Below are positions 1 to 64,000 of a DNA stretch of 64,000 nt, piece by piece. Under the pieces are notes generated by a model. It made no database searches, had not been told where the DNA came from, and worked only from the letters and a program-made list of their open reading frames with translations. Source of the DNA: Coprinellus micaceus. Lineage: Eukaryota > Basidiomycota > Agaricomycetes > Agaricales > Psathyrellaceae. The stretch lies in the NCBI GenBank assembly GCA_951394405.1, contig OX596338.1:4340001-4404000 (forward strand), given 5' to 3'. Each line of letters opens with the position of its first letter. Position 1 is the stretch's first letter. The translations under genes and the position numbers were made by a program.

Positions 1-1462
1 GGATCCTGCCAAAATAGCTTCTGAGATATCGCGAAGATCATCCTTGCGTTCAAAGCGATGGTAGAGGAGGATCGAAAGGATGTTTAGTGTGCCAGAGAGG
101 CGGATATGCCCCTCTGGCATCAGCTGCACAGCTTGGGAACTTAGGGAGATGGCCATATCAACGTCTTGGAGGTCCCGTGTGCATTCGAATCGACCCGCAT
201 ATGAAGCACTAAGGGTGTCGAGCAGTATTGGTAGCTCGGCGTCACCCTCAGGCATCAGCCGAACTGCCTTGGACTGCAGTGAGATAGCCTCCGCCAAGTC
301 TTCCAGAGCCCCCGTGTGTTTAAAGCGATATCGAAGTGATTTTCCAAGGTTTGCGAGGACGAAAGGTTGACGTGGATCCACCTCTGGAGTGAGGCCAACC
401 GCTTTAGACTGCAGTGAGATTACTTCTGCTATGTCTTGGAGAGCATTTGTGCATAGATAGCGATGCAGACAGAAGCCCCCAAGGAGGCTAAGCGTGGAGG
501 GTAAGTTCGCATCGCCCTCGGGGATAAGTTTCACAGCTTGTGACAGGATTGATATCGCTTCGGCCAGGTTTTTGGGCTCGTCTCCGTGCTTGAGGAGATC
601 CAGAAGGGAGCTCCCAAGGTTATGGAGAGTGCCGGGTAGTCGGGCACCTCCCACGGGTGTGAGGCGTAGAGCCATCCTTTGCGCCGAGATGGCCTGAGCC
701 AGATCTTGGGTGTCACCGAAAGTATTAAACCTTTCACGCAAGAGTTGTCCAAGGTCGTCGTTCAGCTTTGCACACAGGCTCCCACTGCTCTCCGGAGCTA
801 AGTCAAGAGCTGTCTGGAGTGTTGCAATCGCATCGGAGATGTCCATGAATTCATGGGAATTCTGAAACCTGTCGTGTGAGCTGCTTGAGCGTTCTACCAG
901 CGCCTTAATAGCTTCATGGCGCATAAGAAGGTAGTCCTTGAATACACTGTCTTGTTGCATGAGAATCACAGTTGGACACACCTTGCACATCCGCCTGCAT
1001 CGCCGTTGGGACTCTCCTCCACGAAATGAGATATTGGAGTGAAGCCTTCTGGGGGTGAAGGATTTCAAATGATCTACTGAAATCTGCCAACTCCCTTTAG
1101 CGTCACTCTGGCTTATGAGGTGAGATCCTTACCCTGGTCTACTGACATACCCTCGGCGTGTTCCAGATCATCGAGGAGGACAAAACCAATCGTCTCATCT
1201 CCCTCTAACAGGAAGCAGTCCAGTTCGCCTACTCCTAGGGGTCTTTGTCCCAGTGAGACACGATTTGAGAATTGCAGGAACGAACTCACAGCTGAGCAGC
1301 ACCCCAGACCTTCCATTCGTGCACCGATACTTGAGACAGATCCAGCAATTGCCCGCTCTCCGTGGATCCCCTTCGAAAGATTCCTAGTGCCGTCGGCTTT
1401 ATGCACCCTTCAACATTGTCACCGCCCTCGAGGAGTTCGATCGTGATATCTAACGGGGATAT
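1..1462 (-). CDS. CHAT-0: 5' part of a TPR-CHAT gene, cut by the window start
   Basis: This is the 5' portion of a TPR-CHAT gene running off the left edge. The main exon (about 946 down to 1) encodes the first six TPR-like repeats in a frame with no stop that I could find, and short upstream exons follow the same plan as CHAT-1 (offset exactly 16897 bases). The sequence matches 16898-18359 with only scattered substitutions, for example one changing a repeat glycine to valine near 369. The repeats carry the family core (roughly AISLQSKAVHLTPEGD) spaced about 45 residues apart. The CHAT domain would lie outside the window, so catalytic integrity cannot be judged. The upstream exon that reads DITIELLEGGD in CHAT-1 is also present here. 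Confidence 0.8.
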
Positions 1463-4110
1463 AAGTCAAGTCCGGACCCATAAAAACCGTGCATACCAGT
1501 CAGATAGCTACGAACGACGTCAACATGAGCCCTCAGTTTCACATTAGCTACAACTGAATTTCGTACCTTCCCACTCCTTCGCCAAAAGCAGGCCCGGAGG
1601 CACTCCCAACTACAACAACGTACTGTCGAACGTACTGTTGTACGTCCATGTTTGATATTTCGAATGAGGTGGCCTCAAGATAGGCCGTTGAAAGGCAGAG
1701 GAAAGATCGATGCTGTGGAGAGAGGGTCGCGCGAATATATAGATGGAGGAGCCTCTGCTGCGGTAGCCGGCGCTTGTTGGGGAGTGAGCGCACTCCAAGC
1801 CATAGCCCCAGCAGAAATGGTCACCGCACAGCACTGGTGTGCGGCCTGTGTGGAAAGAAGCTGATAAGCGCCCATTTCGCTCTTGTGCAGTTAGCCACGT
1901 CTGCATTCCGTCGTCACATAGCCTGGTGCAGTGGGTCGAGGTGTTGTCCTCGGGAAATTTATCTTCAACGTTCTCCTGGTTCGTTACTCAATACGCCCTA
2001 GAAGACTGCGGAAAGCAAGGAGTCTGGCACGACGCCGGAGGAGGCTGTAGTGGCAAACTCGCGTTCGACGAGCCGAGCGATACCGAGCTACATTTCGGAG
2101 AGGTGCGATCACCGAGGATGTATGCTCTTCCAGAACAGCGCCGGCTCGCAGTGCAGTACACACCACTCTTGGTGTACTCGCGCGCTCATTATAATTCACT
2201 CGCTAGCCGAGACGGCGAAGGTGAGATACCTAACCCCAGTGGAGTTAACAGTCTACAGTTCACGTTCCCGATTTCATAGTTTACACCTTATAAGCTGTAG
2301 ACGCTGTACATCTCGCAGAGCTATGTATTCGCCCTCCGTTCGTTGCGATCATTTGACATGTAATGGAGGAGTGCAAATTCGAGTTGATACTACCTCCCAA
2401 TGGTAGCTTGGCTGTCAATGTTGTGCAGGGAGTTAGTTCCCTCGTTCCTTATTCAGAGATGCTCGGAATGTCGCTGTTCGCCCTCGTGTTTCAGCGCCTA
2501 ATTTGTATTCAACTCCCCAAAAAGAACGGGACCAGCAAACAAACGAGTAAAGTAGGAGGAGCCGAGCCGAGCCGAGCCGAACCGAGGACCCGAGGACAAA
2601 CCGAGTGAAGGCGAACGTGCCTCCCGATGCACTGCGTAGAGGCAAGTATTTGAGGTGGAAGGCAGAAAGTGGGTGGGGACAACCTCACTGAGAGTTCAGC
2701 GAAGTGCCGGCCAGTCAGAGTGGTTCCGGATTTGTTGCAGTCGAGTGGCGGTGGGTACGGTACGAAGGATCTACCTCGAAGTAATCTCTCGAGATCGTCG
2801 TTCGGATTCGAGTTTCGGTGGTAATGGAAACTTAGTTCGCAGACCGAGATTAGATCTCTCATAACCATACTCCACGGAATAGCGGCGGTGGGGACGTGAT
2901 ACTGACTGGCCTCGTCGCCCTGAGCTTCGGACGGTTAGGCACATCGGACATTCCTATTCGTCTCTAGGGCCTCTGCACTTCGGACCTTGAGGAGGTCTTA
3001 TCGATACGATCGAGTCGGAACTCGAAACTCGGAATTGGGAATTAGGGATCCCCCGATCATAGCAGAAGCTTCTAGCAGAGCGAAGAGACCGCCAGGTATG
3101 CATGCAGGCACGGTCTGTACCTCCAGTGGAGTGAGAACACAGCCCCTTCCAAGTCTGGAGTCGAAATGAAGTCTCGAGAATAGGTTCCCGGGGCGTCAAT
3201 TCAAACGATGAGTGAATTTATCGACGTTGAAGTCGTCGAGGGTACCATCCATAGGTCAGGTCAAACGAGGTCTGAGTGGTGTGGAGATTATTGTGACCGG
3301 GATATGACAGGAGTAGAACCTAGAGCACGGAATCTACCGCGAGTGCAGGTGAAATTTTCTGAGAGGATGCAGTACGGGGCTGGTGGGTCTCTCGAAGGGG
3401 TATCGACGAACGTTTACGAGACTTGGAAGTGAGGACTAGTAGCGAGGCGGCGAGTTGAGAAGTCGAAAGTCAGTGCGAGACATCGGGAAAGGGGTGTATG
3501 AAGTCTAAGGATGGGACAAAGAGCGGCTGTAAAAGCCTCTAAGGGGGACGGGGCTATTCTTGTTGAGGGCGCGAATGAAAGAAGGGCGAGGGGAAGGCGG
3601 ACGTTGGGTAGTCACTGACAAGGGCAAGCAGAACTAAAGTAGGGTGATCTGAGGTAGGTCGAGAGGAACAACAGTACTCACAAGAAACCGACCCCCTCAG
3701 AAACTCCAGAGCGTTCGAGGATTGAACAACATCGCAATCATCGCGGTTGGAAGCAAGCTGAGGCCGCGCTTCTTTCCAGTTCGAACGCCGACTCGGGAGG
3801 GAGCGCTTCCCCACGGGCCGATGTCAGGGGCGTCCGACCGAGATCTTGTCCCCTCAAGGCTCAAATCATCCTCCCTTGTCAATGACATCGCCATTGCCTT
3901 TCGTTCCGACGCTGTGCCACTGTCAGGGCGTTTAGGCGCCCAGGTCACCCAATATCAGTATAGATTAGATTAGATTATCGTGGGTACCTGATGTAGACGC
4001 CAGCGCTATCGGAGTCAATAACGATCCTTGCCCTCAACGCTATACCGAGGCGCTCAATGACTAGTTCACCAGCCTCACCGGCGAGCCCGCCCGAGTAGGT
4101 CCACACTGGG
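1463..4110. repeat. Divergent intergenic segment between CHAT-0 and QTRT2-Z (copy 1 of a repeated unit)
   Basis: No gene supported. The segment is homologous to 18360-20960, 30205-33000 and, inverted, to roughly 38200-39500, 47760-50640 and 60700-61900. Similarity to 18360-20960 is very high near the CHAT side and falls, with small indels, toward the QTRT2 side. It contains an imperfect version of a conserved palindrome (1826-1842), a TATA-like stretch around 1735-1745 for the leftward CHAT gene, and a short GAGCC pentamer run at about 2563-2585. Small open frames here are not conserved between copies and are treated as chance. Confidence 0.75.
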
Positions 4111-5480
4111 CTACTCCAACACAATCCAAATTGTCCTTGACACGAGTTGCCTTTCGTTCACTCCCTCGTCTTCTTGTTCTGCCCAAACGTAGAAGACGTC
4201 TGGCTCTCGGCTTGGAAGACTCATCCTCGAGCGCTCAGTACATATCTCGGATGGAGAGGGAGGAAAAGATGCGACGATATCGAAGAGAGTTGAATTCGTC
4301 GCACCCGCACTATCCACCTCGGCCTCGTGCATATTAGCAGAGACCGCTACGAGAGGCTTGGGGAAGGGTTGAGGCAGATGAAGTTTGTGAGTCGTCTCCC
4401 TTCCTTATCACCCTCTCCCTCTCCCTTTCCGCCTCCCGCGTCTCGCGTTCTGTCTTGCGAGCCCGGTCGACCCGTTGACGCCCAGCCCCTTGGCATCTCC
4501 GTCGTTTGAGCACGTAGCTAACCTTCTCCCCCTCCATTCACAGCCTCGGACACAACCCCGCAGCTCCTTTCCGCGACGCGTCATCCTCTGGGACGTGCTC
4601 CTCCGCTTCTCCTTCCTCCTTTCTCCCTTCACCCCCACTCCAAACATTCCTCGGCTTCAAACTCCAAGGCACCATCCCCACAGTCGCCTCACGCAAACCT
4701 GGCGATACGCGGAAGATGCCCACGAGGGGGAACGATGCGCTCTACGTGAGGTCGTTGAGAGGTGTGCTGAGCGTAAGTATTCCACTCCTTCACTTCACTT
4801 TACCCGCCACCCTTTGTCCATTCTTACCTTCGTTTCCTTCGGATATCCCTTCACCTCGCTCTTTTGAACCGATGATTTCCAGTCATTTCCTGTAGTCGGC
4901 CCATGCTTTCCTTTCGTTCTATTGGACCGCTTTCGCAGCGCTGTTCTCAAACTTCCTGCCCCAATCTCTCCTTCTCATCCCACTGCTTCCCGAGTCGCTT
5001 TCACCGTTCCTTCCTGCGCCATATTCCTTCGTAGAACTAGCACCCTCCTCATTTCGTCTCATTCTTCTGTGCATTCCCTTGTTTATCTTCTTTTCTTTTC
5101 TTTCCGTTCATTTACTCCATAGCGTCCCTTCTCCCAACGAAACAGAAATGCTTACTCTACTCCCCTCCAGATCTCCCCAAAGGACTACTCCTCGTATACC
5201 CAATCAATTCGACCAGACGTCGTCACGGCCCCGTCCGACATGCCATCCGCCAACCCCCCGTACTCCCAATACGTCTCACGAAGAGTATCGAGAGATCCTC
5301 CCTCTGGCTCGCCTCCCTCCTGGCTGGAAGTTCCGATCAATGTCTTTTGCTTCCAACCTCGTCTTCATCGCCTCCCTGCTTCCTGCTCAACTGCTCTTGC
5401 CCTCTTTGCGCTCGGCCTCTACATCCTAAAGCTCACCGAGCCGCCCGCTCGGGGGCCCAGAGAACCGAAATCGAGCTGAC
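4111..5480 (+). pseudogene. QTRT2: QTRT2-Z: truncated QTRT2-like pseudogene (exons 1-3 only)
   Basis: Remnant of the queuine tRNA-ribosyltransferase accessory-subunit-like gene. Exon 1 (about 4130-4386) has the ISRDRYERLGE motif but is frameshifted against the RLGRL-type N-terminus; a GTGAGT donor follows at 4387. Exon 2 (about 4544-4772) keeps FLGFKLQGTI and GNDALYV and ends at GTAAGT. Exon 3 (about 5171-5478) begins ISPKDYSSYTQSIRPDVV, then loses frame after NPPYSQ. Exon 4 with the zinc site is absent. Intron 2 is swollen to about 400 nt of pyrimidine-rich sequence, compared with about 65 nt in QTRT2-A. Clearly non-functional. Confidence 0.8.
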
Positions 5481-5779
5481 GCTCCTACTCAAAATAACTC
5501 TACCACCCAGTGTCACCTGTAGTTCGGTACCATAATCCCGAGCGATCATAATGTCGACGAATTCTCTCCGTTCACCCTTTCCCCATCCCCCACACAAAAC
5601 ATAACCCAGCAGAACACATTCCGTCCAAGCCTTCCTCGTAAATATTCCTTTCAGCTAAGGTAGCTCGTATTCAAATTTCTACGCTATATTGCTATACATA
5701 CTCAATCTTCACTATACGCCTTCGTCCCCCATGGACCCGTTCGCTCCCGTAGTGGATCCCCGTAACCATGACGTTTAAA
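5481..5779. other. Unassigned spacer
   Basis: I see no gene here. The QTRT2-Z homology ends near 5480 and the single-copy island begins. It contains AT-richer stretches around 5660-5720. Confidence 0.4.
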
Positions 5780-6754
5780 GGCTATCGTTCGGGAATAAGA
5801 TATCCCAAACGTCCTCGACGTCTCTCTCCTGGTTGGATCCATCCGCAAATTCTTTCAAAACAGCCTGTCCCACTCGAGGTCAGCTCATGGCATCAAGCGT
5901 TTATGCAGAAAACTCACGTTCAGCAACGCAGCACACCCTTCGTGCTCTACCTCGCCTTTCAAGGATCGCACACCCTTCACCACATCCTGGTACTCCTCGC
6001 CCTCGTCAACTAGAATCCGAGCATATGTCTCCGCTCCAAGCATCGCGAACATGATCAACGGGGACACTGCGAAGATCTCCCTCGGAATACTGTGATGAAT
6101 TGGGAGCATTGCGGTGGCTGGCGGCGTGACACCACTGAGCTGAAGCCCCAACCGCGCGAGTGAGACGTGGGGATGCTGGAACCCTTTGGGGAGAGTGGGG
6201 AAACCGAGTTTGATAGAGATGGCGGCGAAGAATGCGGGGGGTACGTTGCATTTCGTCGGACTGGGGCCTATGTCCGGAGAAGTGTAAGTGTGCAGGTCTT
6301 CAAGTTTCTTGTAGAACGCCCGAGTGAACGCCTCAGGGAACGTTGCGGTGGGAGTGCGTTCCCCTAAGTCCCATCTCGGGTCCACTGGGAGAGAAAGGGT
6401 TTTGAGTTCATCCATTTCGCATGCGCCCTTGATCCGAACAAGAACCTCTTCAATCTGGTCTGGCGCCAGTGTCCCAAACGCAATCGTGGATCCTGCCAAC
6501 GAATTCGCTATGTCGCTGGTGGGTGACTCCTTGAGGAGCAGTGCTGCGAGGTCCTCAGGGGTAAAGTGTGGGTCGCTTGAAGGTTTGGTGGGGTTCTCGA
6601 AGAGAGTGAAGAAGGTGCGGCTCCAGAGGAGGCCGAGCCTCTCAAGACTGTTTTCACCAGGAGCAGGTGGGGTAACTTGCTCGGGCATGCCGTATTTCCG
6701 GGTTCGGTATGTTTGGGACTCAAAGTCGACCTGGGTAGCCACCGTTATATTCAT
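5780..6754 (-). CDS. Unknown fungal protein, about 290 residues or more, spliced 3' end
   Basis: I do not recognise the family. The open frame runs from 6979 down to 5885; the likelier start is the ATG at 6754 because the upstream 75 residues are low in conservation-like features. The protein is soluble in appearance, with no signal peptide or clear membrane segment, and rich in Pro, Thr and Leu. A GTGAGT donor lies in frame after the residues CAALLN (about 5908), so the stop at 5885 is probably intronic. A candidate last exon near 5835-5782 could end with DVWDILFPNDSL, but its phase does not fit cleanly. Unlike its surroundings it is single copy in the window, sitting in the island between QTRT2-Z and QTRT2-A. 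Confidence 0.5.
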
Positions 6755-7080
6755 AAATCGGAGGATGAGATCCCTCGTATTTGTCAGAAGGACATGTGGA
6801 GACGGTGCGGGTGTGTACACACGTATACGGCAATAGAAGGTCAGGGACCTTCGAAAGGCGGTGGTGGAGGGTGAATTCGTACACTCGGTGTTCACCGGCG
6901 CCCACAGAGCACTGCCTGATGGACAAACAGTGTTCAAAGGAAACTGCCTCAGGACCCGCCATGCCGTATCTACCCCCATCGGGAATAATGTATTCTTGTT
7001 GTGGCAGGGAGAGCCATCGCAAACATAGATAAAGCATAGAGACTGAACGCTAGATGTGGTTCTCTACCTCCCGGTGGTGC

Positions 7081-7467
7081 TTACTTTGTCGACCACCGTA
7101 TAGTATTAGGCGGTGTTGCCACAGATCGTTCGTAGGAGCTCGGCACAACATCAACGTCAAACGAACTCCGACAAACTGAACGGCCTTCCGTGTGTATTCC
7201 ACTGGGGAAGGGAAGCCTCCGATAGAACCTCATAGCTGGTATTGTGGGCGAATTCTGCACACTAAAGACAGTGGATTGGATCAGGCTCTGACCTTTGGGC
7301 GCTGATCTCACCGCTCTATGAATGAAGATTGTCTGACGATCGGGAAAACTTAGGTGGGTCCCAGCATTGAGTAACTGGGGCACACTAACATAACCCTTGG
7401 GTATATAAGTGGGAGTACTCCCTTTCCATATCACCCACGCCCAACCCGTAGACTGCAACGCTCGGTC
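7081..7467. promoter_or_regulatory. Promoter region of the small secreted-protein gene
   Basis: A TATA-like element, GGTATATAAG, lies at about 7399-7408, some 60 bases before the ATG at 7468. This spacing fits a compact fungal core promoter with a short 5' leader. An antisense open frame across this stretch (7081-7458) has no support. Confidence 0.5.
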
Positions 7468-7876
7468 ATGCCGTTTAAAGTGCTTCCTCTCTTGTCTTTG
7501 TTCTTTGCGATCACAGCTGCGTACGCGGTAAGTAAGGCCTTGAAATCGTGTGGAGTCGCACTAACTCGTTGTGCTTGAAACCCAGGCCCATGAGCCCTAC
7601 TACAAACGGGATATTAATCCCTTCCCCTTCGCGGCTAGTAGGAGCATCGAGACTCTAGGCGCGGAGTCCCTTACCACGCGCGAGCTCATAGACGAACTTT
7701 CGAGCAGACTCAAGGCGCGCGGCGCGGATATTGACTTTGACGAGCTGGAAGCACGCGCTGACGTGAAAGGGGGAAGCAACAAAAAGCCCAAGAAGCGCAA
7801 GACTGCGCTTATGCGTTGCTGTGACTGGTGGCCCCAACACAGAAACTCGGCTGTGTCCCCGGACATGGTGCGTTAA
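7468..7876 (+). CDS. Small secreted protein, two exons, 116 residues
   Basis: Exon 1 (7468-7527) encodes exactly a signal peptide, MPFKVLPLLSLFFAITAAYA, with a hydrophobic core and an AYA-type cleavage end. A 58-nt intron (7528-7585, GTAAGT..CCCAG) joins it in phase 0 to exon 2 (7586-7876). The mature part starts AHEPYYKRD, offering a Lys-Arg site of the kind cut by Kex2-like proteases. A charged helix-like middle (ELIDELSSRLKARGADIDFDELEARAD) follows, then a very basic patch (KKPKKRK) and a CC pair. It is probably exported or a processed propeptide; family and target are unknown. Exon 1 exists only through splicing, so a single-frame reading misses the signal peptide. Confidence 0.7.
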
Positions 7877-10187
7877 CTCATGCCTGTAATCGGTATGGTG
7901 GGACTGATGCGATTATACCATTGTAGAAGTATAAACTTGATACCTGCGTTCAAGTTGGGCAGAAAGAGCTCGGAGTCACGGTGCCCACGACGTGGACACT
8001 TGCGGCCTCGGGGTCATCTTCTCAGGGATAATGTTGGCGTACCTTCTTCTGTGGGGGCTATCGGCCCTCCTTGGATTCCATCATTCGTCCATCGGTAGTG
8101 CCACCATCTCCCCTCCTGTACAGGATCTTGTACTTCACTCTGTTTATCCTTCCTTCACATCTGGGTACCATGTACATTGATATTCAGTTCCATCCCTTCT
8201 GTGTCCCGTGCGTTTCGCTGGATGACAGAAATGACCCTATCGCCCTCGCTCAACAGTCTACCCCACCGCTGGAATAGTACCAATCTATCTGCATCATGAC
8301 AGGTAGGTGTCGTGACTCAACCCTCCGCCATGTCAATGTTGCGCATGTTTCATCACCCTATCACTGAATCCCCATTCTCGTCGGTCAAAGACAAATGCTA
8401 GAACGCATTCGCATCCTCACTTGCTGGGGCGTTCAGGAGAGTCGATTAGACGGACCAATATCAACAAATGGAGAATACTTGAACGAAACTGACGCACGAA
8501 AACGCTTACTTACACCTAACCTGTGCGTCGTTGACGAATCGAGGTCGTATAGTCTCAATCACGATCCAGCGGGGACAGCCGCTCACGCGGTATTTTCAGC
8601 TACGACTCAGGCAGGTCGTTCAAGCGGTGGCTATAACCACAATCTAGAACGGTCGTCGAAGCGGTTCCCAGTCTAAGGAACGAAGGAGCAAGCGAGTCGT
8701 TGTAGGAAGGCCTAAGTAAGCAGCTCAGAGTAACATTCCCCATGCCTGGTCGCAACGACACCGTCATCTTCTCCTACGTAGAATCCAGGTCTCACACCGC
8801 CTCATAGGCTTGTAGGATTCAGCGGCTCGGTTCCAGAGATTTGCGAGGCCAAGAGTGATTTATGGGGTAACTTTGTCAACCAGAGTGAATTTGGGCGTGA
8901 ATTTGTGCGCATACGGAATTCTCCCTCCTTGGCTTTGTGCGCATATACAGCTTAGAATGCTCATGTTTGGCCCTTGGGCCTCAATATAGCGAACGACGGG
9001 CGTCACGGTTTCGTAGCTGAAGCAGCCAGAGACTAGAGTATTATGACTAGAGAGCGCCTACAAAAGCAAGCGGAGTACGATCGGAGACCACGGAACAAGG
9101 CTGCCAGGGTTTTATGTCGAGAGGTGAAGGAGGGCTGGGCCTGATATTAGGTACCGCATGCCTGTATTCGCCCACTGACCAGGACTTCCCATCAGTGGTA
9201 GACGCCGCCCTTCGCCGTTCGTAGTGCGCTGAGTGACGGTCTGCTGTGGGAAGCAGGCAGGTTTCGAATAGGGTGAAGGGAGGTGGACATATCCTGGTAG
9301 AATCGACCGCGCCAACGAGCGTGAGCAGCTAACAGAATTTGGGGCGGAGGGAATCTTCCAGAGACCAGGGTCCACGCGAGCGGGCAGACTGAAGCAAGGG
9401 AACGTCGGTCGCCACAGCGAATTGGAGGTGATCTGGTCCTGGCAAACGAGTACGATTGGCGGTTTTCTGTGGGCTTCATCTGGCTCGGGCAGAAAAGAGC
9501 TCAGGGGAGTGGCACCCCCGGTGCACACAGCGGGGGGAGCGAGGAATGGTGAGAGAAACAGGCAGGGGAGAGGGGGGAGAGGCGAAAGTGTCGGGTAGGG
9601 TTGAGGTGGGGGTGGGGAAGGGGAAGGGGAAGGATCGAGGTATGTGGAACCAACGTGTGGTGAGGGGCGAGCAGGGAGGGGGACGAGAAGGATGTCGAGA
9701 TGGACGATTGGGCTAGTAGGATATGCTGCGGCTCTATCGGCCAAGGGGGGAAGTGAGTTACACGGAAGGGGGGACTGTACTCACGGCGAAAGTTGGTTCC
9801 ACCAACGCCAGCGTTTTGTCGAAGGGGCTCGAACTCGAGAGAGCGAAGCAGGAATTAAACTCCGCTGTCTTACTGCTGAGGCTCCCACGCTGGCGCCGCC
9901 GTTTCGGGTCACGCTGTCAAATGCGGCGTTTCCCCAAAGCGGATGTCCTGGCGCGCCAAGCATAGATCCCGATCCCGATCAGGGTCGATCAACATCTTTT
10001 GCCTTCTGACGCTCGTCATCGTCATCGTCCCTGCTCACACCAGTCGGCCTCTGCACTCGCGAGTCTCGTCTCCTAACCCGGCGAGGCCCTCGCTTGGGCG
10101 CGCAAGAAACAAAGAGTCAAACTGACCCCCGTCCTCAAAACACTCTTATCATCTGTATTTGTATCGAAACCCCTACGATTCGCCACG
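7877..10187. other. Long stretch without a supported gene
   Basis: Open frames here (for example 8395-8676 on + and 9112-9744 on -) lack splice context, conservation with other copies, or recognisable domains. From about 9950 the sequence matches the QTRT2 upstream segment of other copies: the block with GACGCTCGTCATCGTCATC near 10009 recurs at about 32950 and inverted near 38190-38205. The stretch before that appears single copy in this window. Confidence 0.5.
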
Positions 10188-13108
10188 ATGTCAACGAGCG
10201 CTCTCTCATTCGCGCTCTCGCCCTCCTCTTCTACCCCTACGGATACTCCGACCCACAGGACGAAGTTTGGTCCAAGGCTTGGACGACTCGTCCTCGAGCG
10301 CTCGGCTCCTTCGACTTCGATTGGTTCCGATTCAACAGCTTCAAGCGGACAGGCAGGATGTGAAGGACGGCTGAATTCGCGGGTTGAGCTCGACACCCCC
10401 GCCCTATTCACAACCACGTCGCGTGGGGCTGTACCGCACATCAGTAGAGATCATTACGAGAGGCTTGGAGCAGTGTTGAAGTGGACGTCTGTGCCTTTTG
10501 AGACTTTGTGAGTCGTGCTTTTTTTCAATCTTCATCCGCCCAGGAGTTACTGACTATAAGGATTGATAGTCTTGAACATAACCCCCCAGTTCCCGTGCTC
10601 TACGCGTCCCATTATACCTCCAATGCTTCATCTCCCACTCCTTCCAAACCACTCCATGGGTTCCTAGGATTCAAGCCAGAAAACACGATCCTCGCCGTAA
10701 CAGCACGCGACCCAAGCGACACGCGGGAGATGCCGACGAATGGAAACGACGCGCTGTGTGTGTGGACCTTGAGAGGTGTGAGGAGGGTACGTATCTTCCC
10801 TTCATCCCTCATCTCTACCACACCAGTCCTAACCCTGACGCCTTGACCTACCTCTCACCCAAAGACCATGCATCATATACGAACTCTATCCGACCGGATG
10901 TCGTCACAGCCCTCTCCGATACACCCTTCACGAACCCCCCTTACTCACAAAAACGCCTGACGAAGAGTATCGAGAGATCCTCCCTCTGGTTGGCGTCGCT
11001 TCTCTCCGGATCCACACCCTCGAGCCCTGGCTCGGCTCCAACCAAATCCCCGTTCGCCGTCCTAGCCCACCTAGCCGGCCTTACGTCCATCCCCGCTCGG
11101 AAAGCCTTCGCTTCTTCCCTCCTAGAGCCTCTAGACACCTCGCCCAGTTCGCCTGGGACGAGTACGTACGTGTCGGGTATGCCAGGCATCGCGAATGTTC
11201 CCCTTCCGTCGACGCTCAAGAGCCTCGATGACGGGGTGGCTGGATATACGGTTGACCTCGCACCCTTGATTCAGAATCTGGATATCCAGGCGGCCAAGGA
11301 TACGCCACTGGCCCTGGGGAAGGTGAACACGAGTTCGACGATAGAGGAAATTGTGCCGTTGCTGGAGGCCAGTCTGGGTGATCTGACGGAGGGGAAGCCG
11401 AGGGTCGTGAATGGGGTCCAGGGTCCGCATGATATCCTTAGGTGAGTACTTTTCACGCTTGAAACTCTCTACAATTTTGCGCCGTTTCTTTCTTGGTACT
11501 CCTTCGTATCCCTTCCTTATCGTGGATTCCCGTTCGTTCATTTCTTCGCTAGTTTGTGTTTGGTCTTCATGCTCCGTTTGTCCGTTTGTCCTACGACGTC
11601 TTTTATTGCCCAAGGCTTCCTTCATGCCTTCCAGTCCATCGACGGTACGGATGCTCGAGGTCGTTGGGATGGGTGCCATCCATCCGTAAGCCAGTGAATT
11701 GGGGTCTCCCTTCGTTCGGTTACAGCCCTTTTCTTTCAAGGCTTCATGGTCTAATGCGACACATACTCATCAATGGGCGTCATTCGATTCACTGTATTAT
11801 CTATTGTTCCTCTTCGGGAACGAATGTGGGGTGGTTATTTGGGTCGCCGCTCGGCGACCCTACTCCCTCCTCGCGTATATCTTATGATAACCCTCCAGGA
11901 GAAATCCTATTCGTTTTCACCATTCCTCTTGTTCTGCTTTCCCCTCCTGCGTGAAGCTATGTTCACGCCACACTCTTCCTCATCGTCTTTCCGTTCGTTT
12001 TGAATAACCGACCCATTCGCGTTTCGCCGTTCGGCCTCGGGGAGGTCGGGCAGGTTAGGCCGTCGCCTTTGGTGTTCTGACTTTCACTTCGCCACGCCGA
12101 CCCCTTGCGTTTCGTGCTTCACCATTCCACCACGGTGCTTCATCGTGCATTTGGAGGGCCTCTCTCCCCAGGACCTCCGCTGCGTTCCTCCCTCTTCTAC
12201 TTCACCCTTTCTTGCCTCGTTTCTGACATTTATTCATATCCTTTTGTTCGCCGTTCGTCGTCGGCTTCATTCCCTTCGTTCTTTCGATCCACACCTTCGT
12301 GTCTCTTCCCGCGTCCCCCTACGTGTAAAGCGACGAACAGCTGACGCACTCCCTGGTTCACAGATTGATCAGCGAGATCGGTATGGACCTCTTCGATGCC
12401 GGATGGGCTCAACGCTGCGCCGACGTCGGCGTGGCGCTGGATTTCGTGTTCCCTGCCCCTCTTGGTACCTCGGGCTCGTCAGCACCGCCTTCAGTCGTAG
12501 GAGAGGTTGGTCCTTCGGCACCGGTCTCGACAGCACCCGAAGTAACGGAGAAGGGGAAGACACAGCTCGGAAGGAACATCTACGATCCGAAGTATGCGTA
12601 CGATTTCTCTACGCTCGGAGACGATTCGTGTGTGTGTAACGCGTGTCGACCCGTGCAGCCGCCTACGAGGCTGTACCATGGTGTCGATGCGCCCTCGTTC
12701 TCCGGGGAATCTGGGTACCCCGGTGAGCTTGCCAGCGAGGGTGAAAGTGGTGTGAAGGAGGAGTACGGGGAGCCGTTTACGAGGGCGTACGTGCACCATT
12801 TATTGCACACGCACGAGATGAGCGCGCATACGCTGTTGGTTATGCACAACGTGGGCGTTGTCGAGCGGTTCTTCGAGAGTATTCGGACGTTCCTGTCCTC
12901 GAGCTCTAGCGATGAGAAGGTCCCCCACGGACGCTTCACAGGGGAGATCGCCCGCTTCGCAGAGACGTACGACGAGGCGTTCACGATCCTGCACCAAGCG
13001 AGGAAGGAGTGGAAAGAGGTGGATATGGCGCGGGGCAAGGGAAGGATGGCGAGGGAGAAGGAGAGGGAGGATGCAGCGAGGGCGCATGAGGTGGGGGTGG
13101 ATCCTTAG
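10188..13108 (+). CDS. QTRT2: QTRT2-A: queuine tRNA-ribosyltransferase accessory subunit 2-like, four exons
   Basis: QTRT2 is the non-catalytic partner of QTRT1 in the eukaryotic enzyme that swaps guanine for queuine at wobble position 34 of certain tRNAs. Exons: 10188-10507, 10570-10786, about 10852-11441, 12364-13108, giving about 620 residues (the animal protein is about 415). Family marks in order: FGPRLGRL; LDTPALF..PHISRDHYERLG; SIERSSLWLASLL; GYTVDLAPL; KPRVVNGVQGPHDILR across intron 3; DLFDAGWAQRCADVGVALDF; and the zinc ligands CVCNAC plus the His of VMHN. About 47 extra residues separate the cysteines from TRAYVHHLLHTHEM. The extra length also comes from a Ser/Thr/Pro-rich N-terminus. 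All exons are open, but the expected acceptor of intron 2 reads TAC instead of TAG, so expression as intact protein is uncertain. It converges on CHAT-1. Confidence 0.8.
11442..12363 (+). other. Long pyrimidine-rich intron 3 of QTRT2-A (922 nt)
   Basis: The donor GTGAGT at 11442 splits an Arg codon, which is completed by the A after the acceptor CACAG at 12363, joining HDIL-R-LISEIG in frame. The interior is dominated by C and T on the coding strand, with recurring TTCGTT and TTCGCC motifs and no conserved open frame. The same intron at the same codon, similarly long and biased, is present in copies B, C, D and E. Confidence 0.8.
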
Positions 13109-13880
13109 GAGAGACGCACGACGTCTTCATGTCATATTCGTGATGAGACGCAGTGGTGCAGTGGAGGGACGTGGACGGCGCGAAGGGGAAGGAGACGGAA
13201 GGCTGGCGATGAGGAAGGTGAGGGGGGATATGGCGAGGCGGGGTGGGGTTAGTGTTGGTTTGTAATCGAAGGTGGAGAATGGGTGTCTGGGATGCAAGGA
13301 GGTGAAGGAAGAGGGGACGGGAGGAACATAAAACTGATCATGAGCATTTATGGATCGCCAAAATACCGCCAAATCGATTTCCCATTAGAACCTAGTCTCT
13401 CGGTCAGTCGTCGACCTTCTCCGGGACCCGGGCGCGCGAGCACGAAGCCACTAAATCGGTATTTGGTGCTGCTTCACACAGCCGATTCAGAGTGTTGTCG
13501 GTACTTGGTAGGATTCACGCGTTCGGGGAGCCAATGCGTCATTAGAACGAGAGTGCGAGGCATATCGACCGGGGGGGATATGTACTAGTGCGACGGGCTA
13601 TTGGTAGGTAATAGTAGTAGGCGAGCGCGTGTTCTGAAGAGCGAAACGGGGAAGTATAGCGAACATTCGCAGAAGTACAGAGAGTCTGTCTGCCGGGCGA
13701 TGCGAGATACAGTATATATACAAATGGAAACGGATATCAGAGCACTCAAGTGGACGGAGTAGAGGCCATAGAAAGGGAATGCCAAATAGGTTGAAATAAC
13801 GAGTTTCAAACAATACGATCAAGGCTGAACAGGTACGAGAGATCCAGAGGGAAAGAGTGGGGAAATAGACAGTCTGGGTA
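13109..13880. other. Convergent intergenic region QTRT2-A / CHAT-1
   Basis: Shared 3' flank of two convergent genes; no gene seen. It is homologous to 24469-25105 and, inverted, to 55196-56000: the block around 13370-13400 (GATTTCCCATTAGAACC) recurs as TGGACTTTCATTAGAACC near 24505-24522. The bases just after QTRT2-A are purine-rich. Confidence 0.6.
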
Positions 13881-16800
13881 TCAGTAGCCGAAGTGGACAT
13901 ACGGAATCCAGGAGAGAAGCGATTTGTCTGCGTTACCGAGGCTGTCTCGGAGGTCCTGAACGGCATGGTGAAGTGCGTGAGCGGACAGCGCCCCGTCGAA
14001 TTGAGGCTCTTCGTCCCCATCCCGGTGGGTCCATAGATAGTCGTAGAAGTCATCAGCAACCTTGGGCGCATATGCGTCTTTGATTCCCCACATGGTAGCG
14101 ATGACGCGACGATACCCAGCAGCTAGCATTCCTGCAGCAAGATGAACAGCCTCGTCCGAGAGGGTGTCCTCGCCTGTTCCCGTCTGGCACGCTGAAAGGA
14201 ATGCGAAATCGGCGTTCTTGAGGTCGTGTTGCATGATGGTGTTGAGATCCAGCCTGCCTTTGTGAAAGAGGAAGCAACTCTTGAGAGGCTCCGAGCTGTT
14301 TTGGACGGCGTGACAGGCCAGGTGTACGCTGCTGAACCGTTCCATGTGTTCGAGACACTCGGCGGCCGAGACCTCATCTCCGTCGAGCTTTGACGTCCTG
14401 AGACCGTATTCTAATGCCTTCTTGTGTACGGATTCGACTTCCTTTGTCGTCCCGGGAATCGGGTACTCGCCATTTGGCTTTGGCTGACTGGTCAAGAAGA
14501 TACCGGAGACTGCGAGGTCGATTTTGTGGTCGGTCGGGACCCTTTTGGTAAGGGAGGTGACGGTTGGGGTGTACGAGGACACTACGTGGTCCATGGCACT
14601 CTCCGCCTTAGCTCCTCTATAATTTCCGGCTGCGTGGATGGGGAGGAACGACAACGGCCCTGTTGGGCACCACCAAATACGGGGGAGTGTGCTCGTGGAT
14701 GAGTAATCTACTCCCTGTAAAATCATTGTTGAGACAACATGCACCGCACGTACAATACGACACTCACCAGTAAACCAAGGCCTTTCAATATTGGTTTCAC
14801 CAGTTCCTCCCATAGGCACCTTAGGACCATGTGAACTTGCCCCTCGTGCTGAATACCCCCTTCGCGATACGGCCTCATTGCCCTATCGGAATCACCACTG
14901 TCTTCACTGCTCGTTCTATCTCCCTCTCGAGCTAGAAGATGATTACACCTGAGTTGAATTCTAAGTGCATTTAGATAGCGTTGGGCCTTCTTCATGGAGA
15001 AAAGGGGTAGAGGAATGTGGAGAGGTTCGTCTGAGCCTGCTTGAAGTGCGATCGCATCACACCGGTCATCATCGACATTTATCACCACCACATGTCCCGA
15101 TGCTGGTAGGTGTTGGAGGAGGGCAGCGACGGGTGAGGGCTGTAAGAAATTCTCAAAACCAGGAGTAGACCTGACCTCTTTAAGGAGGCCTTCCCACTCC
15201 CTTGCCAGCAGCAGGTGCTTTTCGGCCTCTTGCTCAAGAGAAATTTTCTCTGAGATTGGTGTGTCCAGACTTTGGGTGCGTGAAGACGATCCAGCATTCT
15301 CCAGTCGCCTCGAAACACCCATAACCCTGTTGGCAAGGGGAGCATTTTGAGCGCCTAGCTCATCGAGTGGTGTCCGAAGTTGTGCCTGTTGGCCCCAAAC
15401 AAGGCAGCGACCCTGCTCCAGCCACTCTAAAGCTTTATCCGGCCGATTAACCAGGAATGCGGCAGAGGCCGCACGAAGAGGTATGTTTGCATGTTCTTGC
15501 ATCATGGTATGTCGACTCTGTACAGTCTCTTCAAGACCTGCAATTTGGGAAAGAAGACGGATTACGGTCTCCCACGCGACGATCAGCTCCACCGCGTGTG
15601 TCCGATGTAGGTACGAAAGTTGTCTTGCCCACCGAGCAGCGTTGTCAAGCCTGTCGCGTGGAGAACCAAAGTTGCAAGTTGCTGCCCATCGGTGGGAAGA
15701 CATGCTGTTGCGAACATGCTGCGGTAGCCCACATAATCTGAAAAGCTGGTACCAACAGATTCCGAGGATTCTGAGCCTGCTGGGTAGTTCTGCATGCCCA
15801 TCAGGAGTGAGGCGTACAGCGCGGGTCTGCAGAGAGATTGCTTCGATGATGTACCTATCTCCCCCTTCGTATTCAACGGGGCACAACAACACATTTTCGA
15901 GGCTGTTGAGGATGTCGGGTTGACTTGTGTCGCCTTCGAGAATGACCTGCACGGTTCGCCCGTCGATTAGGATATTGTTAGGGCACTCTTGAGACTCATA
16001 TTCAGAGCGATGCAGGAGCGATGTTGCAAGGCTGTCGAGCCAGCTTGGCAGATGCGCATGCCCCTCTGGAGTCAGTTGAACAACCCGGGACTGCAATGAT
16101 ATTGCTTCTGAGAGATCATGACGATGGCCTGTCTGATCACAGCGAAGCCTGAGCGAGGCGCCAAGCCTGTCGAGCATGAAGGGTCGCTCTGCGTCGCTTT
16201 CCGAAGTCAGGTGAACCGCCTTCGAGTGGACAGATATCGCCTCTCCTATGTCTTGGAGATCTCCCGTGCGATTAAAGCGACACACAAGCGATGTCCCAAG
16301 GTTCACGAGACGCCCAGGTAGACCTGAATCCCCCACTGGAGTCAGTTGGATTGCCTTGGAACACAGCGAGATAGACTCTCTCACATCCTTGAGATCACCT
16401 GTGCGTTCAAAGCGACGCACAAACGAGCTCCCAAGGTAGTCAAGCCTGGATGGTAGATTTTCATCGCCCTCTGGTGTGAGGTGAACCGCCTGGGACTCCA
16501 GTGATATTGCTTTTGAGAGATCTTGAAGGTCGCCAGTGCGTTCAAAGCGATTCGACAATGATGCCCCAAGGGCCATGAGGAAGCGAGGCAGATCTGGATG
16601 TCCTTCTGGGGTGAGATCTACAGCTTGAGAGTGCAGTGAGATTGCCCGTTCCACGTCCTGGAGTTCACCCATGCGCTCGAAGCAACGGAAATATGACTCC
16701 CCAAGGCCATTAAGTATGACAGGTAAATCCGGGTCCCCTTCTGGAGTGAGTTGTAAAGCTTGAGACCGCAGTGAGATCGACTGTGCCATGTCGTGGAGTT

Positions 16801-18359
16801 CACCCGTGCGCTCGAAGCGACATAGATATAAGCTCCCAAGATTGTGGAGCCTGCCTGGTAGGTCTGTATGCCCCTTCGGAGTCAATTCGACAGCACGGGA
16901 TCCTGCCAAAATAGCTTCTGAGATATCGCGAAGATCATCCTTGCGTTCAAAGCGATGGTAGAGGAGGATCGAAAGGATGTTTAGTGTGCCAGAGAGGCGG
17001 ATATGCCCCTCTGGCATCAGCTGCACAGCTTGGGAACTTAGGGAGATGGCCATATCAACGTCTTGGAGGTCCCGTGTGCATTCGAATCGACCCGCATATG
17101 AAGCACTAAGGGTGTCGAGCAGTATTGGTAGCTCGGCGTCACCCTCAGGCATCAGCCGAACTGCCTTGGACTGCAGTGAGATAGCCTCCGCCAAGTCTTC
17201 CAGAGCCCCCGTGTGTTTAAAGCGATATCGAAGTGATTTTCCAAGGTTTGCGAGGACGAAAGGTTGACGTGGATCCCCCTCTGGAGTGAGGTGAACCGCT
17301 TTAGACTGCAGTGAGATTACTTCTGCTATGTCTTGGAGAGCATTGGTGTATAGATAGTGATGCACGAAGAAGCCCCCAAGCAGGCTAAGCATGGAGGGTA
17401 AGTTCACATCGCCCTCGGGGGTAAGTTTCACAGCTTGTGACAGGATTGGTATCGCTTCGGCCAGGTTTTTGGGCTCATCTCCGTGCTGAAGGAGACCCAG
17501 AAGGGAGCTCCCAAGGCTTTGGAGGATGCCGGGTAGTTGGGCACCTCCCACGGGTGTGAGGCGTAGAGCCATCCTTTGCGCCGAGATGGCCTGAGCCAGA
17601 TCTTGGGTGTCACCGAAAGTAAGAAACCTTTCACGCAAGAGTTGTCCAAGGTCGTCGTTCAGCTTTGCACACAGGCTCCCACTGCTCTCCGGAGCTAAGT
17701 CAAGAGCTGTCTGGAGTGTTGCAATCGCATCGGAGATGTCCATGAATTCATGGGAATTCTGAAACCTGTCGTGTGAGCTGCTTGAGCGTTCTACCAGCGC
17801 CTTAATAGCTTCATGGCGCATAAGAAGGTAGTCCTTGAATACACTGTCTTGTTGCATGAGAATCACAGTTGGACACACCTTGCACATCCGCCTGCATCGC
17901 CGTTGGGACTCTCCTCCACGAAATGAGATATTGGAGTGAAGCCTTCTGGGGGTGAAGGATTTCAAATGATTTACTGAAATCTGCCAACTCCCTTTAGCGT
18001 CACTCTGGCTTATGAGGTGAGATCCTTACCCTGGTCTATTGATATACCCTCGGCGTGTTCCAGATCATCGAGGAGGACAAAACCAATCGTCTCATCTCCC
18101 TCTAACAGGAAGCAGTCCAGTTCGCCTACTCCTAGGGGTCTTTGTCCCAGTGAGACACGATTTGAGAATTGCAGGAATGAACTCACAGCTGAGCAGCACC
18201 CCAGACCTTCCATTCGTGCACCGATACTTGAGACAGATCCAGCAATTGCCCGCTCTCCGTGGATCCCCTTCGAAAGATTCCTAGTGCCGTCGGCTTGATG
18301 CACCCTTTAACATTGTCACCGCCCTCGAGGAGTTCGATCGTGATATCTAACGGGGATAT
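13881..18359 (-). CDS. CHAT-1: TPR-repeat CHAT-domain (caspase-like) protein
   Basis: Large predicted cytosolic protein: N-terminal module, about 15 TPR-like repeats of 44-46 residues, then a C-terminal CHAT domain (Caspase HetF Associated with TPRs, clan of caspase/separase-type peptidases). Core exons on the minus strand: about 17843-14768 (repeats and CHAT start) and 14714-13881 (CHAT), separated by a 53-nt intron. Upstream exons inferred by comparison: 18359-18187, 18139-18030, 17980-about 17875. The catalytic pair is visible as the His of HLACHAVQ and the Cys of FLSACQTGTGED, followed by VHLAAGMLAAGYRRVIATMWGI. The region before the domain has the usual EWLEQGRCLVWGQ motif. The true start is unresolved: the exon reading ISPLDITIELL has ATA where CHAT-2 and CHAT-3 have ATG, and a conserved ATGGA lies about 190 bases further upstream. 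Confidence 0.85.
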
Positions 18360-20969
18360 AAGTCAAGTCCGGACCCATAAAAACCGTGCACACCAGTCAG
18401 ATAGCTGCGAACGACGTCAACGTGAGCCCTCAGTTTCACATTAGCTACAACTGAATTTCGTACCTTCCCACTCCTTCGCCATAAGCAGGGCCGGAGGCAC
18501 TCCGAACTTCAACAACGTACTGTTGAACGTACCGTTGTCCTTCCATGTTTGATATTTCGAATGAGGTGGCCTCAAGATCGGCTGTTGAAAGGCAGAGGAA
18601 AGATTCGATGCTGTGGAGAGAGGGTCGCGCAAATATATAGATGGAAGAGCCTCTGCTGCGGTAGCCGGCGCCTGTTGGCGAGTGAGCGCGCTCCAAGCCA
18701 TAGTCTCAGCAGAAATGGACATCGCACACCATTGGTGTGCGGCCTGTGTGGAAAAAAGCTGATAAGTGCCCATTTCGCCCTTGGGCAGTTAGCCACGTCT
18801 GTACTCCATCGTCACATAGCCTGGTGCTGTGGGTCGAGGTGTTGTCCTCGGGAAATTTATCTTCAACGTTCTCCTGGTTCGTTACTCAATACGCCCTAGA
18901 AGACTGCGGAAAGCAAGGAGTCCGGCACGACACCAGAGGGGCCTGTAGTGGTGAACTCGCATTCTACAAGCTGAGATATACCGGGTTTAATTTCGGAGAG
19001 GTGCGATCATCGAGGATACATGTTCTTCCAGTTGAACAGTGCCGGCTCGCAGTGCAGTACACACCACTCTTGGTGTACTCGCGCGCTTGTTATAATTCAT
19101 TCACCGGCTGAGACGGTGAAGGTGAGATACCTACCCCGACTGGAGCTGAGAGTCTACGGTTCACGTTCCCGATTTCATAGTTTACACCTCATATGCTGTA
19201 GACGCTGTACATTTCGCAGAGCTATGTACTCGCCCTCCGTTCGTTGCGATCATTTGACATGCAGTGGAGGAGCAAAAATTCGGCTTTATACCTTCCAAAG
19301 GTAGCTTGGCTGTCAATGTGGTGCAGGGAGTTAGTTCCCTCGTCCCTTATCAGAGACGCTCTGAATGTCGCTGTCCACCCTCGCTTTTCAGCGCCTAATT
19401 GTATTCAACTCTCCCAAAAGAACGGGAGAAGCAAACAAACGAGTAAAGGGGTAGAGGCCGAGCCGAGTACAGGCGAACGTGCCTCCCAATGCACTGCGTA
19501 AAGGCGAGTATTTGATGTGGAGGAGGAATGCAGAAAGTGGGCGGGCACAACCTCACTGAAGAGTTCAGGCAAGTGCCGGTCAGTAAGAGTGGTTCCGGAT
19601 TTGTTGGAGTTGGAGTCGAGTGGCGATGGGTACGGTGCGAGGGATCTACCTCAAAGTAATCTCTCGAGATCGTGGTTCGGATTCGATTGTCGGTGGTCAC
19701 GGAAGGGTGGCTCGTAGACCGAGATTAGATCTCCAACATCCCTACTCTGCCGAATAGCAGCGGTGGGAACGTGATAACGACTGGCCTCGTCGCCCTGAGG
19801 TTTGGACGGATAGGCACATCGGACATTCCTATTCGTCTCTAGGGTCTCTGCACTTCCAAGATTGACGAGACTTTATCGATACGATCGAGTCGGAACTCGG
19901 AACTCGGAATTAGGGATCCCCCGATCATAGCAGAGGCTTCTAGCAGAGCGAAGAGACCTCCAGGTATGCATGCAGGGACGGTCTGTACCTCCAGTCGAGT
20001 GAGAGCCCAGCACCTCCCAAGTCCGGAGTCGAAACGAAGCCTCGAGAATAGGTTCCCAGGACGTCGAGTCAAACGATGAGTGGAACTCCGAGCGAACTGA
20101 TTGAGGTTGAAGTCGTCCAGGGTACCGTCCATACGTCGTGTCAAACGAGGTCTGAGTGGTGCGGAGGTCTTTGCGGTCAGGATATGACAGGAGTCGAAGC
20201 TAGACCACGGAATCGACCGCGAGTGCAAGGGAGGCTTGCTGTGAGGATACGGTGGGTCTCTCGAATGGGTATCAGCAAAGGCTTTATGAGACTCGCAAGC
20301 CTAGACTGGCAGCGAGGGGGCGGTGTTGAGAAGTCGAAGGCAGTGCGAGACGCCAGGGAAGGGGGACGTCAAGTCGAAGGAGGCGATGGAGAGTGGCGAG
20401 AAAAGGCACGGGAGACGGACCTATTCCTGTGAAGGGCGCGAATGAAAGATGGGTGAGGCGGAGGCGGATGTTGGGCGGTCATGGGTGAGCAGAACGGAAG
20501 TAGGGTGGAACCGACCCCTTCAGGCTCTCCAGAGCATTCGAGGATTGAACGACATCGCAATCATCACGGTTGGGAGCAAGGAGGCCGCGCTTCTTTCCAG
20601 TTCGAACGCCGACTCGGGAGGGAGCGCTTCCCCACGGGCCGATGTCAGGGGCGTCCGACCGAGATCTTGTCCCCTCAAGGCTCAAATCATCCTCCCTTGT
20701 CAATGTTATCGCCTTTGTCTTTCGTTCCGACGCTGTGCCACTGCCAGGGTGTTTAGGCGCCCAGGCCACCCAATGTCAGGATAGATCAAATTAGATTATC
20801 GTGGGTACCTGATGTAGACGCCAGCGCTATCGGAATCAATATCGATCCTTGCCCCGAACGCCATACCGAGGCGCTCAATGACTAGTTCACCAGCCTCACC
20901 GGCGAGCCCGCCCGAGTAGGTCCACACTGGGCTACTCCAACGCCATCCAATTTGTACTTGACACGAAGG
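18360..20969. repeat. Divergent intergenic segment between CHAT-1 and QTRT2-B (copy 2)
   Basis: Homologous to 1463-4110 throughout and to the other intergenic copies. It carries the conserved palindrome (18724-18740) and a TATA-like run at about 18630-18640 that read toward CHAT-1. A block near 19880-19920 (GATCGAGTCGGAACTCGG..) recurs near 3010, 32085 and, inverted, near 39150 and 48780. No conserved coding frame was found. Confidence 0.75.
18724..18740. promoter_or_regulatory. Conserved 17-bp palindrome upstream of CHAT-1
   Basis: GCACACCATTGGTGTGC is a perfect inverted repeat apart from its central base, with a CCAAT-type core on the minus strand, the CHAT-1 strand. It lies about 365 bases before the DITIELL exon and about 85-95 bases upstream of the TATA-like run. 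Identical or near-identical copies stand at 30588-30604 and 50460-50476, and a degenerate one at 1826-1842, always upstream of a CHAT gene. A factor-binding site is inferred. Confidence 0.55.
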
Positions 20970-23900
20970 ATGCCGACGAATTGCCTTTCATTCACTCCCT
21001 CGTCATCTTGTTCCGCCCAAACCCAGACGAAGTTCGGCCCTCGGCTTGGAAGACTCGGCATCGAGCGCTCAACATCTTCCTCGGGCGGATGGAAAGGAGT
21101 AGATCTGCCGATATCGAAGAAGGTTGGACTGGCCGCGCCAGCACTATTCATGTCGACCTCGCGCCCAATATTAGCAGGGACCAATACGAGGGGCTGGGGG
21201 AAAGGTTGGGGCGGACGGAGATTGTGAGTCGTCTCTCTCCTCCCTCATTCACTCCATTCCGCCCCCCTTCGTTCATACGTCTCGCGTTTTCCCTTACGGG
21301 TCCGATCGGCGCGTTGACGCCCAGCGCCTTCGCGTTTCCGTCGTCTGAGCACGTAGCTAACTTCCTGCCCCTCTCTTTCCAGCCCCGAACACAACCCCCC
21401 AATCGCCATCCTCTACGCGTCCCACTCTGCCTCCTCATCTGTTTCCCCTCCTTCTCCCCCTATCTCATCCTCCCGACACTCGGCCACTCAATCAAGCAAG
21501 CCTCTCCACGGGTTCCTCGGTTTCAAACCCCAAGACATGATACTTGCCGTAACAGCCCGCGACCCCGGCGATGTTAGAGAGATGCCAACGAACGGGAACG
21601 ACGCGCTCTGCGTGGAGACGCTGAGCGGTGTACAGAGGGTACGCGTTTTGTCTTCCTTCCTCCCCTGCACTATCCTACCTCCCTTTGTCATCCTCCCTTG
21701 ATCGTCCTCCCTCTTTCACGCTATCCCTACATCAGTCCTAAACCTGACCCTGTTACATAGGTTTCACCGAAAGTCTACGCACCTCACACAGTCGTCATCC
21801 GCCCCGACGTTATCACAGCCCTCTCCGACATACCCTTCACGAACCCGCCATACTCCCAAAAACGCCTCACGAGGAGTATCGAGCGGAGTTCCCTCTGGTT
21901 CGCGTCCCTTCTGTCCGGGTCTACCTCACCGGGGACGGCGTCGACGACACCAGCGACACCAACGAAGCTGCCGTTCGCCGTCCTAGGCTATCTAGCGGGT
22001 CTAACCTCCATACTCGGACCTCTAGACACCTCGCCAGTTCGCCTGGGGCGAGTGTGTATATGAGTGGTGTGCTGGGCTAGCGAATGTTACGATCGCACTG
22101 GGGAAGGGTTGAAGAGCTTGGATGAGGGTGTGGATCTGCATACGGTTGATTTGGCGCTCATTGCCCAGAATCTGGACCTTGCGTCGGCGAAGGTGGTGTA
22201 GGATCTGGGGATCCAGGCGGAGGAGGTGATGCAGAGGTTGGATATTCAAGCAGCCAAGGCTACGTCTAGCTCGGTGGGGAGGGATGTTGAGGTGAGAGGG
22301 AGTAGGGTGGGAGACATCGTGTCGCTCCTTGGAGCGTCTCTGGAACCGCTTCCTGCTTCGAAGCCCAGGGTCGTGAATGGGCTCCAGGGTCCGCAGGATC
22401 TCTTGGGCCTTTGCTCGATGGCTTCTTTGTGCGTCATCTCTCCCACTTTGTTCATTCGTTTCTTATCCTTCGCCCCTCTTCGGACCTTCGTTTCGCGCCG
22501 TTCGTCCCACTTTGGTTCTTTGTCCCGCTCCCCCTTCGCCCTGGTCTGCTTTGAGCCTTCATTGCTGTTTCGTTCGGGCCTTAATTGGGGTTTCGCCCAG
22601 TGGCGTTTATTTTTGAAATGGTCGTTTGACCACTTCTTTCGCTTCGTTGCCTTTCCTTGTCTTCCCTTCCCTTCCTTTGGACTTCCCCTCGTTCTTCGGT
22701 CATGCCTCGCTGCGTTTTCCATTCTTTTCTTTCCATTTTCCTTTCTACTTCGTTCATTCTCCCTTCGACTATTCTCAACTTTCCCCGCCGTGTTCCCGTT
22801 CCATCGGAATTGGACGGATGTGGGCGCTGTTGTGGTGCGCCTCACTTGGATAAGATGGGCGGTGCCGTTGCGCTGAGCTGCATTTGCGTGAGGCGGATGC
22901 AAGGAAGGATATGGGGTGCTGGCCTGCGCGACTGGGGTTGACTCTGTTCTCTGAGGTCGGGTTCCTCGTTCGTTGAGTTCCTCGTCCGTCGAGTCCGGGT
23001 CATGGAGAACGTCCAGTTGGGATAGTTCTACCATCCCACGGTCTATGCTCCTCGTCGAGAGTCCAGAGTCGAGACTCGCTCGGCTCCTTCTTCCAGGCGA
23101 CTGTGTTTCGTTTGTCGCTGCGCACTCGGTTTTTTATCTGTCGAGTCGTTGGGGTTTGGTTCTGGGCCTTCGTCGAGGTAGCTTACTCCGCTACTCCCTC
23201 CTCGCTTGAGGGCCCCTCGTCACCATAGCGCGACGTTTTTTACTCTGTTCTTCGGTTTGGGTGTGTTTCGAATGCCCAGTTACGCCGTAGTCCCTCGTTT
23301 GGACTTGTCGCTTCCCCTGTTCGATCCTATCCATCGGTCACTTTGTTTCGCTCGCTCGGCCGCGGAGCTTCCTCGCCTTACCTTCCTTTTCGAGACGTCG
23401 CCCTGTTCTTATCGTTCTCGTCATTGTTTGTCCGCCTACACCGTCTCTGTCGTTTCACACCTTTTCGTTCGCGTGCCTCCCCCGATTCCCCTCACGTCTG
23501 CGTTGTCGCCCTTGTGGCTGGCATTCGATCGAATGTTTTGTTTATTTTCCGTTTTCACGCTTCAATTTACACGTTGTTCACCACCTACTTTCGTCCTCCC
23601 TCGGAACCTCGACCTGCATGCTAACATTCAACCCCCCGCATAGGTTGATCAACGGAGTCGGGATCGACCTATTCGGCGCCGGATGGGCTCAACGCTGCCC
23701 AGACGTCGGTGTCGCACTGGATTTCGTCTTCCCAGCCCACCGCCCCCTTCTTCTTCACTGACAGCTTCCGCCGATCCCTCGACCTCGGCTTCGATACTGG
23801 AGAAGCAGATGGGAAGGGACATCCACGACCCGAAATGTGCGTACGACTTCCCCCCGCTCGGAGACGTTTCGTGTGTTTGTAACGCGTGTCGACCCGTCCG

Positions 23901-24468
23901 CCCGCCTACGAGGCTGTACCATGGTGTCGATACGCCTTCGTTCTCTGGAGAACCTGGCGAGCTTGGCAGCGGGGGTGGAAGTGGTGCGAAGGAGGAATAT
24001 GGGGAGCCCTTTACAAGGGCGTACGTGCACAACCTCCTGCATACGCACAAGATGAGCGCGCATACGCTGTTGGTCATGCACAACCCGGGCGTCGTCGAGC
24101 GGTTCTTTTCTGGCATTCGGTCTTCATTCGCGTGTGAGGGAGAGACCAAGGATCGGCGCTCACACTTCACCGAGGAAGTCGCCCGCTTCGCAGATGTGTA
24201 CGACGAAGGGTTCACCGTAATAGACGAAGCGAGCAAGGAGTGGAAGGAGGTGGATATGGCGAGAGGGAAGGGAAGGTTAGCGAGTAAGGAGAGGGAGGGT
24301 GCGGCGACGTCGACTCGACCTCCCGGCGTGGAAGGGGAAGCTGGCGAGGGAGGAGAGGGACGATGCGGAGAGACGGGCTTGGGTTGGCGTTGGTTCGTAA
24401 TCGAAGATGGAGAATGGGTGGCCCAGATGCGAGGATGTGAAGGAGGAGGAAGGAGGAGATTGACGTAA
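20970..24468 (+). pseudogene. QTRT2: QTRT2-B: full-length but multiply broken QTRT2-like pseudogene
   Basis: All four exons are present, starting MPTNCLSF with TKFGPRLGRL. Exon 1 has about a 10-nt deletion near 21163 that throws NISRDQYEGLGE out of frame. Exon 2 (about 21381-21639) is open, with KPLHGFLGFKP and GNDALCVETL. Exon 3 starts after a good ACATAG acceptor at about 21760 but loses about a dozen residues, shifts frame and meets a TGA near 22060 and a TAG near 22200. The intron 3 donor is lost (GCCTTT replaces GTGAGT near 22408). Exon 4 (from 23644) shifts frame after FVFPAH, although the zinc region is still open: CVCNACRP, TRAYVHNLLHTHKM and VMHN. Intron 3 is about 1.2 kb. A long antisense open frame here (22246-23034) is a by-product of base bias. 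Confidence 0.85.
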
Positions 24469-25105
24469 AACTGAGCATTCATGGATCGCCAAGGTACCGG
24501 GAAATGGACTTTCATTAGAACCTATTCTTTCGGGCAGTCACCAACCTTCTCCGAGACCCAGACGCCCGAAGCCACTAAATTAATATTTAGTGCTGCTTCA
24601 TACGGCGATGCTTTGGGGTGTTGGCGGGACTTGGTAGGATTCGCGCGTTCGGTGGTCAATGTGTCATTAATGCGACTTCTCTCTTGCGCACAAGTCATGG
24701 ACCACGGTTCTCAGCTATCGAGGAACATAAATCGGTACATGGCGATGCTAGGGCGAAATGAGCTACCGGGAGAAGCCAGGGAGAACAAGAGCGCAAGGTG
24801 CATCCAGGGTGGGAGATGTACCAGTGGGACAAGCTATCATATAATAGTAGTGGGCGAACGCGTGGTCTGAAGGACGAAGCGGGGAAGCATAGCGAGTATT
24901 GGTAGAAGTACAGAGTCTGTCTCTCAGGCGATGCGAGGTACAGCATGAATATAAAGGGAAACGCACGTAAGATCACAGCGGACGGAGTGGCCATAAGAAA
25001 GGGAATGCGAAATACGCCGAGATAACAAGATTGAGACAATACGATCAAGGGTGGACCGGTACGAGAGACCCCAGATAAAGTGTTGGAAGACAGATAGTGT
25101 TGGTA
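24469..25105. other. Convergent intergenic region QTRT2-B / CHAT-2
   Basis: Homologue of 13109-13880. No gene is supported. Confidence 0.6.
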
Positions 25106-28100
25106 TCAATAACCGAAGTGGACATACGGAATCCAGGAGAGAAGCGATTTATCGGTGTTGTCCATGCTGCCCCGGAGCCGCTGAATGGCATGGTGAAGCG
25201 CGTGTGCGGATTTCGATCCGTCCAATTGAGGCTCACCATCACCACTCTTGCTAGTCCACAGGTAGTCATAGAAGTCGTCAGCAACCCTCGGCGCATACTC
25301 GTCTTTGATTCCCCACATAGTGGCAACCACGCGACGATAACCAGCCGCGAGCATTCCCGCAGCAAGATGAACAGCCTCGTCCGAGAGGGTGTCTTCGCCT
25401 GTTCCCGTCTGGCACGCTGAAAGGAATGCAAGATCGGCGTTCTTGAGATCTTTCTGCATGATGGTGTTGAGATCGAGCCTGCCTTTGTGAAAGGCGAAGC
25501 AACTCTTGAGGGGCTCCGAGCTGTTTTGGACGGCGTGGCAGGCCAGGTGTACGATGCTGAATTTTTCCATGTGTTCGAGACACTCGGCAGGAGAGACTTC
25601 ATCTCCGTCGAGCTTTGACGACCTGAGACCGTGTTCCGATGCCTTCTTGTGTACGGATTCAACTTCCTTTGTCGTCCCGGGAATCGGGTACTCGCTATTT
25701 GGCTTTGGTTGGCTCGTCAAAAAGATACCGGAGACTGCGAGGTCGATTTTGTGGTCGGTTGAGACCCGTTTGGTAAGGGCAGTGACGGTTGGGGTGTATG
25801 ACGATACCACGTGGTCCATGGCACTCTCGACTTCAACTCCTCGATAGTTTCCGGCCGCGTGGATGGGGAGGAATGACAATGGCCCTGTTGGACACCACCA
25901 AATTCTGGGGAGTGGGTCTGTGGAGGAGTGGTCCCCTCGCTATGAAATTATTGTCAAGACAATCCCTGCGGCGTGACAGATAGAAGCATAGAACACCCAC
26001 CAGTAATCCCAGAGCTTCCAATATTGGCTTTACCAACTCTTCCCAGAGGCATCTGAGAACCATGTGGACCTGTCCCTCGTCCTCCACGCCACTTCTCCCA
26101 TACGGCCCCATCGCCCTATCAGAATGGCCAATGTCTTCATAACCCATCGTATCCTCCCCTCGAGCTAGCAGCTGATTACATCTCAACTGAATTCTGAGTG
26201 CATTTCGATACTTTTGGGCTTTCTTCAGAGAGAAAAGGGGTAGCGGGATGTGGAAATGTTCGCCCATGCCCGGTGGTTGCAGTGCAATCGCATCACATCG
26301 GCCATCAGCCACATTTATGATCACCACATGTCCAGATGGTGGTATATGGTGGAGAAGAGCGGCGTCAGGCAAGGGCTGGAGGAAGTTCTCAAAACCAGGG
26401 GCAGATCTGACCTCCTTGAGGAGACTTTCCCATTCTCTTGCCAGCCGCAAATGGTTCTGTGCCTCATCCTCAAGAGAAATCTTCTCTGACATGTCCATTT
26501 CGAGACTCCGGTTTCGTGAAGAGGACCCAGCATTCTCCAGTCGCCTTGAGACACCTACAACCTTGTCCACAAGGGGGGCATTCAGGGCACGTAGCTTGTC
26601 AAGCGGTGTCCGAAGTTGTGCATGTTGGCCCCAAACAAGGCAACGGCCCTGTTCCAACCACTCCAACGCTTTGCCCGGCCGCTTAACCAGGAACGCGGCA
26701 GAGGCAGCACGATGGGGTATGGTTATATACTCTTGAATCATGGCATGCCTCCGCTGCACGGTCTCCTCAAGGCCTGCGATTAGCGCGAGCAAACGGATTG
26801 CGGTCTCCCATGCAACAATCAGCTCCAGCATGTGTGTTTGATGTATAGTCGAAAGCAGTTTCGCCCACTGAACAGCGGCTTTCAGCCTGTTTTGTGGATA
26901 ACCGACGTTGCAGGTCGCCGCCCATCGGTAGGAGGAGATGCTTTTACGAATATGCTCTGGTAGTCCACTTGAGATGAAAAGCTGGTGCCAACAGCGTCCG
27001 AGGTTTTTGAGCCTTGTGGGTAGCTCTGCATGCCACTCAGGAACGAGGCGTACAGCTCGGGTTTGCATAGATATTGCTTCAATGATGTCCTTATCCCCAC
27101 CTTCATTTTCAAGAGGACAGAGCAACACATTTCTGAGGTCGTTGAGGATGTTTGGTTGACTTGCGTCCCCTTCAGGGATGAGCTGCACGGCTTGAGGGTC
27201 GAATATCACTTTCTCAGGGCCATAGACACCTCTGTGCATAGCGCGATGCAGGAGCGATCCTGCAAGATTGTTGAGTGTGGAGGATAGGTCCGTGTGACCC
27301 TCCGGAGTCAGCTGAACGGCCTGGGTCTGCAATGATATTGCTTCAGAGAGATCATGAAAATGGCCTGTCTGATCAAAGCGAAGGCTGAACATGCTGCCAA
27401 GGCTGCTGAGCGTGGAGGGTCGAGCCGCATGGCCTTCCGGACTCAGGTGAATCGCCTTCGACTTCGCGGAAATAGCCTCCGCTAAGTCGTGGAGTTCACT
27501 TGTGTATTCAAAGCGACTTTCAAGCGAACGTCCAAGGTTCGCGAAAAATGTGGCTAGACTTGAATGCCCAGCCGGAGTCAGGTGAATTGCCTTTGAATGC
27601 AGTGAGAGAGCCTCTGCTATGTCTTGGAGGTCACCTGTGCGATCAAAGCGCCTCGCATAGGAGATCGCGAGGTTGTTGAGCCTGGATGGTAGCTTTTCAT
27701 CGCCCTCTGGAGTCAGGTGAACTGCCTGGGACTGTAGTGATATTGATTTTGAGAGATATTGAAGGTCGCCAGTGCGTTCAAAGCGTGTCGACAATGAGGT
27801 CCCAAGGCAGACGAGGAAGTCAAGAAGACCTGCATGTCCTTCTGGGGTGAGTTGTACAGCTTGATACCGCAGTGAGATCGACTGTTCCACATCCTGAAGA
27901 TCACCTGTACGATCAAAGCGATGCAGGTATGAGTTTCCAAGAGCGTTGAGTCTGGTGGGTAGATGGAGATCCCCTTCTGGAGTGAGTTGGACAGCTTGAG
28001 AGCGCAGTGAGATCGACTGTGCCACATCCTGAAGTCTACCTGTGCGCTCGAAGCGACATAGGTACGAGGTTCCAAGATTGTGGAGCCTGGATGGTAGATT

Positions 28101-30204
28101 TGTATGCCCCTTTGGAGTTAATTGAACAACACGAGACTCCACCAAAATTGCTTCTGAAATATCGTGAAGATTGCCTGTGTATTCAAAGCGACGGCTGAGG
28201 GCACTCCCAAGACCGGCCAATGGGCAGGAATGGCCCACATGCCCCTCTGGGATCATCTGTACAGCTTGGAAATTTAGGGAGATCCCCATTTCGATGTCTT
28301 GGAGGTCCTGTGTGTGTTCAAATCGACTTGTAAATGAATCGCCAAGGCCACTGAGGATAAATGGTAGGTTAGGGTGACCCTCTGGCGTCAGTTGAACTGC
28401 TTCTGACAGCAGTGAGATAGCCTCCGCTAAGTCTTGGAGAACCCCCGTGCGATTAAAGCGATACTGTAGTGAGCTTCCAAGGTTTGTGAGGATGGCAGGT
28501 AAACGTGGATCCCCCTCCGGAATGAGGTGAGCCGCTTTATACTGCAGTGAGATCGCTTCTGCTATATCTTGGGGATCATTTGTCCAGAGAAAGGAATGCG
28601 TGAAAAAGGACCCAAGCCTGCTCAGCCTGGAGGGAAAGTTCGGGTCGCCTTCGGGGGTAAGTTGCACAGTTTGTGACCCGATCGATATCGCTTCCGCCAC
28701 ATTGTTGGGGTCCCTTTCGTGGTCAAAGAGGGACATGAGGTCCCTCCCAAGATTGTCGAGGAAGATGGGCAGTTGGGCTTCTCCCAGAGGTGTGAGATGC
28801 AAAGCCATCCTTTGCGCTGCGATGGCCTGACCCAGATCTTGCACGCCACCAAAGAATTCAAACCGCTCACGGAAGAAACCCCTAAGATTGCGAAACGCTG
28901 CAGACAATCTTGGATCACTTTTCGGAATTATCTCAACCACTGTCTGGAGTGTGGAAATTGCCTCGGAAATGTCGATCAAGGAATGAGATCTCCTAAACCG
29001 CTCGTGCGAGCTCCTCGAGCGTTCGAATAATTCCCACATAGCTTCATCATCGATAGAAACATAGACCCTTAATACGCCATTTTATAGCACAAGAATTTTG
29101 TTGACACGTACCTTCGTCAGCTCGTGTGGGCGGTGTTTTCAGGGTTATCCACGAAATGAGATATTGGACCCCGAGATAGACCATCTCGAGCTGCTTGCGG
29201 GGGCCTGCCAATCTAACCGTCAATGTCAACTTCGCTTACGACCAGAATTGATCCTTACACGCGCCAGCCGATATATCCGTGGCCTGTCCCAGGCCGTCTA
29301 GGAGTGGGCCTCGGCAACCTCACCGGAAACCGTGTGCACGGAAAAACGGGCCCTGCCGTTTGCGGACAAACGCGTTCCCAGGCCTTGATTTCGCGTAAGC
29401 GCCTGTCCCTCGTCCTTAGAACCGTGCTTCGAGAGGTACCACGAAGTCGGGTGGTTGGAAGGTCACTCTCGCAGAAAATTTCAGGTTCCATATTATAGTT
29501 TCCTCTCCCAAAAGAGTTGATGAGGAATGTTCTATGGTGGCTAGCACCCTTCGTAATCGGCGACTGAGTGAGAGGGTAGAAGTTTAATAACTTTTGCCTG
29601 TACCGAGCGATCGCTTCAATTTTTTCACATTTGGGACCTAGTAGGCAATTACTTTGAAATGATCGGTCTCAGGTTTTTCCCATTGCGCTCTGACTAGGAG
29701 ATCTGCCATGGGACAACCTCTCCTAGGGCGACACATGGGCCACAGAAAGATGCCTTACCGATACTTTCTAATCATTTTGCATTGCCTACATTTTCTCTCA
29801 TACAAAGTGAGGGCCAATATGCGTTGCGCAAAAGTTATTAAAAGTGACCACTTTTCCGCGCGTACGTCGGAGTTTGAAATGGCAGGGGATTGCGCAGGCC
29901 CACTAGGAGGGTAAATCCAATCTTTTCATCTCCCCGTGACACGAGGAAACAGTCCATTTCGTCGACTCCTGCGGGACTTTGGTCCAGTTAGGAAGTGCCC
30001 GAGAAATACCGGACGAACTCACATTCGAACAGAACCCCAGACCTTCCACCTGTGCAGCGATACTCGAGATAGAGCCAACAATTGCTCGCCCTTGTCTGTA
30101 AACCCCCCTCCGATGATGCGTAGCTTGAGTGCCGTCGGCTGGGTGAACCCCCCAGCGTTGTCACTGCCATCGAGGAGTTCGATTGCGATATCTAGTGGGG
30201 ACAT
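25106..30204 (-). CDS. CHAT-2: TPR-repeat CHAT-domain protein with a disrupted 5' region
   Basis: Paralogue of CHAT-1. Core exons: 29067-26001 (about 15 TPR-like repeats, then EWLEQGRCLVWGQ) and 25939-25106 (CHAT), joined in phase 0 across a 61-nt intron (GTGGGT..CATAG). The catalytic pair is conserved in HLACHAVQ and FLSACQTGTGED. Upstream exons: 30204-30023 (starts MSPLDIAIELLDGSDN), a piece from 29976 (GVDEMDCFLVSRGDE), and 29204-29108 (PRKQLEMVYLGVQYLISW). The second piece loses homology at about 29905, and roughly 680 bases of unrelated sequence containing a MITE-like element lie before the third. The N-terminal module may therefore be broken or re-spliced, while repeats and CHAT domain are intact. 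Annotators could start the protein at the repeat exon. Confidence 0.8.
29584..29841. mobile_element. MITE-like element with perfect 14-bp terminal inverted repeats
   Basis: TTAATAACTTTTGC at 29584-29597 is matched exactly in inverse by 29828-29841, giving a 258-bp AT-richer unit with no coding capacity. It lies inside the segment that interrupts the 5' exons of CHAT-2 and has no counterpart in CHAT-0, -1 or -3. I could not define a target-site duplication. A miniature DNA transposon is the likeliest explanation. Confidence 0.55.
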
Positions 30205-33100
30205 CAGTCAAATCCGGGCCCACAGGAAGAGTGCATACTCGTCAGATAGCTGATCATGACATCGACATGAGCCTCGGATCGTTCGTAGCTACGTATAAGA
30301 CGCGTACCTATCCTCTCCTCCGTCATGGTCAGCGCCGGAGGCGCCCCTATTTGCTCATTCAGCCCGACGAGAGGGACTGCGAACTGCAAGAACGTACCAT
30401 TGCGTTTCCATGTTTGATCTTTCGAATCCGTTATCCTCAAGGTAGGCTGTCGAAGGGTAGGGGGAAGATACCATGCTGTGGAGGGAGGGTCGCGCGAACA
30501 TATAGGAGGCAGAGCCCCACTACGGTCGCCGGCGTCGGTTGGGAAATGGAAGCGACCCATGCCACAGCATCGAGACGAATGGCCATCGCACACCATTGGT
30601 GTGCTTGTGTGGAAAGGAGTCTGATAAGCGCCGACTTCACCCTTGTGCAGTCGGCCATATTTGCACTCTGTCGTCACACAGCCCGGCGCTGTGGGTCGAG
30701 GTGTTGTCCTCAGGGCAGTTCTCTTCGGTGTTCCCCTGATTTTCCACATAATATACCCTGGAAGACGGCAGAAAGCAACGACCCAACAGATTGCTACACT
30801 GATCTCCCTCCAACTTGGTCGTGCGGGGTCCGACACGACGCTAGAGGGGCTTGAAGGAGGTTGTAGTGGCGGACCTGCATCCTACAAGCTGAGCTATACC
30901 GGGTATAATTTTGGAGAGGTGCCGTCACCGAGGATACGTCCCAAGGACTTCTCGAGCTTCTGGGCTGAATTTGACTGACGCGAACCAGCGAGATTCTGAC
31001 GGAAGGCATGTCGGAGATATCAAGTTGCCTGGATCTCACGAGCGCTAGCTACATTAGCCGATGAGCCCTCCATAGCACGAAGGTGTGAGGGTGTGCTGGT
31101 TCCCGTCTCCACCGAACCCCTTTTATCGAGGGCGATAAAAATCGCGGTATGCGCCTGCTCCAACCCTCCTCACAGAATACCGAAGGGTAACGAACCAAAG
31201 GATGGTTCTACCTCCTCCATAGCAATCAGGGTTGAGGATAGGCGCTTGACGGATTCGCGGTACAGTCTAGGCAAATAGGGTGTTAAGATGAGCATAGCGT
31301 GGAGTAAACGCGAGTTAGTTAGATAGAGGATGGTAACGTCAACGAGCCCAAGCGGATGGTCGGCAGGGTTAATTAAATGAAGAACGTCTACGATGATCGA
31401 AGGGAACAGAAGAAATGCGTCCATGCCCCAAACATTATTCGTTCTGTCCGTCATATTACCCCCGTTCTTCGAAGACCAAATCGCGTGTTTTTTCGTTGAA
31501 CGTCCTTGCACGTCAACGTGAATGTAAATGCACATTTTATATTTGATATCCCCTACTGAGGTGGTCCGGCGTGCAACGTCGACCTACCAGTGCAGCCAAA
31601 GCCAAACGACGGGGCCGAAGAGCGGGCTGATGAGAAAATGGGCCAAGGCGCAGTTTGACCACCATAACCCTGATGCAGGCTGTAGCGGGGGTCGGTACGC
31701 TGATGGGGGTTTGAGGGAAAGGTACGTAGAGACTCGGTAGGTCTCAATGGGGCCCAACCGCACAGAGCGTTCAGGAAGGTCTCAGAGTGGTTCCAGGTTT
31801 GCTGGAGTCGAGGAGCGACTGGTACTGTCCGCGCGATCTACCTCAAAGCAAGTTCTCGAGGTCGTGGTTCGGATCTGAGCGTCTGTAGTCGTGAATACTC
31901 GCTTCGTAGACCGCGGTTCAATAGAGGCTCGAACATCGGAATTCTATGAAATAGCGGCGATAGGACCATGAGACTAACTGGTTTCGTCATCCATGGTTTC
32001 TGAACGGATGGCGGACATCGACGATCGAATGCTCCGATTCGTCGCTATGGCCTGCCCGCTTGGTATATCGAGGGGGCTTTACCGATCCATCGAGTTGGAA
32101 CTCGGAATTAGAGATCGTCCACCCATCGCAGAGGTTTCTAGGACAGTGAAGAGAGCGCCAAGTACGCATGACGAGACAGAACGTACGTCCGGATGAATGA
32201 GGGCGCAGAGCCTTCCAAGTCTGAAGCCGAAACGAAGCCTCGATTCAAGAAATGAATGGAACCCTGAGCGAGCTTATCGAGGTTGAAGTTATCGAGGGTA
32301 CCTTCCACAAGTCGGGTCCAACAAGGTCTGAGCGGTGTGGAGATCTTTGGGACCAGGATACCTTGGAACCAGGATACGAGAGTCGAAGCTGGACACAGCG
32401 TCTGCCGCGAGTGCAGGGAAGGCTTGCTGAGAGGATACGGTAGAGGCCCAGAGGTAGTGGATCCTTCGAGGGGATATCGACGGAGGTTCTATTGGGGTCG
32501 TGTGATGGATGTCGGGGGACGGGAGACGTCAAAAGCAGAGCAGGGATGAGTCCCGCAAGCGATGGCTAGTAGAGAGGCGGCGGCGTTGGAAAGGGGACGT
32601 GAAATCGGAGGAGGGCACGGAGCGGCGAGCAGAGGGAGATAAGGTTAGTCCAAGGATATCAGTCGCTGAAGCGATGGTGAGGATGAAGTGGTAAAGGGAG
32701 GGGTGGTAAGACGCCTGCGTGTGGAGCAAACTAGAATAGTGAGCTCCCAGCATATCATTGACCTCAACGACATGCCGGTCAGGAGGAAAAGGACGTCCAG
32801 CATCCATTCAATCTCCGCCCTGACCGCCTGATTACCGAAGTCCCTCCCACGCACCCGCCTTGCGCCTGCTGCCCGAAATGGTTACCAGCGCCTCCGAACC
32901 CTAACCTAAAATACCCGCGGGGGAATCAAAATCGGCTTTTGCTTTTGACGCTCGTCATCGTCATCATCTACCCCGAATCACCTCGACATTGACGCGTCGA
33001 ATGAAGTAGGGCAGGAGACATTCCTGTTCTTGCTCCGAAGGCTGAGCGCCAGCCACGCTGGCATCATCTGTACCTGTTCTCGTACCACGACTTGTCCAAG
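30205..33100. repeat. Divergent intergenic segment between CHAT-2 and QTRT2-C (copy 3)
   Basis: A more diverged copy of the intergenic unit, recognisable by the palindrome at 30588-30604, the TATA-like CTATATG-type run near 30500, the GTTGGAACTCGGAATTAGAGATC block near 32095, and the CGCTCGTCATCGTCATC block near 32950. About 31030-31760 shows no match that I recognise in the other copies. No gene is supported. Confidence 0.65.
30588..30604. promoter_or_regulatory. Conserved 17-bp palindrome upstream of CHAT-2
   Basis: Identical to the element at 18724-18740 and similarly placed, about 385 bases upstream of the MSPLDIAIELL exon of CHAT-2. Confidence 0.55.
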
Positions 33101-33139
33101 TCGGCGCCTCCTCTCCCAATTACCCTCTCTCCTTCCTCC

Positions 33140-33427
33140 TCTCCTCAGCCCATCGGATGGGCAGAAGAACTTCGGTCCCTGGTTCGACTGGCCTGGTCTC
33201 GAGCGCTCTTCCCCGCCTACACCGCCTGCCCTGTTCCCACCTGAACACCCAACAACAGTCTAACAAGCGCCGGTGACGGAGGACGAGGAATACAGGCGTG
33301 GATAGAATTCGACATCCCCGCCCCGTCTACAGCTACTTCGCGAGGGATCAATCCGCATATCAAGCGGGACCACCATGGAACCCTCGGGGAATCGTTGAGG
33401 CGAATATATACCCCATTTACGAATTTG
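33140..33427 (+). pseudogene. Isolated extra exon 1 of a QTRT2-like gene, 5' of QTRT2-C
   Basis: Matches QTRT2 exon 1: an N-terminal block near 33180, then a frame reading IEFDIPAPSTATSRGINPHIKRDHHGTLGESL, ending at the GTGAGT donor near 33427. No matching exon 2 follows; instead a second exon 1 begins about 200 bases on. It is a partial tandem duplicate. Confidence 0.65.
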
Positions 33428-33599
33428 TGAGTCGCCATTCGCCGTCCTTGGTTTCGTTCTCGTGCTGAAGGATGGCCCTACCAGCATCGCCATCGTCACC
33501 CGCTCACCTTCTTCGCCGGCTTATCGACCCCTAGTCCACCACTCGCTCGGGTGCTCAGGGATCTTAATCCAAGCTGACGCCCCTATTCCAAGCACGCCT

Positions 33600-36139
33600 C
33601 CAAACCGTACTTGTATTCGGGGCACGACTACGACGAGCGATTGCGGTGTCGACAAACTCTTCATTCTTCACCGTCGAGAGAAGAAAGAAAGTTCTGCCCA
33701 TGGTTAGGCAAGTTCGTCATCGGGCACTCAACACCTTCGACTTCGACTACTTCCGACCGAAAGCCCAGGGCGACCACGTCAAAAGACGGGAGGAACATGG
33801 CATCTGCGCGAATAGATATGGACAACCCCGCCCTGTTCACCTCGACATCCCGCGGAGTCGTCCCACATATCAGCAGCGACCACTACGAAAGGCTCGGAGA
33901 AGCATCGAGGTGGACGTGCGTTCCGTTTGAGAGTTTGTAAGTCGCCATTCTGAGCCTCATACGATCAAGGAGCTTTACTTACCTTCGGGATCGATAGTCT
34001 CGAACACAACCCCCCAGTCCCCGTCCTCTACGCGTCCCACTCTGCCTCCTCTGCTTCGTCTTCCACTGCTTCTAAACCCCTCCATGGGTCCCTCGGTTTC
34101 AAACCCCAAGATACGATACTCCAAGTCACCGCATGAGAACCTGGCGATACGCGGGAGGTACCAATGAACGGGAACGATACGCTTTGCGTGGGGACGTTGA
34201 GGGGTGTGCGGAGGGTGCGTTATACTTTCTATTCTATCTCTTTCGTTGCGATTGACACCACGTGTAGCTTTCGCCCAATGGGCGTTCGTTATATATGAAC
34301 TCGATTCGACCGGACGTTGTCATCGCCCTCTCCGATACTCCCGTACTCCCAAAACCGCCTCATGAAGAGTATCGAGGGATCCTCCTTCTGGTTGGCGTCA
34401 CTTTTGTCTGGGTCTACCCCACTGGGTACCGCGTTGACCCCAGCAATCTCGACGAAACCGCTGTGTGCGGCCCCAGCCCACCTAGCCGGCCTCATGTCCA
34501 TACCCGCTCTGAACGCCTTCACTTCTTCCCCTGGACACTTCGCCCTCGTCGCTTAGAATGAGGACCTACGTCTCGGGTATGCCGGGCGTTCCGAACGTCG
34601 TGATCCCTGGAGGGGTGAAGACGCTGGATAACGGCCTGTATGAGCATACGGTTAATTTTGCGCTGATCGTGCAGAATCCGGACATGGCGTCGGCGAAGTC
34701 GGGGGTAACGAGTGAAGGGGAGAGGGGGAGTGCGGGGGGAAATTACGTCGTTAGTGGAGGCGAATCTGGGTGTTCTGCCGGAATCGAAGCCGGGGGTTGT
34801 GAATGGCGTTCATGGACCCCATGATGTGTTGAAGTAGGTCCGACCTGTCTTGTTTTGACTTGATCGCTTCGGCCCACTTCGTTCCTTCAACTTTGGTCCT
34901 GAGTTTCGTATCCTTCGTCACACTTTGTTCCCTTGTTTCGCTGTCTGTCCGAAATACCCCAGGAACGTGTGCCTACGTCTCCGGTAAGCGACGAACGTCG
35001 CCCTCCCATCGACCTCGACGATGAGGTGGCCCAATACACGGTCAATTTCGCGCCGATCATTCAAGACTTGGATATTATCCACTCGGCGGGGGTCACACCA
35101 TCGACTCCAGGGAAGGAAATGGCCTCGAGGGTGCTTATAAGGTATTGTGCCTCACCTCAAAGCGAGCCTCAGACCCCTTCCTCCTTCAAAACCTGGCTCA
35201 CTTCGGATACCTTCGAGCCTCAAGACCTCCGCTTGTGAACAGTGTTCAAGGTCTAGATCATGTCCTGCAGTACGTCTTTCCCGCTAGACTGGTTTCACTC
35301 GATTGCTTCGTTTCGCTCGTTCGACTTTGGTCCTCCGTTTCGCTTTGTCGAGTTTTGTTTCGGTTTTGGAGCATTCGTTGCGATTTGGTCTCGTCGCGTT
35401 GGGTTCTGTTTCGTTGTTTCGACTACTGCGTGCATTCCTTACGCCTTCCTTCTCGGTTTGACCCCATCTCTTTCTTTGTTCGTACATGCTTCGGTTTTCC
35501 TTATCTCCGTCCTCTTTATTTCCTTTCCCTTGACTATATCCCTTCTGACTTCGTTCGTTCACCTTGCTTGCTGTGCTCGTCCCAGCCTCCTCTCTTTCCT
35601 CTCTTTCTGTTGAGCCGATGGGCCAGGAGCGTTCGGTTCCCGTCTGTTACTCCAGCGCTCTTCCTTCCCTTGTCGGCGCTATGCTATACCTTCTTTCCTT
35701 TAATACTGTACGGTGTCCCAGGAGCGCTCGATCAGAGTTGTCTTCGCCGATCCTGGTCTGGCTTTCGTTGGTCGGACTCGTTGGCGAGAGTTTACGCTCC
35801 CCTTTCCTCGTTTTCTCGGGTCTGTCTTCCTCTTTGGAGCGGTACAACGTTTTTTCTTCGTTCGATCCCTCGTGTTCGGGGTTCGTTCTCGAAATAGTTA
35901 CCATTCGTACCCCTCTACCACTTTCCCTACATCTTCATTGTCTCCTTCGTGGGTCTCATAATAAATTATTTGCCCACATCGCTGTCATTCGTCCCATTCA
36001 CCCTTTTGTTCTCCGCCTACCTTCGTCCCTCTATCGCTCGGCCCGGAGACTAATATACATCCATGTATACAGGCTGGCCAACAAAGTTGGAATTGACCCC
36101 TTCAACGCCCGCTTCGTCCGGCTCGAGCGCCCTATCTGA
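33600..36139 (+). pseudogene. QTRT2: QTRT2-C: QTRT2-like pseudogene, truncated in exon 4
   Basis: Exon 1 (to about 33937) is open through MDNPALFTSTSRGVVPHISSDHYERLGE in its last part and ends at GTAAGT. Exon 2 (from about 34000) reads LEHNPPVPVLYASHSASS and GFKPQDTILQVTA, then hits TGA where copy A has Arg, and continues to GNDTLCVGTLRGVRR. Exon 3 (from about 34268) keeps SIRPDVVIALSDTP but is frameshifted. A partial second copy of the exon 3 end follows (about 34950-35240, DDEVAQYTVNFAPIIQDLDI). The long T-rich intron then runs to a TACAG acceptor at about 36071. Exon 4 starts LANKVGIDPFNARF and stops within about 70 bases, so the zinc site is missing. Confidence 0.8.
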
Positions 36140-36300
36140 GTCAACTCAAGGCGGGAAAAAGACGGACAAAGGAGGTTGTGGGATCCTTGGACCCCGTTAG
36201 CAAGTCGAGGGGGATCGGTTCAAGACTTGACTCCTTCACCAGCAAAATCCCAACTCTCCCCGCCCTACTCTACCTCCCACCTCTCCATCCCTACCCGCCT
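36140..36300. other. Orientation switch point between + and - cassettes
   Basis: QTRT2-C (+) ends near 36139 and QTRT2-G (-) ends near 36300, tail to tail. To the left the QTRT2 copies are on +, to the right on -. I see no gene or inverted-repeat motif that marks the switch itself. Confidence 0.5.
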
Positions 36301-38100
36301 TGGTAGATGTAGACTTCACGTCTCCACCCATACCATCCCCACCAGCTAGGAGTAGCCTTCGCCAGTTCGATATCCAAATCGTGAATGTGATCAATGGTGT
36401 ACCCGCTACCCCACCATCGAACCCTTAAGCATGATTGAAACAGCGGCACTCGCACTTCGCCGCCCCTGGCATACCCTCGACGTACGTGCTCGTATCTGGG
36501 GAAGCGGCGTGTCAAGGGGCCCTGGCGGGGAGTGGGCGGACGCTCCCCGAGCAGGTGGTATCGAGGGTAGGCCGGTGTAGAGACGCAGGGGAGTGCGTGC
36601 TCTGAGTTCGTTTTGGGGATTCGAACTCTCACCGAACCGGCGTACGCATCGAGAGAGCAAACGAATGTATTCCGTAGATAGATAGAATAGAAATAAAAGA
36701 CTGAGAGTTGGGGAGAAGTGAGTGGGGAAGAAAGGGAAGGGGGGAAAGTCCGAACTAGGGAACCATACGAGAGGCTACGGGTATATGTGAGTGCGCGGAT
36801 GCGCACTCGCCAGGGGGATCAGTAGTCTAGCGTGAGACGCGAGACGCGTCGAACAAAGCAACGGATCATTGCGACCTACCTCCGAATGACAGATGCAAGA
36901 TGGGCAGCTATCTATCCCCGGAACGGGATGTCCAGCTGACCTCGCGCCATGCCCGCCGAGTGCGAGACATCGCCCGGGCGCTGTCTCCCGCCTAATCGGG
37001 AAATGATCGGTAGTTGGGGACTTCGCGCCCAAGCGCGAAGGCGTCCCCACACCGGCTTGGAACAGGACGATGTAGGGCGGACCCTCAGCCTTCGACATTC
37101 GTAGGAGACCCAATACGTACCCGCTGGCGGGTCAGCGGAGGTAAAAACAGAAGAGACGCAAACGAGCTGTGGGGGGCTTCTTTCGGTGCCCGTGTCGAAC
37201 CGTTTTGTGCAACGGGGATTTGTGGAAGGCGGATTCGAGAGAGAGGCGGTTGCCTCTCGGGGCGAATCGAGCTCGTATGTCGTTACGAGGGGCAGCCTTT
37301 TGGGGAGATCTAGGTCACAGTGTTAGGACCTGACGAGGAAGGGGGTCGAGGTAGATCGGGAAAGAAGAGAAAGGTGAAAACGAAGGGAGGCGTGAGAAGG
37401 AGGGAAGGCGCGACGTATAAAGGAGGGGAATTAAAGCGAAGATCGGATGAGATTTATATTCCGTACACACCCTAACGTACCCAGCCATTCGTTCGAACTT
37501 TGTTGGCACCTCCCATGTGTTTCCTGACGTTGCAGCCAGCCTGTCCTGGGAGGGGCTGAACCAAGAAGGCTGTGACAAGGCTTCGTATCTTGAAGGTTTC
37601 GGTGGGGACGAACGGGACGTAAAGAAAGAGGAGGTTTAGGAGGGAAGGAGGCAGAATTGTGGGGTTCGACGCTGTTCAAAGTGGGGTCAGTACGTTTTTG
37701 GCTCGGGAGTGCATCGAAGTCAAACTCGGCAGAGAGAAAGGTACTGAACTAGGGTGGGAGGCCAGAGGCGTTGACGATAGGGAGAAGGAGGAAGGATCGG
37801 GTAGAGAGAAGAATAGTAACGATGGATCAAGGAAGGACGACTCACACACTCTTGAATGGGGGACGCATCTACCTCAACCTCCCCAAGCTTTTCATAGGGG
37901 CTTCTGCTGATACACGGGACAGAACCGCGTGAGATTGTCGCACAGAGCGGGGGTATCCACCCCTACCTCCAGTATCGTCATACCCCCTCCGATGCCCTCT
38001 GATTCTGTTGGCTTAGCGCAGATGCTGAGACGAGACTTGGAGCCAATTGACCGAACGCTAACCACGCGAGCCGGGATCGAACTTCTTCTGCCCATCCGAC
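36300..38100 (-). pseudogene. QTRT2: QTRT2-G: strongly decayed QTRT2-like remnant (exons 1-3)
   Basis: Exon 1 lies at about 38100-37850 with GVDTPALC and a GTGAGTCG donor. Exon 2 lies at about 37680-37440, recognisable by alignment of DTREMPTN with a decayed TWEVPT. Exon 3 starts near 37283 (a version of NSIRP) and is seen again at about 36520-36310 (STYVEGMPG, GSGYTIDHIHDLDIELAKATPS). Frames change repeatedly and exon 4 is missing. Between the exon 3 parts lies sequence without match, including a strong hairpin at 37016-37048. Confidence 0.65.
37016..37048. repeat. 33-bp GC-rich hairpin
   Basis: GGGGAC TTCGCGC, a CCAA loop, GCGCGAA, a GGC bulge, then GTCCCC: 13 paired bases. It sits inside the QTRT2-G remnant in sequence with no counterpart in other copies. 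It could be part of a mobile-element end or chance; no further evidence. Confidence 0.4.
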
Positions 38101-39560
38101 GCCGTCGAGTAGGGAGAAGGACAAAGGAGAGAGAACCCGTGGATATCCAAGTCGTGGTACGAGAATAAGTACAGGTTCGGGGGAGACCACGATGACGATG
38201 ACGAGCGCCAAAAAAGCAAAAGCTGGTTTTGATTGGGCGCTGACGAAGATCCCGCGGACCTTTGGGTTAGGGTTGGAGGGTGCTCTGAACCTTTTCAGGC
38301 AGCAGGCGCAAGGCGGGACAACGGGAGCGAACAGGCGGAGATTGAATGGCCAGGGCTTCGGACTTCGGACTTCAGACTTCACTCGTCCTTTCGTCCTGGC
38401 CGACAAGTTTGGTCGCGTCAACCACATCGCGAAGGGCTCACCATTCTTGTTCTCTGTAAGTGCATACCTCTTACCATTAAGGCGAGAACAACATCGCTCC
38501 TAATACTTCTCAACTTATGTTGAGATTAACCGTGTTTGCTCCCGAAGTGACCCTCCGCATCCTCCCTCCCTTTATCGCACCCTCCGTCCCATCGGGTCAG
38601 CAAATTCTGTTCTTTAATCCCTTCATCTCCTCTGTGGCCACTCACTGTCTCCTCCTTCTACTTCACATTCGAGTTCCCAACGCCCCCGCCTCACTACTAG
38701 ACCTCTCTTCGGATTCTCTCATGCCTGCTTTGTTTTTCACGCCTTTCCGCCCACTGACACCCCGGACCGGCCCTATCACATAGAACCCCGATAAACCCTC
38801 GTCGATACTCCTTCGAAAGACCTGCCACACCTGCAGACCTCCCCTGCGCTCGTAGACAATGTGTCCAGCTTCGGCCCTCGTATCCCGGGCCCAAACGTCT
38901 CCGCACTACTCAAACCTCGTTTGAGTCGACGTGTACACCGTACCCTCCGAGTCAATGATTTGGACCTCAAGAGCTTCACTTAGAGCCCAATTCACCGTTC
39001 GACGGTCGGAACCCTATCCTCGAGGCTTGATTTCGACTCCAGACTTGAGATGTGCTACGCTCTCATTTGTTGAGTAGTAATGTCTCTGCATACTTGGCGC
39101 TCCCTCCGCACTCTTAGAAACCTCTTCTAGGAGTAGATGATTCCCAATTCCGAGTTCTGAGTTCTGACTCGATGGATCGGTAAAGTCTCATCAATATATG
39201 TACGAAGTGGGGTGACCCTAGAGACGAATGGCAATATCCGATGGCCCCTATGCTGTCAAAAACTCTGGATACCGATGAGACCCAAGTTCCGATCGCCGCT
39301 ATTCCGCAGGATATGGATGTGCGATTATCTAATCTCGGTCTGCAAACCGAATTTCCATGGCCAATAGACACTTGAGTCTGAGACACGGCCTCGAAAGCTT
39401 TGAGGTAGATCGCTCATCCGTTGCGATGCGTGAAAATGCAGCAAGGGACGTTCGGTTTGAATGAGTGAATCCTTCGAGCACAGGGGAGTCTCACTTCGCT
39501 CAGGATCCATGACCAAATCAATACATAGAGAAAGAGGACAACAGCGTGATGACTAAACGG
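38101..39560. repeat. Inverted copy of the divergent intergenic segment
   Basis: Contains the reverse complements of the CGTCATCGTCATC block (near 38190-38205) and of the GAGTCGGAACTCGG block (near 39150-39180), in the order expected for an inverted unit. It stops near 39500 without reaching a CHAT gene; the membrane-protein gene M1 follows instead. No coding region is supported. Confidence 0.6.
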
Positions 39561-39827
39561 ACTCAAAGCTCGAAGCAGTCGTGCAGGGTGTCAATATTAC
39601 ATCAATGTTCTTGGGAAGAAGAGGATCTAAAAATGTACTGGCACAGACTAGGAGGCACCCACAGCTGGCGTGCAGTCAAGCGAAGAGAATTTCTAGAAAA
39701 AAAAAAGGAAGGCTGAGCCCGAAGAATAGAAGGAGGCTCAACCGTGAAACAGGATTGATGAAAATACGTGGAAATTGTGTCCATAGTTCAAACCACCATC
39801 ACCCCAAACGCCGAAGTAAGCCAATGG

Positions 39828-42063
39828 TCAAACATCCTGATCCTCTCGGTGTGGACTATCGGCCCCTTCGTGATCGGATGGAACATTACCGTTCGATGTG
39901 GGGTCATTCATCTGGGGATCCTCCACCTCAGTCGTCTTGTGTGTCCCATACCCCAGTGGCTCCATGTCGATGAGCGTGTTGAAGAGGTACGCAACGACGC
40001 CTGGCTTCTCTTCAAGCTGCTGGAGGTCGCTCTTGAGTGCGGGATACTCTCTGTCGCACTGCTTGGCCATTTCCATCTTCACTGACTGGAGGTTGTGAAT
40101 GTATCCAAAAGGGCTGTTCGGCTTTGCACCTATTAAACGGGTCGGCGGGTTCTGGTCAAAAGGGAGACATAATAGCGAGTCTAGGAGTGGAGTGAACTCA
40201 CGGATGACCATATGTACTAATGATGTCCCGAGGAACATGGCGAGGAGCGTACTTAGGAGTGACCCCAGACCACCGGCAGTGGATAATCCGGCTAGAAAAG
40301 AGCTTCCGCTATCCTCTTGAAAAACTTGCCAATCACTATACATATCTTGCGTGGAAAGGCTGATTGTAGCGACATTCAGGTCTGCCACTACGCCTTTGGA
40401 GGGGTTCGGTACCACCTGCTCTATCTTCGCCACCATGAAGGACTCGTAGGCCTGGGAAATATCAGCGTCAGCCGGGACATTGAAGAAATGGAGTGTTTAC
40501 TTTCCTCAAGTCCTAGAAAGTTAAATGCCGAGGACTTTATCCGCCGGCGGATAGTTGGTTTTATAAGTCCCAGCATGTGCGTCCCTCGAAAGAGGGATAT
40601 CGGGTCCGTGTACCTGACCACTATCTCGTTATCCTCATGCATCCCAACGAAAATGTTTACAGCGTCCATGGCCTGGCTGGGGCTTGAGTCAGGACCTGGT
40701 GCCCCGGGCCATGCGAGCCCAGTGAAGTTGACAATGATGTCGAAACTGGGGGGGTCGAAGACTGATTGGAACACGTAGAGGGATTTCGCTCGTGAGCAAG
40801 CCACAATAGCCATATCCGAGCGTTTCGTATCCGCCCAATCAACGAGTCGGGTGTATTTTGTGTCCCTCTGGTTTTCGACGTGACACTCCGGAGGTTCGTC
40901 CGTCTGCAAGGGGATCGAATACCGGGGTTTGACTGTAATATATGAAGAGAGGGGGGGGCCGGGGGACCCTGTTGCGTCGCCCAGTAATCCGATGTATTTT
41001 CGCCGCACCTGAGGGCCAACAGTTCAACGTTCTGTACAGAGGCCTGTACAGCGATTCGGAAAAAATAGGTTGCTCACAATGAAGACCTTCCAGCTCACGC
41101 CGCTCCAAACCACATCGCCATAATCCACAGGCAGGCCTCGGTCGCGAGGAACTCGGTATTCGCGGTATGGGGCTGAGCCACCCTCAGAGAGAGGGACGAC
41201 GATCGACTGGTAAGTACCGAACCCGATGAGGATGAGCATCGATACAAGGACCAGGAGGCCCCTCAGAATGGTAATCCATCGGATCTCTCCGCTTCACACA
41301 GAATGGCATCAGCGTCAGGGAAGCATAGGAATGAAGTGAGAATGCAAGACTTACGGAACACTTTGTTCCCACAGCATCGTCCCAAAGATGCAGCGGACCG
41401 GGTACTTCCACCAGGGATTTACGGAGATGCGAGCAATGTCGTATCTCTGGTGAAGAGACCTTGATCCCTTCCCTTTGATGGCTGCAAGGACTTTGAGCGT
41501 CGAGAACGCTAGCAGGCTGAGGGAGAGAGAGGCGGCGGCGGCAACTTGGGCAATGCTCTGCATAAACCCCGGTATTCCCCAAGCTTTGTTGACAATCGTT
41601 CCGAAGAGGATCTCGAAGACGGTCATCCCGAGAAGGGCTACAAACCCAGGTAGTTCAGCATAAAGCACACAGCTTGGTGGATGATATGAAGAACTTACAG
41701 AGTGCCTCACAGCTCGTCAAAACTATGTCGACCCACACGAGGATTGGGAACAAACGTGGGCCAAAGGCACTACGAGATCACTCAGCGATGAGGGAGGGCG
41801 TGTGTTTAACGCAAAGGCTAGAATACGTACGTTCCGGTGTGATGAACCAGGCCACATGCGGTGAGGGTCATGGCAACCAATACAACTGGCTCTAGTTCTG
41901 GGTAGCCAACAATTGGAATAGTCGCGGCTAGAAGTATAATCGAGAATGCGATAGTCAATCTGAGGACGAAAAGGTGTAGGCTTGGCGATGGGCAGGACTT
42001 GGGAAGTCGCCGTGGAGACGAAGACACTTGCTGTAGGGAGTCAAAGGTCGAAGCCTGAATCAT
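39828..42063 (-). CDS. M1: multi-pass membrane protein, about six exons
   Basis: Belongs to a family of uncharacterised multi-pass proteins that I associate with Rhizoctonia-type agaricomycetes. Exons read by splice motifs: 42063-41831, 41769-41699, 41637-41355, 41291-41078, 41008 to about 40505, 40451-39828. Hydrophobic segments: LHLFVLRLTIAFSIILLAATIPIVGY and VVLVAMTLTACGLVHHTG in exon 1, AFGPRLFPILVWVDIVL in exon 2, FVALLGMTVFEILFG and SIAQVAAAASLSLSLLAF in exon 3, TILRGLLVLVSMLILIGFG in exon 4, and a last one around FLAGLSTAGGLGSLLSTLLAMFLG in exon 6. A large soluble region lies between the last two; the tail is acidic. The start follows the conserved MIQASTF shared with M2. The exon 5/6 junction has a phase conflict with the obvious GTAAAC..CCCAG intron, so one boundary or base is wrong or the gene is damaged. 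Function unknown. Confidence 0.65.
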
Positions 42064-42719
42064 GACTACGACGAGAAAGGGGAGTGGGAGCTCTCCAAGC
42101 CTGGATGCAGTGCACTCCCTTATATTAGCTCGCGGTCGCTCATCAAACGTAAAATACACAGCCCTTCCTTTGAGTGCCGCCCCAGGCATTCAGGTTTGGC
42201 GTGCTGGGAGCCCCAGCGCCTATCGTCGTGGTATGACAAGGCGAGTCACGATTGAGCAAGGGAGTAAGGATTCCGAACAGTTTATGGGCTTCGAAATCAC
42301 CCACTCCACCCAGGTGATGGGCTATGTGATTCCCTCGAGTGCCAGGTAGCTCCCTTTATACGCCCGTATATCGGCATTCCGGTTTCTGCGTGATAAAATA
42401 CCACACCTTCAAGCGCCCAACATGATCACCGGACCCACTGCTGTACATCGGAAATCTCGAATACTGGAAATGAATTTACAGCTCTAGCGGAGGTATGTAT
42501 CAGCACAGCCAACTCTGGCGACGGATTATTACGAAGTATACCAAATCCTGCCACGTCCCGACAACACCCTGTACCGCAGCCATGGACAGTAGTACCGAAT
42601 ACCAATTTAATGACATCGTGTTCAGGCGCCCGGGCCGCGGAAAAGGGTGGCTACCGATCGAAGGACAAAAATCAATTTCCCGGCACTTTGGTGATCACCA
42701 AGAAGGTATGCACGCTCAT
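42064..42719. other. Spacer between M1 and QTRT2-D
   Basis: The M1 5' region plus the decayed 3' flank of QTRT2-D; a block near 42620-42700 resembles the convergent flank of other copies (GGCGCCCGGGCCGCGG..). No gene is supported. Confidence 0.4.
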
Positions 42720-42885
42720 CTCGCGCTTGTGTAGGAGATGGTGCACATAGGCTCTCGTAAACGGCTCCCGCACTCCTCCTTCACACCATTCCCACTCCCA
42801 CCCTCCCGGATAAGCTCAGCAAGGTACCCAGGCTTTCCGGAGAACAACAGTGTGCCGACCCAATAATACAGTCGGCTGGGAGGCT

Positions 42886-43322
42886 TCACCAGTCAACAGT
42901 AGTGCTGCTGCGAGGCGAGTTCGAGCTCCCTCGAGTCGTGTGGGGATCAAATCCCATCAGCTCGAACTCGACGTCCCTCGAGCTCGGCTCGAGAGCTCGA
43001 ACCATATATGGATAGGTAACGTTACCGCCCTCCAACCCATGTCAGGTTGAGGTTCCAGCAAACCGTCTTCGAAACCACCAGAGATCCATTTCACGGGGCA
43101 CTATATCCCCTGAAAAAGGTTTCTGTAGAGGTAATGACAGTTATCTAGAGGAGGGGAGGCTCGTTTAAGTAAACACAGGCGCGAACTCGTTGAAACCTGT
43201 AGGGTTCCCCATGTTGTGTGTTATCATCAAGGCAGCTCGAACCGGGCTCGAGGTCATCGAGTCGAGCTTCCGGATTTGGTCATGGGAATAGCCTCGAGGC
43301 ACCTCGAACTCGCAGAAGCACT
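42886..43322. mobile_element. About 440-bp insertion inside exon 4 of QTRT2-D
   Basis: By comparison with QTRT2-A exon 4, homology stops near 42885 and resumes at GTCGACACGCGTTAC (about 43324). The insert is rich in CTCGAG/GAGCTC-type motifs at both ends (42930-43010 and 43240-43310) and contains GGTAACGTTACC at 43015-43026. No coding capacity and no clear target duplication were seen. An inserted non-autonomous element is inferred. Confidence 0.4.
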
Positions 43323-43619
43323 AGTCGACACGCGTTACCCCATACACGATGTGTCTCCTAGTGGGAAGAAATCGTACACGTATTCCGGATCGCAGATGAT
43401 CCTCCCGAGCTGTTTCTTCTCCATTAGCGTAGTCGAGGTCGAGGAGTGGACAGGAGAGGTCAACGAAGAGCAAGGGGGAAGACGATTCATGGGTCCAGCG
43501 CCACGCCGACGTCCGCGCAGCGTTGGGCCTACCCTGCGTCGAAGAGGCCAATTCCGACTCCATTGGTCGGTCTATGATGCGGGAAAGAACATCAGTGAGT
43601 AAGTCGAGGTGACTCAATG

Positions 43620-44780
43620 AGGGATAGAGAAGAGGGAGACGGGTAGACGGGTAGTCGGGTAGACAGGTAGACTGTTAATAATAGTGTGAAGTGGTGAGGA
43701 ATGGAGTTTCAAGGCGAACGGGGAAATGATCAATGAAATTCACGAGGGTGATACAGTGTCCCACGGTGTGCTCGGACAGTTAAGAGCAATTACCTCATTG
43801 TACGGCTTTGGTGAGGCTTCGGAATGAGATTGGGGTACCATTGTGTAGGCAAACTTCTTGTGTACACACGCTTTCCAACAGCACGATTTTAGGATAGGAA
43901 CTCCTCGAGCTATGAATTTATTTTGATGAAGAGGTCGGATTTCGGCTTGTCCGGCGCCTCACTGGGTTTTCGGACACCGCCAAATTGGCAGGGCCAAACA
44001 GTGTCAAACGTAGGCTCAGAGCCTTTCCCGAATGCCGACAAAGGTATTGACTGCCCTAAAATGCACATTATGGCAACTTGGCTGATACAAAATGTACATT
44101 GAGTGTTTGTCAATGGTATCCAGGAGTATTTACACCCCCAAGTGCGTGCTTACATGAATTATGCTTTCAATACCCTTCCCTCGTGATTCTGCGCAATTTC
44201 GGCGAGAATGCTCTCTCGGACTCCAGGAAAAAATCAAGAAATTCTGTATGTCTATAAAACTAATTCCAAGGGTCCTCGAATGCCATTCCAACTTGCTCTA
44301 TGCCCTTGGGATCCATGGTGGACCTGTCAGTGTCTCAGCATTCTCTCCTGTTTCCACAGAAAGAGGATTTTGACCTGGTTGATTGTGCGAGCCACAGAAT
44401 ACCATCCTACAGTCTTTTTGGGGGGTAAGACTGCATTTATATACTCAATGCACCATAAAGTCTTGGTGGGTACCACCAGCGAAGGGCCTGTCTTCGATTT
44501 ACGAAGCAGAGGGTTAGCCTTCCGGATTCGGACAGCCTGCTAAGTAAGGAAAAGGCGCCGTGATGGCACAGGGGCGCACATTTCGACGGATTCGAAAGCA
44601 ACTGGGCATTCCTACATGTTATTTTGGGTGTCTATGGCGAGCGACAAGTCTCTACTTTACGTTCATGCAAAAACATTGGGCGGGAGAGGTCATTTATGAC
44701 CTCAAAATGTCGTTTGTCCGAAAGCTAGGTATGTCCGAGAACCCCGTGATGCACTGTAATAGTGATGTGGGGTGAATCGG
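43620..44780. other. Unrelated AT-richer segment between exon 4 and intron of QTRT2-D
   Basis: It lacks the strand bias of the intron copies and has no match that I recognise elsewhere in the window. Open frames up to 111 codons on + (44208-44543) show no recognisable domain. It contains the short inverted repeat GGTCATTTATGACC at about 44688-44701. Probably inserted DNA; identity unknown. Confidence 0.35.
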
Positions 44781-47700
44781 AGGAGACAAACAAACGAGAG
44801 TATGGGTGGAAAAACGGGGAGGAGGTTGAAGAAACCCTGAAGAGACGACCAGAAATCGAACGAGCACTAACAATGTCGATAACGATAAAGGGTCGCGAAA
44901 AGATTGGTTAAGGCGACAGCAATCAACGAATGAAGCATCGCAGAGCTAAAGGAAGGAGCGACTTCGATGCAAACAGTGACAAGGAACGCCCCCCGAACCG
45001 GAGGTCCGAATGAGAGGGACTGCAGTGGCGTGGGCCAGGCCCAGAAGAAATGGGCGACGACGGGAAGGATATCATCCCCCTGTCACGACGGACGGACAGG
45101 GACAGAAACGGATACGACAGGGAGAAATGGTGTAGCATGTCGAGAAAAACAAAGCGACAGCGAAGACGGCTACGACTATGCACTTCTGAAATACAGTGAA
45201 GTACATAGAGCAAAACAAAAACGTGATATAGCCCCGACAGCCTTATGGTACGGGAAAAGAAGAGCAAAATGAAGTGGGCTGGCTCATCGGAGAGGAACCA
45301 AATCCCAGAGCCTCACTGAAGAGGAAGTAACGTGGGCTGAGGAACGGAACATCGACGAAGGGGACATAATGTGGGCTAAAAAACGGAATCGAGGTGGTTC
45401 CAAAGGAGCTGCCTTCCTCAACGGAGTAGAGTCATCGGCAGATGAGAGGACCCGACATCCGACGCTTCGGGCGCAAAACGGGTAAGGTAGACAAGAGGAA
45501 CGGGCCGAGGGAGAATAAGTGAAGAAAGTGGGGTGAATGAATAAAGTCGCACGAAATAGAGTCAGGGGAAAGAGAAGGGAGACGAGGAAAACGAATCGTG
45601 TATGACCTTGAAGGAAAGAGGTGAGAAACAAACGCAAAGGAAAGAGAGAGAAAGCGAAGGATAGCAACGAAGTGGTCGGACGATCATGTCAGAAACGAAT
45701 CCGGGGGACGAAACAGCAATGAAAGCTAGAAACCGAACGAAAATGAGCGAACCGCAACCAAGCCCCGAAAACGAATGAATACGAATTTGGGGAGCAAAAT
45801 GAAGGACCAACGTAAGACGAAGGGTGCGAAACGAAGGAACAAAGTGGTAGGAACGGAGGACGAGAAGCGAACGACCAAAGTGGGACGAAGGACCCCGCCG
45901 AAGACAAGACAGGAAAGACCTGCGTCGACGCGTCGTGGGGCCCGTGAACGCCATTCGCGGCCCTCGGTTTCGACTCCGGCAGAACACCCAGACTCGCCTC
46001 TAACAGAGGGACGATCTCCTCCACCGTAGTCCCACTCTCTCCCTCGCTCGCTACCCCGCCTCTTCATCCCTCCCTGTCGACCCAGATGTAGCCTTTGCTG
46101 ATTGGGAATCCAAATTCTTCACAATCGGCTCCAAATCGACCGTATACCCGCTGAGCCCATCGTCAAGGTTCCTGAGCGTCGACGGAAAGGGAACGCTCAC
46201 CACTCCCGGCGCCGCTGACACGTACGCACTCGTGACCGGGGAAACGGAGGTTTCCTGCGGCTCGAGGAGGGAGGTGGGTGGACGCCTTGCGCGCGGGTAC
46301 GGAGGTTAGGCCGACTAGATGGGCTATGATGGCGAACGGCTGCTTCGTTGGTGTCACTCGTCTCGTCGAGTCGGTACCCGGTGGGGTGGACTCAGATAAA
46401 AGCGACACCAACCAGAGGGAGGGTCTCTCAATACGCTTTGTTAGATGTATTCGGAGTATGGAGTGTTTATGAGCGGGGTATCGGAGAGTACAGCGACGAC
46501 GTCGGGTCTAACGAGGGAGATGTACGACGAGCCGCCCTTCAGTGAAACCTACAGGCACGGTTGAGGTCAGCAGGGACGGAAGAAGGGCGAGACGGGAGAA
46601 CCCACCCTCCGCACACGCCTCAGCGTCGGCGTCTCCTTCGTGCCTCCGGGGTCGCGGGCTGTTACGGTGAGGACCGTGCCTCCTGGCTTGAGGCCGAGGA
46701 ATCCACGAAGCGGGGGCGATGGAGAGGAGGAAGAGGAATGGGATGCGTAGAAGATGGGGATTGGGTGTCGTCAAGAAGGCGTTGGTCAATAGTATGTGCT
46801 CCAATGACCGAAACGGGAGGGCACTCCCAGTGCGTCGAGACGTCCCGCCCAAGCTCGACGGAATGAAAGGCGTATATCTTAATGGCGTTGGAAGTAGGAA
46901 CGGGACCGAGGTCCATGACGATAGGGGTTGGGAGGGGGACGCAAGGACCGATGTGAAGGATCCACATTGCTTTCTCGAGGTCGATTGGTCGGTGTGCGTA
47001 CGGAGCGGGACCGGCGAGGGAGGTAACGATTCAGAGACCCCGAGGCGAATTCAGTTCGGGGACGACGGGAAGTCGTTCGGTGATACCAAGGTCACAGCGT
47101 CAGGGCTATATACACGATAAGTGGAGAACGAAGGGATAACAACGCACCCTTCGCAGACCTCTTAACGTCCTCATCCATAGGTTAATATGGCTCCAGTCCG
47201 TTGGTATGTAACTTGTATCTCCAGGTCCGCGTGCCGCCACTTGAAGTATCGTCCCTTCGGGTTAGAAGAGAAGGAGAACGGAGAAGAGGATGGGGAGTGG
47301 GAGGAGGGGTAGCACGGGAAAGCGATGAGCCGTAGAGGGCGGGGACTATGTTGTTGTTCTCGAAACTGGTGGGGCAGAGGTAGGGCGATTATTAAGCACG
47401 AGAACCAAACCAAGGACGGCGAATGGGGACTCACAAACTCTGAAACTGGCTACACGTGCAGCTCAGCGCCTCCACCATTTGCCCTCCGTGGTGGTCCCGG
47501 CTGGTATGCGGGACGAGCCCCCGCGACGTATCTGTAGACGGGGAGGAAATGTCGAGTTACATCCGCGCCCGCACTCTTATTTCTCCTTTGCCGGATGTTG
47601 AGGTAGGACCCGAGACAGGGACTGTAGGCGGTGAAGAGAGCTTGATGACAAGCTACTTGAGCCGGGGTTCGAAGCCCTTCTACCCATCCGGGGGCTTGAG

Positions 47701-50640
47701 TCAAGGAGGAAGGTCGGGGGGTGAGCGGTTGTCTACTCCAAGTCGCGCTATGAGAACAAGTATTGTGATGCCACCGTAATTCTCAGCCTTAGGGCCAAGG
47801 ATAGGCCCGTCTCCTGCTCTGCTTCATTCGATGCATTGGTGTCAGGGTGATTCGGGGAGGATGATAGTCATGATGATGAGTGTTGAAAGCAAAAGCTGAT
47901 TGACATTTAGCGCCGGCGATTGAATTCGGCTTGTGCCTCCCAGCCTTGGGTTAGGGTTGGTGGCGGTCCGAACCATTCCAGGCATCAGGCGGAAGGCGGG
48001 AGCTGCGTGGGAGGGGCTTCGATAATCAGGCGGGACGGAAGGGCGGAGATTGAATGCTGGACTCGGCCCTTCCTCCTGACCGACATGTCGGGGAGCTCAC
48101 TATTCTCATTCGCTGCGTATGCGGGCATCTTATCACGCCCCTCTTTATCGCTTCCTCCTCGCCATTGTAACTGATATCCTTGGAATAACCCTGTCCTCCC
48201 CTCCGCTCGCCGCTCTCCGTGCTCTCGTTCGACTTCACGCCCCCCTTCCCCGACGTCTCGCATTTGCTTTCGAGGTTCCAACGCCGCCCCCTCGCTACCT
48301 GCCCTCGCATCCGAGTATCATACCTGCTTTGCTTTTCACTTCTTCTGTCGACTGAAGTTCTGGATTGGCCCCATCATGTGAAACTCCGGTAAAACCTTCG
48401 TCGATACCCCTTCGAATGACCTACGACGCCTCCTGCCGTAGGTCCGTATTGTCTCAACAGGCATGCCCTGCACTCGTAGGTAGACGCTACGTCCAACTTC
48501 GATCTCGTATCCTGGTCAAGGGGCCCTTCACACTACTCAGATCTCGTTCGAGTCGACTTGTGCACCGTACCCTCGATGATTTCATCCTCGATCTCACTTG
48601 GAGCCATATCCATCTTTCGACGTTACGGGAACCTATCCTCGAGGCCCCCTTTCGACTACTGACTTGGGAGGTGCTGTGCTCTCATTCCTACAGAAGTACA
48701 GCACATACCGTGTCTGCATAGTAGGCGCTCTCTTCGCTCTCCTAGAAACCTCTGCGAGGATCGGAGGATCCCCAATTCCTAGTTCCGACTCGACCGTATC
48801 GGCAAAATCTCCTAGATCTTACCAAGCCCGGGGACCCCACTAGAGACGCATAGGAATATCCGCTGTCTCCTATTTGGCCAAAAACCCTAGACGACGAAAC
48901 TAGTCCGTGATCGCCGCCGCTGTGCAGAACATGGATGTTCGAGTTTCTACTGAACCTAGATCTACGAACGGAGTTTCGATGACCATGGGAACTCGAACCC
49001 GAACCACGACCTCGAGAGCTTACTTCAAGGCAGATCGCTCGTACCGTGCCCGTCGTTTAACTCGACTCCATCAAACCCGGCACCAAAGCTCAAGGGAATT
49101 TAATGGTCTCCGTTGACGCCCACCCACTCCATACCAATCCGATCTGCTGCTACGGGGATCAGGCCATAAACTTATGGTGGGCAACCGGCCCTTGACCCAG
49201 GGTCGATGCAGTGCGGCGTTGGAGAGCACGCTCGTCTCTACTCGCTTTATCCACAGCGACTCGAGTTTTATCCTACCACTTTACTCGTTCGCCCATCGTC
49301 CTCGTTCTTTCGTCCACCCCCTCGCTTCATCTCTATCCCACATACCGGGCGGCCTCTGCAGGGGGATCTGAGACCCAACTGCGTATTTGGGCCTCAGGGA
49401 CGGATGTTTGACGAGACAGCACGCGATTTCGTCGAAGAAGAAAGGGGATAATCGGATGAACAAATGAACGTTGCTTGGGGCGTGGCTAGATTCCTTCATT
49501 TCTCCTCGATCATTGAAGACGTTCTGTCACTCGATTAACCCTCCCGACCGTCCGCTTTGGCTCGTCGACATTATATAAACCGTGCTGACACCACGCTACG
49601 TCCATCCCGCTACCATGCTACCCGACTCCTGTGTTCCTGGGGAGAGATATCGATTCCTATTCTTTACACGAGTGTCCTTGTGGAAGCAGTGCAGCAGTGA
49701 AAAGGCAATACAAGGGCATCGGAGGCCTGTTTAAACGGATCCCCTTTTCCATGCTGTGCCCAGTATACCCTCGCACCTTCGTGCTGTGGAGTCAGCCGAA
49801 GTGAGCGCAGGTAGAGGTATGGCACAAAAAATGCGAGTTCAGGGACGGAACGGAGGGTATGGAGGGTATGGACGTGGAATTATGGCTGCGGCAAACGTAC
49901 AGCATCGACGGCACATAGAGTGCAAGGCGACACAAACTGATACGTATACTTTGAAATCGGGAACATTAACCAAATATATAGACTGTCAGCTTCGCTCGGC
50001 GTAGGTACCCCACCTTCACCATCTCGCCCGGCAGGTGTTTTATTATAAGTGCGCGAGTACACCGAGGGGTGTGTACTGCAATGCAAGCCAGCGCTGTTCA
50101 CTCGGAAGAACATGTATCCTCGATGATCACAGCTCTCCGAAATTAAACCCGGTATGGCTCCACTCGTCGAATGCGAGCCCGAAACTACAGCTGTATTTCC
50201 ATCACACAATGCCCTCGAGCGTCGTGTCGGACCCCGCATGGCCAAAGTCGGACGTAGACCAGCACAGTAAACTCCTGCGCCGCTCCTTTGAGCGGTCTTC
50301 TAGGGCGGGTTCGGGAACGAACGAGGAGAGCATTGAAGATAAATTTCCCGAGGACAACACCTCTACCCACAGCACTAGGCTACGTGACGACGAATCACAG
50401 GCATGGCTGACTGCACAAGAGAAAAATGGGCGCTTATCTGACTTCTTTCCACACAGGTAGCACACCAATGGTGTGCGATGGCCGTTCCTGCCGACGTTGT
50501 CGCATGGATCGCGCTCATTTCCCAATAGACGCCAGCCACCGCAACTAAGGCTCATCCTCCTATATATTCACGCAACCCTCCCTCCACAGCGTCGTAATTT
50601 CCCCCTTCCCCTCAACAGCCTACCTTGAGGCCACATCAGA
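47701..50640. repeat. Inverted divergent intergenic segment between QTRT2-D and CHAT-3
   Basis: Reverse-oriented copy of the intergenic unit: an AGTTCCGACTCGACC block near 48780, the GAATTTAATGGT-type and accessory blocks around 49100, and the palindrome at 50460-50476 followed by a TATA-like CTATATATTC near 50565. The order is mirror-image to 18360-20969. No gene is supported, although small open frames exist. Confidence 0.65.
50460..50476. promoter_or_regulatory. Conserved 17-bp palindrome upstream of CHAT-3
   Basis: GCACACCAATGGTGTGC, the reverse complement of the element before CHAT-1 and CHAT-2, here read on the + strand. It lies about 90-100 bases before a TATA-like CTATATATTC and about 380 bases before the exon starting MPVLDIAIKLL. 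Confidence 0.55.
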
Positions 50641-50857
50641 AAGATCGAACATGGAAGCACAGCGGTACGTTCTTGCAGTCCAGAGTCCCTCTCATCGGGC
50701 TGAATGAGTAATTAGGCACGCCTCCGACGCTGGGAATGGCAGAGGAGGCAATAGGTACGCGGCTCATACGTAGCTACAAACGGTCTGAGACTCATTCAGA
50801 CGTCGTGATCAGTGTTATGAGAGGTATTCGCTCCCCTTTTGTGCCCGGACTTCACTT

Positions 50858-53800
50858 ATGCCCGTACTAGATATCGCGATCAAACTGCTCGAGAGCGGTG
50901 ACAAAGCTGAGGGGTGCATCAAGCCGACGGCAATACGTATCATGGGAAGGGGGTCCGCGGAGAGTGGGATATTGGTGGATCTATCGCAAGTATCACAGCG
51001 CGAATGGAATATCGAGGGTGCTGTTCACCTGTGAGTTCACACTTTTGATTCTCGAGTGTTTGCTCACTAGGCCAAAGTCCCCAAGGAGTCGGCAAATTGG
51101 ACTGCTTCCTGTTGTCAGAGGGATATGAGCCAATTGGTTTTGTCCCGATCGACGATCTGGAACAGGCCAAGGGTATAGGGAAAGGTAAGGCTCTCACCTC
51201 ATCATCCAGAGTGACACTGAAGGTTGGGTTGGCAGATTTCAGCAAACAGATTCAAATCTTCAACAACCAGTCCCAATTTCTCATTTCATGGAAGATAATT
51301 TCGACGGCATTTCGAGCGAATGTGGAAGGTATGTACAAACACGACTCCCATGCAACAAAAGCAGTGTATTCAAGGACTACCTTCTCATGCGCTATGAAGC
51401 CATCGCGGCACTAGTTGGACACTCATGCAGCTCGCACGACAGATTTCAGACGTCCCGTGCATTCGTGGACATCTCTGATGCGATCGCAACACTCCGGGAA
51501 GCGGCTGGCATGATATCAGAGGGCATGGGGGACTTGTCTGCAAAGCTGGATGAAGTTATTGCAACATACTTGGGCGAACGGTTTGAGACTTTCGGTGACA
51601 CCCAAGATCTGGCTCAGGCCATCTCAGCGCGAAGGACGGTTCTGCATCTCACACCTGTGGGAGACGCACAACTACCCATCCTCGACAATCTTGGGAGAGA
51701 CCTCATTCGCCTTGTTGGGTACGAAAGGAGTCCCGAAAACCTGGCCGAAGCGATATCGATTGGGTTACAAGCTGTACAACTTACCCCCGAGGGCGATGAG
51801 AACTTACCCTCCAGGCTCAGCATCCTTGGGGGGGCGTTCATGCATCGCTTTAAACGCACAAATGATCTTCAAGACCTAGCAGAATCGATCTCACTGCACT
51901 CGAGAGCGGTTCACCTCTGTCCAGAGGGGGATCCTTCTATCCTTGCAAACCTTGGAAACTTATTTCAGGACCGCTTTGAACGCACGGCAGTTCTGCAACA
52001 CTTGGTGGAGGCCATCTCACTGCAGTCCAAAGCAATTCGCCTGACACCAGAGGGTGACGCCGACCTGCCAACGATGCTCAATGACCTTGGTGAATCATAT
52101 ATGAGGCGATTTGAACACACAGGGGACCTCCAAGATGCTGAGATGGGGATCTCCCTAAATTCCCAAGCCGTGCGCCTGATCCACGAGGGACGTGGGGTTG
52201 TACCCCACATACTGGATGATCTTGGGAGTGCCTTCAGCAGTTGCTCTGAATACGCAGGAGGTCTCCACAACATCTCAGAAGCAATGTCGGTGGAATCTCA
52301 TGTTGCTCAATTCACTCCGAAGGGGCATACAGATCTACCGTCCCAGCTCAACAATCTTGGAAGTTCGTACCTACGTCGCTTCGAGCGCACAGGTGAACTT
52401 CAGGATGTGTCACAGTCGGTCTCACTGCACTCTCAAGCCATACAACTCACCCCAGAAGGACATCCAGCCCTGCCTTACTTCCTGATGAACCTTGGTATCT
52501 CATTTGAGCATCGTTTTGAACGCACTGGTGATCTTCAAGATATCTCAAAGTCAATATTACTGCAGTCTCGGGCGGTTCACCTGGCTCCAGAGGGCGATGA
52601 AGAGCTACCCTCCATGCTCAACAACCTTGGGGCCTCGTTTCTGGGTCGTTTTGAGCGCACGGGTGATCTCCAAGACGTGGCAGAGGCTATCTCACTGCAT
52701 TCCAAGGCAATTCACCTGACTCCAGCAGGGCATTCAGGCCTACCTCATACTCTCATGAACCTTGGAAATGCGCTGATGTGTCGCTTTGAACGCACGGGAG
52801 ATCTCCAAGACATAGCGAAGGCTATATCCGTGCAGTCGGAGGCGGTTCACTTGATTCCGGACGGCGCCGCAGATCGACCCTCCATGCTCAGCAACCTTGG
52901 CGTCTTGCTCCGAGTCAACCGTCGCTTTGATCAGACAGGCCATCTTCGTGATGTCTCAGAAGCAATATCATTGCAGTCCCAGGGTGTTCAACTGACTCCA
53001 AAGGGGGATGCAGGTCTACCCAAGCGGCTCAACAATCTTGCAACATCGTTCCTGTGTCGCTCTCTGAGTGTCAATGACTCTCAAGAGGCCCCTAATGGGA
53101 TCCCATTCGACCCTCGAGCTGTGCAGGTCATTCCTGAAGGTGACGCAAGTCAACCGAACATCCTCAACAGCCTCAGAAATGTGTTGTTGTGCCCCCTCAA
53201 GCACGAAGGTGGGGGTAAGGACATCACCGAAGCAATCTCTGCGCAGACCCAAGCCGTACGCCTCACTCCTGAAGGGCATGCAGAGCTACCCCCAATGCTC
53301 ACAAACCTCGGAATCTGTTGGTACCAGCTTTTCAGATTATGTGGGCTACCGCAGCATCTTCGTAACAGCATGTCTTCCTACCGATGGGCGGCAACTTGCA
53401 ACTTCGGTTCTCCACACACCAGGCTTCAGGCCGCTGCTTTGTGGGCGAAACAGCTTTCGGATCTACATCGAACACACACGGTGGAACTGGTCTTCGCGTG
53501 GGAGACCGCAGTCCGTCTGCTTGCACTAATCGCAGGTCTCGAGGAGACTGTGCAGCGGAGGCATGCCATTATTCAGGAGTTTACAACCATACCCCTTCGT
53601 GCAGCCTCTGCCGCATTCCTGGTTAGGCGGCCGGGAAAAGCGTTGGAGTGGCTGGAGCAGGGCCGTTGCCTGGTTTGGGGTCAACAGGCCCAACTGCGGA
53701 CGCCACTCGACAAGCTACGTGCCCAAGATGCCGCCCTTGCGGATAGGGTTGTGGGTGTCTCAAGGCGACTGGAGAATGCCGGGTCCTCTTCACGAACCCG

Positions 53801-55195
53801 GACTCTCGAAATAAACATGTCAGAGAAGATTTCTCTAGAGGATGAGGCACAGAACCATTTGCGTCTGGCAAGAGAATGGGAAGATCTCCTCAAGGAGGCC
53901 AGGTCCATCCCTGGTTTTGAGAACTTCCTGCAGCCCTCACCTGTCGCTTCTCTTCTTCAGCGTCTACCGACGTCGGGACACGTCGTGGTCATAAATGTCA
54001 GTGATGGTCGGTGCGATGCGATTGCTCTTCACGCAGCCTCAGACGGACCTCTCCACATCCCTCTGCACAATTTCTCTCTTGAGAAGGCCAGAGCCTATCG
54101 GAATGCGCTCAAAATTCAGTGCGCCCACCATAACCGCCTGGCTCGAGGGAACGATGCGACAATTGATGGCGAGGTCAACTTCGGGTCTGGTAGGGCAGTG
54201 AAGCGATATCGGATGGGGGGAGTGGAGGGGGAAGGACAAGTTCATATGGTTCTGAGGTGCCTCTGGAATGAGGTAGTGAAGCCAATTTTACAGGATCTTG
54301 GACTACTGGTATGTGAACTGCTTTTTACTCTCAACGTGTCAGCTCAACGCCGGTGTTGCAGCGGCCAGATCTGTCCTCAGCGGACCCACTTCCTCGAGTT
54401 TGGTGGTGTCCCACAGGTCCACTGTCCTTTCTCCCAATCCACGCAGCTGGAAATTATCGGAACTCTGAAGCTGCGAGTGCCATGGACCATGTGGTGTCGT
54501 CGTATACCCCAACCGTCACTGCCCTTACCAAACGAGTCTCCAATAACCACAAAATCGACCATACGACCGCCGGCATCCTTTTCACTTGTCAACCAGAACC
54601 ACCCCGCCAGCCTCGCATTCTTGGCACGATAAAGGAGGTTAACTCCACCCATGGACAAGCGATGCAGCACGGCTTTAGAACGGTCAAGCTCGAGGGAGAC
54701 GATGTCTCCGCCGCCGATTTTCCTGTCCACATGGAGAAGTTCAGTTGCGTACACCTAGCGTGTCATGGAATCCAAGACGCCTCTGAGCCCCTCAAGAGTT
54801 CCTTCGTCTTTCACAAAGGCAGGCTCGATCTCAACACCATCATGCAGTGCGACCTCAAGAACGCCGACCTCGCATTCCTGTCAGCGTGCCAGACAGGAAC
54901 AGGTGAAGACACCCTCTCAGACGAGGCTGTCCATCTCGCTGCAGGGATGCTTGCGGCTGGGTATCGTCGCGTCGTCGCTACCATGTGGGGAATAAAGGAT
55001 AATTACGCACCTAAGGTCGCTGATGACTTCTACGACTATCTATGGACCCACAGCAATGAAGACGGGGCACCTCAATTCGACGGGTCCCTATCCGCATACG
55101 CACTTCACCACTCTATTAAGCAGCTTCGAGAAAGCCTCGGAAATGCAGACACATCGCTTCTCTCCTGGATCCCGTATGTCCACTTCGGTTATTGA
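50858..55195 (+). CDS. CHAT-3: TPR-repeat CHAT-domain protein, best-resolved copy
   Basis: About 1,385 residues. Exons: 50858-51030 (MPVLDIAIKLLESGDK), 51078-51184 (GVGKLDCFLLSEGYEPIGFV), 51236-about 51332 (DFSKQIQIFNNQSQFLISWK), about 51365-54308 (repeats), 54362-55195 (CHAT). Introns of 47, 51 and 53 nt have consistent phases; the third (about 32-36 nt) is unusually short and its edges are unsure. The first three exons form a globular module that I cannot name with confidence (a C2-like fold is possible). About 15 TPR-like repeats follow (FERTGDLQDVAEAISLHSK type), then EWLEQGRCLVWGQ, and a CHAT domain with the catalytic His in HLACHGIQ and Cys in FLSACQTGTGED. A further upstream ATG at 50651, conserved in all four copies near the TATA-like box, may be the true start through tiny extra exons. 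QTRT2-E converges on it. Confidence 0.85.
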
Positions 55196-55990
55196 TACCC
55201 ACACCACCAGCTTCCCTATTCTTTCACTCAATCTCTCGTATCTGTTCAACCTTGATCGTATTCTCTCAAACTCATTATCTCAGTCTATTTGGAATTTTAG
55301 TTCTCATGGCCGTCTTGAGTCCCCTGACATGCATTCCCCTTCGCACCAGTACTGTTACCTCGCGTCGCCACAGAGACCCCCTGTACTTCTACGAATACTA
55401 GCTATATATGCTTCCCCCTTTCGTGCTTCAGAACACGTGTTCACCTACTACTATTACTTATCTCGACAGCTTGTCGCACTAGTACTGCCCATCCTCGATA
55501 CGCCTCGCACTCTTGGTCGCCCTCTTCCTCCCGGTAGCACGGATCGCTCTAGTGTGGCCGACTCTATTTATTTATGTTCCTCGATCGTTGAAAATCGTGG
55601 TCCGTGAAATTTACGCGAGAGGAAAATTCAGTACTGAATACTTCGTGCCTTCGTACGTGTTCGAGCGCCCAGGTCGCGGAAAGTCCCGACAACAGGCCGA
55701 AAGAATAGATTCGAATGGAAATATATTTACTGGTACTTTGGCGAGAGTCCACAAATGCTCAGTTCTACGTTGCTCCCCTCCCTCCTCCTCCTCCTCCTCC
55801 TCCTCCTCCTCCTCTCCTTTCTTCCCGGACACCTATTCTCCACCTCCGATTATGAACCAGCGCTAACCTCGCCGCATCCTCCCTCGCCTTCCTCATCGCA
55901 AGTCTTCCCTCTCATTCCCCTTCACAACGCCCGCGTCCCTATACTCTGCCTCTGCATCGCTTCGCGAAGGTTAATGACGACATTCTACGC
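55196..55990. other. Convergent intergenic region CHAT-3 / QTRT2-E
   Basis: Inverted homologue of 13109-13880. It includes the CTC-repeat tract listed separately. No gene is supported. Confidence 0.55.
55778..55816. repeat. (CTC)n microsatellite
   Basis: An uninterrupted run of about eleven CTC/TCC triplets. The equivalent flank of QTRT2-B (about 24440-24460) shows a shorter GGA-rich tract on the opposite strand, so it grew from a purine-rich 3' flank. Confidence 0.8.
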
Positions 55991-58940
55991 CCCTTCTAAG
56001 GGTTCACCCCCACCTCATGCGGCCTCGCCGCATCCTCCCACTCTTTCTCTCTTGCCGGGCTTCCCTTCCCCCTCGCCGTATCCACCTCCTTCTACTCCTT
56101 CCTCGCCTGTGCAGGATCGTGAACGTGTCGTACACATCTGCGAAGCGGGCGATTTCCACACTGAAGCGGGTACGGGGGATGTCCGGGCTCGAGGTAAGGG
56201 CAGCAGTGTTGGACGACAACGCGAGGAACATCCAAATACCCTCGAAGAACCGTTCCACAGCGCCTAAGTTGTGGGTAACCGACAGCGTATGGGCGCTCAT
56301 CTCGTGCGTATGCAACAGAGTGCGTACGTACCCCCTAGTAAACGGCTCCTCGTGCTCCTCCGTCGCGCCACCCCCAACTGCACACTCGCTGGTAAGCTCT
56401 GCGGGGTATCCAGGTTCCTCAGAGCGACGGGGTATCGACACGGTGACACAGCCTTTTAGGCGGGCGGACTGGTTGACACGCGTTACCGCACACCGATCGC
56501 CTCCAAGTGAGGAGGGAGCCTACGCATATGTCAGATTGTAGACGTTCCTTTCCAGCCCTTTCTTGTCCGTTACCGTGACCGCGCTCGAGGAGTCGAGGAA
56601 AGGGGTCAATTAAGAGGAGTCGACAGGAGAGGTTAATGAACAGGAAGGGGGTCGTGGAGCGGGGAAGACGAAGTCCGGCACCACGCCGACATCTGCCCAT
56701 CCTTGAGCCCATCCGGCGTCGGGGAGTTCAATCCCGACTTCGCTCAACAACCTATGCAGAGCGAGGGCTGACGTACGGTTCGGGCTTGAACCAGAGGAAG
56801 AGAAAGGAGAAGGGACAGAAGGAATGGAGGGATATTATAAAGAATAAACAGGGAATAAATAAATGCATCCCAGAACGAGTTTCTCAACCCCAAATCCGTG
56901 AAACAAGACAGAGCGACGAAGCCCGAAACATGTACCAAGAATCGGTATCAAGCAAAAAATGAAACCCCTACCCTCGAAGCCCAATGCGACCAATAGAAGA
57001 TGAATGAAGAGATAAAGCTAACCCAGCCAAGTGCATGTTGAATGTAGGGGTTGAGAAGGGCGATGAATGAATGTACAAGGGGATAACAACGACGAGGAAG
57101 AACGCCGAAGACGTGGGGAGGAAGGGTAACGTAAGCCTCGAAGGCGGAAGTCGGGAAAGATATGAAGTGAAACAGAACAGAAGGAACGATACGAAGTCGA
57201 GACCAGGGAGAGAAAACGAACCGAAAGAAGTGGTCGAACCACCAGTTCAGAAACGCATGAAGGGAACAGAAACGAACGCACGGGAAACTACCGACCGGAA
57301 AGGCCAGAAACCAACAGCCGGAACACAAATGAATTACGCCGAAATGAAACCGCAATGAAGGCTCAAAACGAACGGGGACTAGGGTGAGCGAAAGAAAGGC
57401 CGAAAAACGAACGAACACGACTTTGGGGAGCGAAACGAACGAACAAACCGGGACGAACGGGAGGGAAACTCGGGAGCAAAGTGAGAGAAACAAAGGGCGT
57501 GAAGCGAAGAAACGACGTTGAAGGAACAGAGTAAGACGAGGAGATCGAGTTCAAACACGACACAAAATAGACGTACCCCCACATCATGCGTCCCATGCAC
57601 ACCATTCACCACCCTCAGCTTCGACTCCTTCAGCCTGAGGACACACAGACTCGCCTCCACCAACGACCCCATCTCCCTACCCTACTCCATCCCGCCTCTC
57701 CATGCCTCCCCGCCTCGGCCGAACCTGATTCCGCCGCCTGGACGTCCAGATTCTGCGCCACCTTCTCAGCTCTAATCTCCATATTCCGCACGATCCCCGC
57801 CAAATCGACCGTATACCCATCCACACCCTCATCCAAGTTCGTCAACCTTCCAATCCCTCCCTGGCGCGACCACGATCACGACTCCTGCTGCCCCCAGCAT
57901 ACCGCTCGTAGTAAGTATGTAGACACACCCGTGTTAGGGGTAAGCACTGGGCGAGGTGTCGAGGGGCAAGGGAGAATCCTCGACGAGCGGGGTCGAGGCT
58001 AGAGGTTGGACCCGCAAGACGCGTGAAAATGGCGAAGGGAGTGAGTGGAGACGCCGGTATCAACGAGGCGGTAGCCAGTGAAGTAGACCTTGACACACGC
58101 GACGCCAAACACTGGCAGGAGGAGGATCGCTCAATACTCTTCGGCACCCGATTTAATGAGTACGGGCGTTCCGAAATAGGGCGTTGGAAAGTGCAGCTAC
58201 GACGTCGGGGACGTGTACGTCGAACCGTCCTTCCGTGAAACCTACAGGCGGTCGAGGTCAGCATTGACAGAACAAGGGGAGAGATGGAAGGACGCACCCT
58301 CCGCAGGCCTCAACGTTCCGACACATAGCGCGTCCCCATTCGTCTGCCCCTCCCGGGTCTCTTACGGTAGCTTTGAGTACGGCGTCTCTTTTACGAAGCC
58401 ACGGAGCGGAGGCGATTCAGATGGAGGGGAGGGAGCAGAACTGAACGTGTAGAGCACGCAAACTGAGGGGCTGCGTCCCAGGCTGTCAAGAGAGCTGTGG
58501 TCAGTACGTGCTCGAACGGCTGAAAGGGAACGGCGCAGGGCCGCGAGACGTCCCCCCTCCCCCGAGCTCGACAGAGCAAAAGAGGTATTTATCAATGGGG
58601 TAGGAAGTACATAGGGATAGGAAATGCGTCCGAGGACGATGACGGTAGGAGTTGGGGGGAGGATGCCAGAACCAACGTGGAAGGATGAATGAAGACGACG
58701 ACTCACAAACTCTCGAAGGGCACGCACTTGTACGGTAGCGCCTCCCCAAGCCTCTCGTAGCGTTCCCAGCTGATACATGGGAGGACACTGCGGGACACGG
58801 GTATGAATGGGGTTCAATCCGCCTCGAAGAGGCACTACACTCGCTGCTTGAAGTGGTGACCCTGGGTTCTCTGTCACGAGGGGCCCAAGTCGAAGTCAAA
58901 GTCGAGAAGTCACAGTCGAAGTTGAGAGGTCGCGGTCGAA
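55991..58940 (-). pseudogene. QTRT2: QTRT2-E: full-length but broken QTRT2-like pseudogene
   Basis: Minus strand. Exon 1 (about 58940-58707) includes CISWERYERLGEALPY and ends at GTGAGTCG, with an internal stop. Exon 2 is eroded (about 58500-58320, VCVLYTFSSAPSP). Exon 3 (about 58250-57570) keeps RVPKSIERSSS, PFAIFTRLAGPTSS, LDEGVDGYTVDLAGIVRNMEI and LRVVNGVHGTHD in different frames. Intron 3 (about 57560-56760) is pyrimidine-rich on the minus strand. Exon 4 starts LSEVGIELPDAGWAQGWADVGV and loses frame; the CxCxxC motif is destroyed, but a later open part keeps TRGYVRTLLHTHEMSAHTL and THNLGAVERFFEGI. Confidence 0.75.
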
Positions 58941-59539
58941 GTCGAAGGTATCAAGTACTCGAGGACGAATCGGCCAGCCCTCGGGCTAAACTTGGTGTTT
59001 CCTCCTTCTCATCATTTTAGGCAGGAGATGGTGAAGAATAAGGACCTCGTCGATATCACGATCGCTCGTCGTACGCTGGATACAGGTAAGTAGAATTAGG
59101 GGGAACGCGTTCTGGGTATGTAGGGGGGGTCCCCGAGCGAGTGGCCTGGACTCTGGCGGGCCTGAGGAGAACCCATCGACGAAGATGAGACGGTGATAGA
59201 TCCGTTTTTGTGGAATGGCGGGATGGCGGGGGCCTTTTGACGGTGTGGCGAGGAAGAGCCCGAGTTTGGTCGTTAACCGCGACCAGCTAAGCAACCAGCC
59301 CCCTTCCCTTCGATTTCCCGAGGGGGTACCGGAGAGGAAGGTGCAAGCCCGGAGAACGTAGAACGGCGGACGACCGGAGAGGGCGGCTATCGGGCCTGAT
59401 GGAGTTCGGGTGTGTGACGAGGAGGGTTTTGGTGGGACCTAAATCGAGAGCAGAGTGTCAGGGTTGTGGTCATGGAAAGTGGGGGAGCGGAGAAGGGAAG
59501 GGGTAGAACGCACCCTCCGTATTTCTGAAAGTCATTGAA

Positions 59540-60600
59540 CATACCACACACAGGACGCCGCTCCAGTGTCGGCGTCGCTTGGGTCTCCAGGGTCCCGTGC
59601 CGACACTTGGGGTATCGGGGTGGAAGCAGGAGAACTCATGCAGAACGGAGAAGAGGATTACAATGACGAGTTGGAGTGGGAGGAGGGGTGGTACAGTAGA
59701 TCGACGAGGGCGTTGCTTTCGAGGTTTCTAGGGTATGGCGAATATTAAGCACGAGAACCGGAATCAAAGACGGCAGATGGAGACTCACAAACTCTCAAGT
59801 GGGATACACGCCCGCCTCAGCGCCTCCCTCAAGGTTTACCTTCTATAGTAGCCCGGACTGGTATGCGGGAGGTGTACATAGGGCGGGAGTCTCGAGTTCT
59901 GCGTTTCCTCTGTCACTTGTTGGGCGGGCTGGACGACGGGGACTACCAGAAGATGTGGTTGAGTCGAGGCGGGAGGGGAGAGGGCGGAAGAGAGGGAGAA
60001 TTCGTCGACCTAATCCCCGAGGCTTGGTACCAGGGTGATGGCAGCGTGCCTGACGCAAGGGCGGGTACGTTTAATCCTGCTCGGCTTGTTTCGACGCGTC
60101 GACCTCGAAGGGATCGGGGCCTACTAAGCCATGGGATGGCTTCGTTTCTTCATTCTTGTTGGACGACTACGGCGGGTAATGGGGAGGGGTAGATGGAGAG
60201 GAGGGGAAAGGGTAAGAGAATGGGAGAAGGTGCAAATGATATGGACTGGGATTAGAGGTCAGAAGGAACGGGAGGGCGATAAGGGAGGTACTCACGAGGT
60301 CTCAAAGGCACTCCTGACCGATACGCAGGGGAGTCGCCGCGAACAGGGCGTGGATTCAGCCACCACCTTCGCTTCCTTCTCCTTCCATCTGGAGCATAGC
60401 CGTCGTAGCGATAGGACTTGAGGCCAATGGGCGGGATGGGGAATAGGACTCGAGGGCGAGTCTGTGTAGTTAGAGACCGAACTTGCTCCTTTGGGGTCGG
60501 GGGCCGGGTCGGCGAGAACAAGATGGAGACTTGGTCGACATCGTTATCTTTCGTCGTGGTGGTAGGCCGAGTCATGGCTTCGAGTACGAACGTCGGCTCA
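59540..60600 (-). pseudogene. QTRT2-F: partial tandem fragments of QTRT2 exons 1 and 2
   Basis: Upstream of QTRT2-E on the same strand. An exon 1 fragment near 60400-60280 ends at CGTGAGTAC. A second exon 1 fragment near 60000-59770 (ETPALCTPPAYQSG) ends at GTGAGTC. An exon 2 fragment near 59650-59520 has SARDPGDPSDADTG in the position of TARDPSDTREMPTN. None is coding. The sequence 59000-59100 resembles 60480-60560, which supports a local duplication. Confidence 0.6.
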
Positions 60601-63471
60601 TTTCGTTCACTTGCCAGCTTCGAGGTAGGCTCCCTTCTCGTCCACGATGAGGAAGCAAGGAGACGAGGCTTGAAGGTGGATGGAGGAGAGCAACAATGAC
60701 GATGATGCCGGCCGCGGCATCTGTGCCTGAACGCCGTGGTTAGGGTTTCCCGTCCGCTTTTGGAGAACGGCGCGACGGCGTGAGAACAAGATGCAAGCGC
60801 TGATGCGCTCCGCGCAGATCGGAGAACGAAGCCCGTGTATCTCTTTTCCTTCTCACCGCGTTGGTCCTCGAGTCCTGAGTGGCTCTGGTGATACTGCGTA
60901 AGGGACTAATCATGGATGGGGAGGTAGATATCCTTGAGTTTAGGGTGAGTTCCACCGGGCGTTCCCGCCATGCCCTCTCTGCGCAACCACCTTCCACTTC
61001 GATCTACCCGCCTCCCCAATGGATCACTTCTTCATCCCAGAGTCGCTGTGTGCTGGATTCCCCTCCTTCATTCCGATTCCTTCTTCCCTCTGCCGTCTGT
61101 TACATTCCCTGATACCTGCTCGCCCGGTCCCCTACGCACATCCTTTAATTCCTCCCCGCCCTTAGATTCGCCTTTTACCTCCCCTCCCCTACTATTCCTT
61201 TCACTTCATCCATCTACTCCAAGCCATACTTCTTCCCCATTGAGCTGAACGCAACCGACTCCCCCTGCGACTTCCTTTGCACTGCCGCACTCGCGGTAGA
61301 TAGTGCTCGACTTCGGGCGCCGGGAAGTGTTCCGTCTGACTCGCTCAGGCCTTGCTTCCATCACCCTCGGGCCTGCCTACCCTCAGAATCTCAATTCACC
61401 TACTCCACCAGGTCCTCAGATGCTCCGATGTACCGGCTAGATCAGATACGTATGCACAACCTCAGCGCTCAGCTCCTTCACTCGACGTCGGGGACCACGT
61501 TGTCCTTAGCCATCCTCCTCAAAGCGTAGTGTCCACTCTTGAGATATGGGACCTACTTCTCCTCTTCTACGAACGGCGCACACAATTGCTAACTCCCTCG
61601 CTCTCTCCGAGGTCTTCCTAACTCCCTTCAAGGCTACCTCCCATCCTTCGCTCGCTTACGCTTACTTTGACGCTATTCCTATCATCTGCCCGCTTCGGCT
61701 TATCTCGGTGGCGTCTCCCTAATCCTCTACTCGCTTCCACTCACTCAGTCGTTGAACTCTCTACGAGGGACAACGTCCGAACACGAAGTGAACTCGTAGC
61801 CCCACGAACCTGAGGGAACGCGGGCGACGTACATTAAATACGCACAGAACCTTCAAGGGACTCGCACGTGTAGAGCCTTCCAAGCACTTCGACGTTCCAT
61901 ACACACCGACGCTCGGGGACTTGGAGATTCCAATCTCTCCCAGCGACCTATACACGCGTTTATCCACAGACGATGGATCAACGTACTACGCGGGTGGTGT
62001 ACGGCTGAAACTTGACACTTGACGTTGACTTCCCTTCAGCCGCCTAGGACGTCATCGACACTCCCGCTGCACTCGCGGTAGAAGTTTGTAGTGTTCGACT
62101 TCGACCGTGTTTGTCGGAAAAACCCGACCCCCAGGTCCAACGGCAGTGCCGTTGGACGCTGTTGACATGCCGGTGGACCACGGCCAATGCCGTTTCACCC
62201 CGGTTGGACCTCCCGTTGATCCCTAGCCCGACTGGGTGTTGGACAGGTGTTGGACACAGCAACAGTTATAGGAACATTATAAATGCGAGATGTAATATTT
62301 GGAGTGGCTCCGGATTATTTATCCACGAAACGAAACGACCACCTGACCCCTGCCGAATGGGAGACATCGTTCCGTCACGCCCCCTTCCTGGTCGGGATAT
62401 GGTAGAATGTATTCTCCGCCCTCCCGTCCCGTGCTCGAAGCATACACGGCGGGCTCGACTTACCCTCGCACTCGATCAAATCCGACTTATCAAAAAAAGA
62501 CGAAGAAGAAGAGAGAAAAAAAACCCCGCGTTCCGAGGCGAGGTACCCATCTCGCGCCGGGGTGCGTGACTCGGTAACATTCATCTATTGTGTCCTTCTC
62601 CCGCTCTCCCTGCTTCTAATGTTGTTCCTTTTGTTCTTCCCGTTTCGTTACTTCATATGATCGGTGTTGCGTCGGCTTGCTGCTTCCGGAGCCTAGTGGG
62701 TAGATCTGACAAGGATCCGATGGACAGCACGCCAAGTCAAATGTCCATGGTTTTGAGCTGGGAGCTGGGTATACCTCGTACTAATTCGTCGTCAGAATTT
62801 TGGCTGATCTGTGATATACTCTCACTGGGGCTGCGATTTCTGATATTCTTTATTTCTGACGTAGTGCAGTTCGGCCTGACAATCACGCTGGGCGCTTAAA
62901 GCTGTGGTCATTTGTCACACAGGAAGCGGGAGCCCCATATGGAAAGATGTATTAGGCGCCGAAGATAATCACGCGGCCCATTATTTGAGCGGATCGGGAG
63001 GCTTTGATTCGAAGCTCAGATCCTGTTAGAAGTCCTGACTCCTAACTCAATCCTTACTCAGGAAGCCATACTACAATGATATGCGGTCAGTCTATCTGCG
63101 CCTCGAACGCTGTTCACACCTCATCCGAGAGTCGTAGAAGTTCACAACTTTTATTCCGCATCGCGCCCATGTTGCACTCATGGAGCGAAGATCAAGATCA
63201 TACGTATGATTGTCAGAAGATAGGCCCCTAGGATGAGCCTCTTGTCTCGAGAGATCAGTATCAGAGGTCGAGGTCGAGGAGACAGGGACATCAGATCCTG
63301 GGTTGGTTCTGGGAGCCTGATTGGAAGGTCGAACTCGGCGCCAGGGTGGGGACCCCCAAAGGAAGCACTGTACATATTAGGCTTAATGTGCCCTCACGAA
63401 TTCGTATAAGTGAGTGCAAGTGGGGTCCGAACTTGGAGAAGCCCCACTTCCATTTCCTCCTCATAGTCTCA
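60601..63471. other. Non-coding stretch, partly inverted intergenic repeat
   Basis: The first part (to about 61900) resembles the intergenic units in inverted orientation but is strongly decayed, and no CHAT gene follows. From about 62000 to 63470 I see no coding region that I can support. It contains a short perfect palindrome (62135-62157) and purine-rich low-complexity sequence near 62490-62525. Confidence 0.45.
62135..62157. repeat. 23-bp near-perfect palindrome
   Basis: Eleven bases (GTCCAACGGCA) are mirrored around a single central base, followed by related GGTGGACC, CAATGCCG and GTTGGACC words up to about 62260. No other copy was seen in the window. Confidence 0.5.
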
Positions 63472-64000
63472 ATGCAGGCCTCGACCTTCAAACCCCCATG
63501 CCAAAAGTGTTCGTCCCGATGGCGGATTCCCAAGTTCTGCCTATCGCCAAGTCTACATCTTTTCTTCCTCAGATTGGTTATCGCCTTCTTGATTTTACTT
63601 CTCGTCGCTTGGTTTATGAAGATCAAATACCGAGCAGGATCAAATGGCAGTCTAATCCTCCCCGTAATCCTCGTTGCATTCATCCTAGTTCATCACATTG
63701 GAACGCACGTCCTTCAGCCTTCGTTTAATACACGCCTCTTCCCCGTCGCTAACCCATCCTGTAGTGCCTTCGGCCCTCGCCTGTTCCCAATCTTTGTATG
63801 TATCGACATTCCTTTGGCATGCTTAGAGACAATTGGTGAGTTATCCAAACCCTCCATGCTGTGTTATCCATGCTGAACTACCGGGACGTGGAGCGTCTGG
63901 TGCGACGGCTATCGTAGTGACCCTAAACGTAGCAACTATCTCCCCAACTTGGGATGTTCCGTCGTATATGAAGAACATCGCCCTAGCTACTGCCCTTGTC
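63472..64000 (+). CDS. M2: start of a second multi-pass membrane protein, cut by the window end
   Basis: Paralogue of M1 on the opposite strand. Exon 1 from the ATG at 63472 (MQASTFKPP) holds two hydrophobic segments, LHLFFLRLVIAFLILLLVAW and LILPVILVAFILVHHIGTH. By alignment to M1, exon 1 should end just after the codon for Gly of HHIGT (about 63703), where M1 has GTACGT but M2 has GCACGT, so a GC-AG intron is possible; reading on without splicing also stays open. The next segment, AFGPRLFPIFVCIDIPLACLETI, matches M1 exon 2 and ends at GTGAGT (about 63835). The rest lies beyond the window. Even the 5' flank resembles that of M1. Confidence 0.6.

Follow-up and report, generated by a model that had tools for sequence, protein, structure and literature searches.

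The locus described here raises a single question: why should a gene for a TPR-CHAT protein and a gene for QTRT2, the non-catalytic (accessory) subunit of the queuine tRNA-ribosyltransferase of which QTRT1 is the catalytic one, stand side by side in copy after copy? The window, by which we mean the whole stretch of 64,000 nucleotides that was analysed, corresponds to C5:4340001-4404000 in a Coprinellus micaceus genome of 50.3 Mb in 17 contigs. A TTAGGG array caps the end of contig C5, and thus the window lies 194-258 kb from the telomere. We argue below that the locus is most likely a lineage-specific segmental-duplication array near the telomere, in which co-amplification was structural and QTRT2 travelled mostly as a passenger, not as one half of an obligate functional pair.

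Gene content of the window

The window carries four TPR-CHAT genes, together with eight QTRT2-like sequences (copies or fragments), the latter located by tblastn with copy A (described below) as the query. The figure of eight, in which an extra exon-1 fragment at 33.2 kb and a 78-base fragment at 37.9 kb are each counted separately, and that of four had been proposed in an initial annotation of this DNA, and both tblastn and domain searches bear them out. The gene identities given there are supported by domain scores and by comparison with PDB sequences and orthologues. The CHAT domain (PF12770) scored 105.5 bits in unit U1 against a cut-off of 24, with U0, U2 and U3 likewise above the cut-off, and TPR_10 was above its cut-off in the open frames of U1, U2 and U3. 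In QTRT2 copy B, the TGT domain (PF01702; cut-off 26.3 bits) was recognized in the frames 10582-11445 (32.2 bits) and 12329-13108 (49.6 bits).

The left edge of the window cuts U0, a unit on the - strand whose 5' part (the TPR region) occupies 1..1128 and whose CHAT exon lies at C5:4336987-4337985. A spacer (1203..4079), in which one block is 93% identical to 18100-19300 and another 82% identical to 19500-20900, separates U0 from QTRT2 fragment B1 (4136..5334, +), which retains only parts of exons 1-3. Copy B (10188..13108, +; tblastn extent 10188-13105) has an open frame over the exons 10188-10507, 10570-10786, 10852-11441 and 12364-13108. It is followed by U1 (13881..18025, -), with its TPR open frame at 14723-18025 and its CHAT exon at 13881-14882, and by the spacer (18100..20900) that leads to copy C (20970..24306, +). 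Copy C is disrupted: its exon 1 runs on in two frames (20886-21224 and 20882-21574), and there is a stop in the aligned codons. U2 (25106..29081, -) has its TPR open frame at 25833-29081 and its CHAT exon at 25106-25939, and of copy D only exons 1-3 are present (33671-35133, +), together with the extra exon-1 fragment (33245-33418).

The 78-base exon-1 fragment (37876..37953) is the first QTRT2 piece on the - strand, and the switch in orientation is located between 35.1 and 37.9 kb. Beyond it are an inverted spacer copy (38564..39415, -) that no CHAT gene adjoins, the degraded copy E (42693..47673, -), the inverted spacer between E and U3 (48206..51113, -), U3 itself (51189..55195, +; TPR open frame 51189-54632, CHAT exon frame 54317-55195), and the degraded copy F (55999..58993, -), which also changes frame. 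Searches of the window for RNA genes gave no Rfam match at the gathering score and no tRNA, and a Pfam scan of six short spacer frames and four frames elsewhere in the window gave no match.

A duplicated unit that includes its spacers

In the repeated unit, CHAT and QTRT2 are divergent at their 5' ends over a spacer and convergent at their 3' ends, the layout that the initial annotation had described. The divergent gaps measure 2.9-4.2 kb at U0, U1, U2, U3 and U5. The three pairs inside the window have convergent gaps of 779 bp (B-U1), 803 bp (C-U2) and 807 bp (F-U3), and G-U4, outside it, has one of 749 bp. At A-U0 the gap is 1940 bp; in our reading it carries an apparent insertion of roughly 1.15 kb relative to copy B, at L037:5335-6480, for which no other match was found on the chromosome arm. 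The unit is incomplete at U4-U6: no QTRT2 piece lies near the 5' side of U4, the next being ~25 kb away, the convergent side of U5 has only a partial exon-3 piece of QTRT2, 944 bp off, and QTRT2 J is 6.8 kb from U6.

The proposal of a repeated cassette holds when the window is compared with itself. Using blastn, positions 1-4775 matched 16898-21641 at 86.6%, and 13550-16687 matched 55513-52374 in inverted orientation at 77%, so that homology extends through the spacers in both direct and inverted copies. This homology is far beyond chance. The units therefore have what characterizes a segmental duplication, namely homology between their non-coding spacers and similar spacing. The first 1.2 kb of the spacer between U1 and copy C matches this array only, with 6/6 matches at C5:4.341-4.417 Mb.

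The array beyond the window

The array exceeds the window on both sides, spanning ~170 kb (C5:4.332-4.50 Mb), and was examined in a joined sequence of 267.5 kb (C5:4330001-4597515). In total it comprises six closely related TPR-CHAT genes (U0-U5, from 4.337 to 4.461 Mb) and about a dozen QTRT2 pieces; the more distant U6 and U7 lie at 4.509-4.514 Mb. QTRT2 copies A, B1, B, C and D are on the + strand and the 37.9 kb fragment, E and F on the - strand, in keeping with the change of strand at about 36 kb noted earlier. On the right of the window, G and H are on +, I and I2 on -, and J on +, so that orientation flips again outside it (+ at 4.409 Mb, - at 4.453-4.462 Mb, + at 4.500 Mb). Consequently, the partial inverted duplication that had been suggested describes the window locally; the array as a whole flips several times and is not one inverted duplication.

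An assembly in which haplotypes or collapsed repeats had been set in tandem might produce a similar picture, and three 250-base bins in which U0 and U1 are 100% identical would fit it. However, most blastn pieces differ by 13-37% and have distinct insertions and truncations, which argues against a collapsed or chimeric assembly, and the contig reaches a telomere repeat in a genome of so few contigs. We regard such an artefact as exceedingly doubtful.

Genomic distribution of the two gene families

In three genome searches scoring the best candidates, whose counts are thus lower bounds that a very diverged copy could escape, every QTRT2 match fell within C5:4.332-4.501 Mb (14/14, 20/20 and, with an Agrocybe orthologue as the query, 19/19). 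No QTRT2 was found outside the array among the best candidates of these protein queries and a genome search with PF01702. The PF01702 search gave eight matches, four on C5 and four on C3; the latter four represent one gene, which we read as the catalytic subunit QTRT1.

CHAT genes are distributed differently. There were 66 matches by the family profile and 69 by the U1 exon, the 69 merging under a 2 kb rule into 67 loci on 11 contigs. Ten contigs besides C5 carry CHAT without a QTRT2 match, seven of them with 4-10 loci, and none of the ~60 CHAT loci outside the array has a QTRT2 match nearby; a 9.5 kb stretch of a cluster on C12, for example, has two CHAT genes in tandem but lacks QTRT2. Thus, CHAT has multiplied with or without QTRT2, while QTRT2 has multiplied only in the array, which suggests that QTRT2 adjoined one CHAT member and was carried along in its duplication. 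An array-confined QTRT2 and a CHAT family of ~67 loci on 11 contigs change the picture that the window gives by itself.

Two constrained QTRT2 copies among decaying ones

Copy A (C5:4331763-4335047, +), just left of the window, has four exons and an open frame of 598 aa. Only A and B among the QTRT2 copies have full open frames, with 0 stops each. When copy A was compared with 38 PDB sequences, the four best were all accessory subunit 2, and its ten best database matches, all agaricomycete, were 42-48% identical (top, Agrocybe chaxingu, 47%). Of the 111 columns that are invariant across 12 agaricomycete orthologues, 106 are kept in copy A and 105 in copy B, including a Cys-x-Cys-x-x-Cys...His pattern that we take to be the metal site.

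Between A and B, dS is 0.56, dN 0.105 and dN/dS 0.19 over 596 codons, so that constraint acted on both copies for most of the period after their divergence. We considered whether copy B is a pure pseudogene, which its open frame over the 596 aligned codons and this dN/dS at this dS rule out. At the acceptor of intron 2 it reads AC in place of the AG found in A, C and D, and seven frame-keeping GT-AG pairs are present near this intron (for example, 10791-10864). Copy B was thus constrained for most of its history but has lost one AG acceptor, and may still be spliced in frame through such a pair. Relative-rate counts gave no uniform picture: B is the more divergent of the two against P0001 (20 to 9), P0012 (18 to 12) and a 4-of-5 consensus (8 to 2), and A is so against P0003 (16 to 11).

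The other pieces, compared with copy A, gave the following numbers of aligned codons and stops: B1, 229 and 1; C, 563 and 1; D, 352 and 2; E, 468 and 8; F, 529 and 7; G, 337 and 2; H, 118 and 2; H2, 52 and 0; I, 123 and 0; I2, 98 and 2; J, 399 and 4. Hence 9 of these 11 have 1-8 stops, some of which may be intron sequence read through by BLAST, and the remaining two are the fragments of 52 and 123 codons. In addition, copy C changes frame in exon 1, and B1 and D are without a 3' part. The dN/dS of these pieces against A was 0.20-0.41 where computable (H2 was not), reaching 0.63 between broken copies (D-F and F-G); each path to A runs for half its length through the constrained copy A itself, and conserved parts are over-represented in BLAST segments. 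Because of this bias, the main evidence for decay is the stops, changes of frame and truncations. Exon 4 of copy C, with a dN/dS of 0.23, looks constrained.

In a tree of 11 array rows and five orthologues, the array formed one clade (support 100) with weak inner nodes (23-81). Divergence increases towards the telomere: terminal branch length correlated with position (Spearman 0.87 with A and 0.83 without), although the rows were projected on copy A, which may favour a short A branch, and several pieces are short. Across 11 pieces, the correlations of pS and pN against A with position were 0.74 and 0.62. These trends fit either a greater age of the outer copies or a higher rate of change close to the telomere.

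Could the array have grown for the sake of QTRT2, extra copies being selected for tRNA queuosine modification (by dosage or subfunction) with CHAT as the passenger? Copy B, which from its divergence and dN/dS seems to have kept function for long, speaks for this. Nevertheless, most QTRT2 copies have decayed and the CHAT copies have not, and CHAT occurs without QTRT2 on ten further contigs. We consider this explanation unlikely.

Constraint and exchange in the TPR-CHAT genes

All eight CHAT genes on the chromosome arm (8/8) have His and Cys motifs, presumably the catalytic pair of a CHAT protease. Among U0-U5, dN/dS is 0.09-0.20 in the CHAT exon and 0.32-0.52 in the TPR part. The CHAT exon is thus strongly constrained, and the TPR part is less so and diverges faster. 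The long TPR frames of U0-U5 are open over the aligned stretch (869 codons only in U5), barring stops at the end of the alignment in U0 and U2. The three long TPR frames scanned, those of U1, U2 and U3, matched TPR families only, with no NACHT or NB-ARC within these frames; codon-position counts hint that further 5' exons of U1 may extend to ~19.1 kb. We take these genes to encode caspase-like proteases with a probable role in cell death.

U0-U5 are the best six matches to the U1 CHAT exon (68-100% identity, U1 itself included), U6 and U7 being 48-50% identical. A CHAT exon on C13, outside the array, matches U1 at 71% identity over residues 61-333, which puts it level with some array members, and the top database match is from Ephemerocybe angulata (62%). 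U0 is a mosaic. Its identity to U1 drops from 91-100% in the first 3.25 kb of the alignment to 84-91% thereafter, and that to U2 rises from 49-82% to 97% in the last 500 bases. A gene that is first U1-like and then U2-like requires exchange between units.

The state of the CHAT genes bears on whether the two genes work together. QTRT2 might be a partner or a monitored target of the adjoining TPR-CHAT protease, both being needed and hence amplified. A QTRT2 piece lies within 2 kb of each of the six array CHAT genes, A and B are both under purifying selection, and in some fungi and bacteria CHAT genes adjoin the gene of their target, as two publications describe (PMC10197012, PMC12881547). However, the CHAT genes of U2-U5 are intact beside broken or partial QTRT2 neighbours, which disfavours a guard or substrate pair; the CHAT loci elsewhere in the genome manage with no QTRT2 match near them, and duplication of a shared unit accounts for the adjacency without selection. 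A functional pair is therefore quite improbable. By analogy with the CHAT-gasdermin clusters of fungi, a more specific guard-guardee unit might be imagined, in which a CHAT receptor would monitor or cleave QTRT2 and the degraded copies would be retired members of a fast-evolving recognition array; we hold this to be very improbable.

A model for co-amplification

We thus return to structural co-amplification, a possibility that the initial annotation had raised and that our results support. Our model suggests that in the founder QTRT2 adjoined one member of the large TPR-CHAT family. Ectopic recombination between units would then have copied the CHAT-spacer-QTRT2 block repeatedly, sometimes in inverted orientation, and the same recombination would have moved sequence between units. 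Selection would keep the CHAT copies, and QTRT2 would mostly decay once copied, except in copy A, which resembles the founder, and in copy B over most of its past. Purifying selection on copy B and the apparent constraint on exon 4 of copy C speak against a pure passenger model. As copy B was constrained for long, QTRT2 has not always been a neutral passenger.

If so, a conserved gene for tRNA modification can be multiplied simply because of where it lies, inside an expanding immune-type gene family. The array presents a natural series of passenger copies that have decayed to various degrees next to intact protease genes, and its mosaic CHAT genes bear witness to exchange between the sensor (TPR) part and the effector (CHAT) part. 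A further caution is that genes co-amplified side by side in an array of this sort are not necessarily functional partners.

Comparison with known systems

Fungal TPR-CHAT proteases and two-gene clusters of CHAT or S8 proteases with gasdermins are reviewed in PMC10197012 and PMC12881547, according to which gasdermin is the pore-forming partner of the protease in fungal two-gene clusters; PMC12881547 also reports on a TPR-bearing CHAT protease that activates a gasdermin in P. anserina. On the expansion of TPR-bearing CHAT genes in basidiomycetes, PMC10197012 was the one paper to emerge. Among the papers searched, we found nothing linking queuine tRNA-ribosyltransferase with the CHAT domain in fungi, and nothing on agaric CHAT-domain gene families, basidiomycete QTRT2 or subtelomeric fungal CHAT; for queuosine in Basidiomycota they returned only unrelated work, as judged by title and the start of the abstract. 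The genes described here resemble fungal TPR-CHAT proteases in combining TPR repeats with a CHAT domain bearing His/Cys, in a conserved protease part and a faster TPR part, and in forming a large clustered family. Unlike in CHAT-gasdermin clusters, the neighbour is QTRT2, and a genome search with PF04598 (gasdermin) gave no match here, nor in any control genome, so that it does not demonstrate the absence of gasdermin.

Copies A and B align over their length with agaricomycete sequences of QTRT2, the accessory TGT (tRNA-guanine transglycosylase) subunit of eukaryotes (for example, PDB 7nq4, 7b2i and 6fv5), and keep its Cys/Cys/Cys/His pattern. Unlike QTRT2 elsewhere, it is present here in about a dozen copies or fragments and has a third intron of 0.9-1.4 kb. 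Among the best 120 QTRT2 matches listed, most species appear once, and Athelia sp. TMB and Pisolithus marmoratus twice (haplotypes or paralogues).

Segmental-duplication arrays of immune-type genes can carry hitchhiking neighbours. The array shares with them its tandem and inverted units, the exchange between copies and the passenger pseudogenes. What sets it apart is that no QTRT2 was found in the genome other than the passenger.

Divergence and accessory sequences of the array

Along the array of repeated TPR-CHAT/spacer/QTRT2 units, the divergence of the QTRT2 copies rises from the array's inner edge to the telomere side (C5:4331763-4501744, C5 being the contig that ends in telomere repeat).

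Two further elements lie beside QTRT2 copies. Directly upstream of copy C, a dispersed repeat of ~160 bp (window 20742-20900) accounted for 34 of the 41 spacer-query matches, these 34 being spread over many contigs; Rfam gave no match at gathering score anywhere in the window. Between copy A and U0, the CHAT gene crossing the left window edge, we observed an insertion of ~1.15 kb (L037:5335-6480, in the numbering of a stretch that includes copy A). It carries short inverted repeats at its ends and by eye appears transposon-like, and no second copy was found on the arm (C5:4330001-4597515).

Frames at 39828-42189 (-) and 63232-63876 (+) look, by eye, like a multi-exon membrane protein. They form a similar pair (69% over a 539-base blastn alignment), and the pieces scanned had no Pfam match; nor did a 392-aa open frame at 5885-7063 (-).

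Intron 3 of QTRT2, between the last two exons, appeared rich in pyrimidine by eye. It occupies window 11442-12363 in copy B and L037:2994-4359 in copy A, and its length, 0.9-1.4 kb, is long for a fungus.
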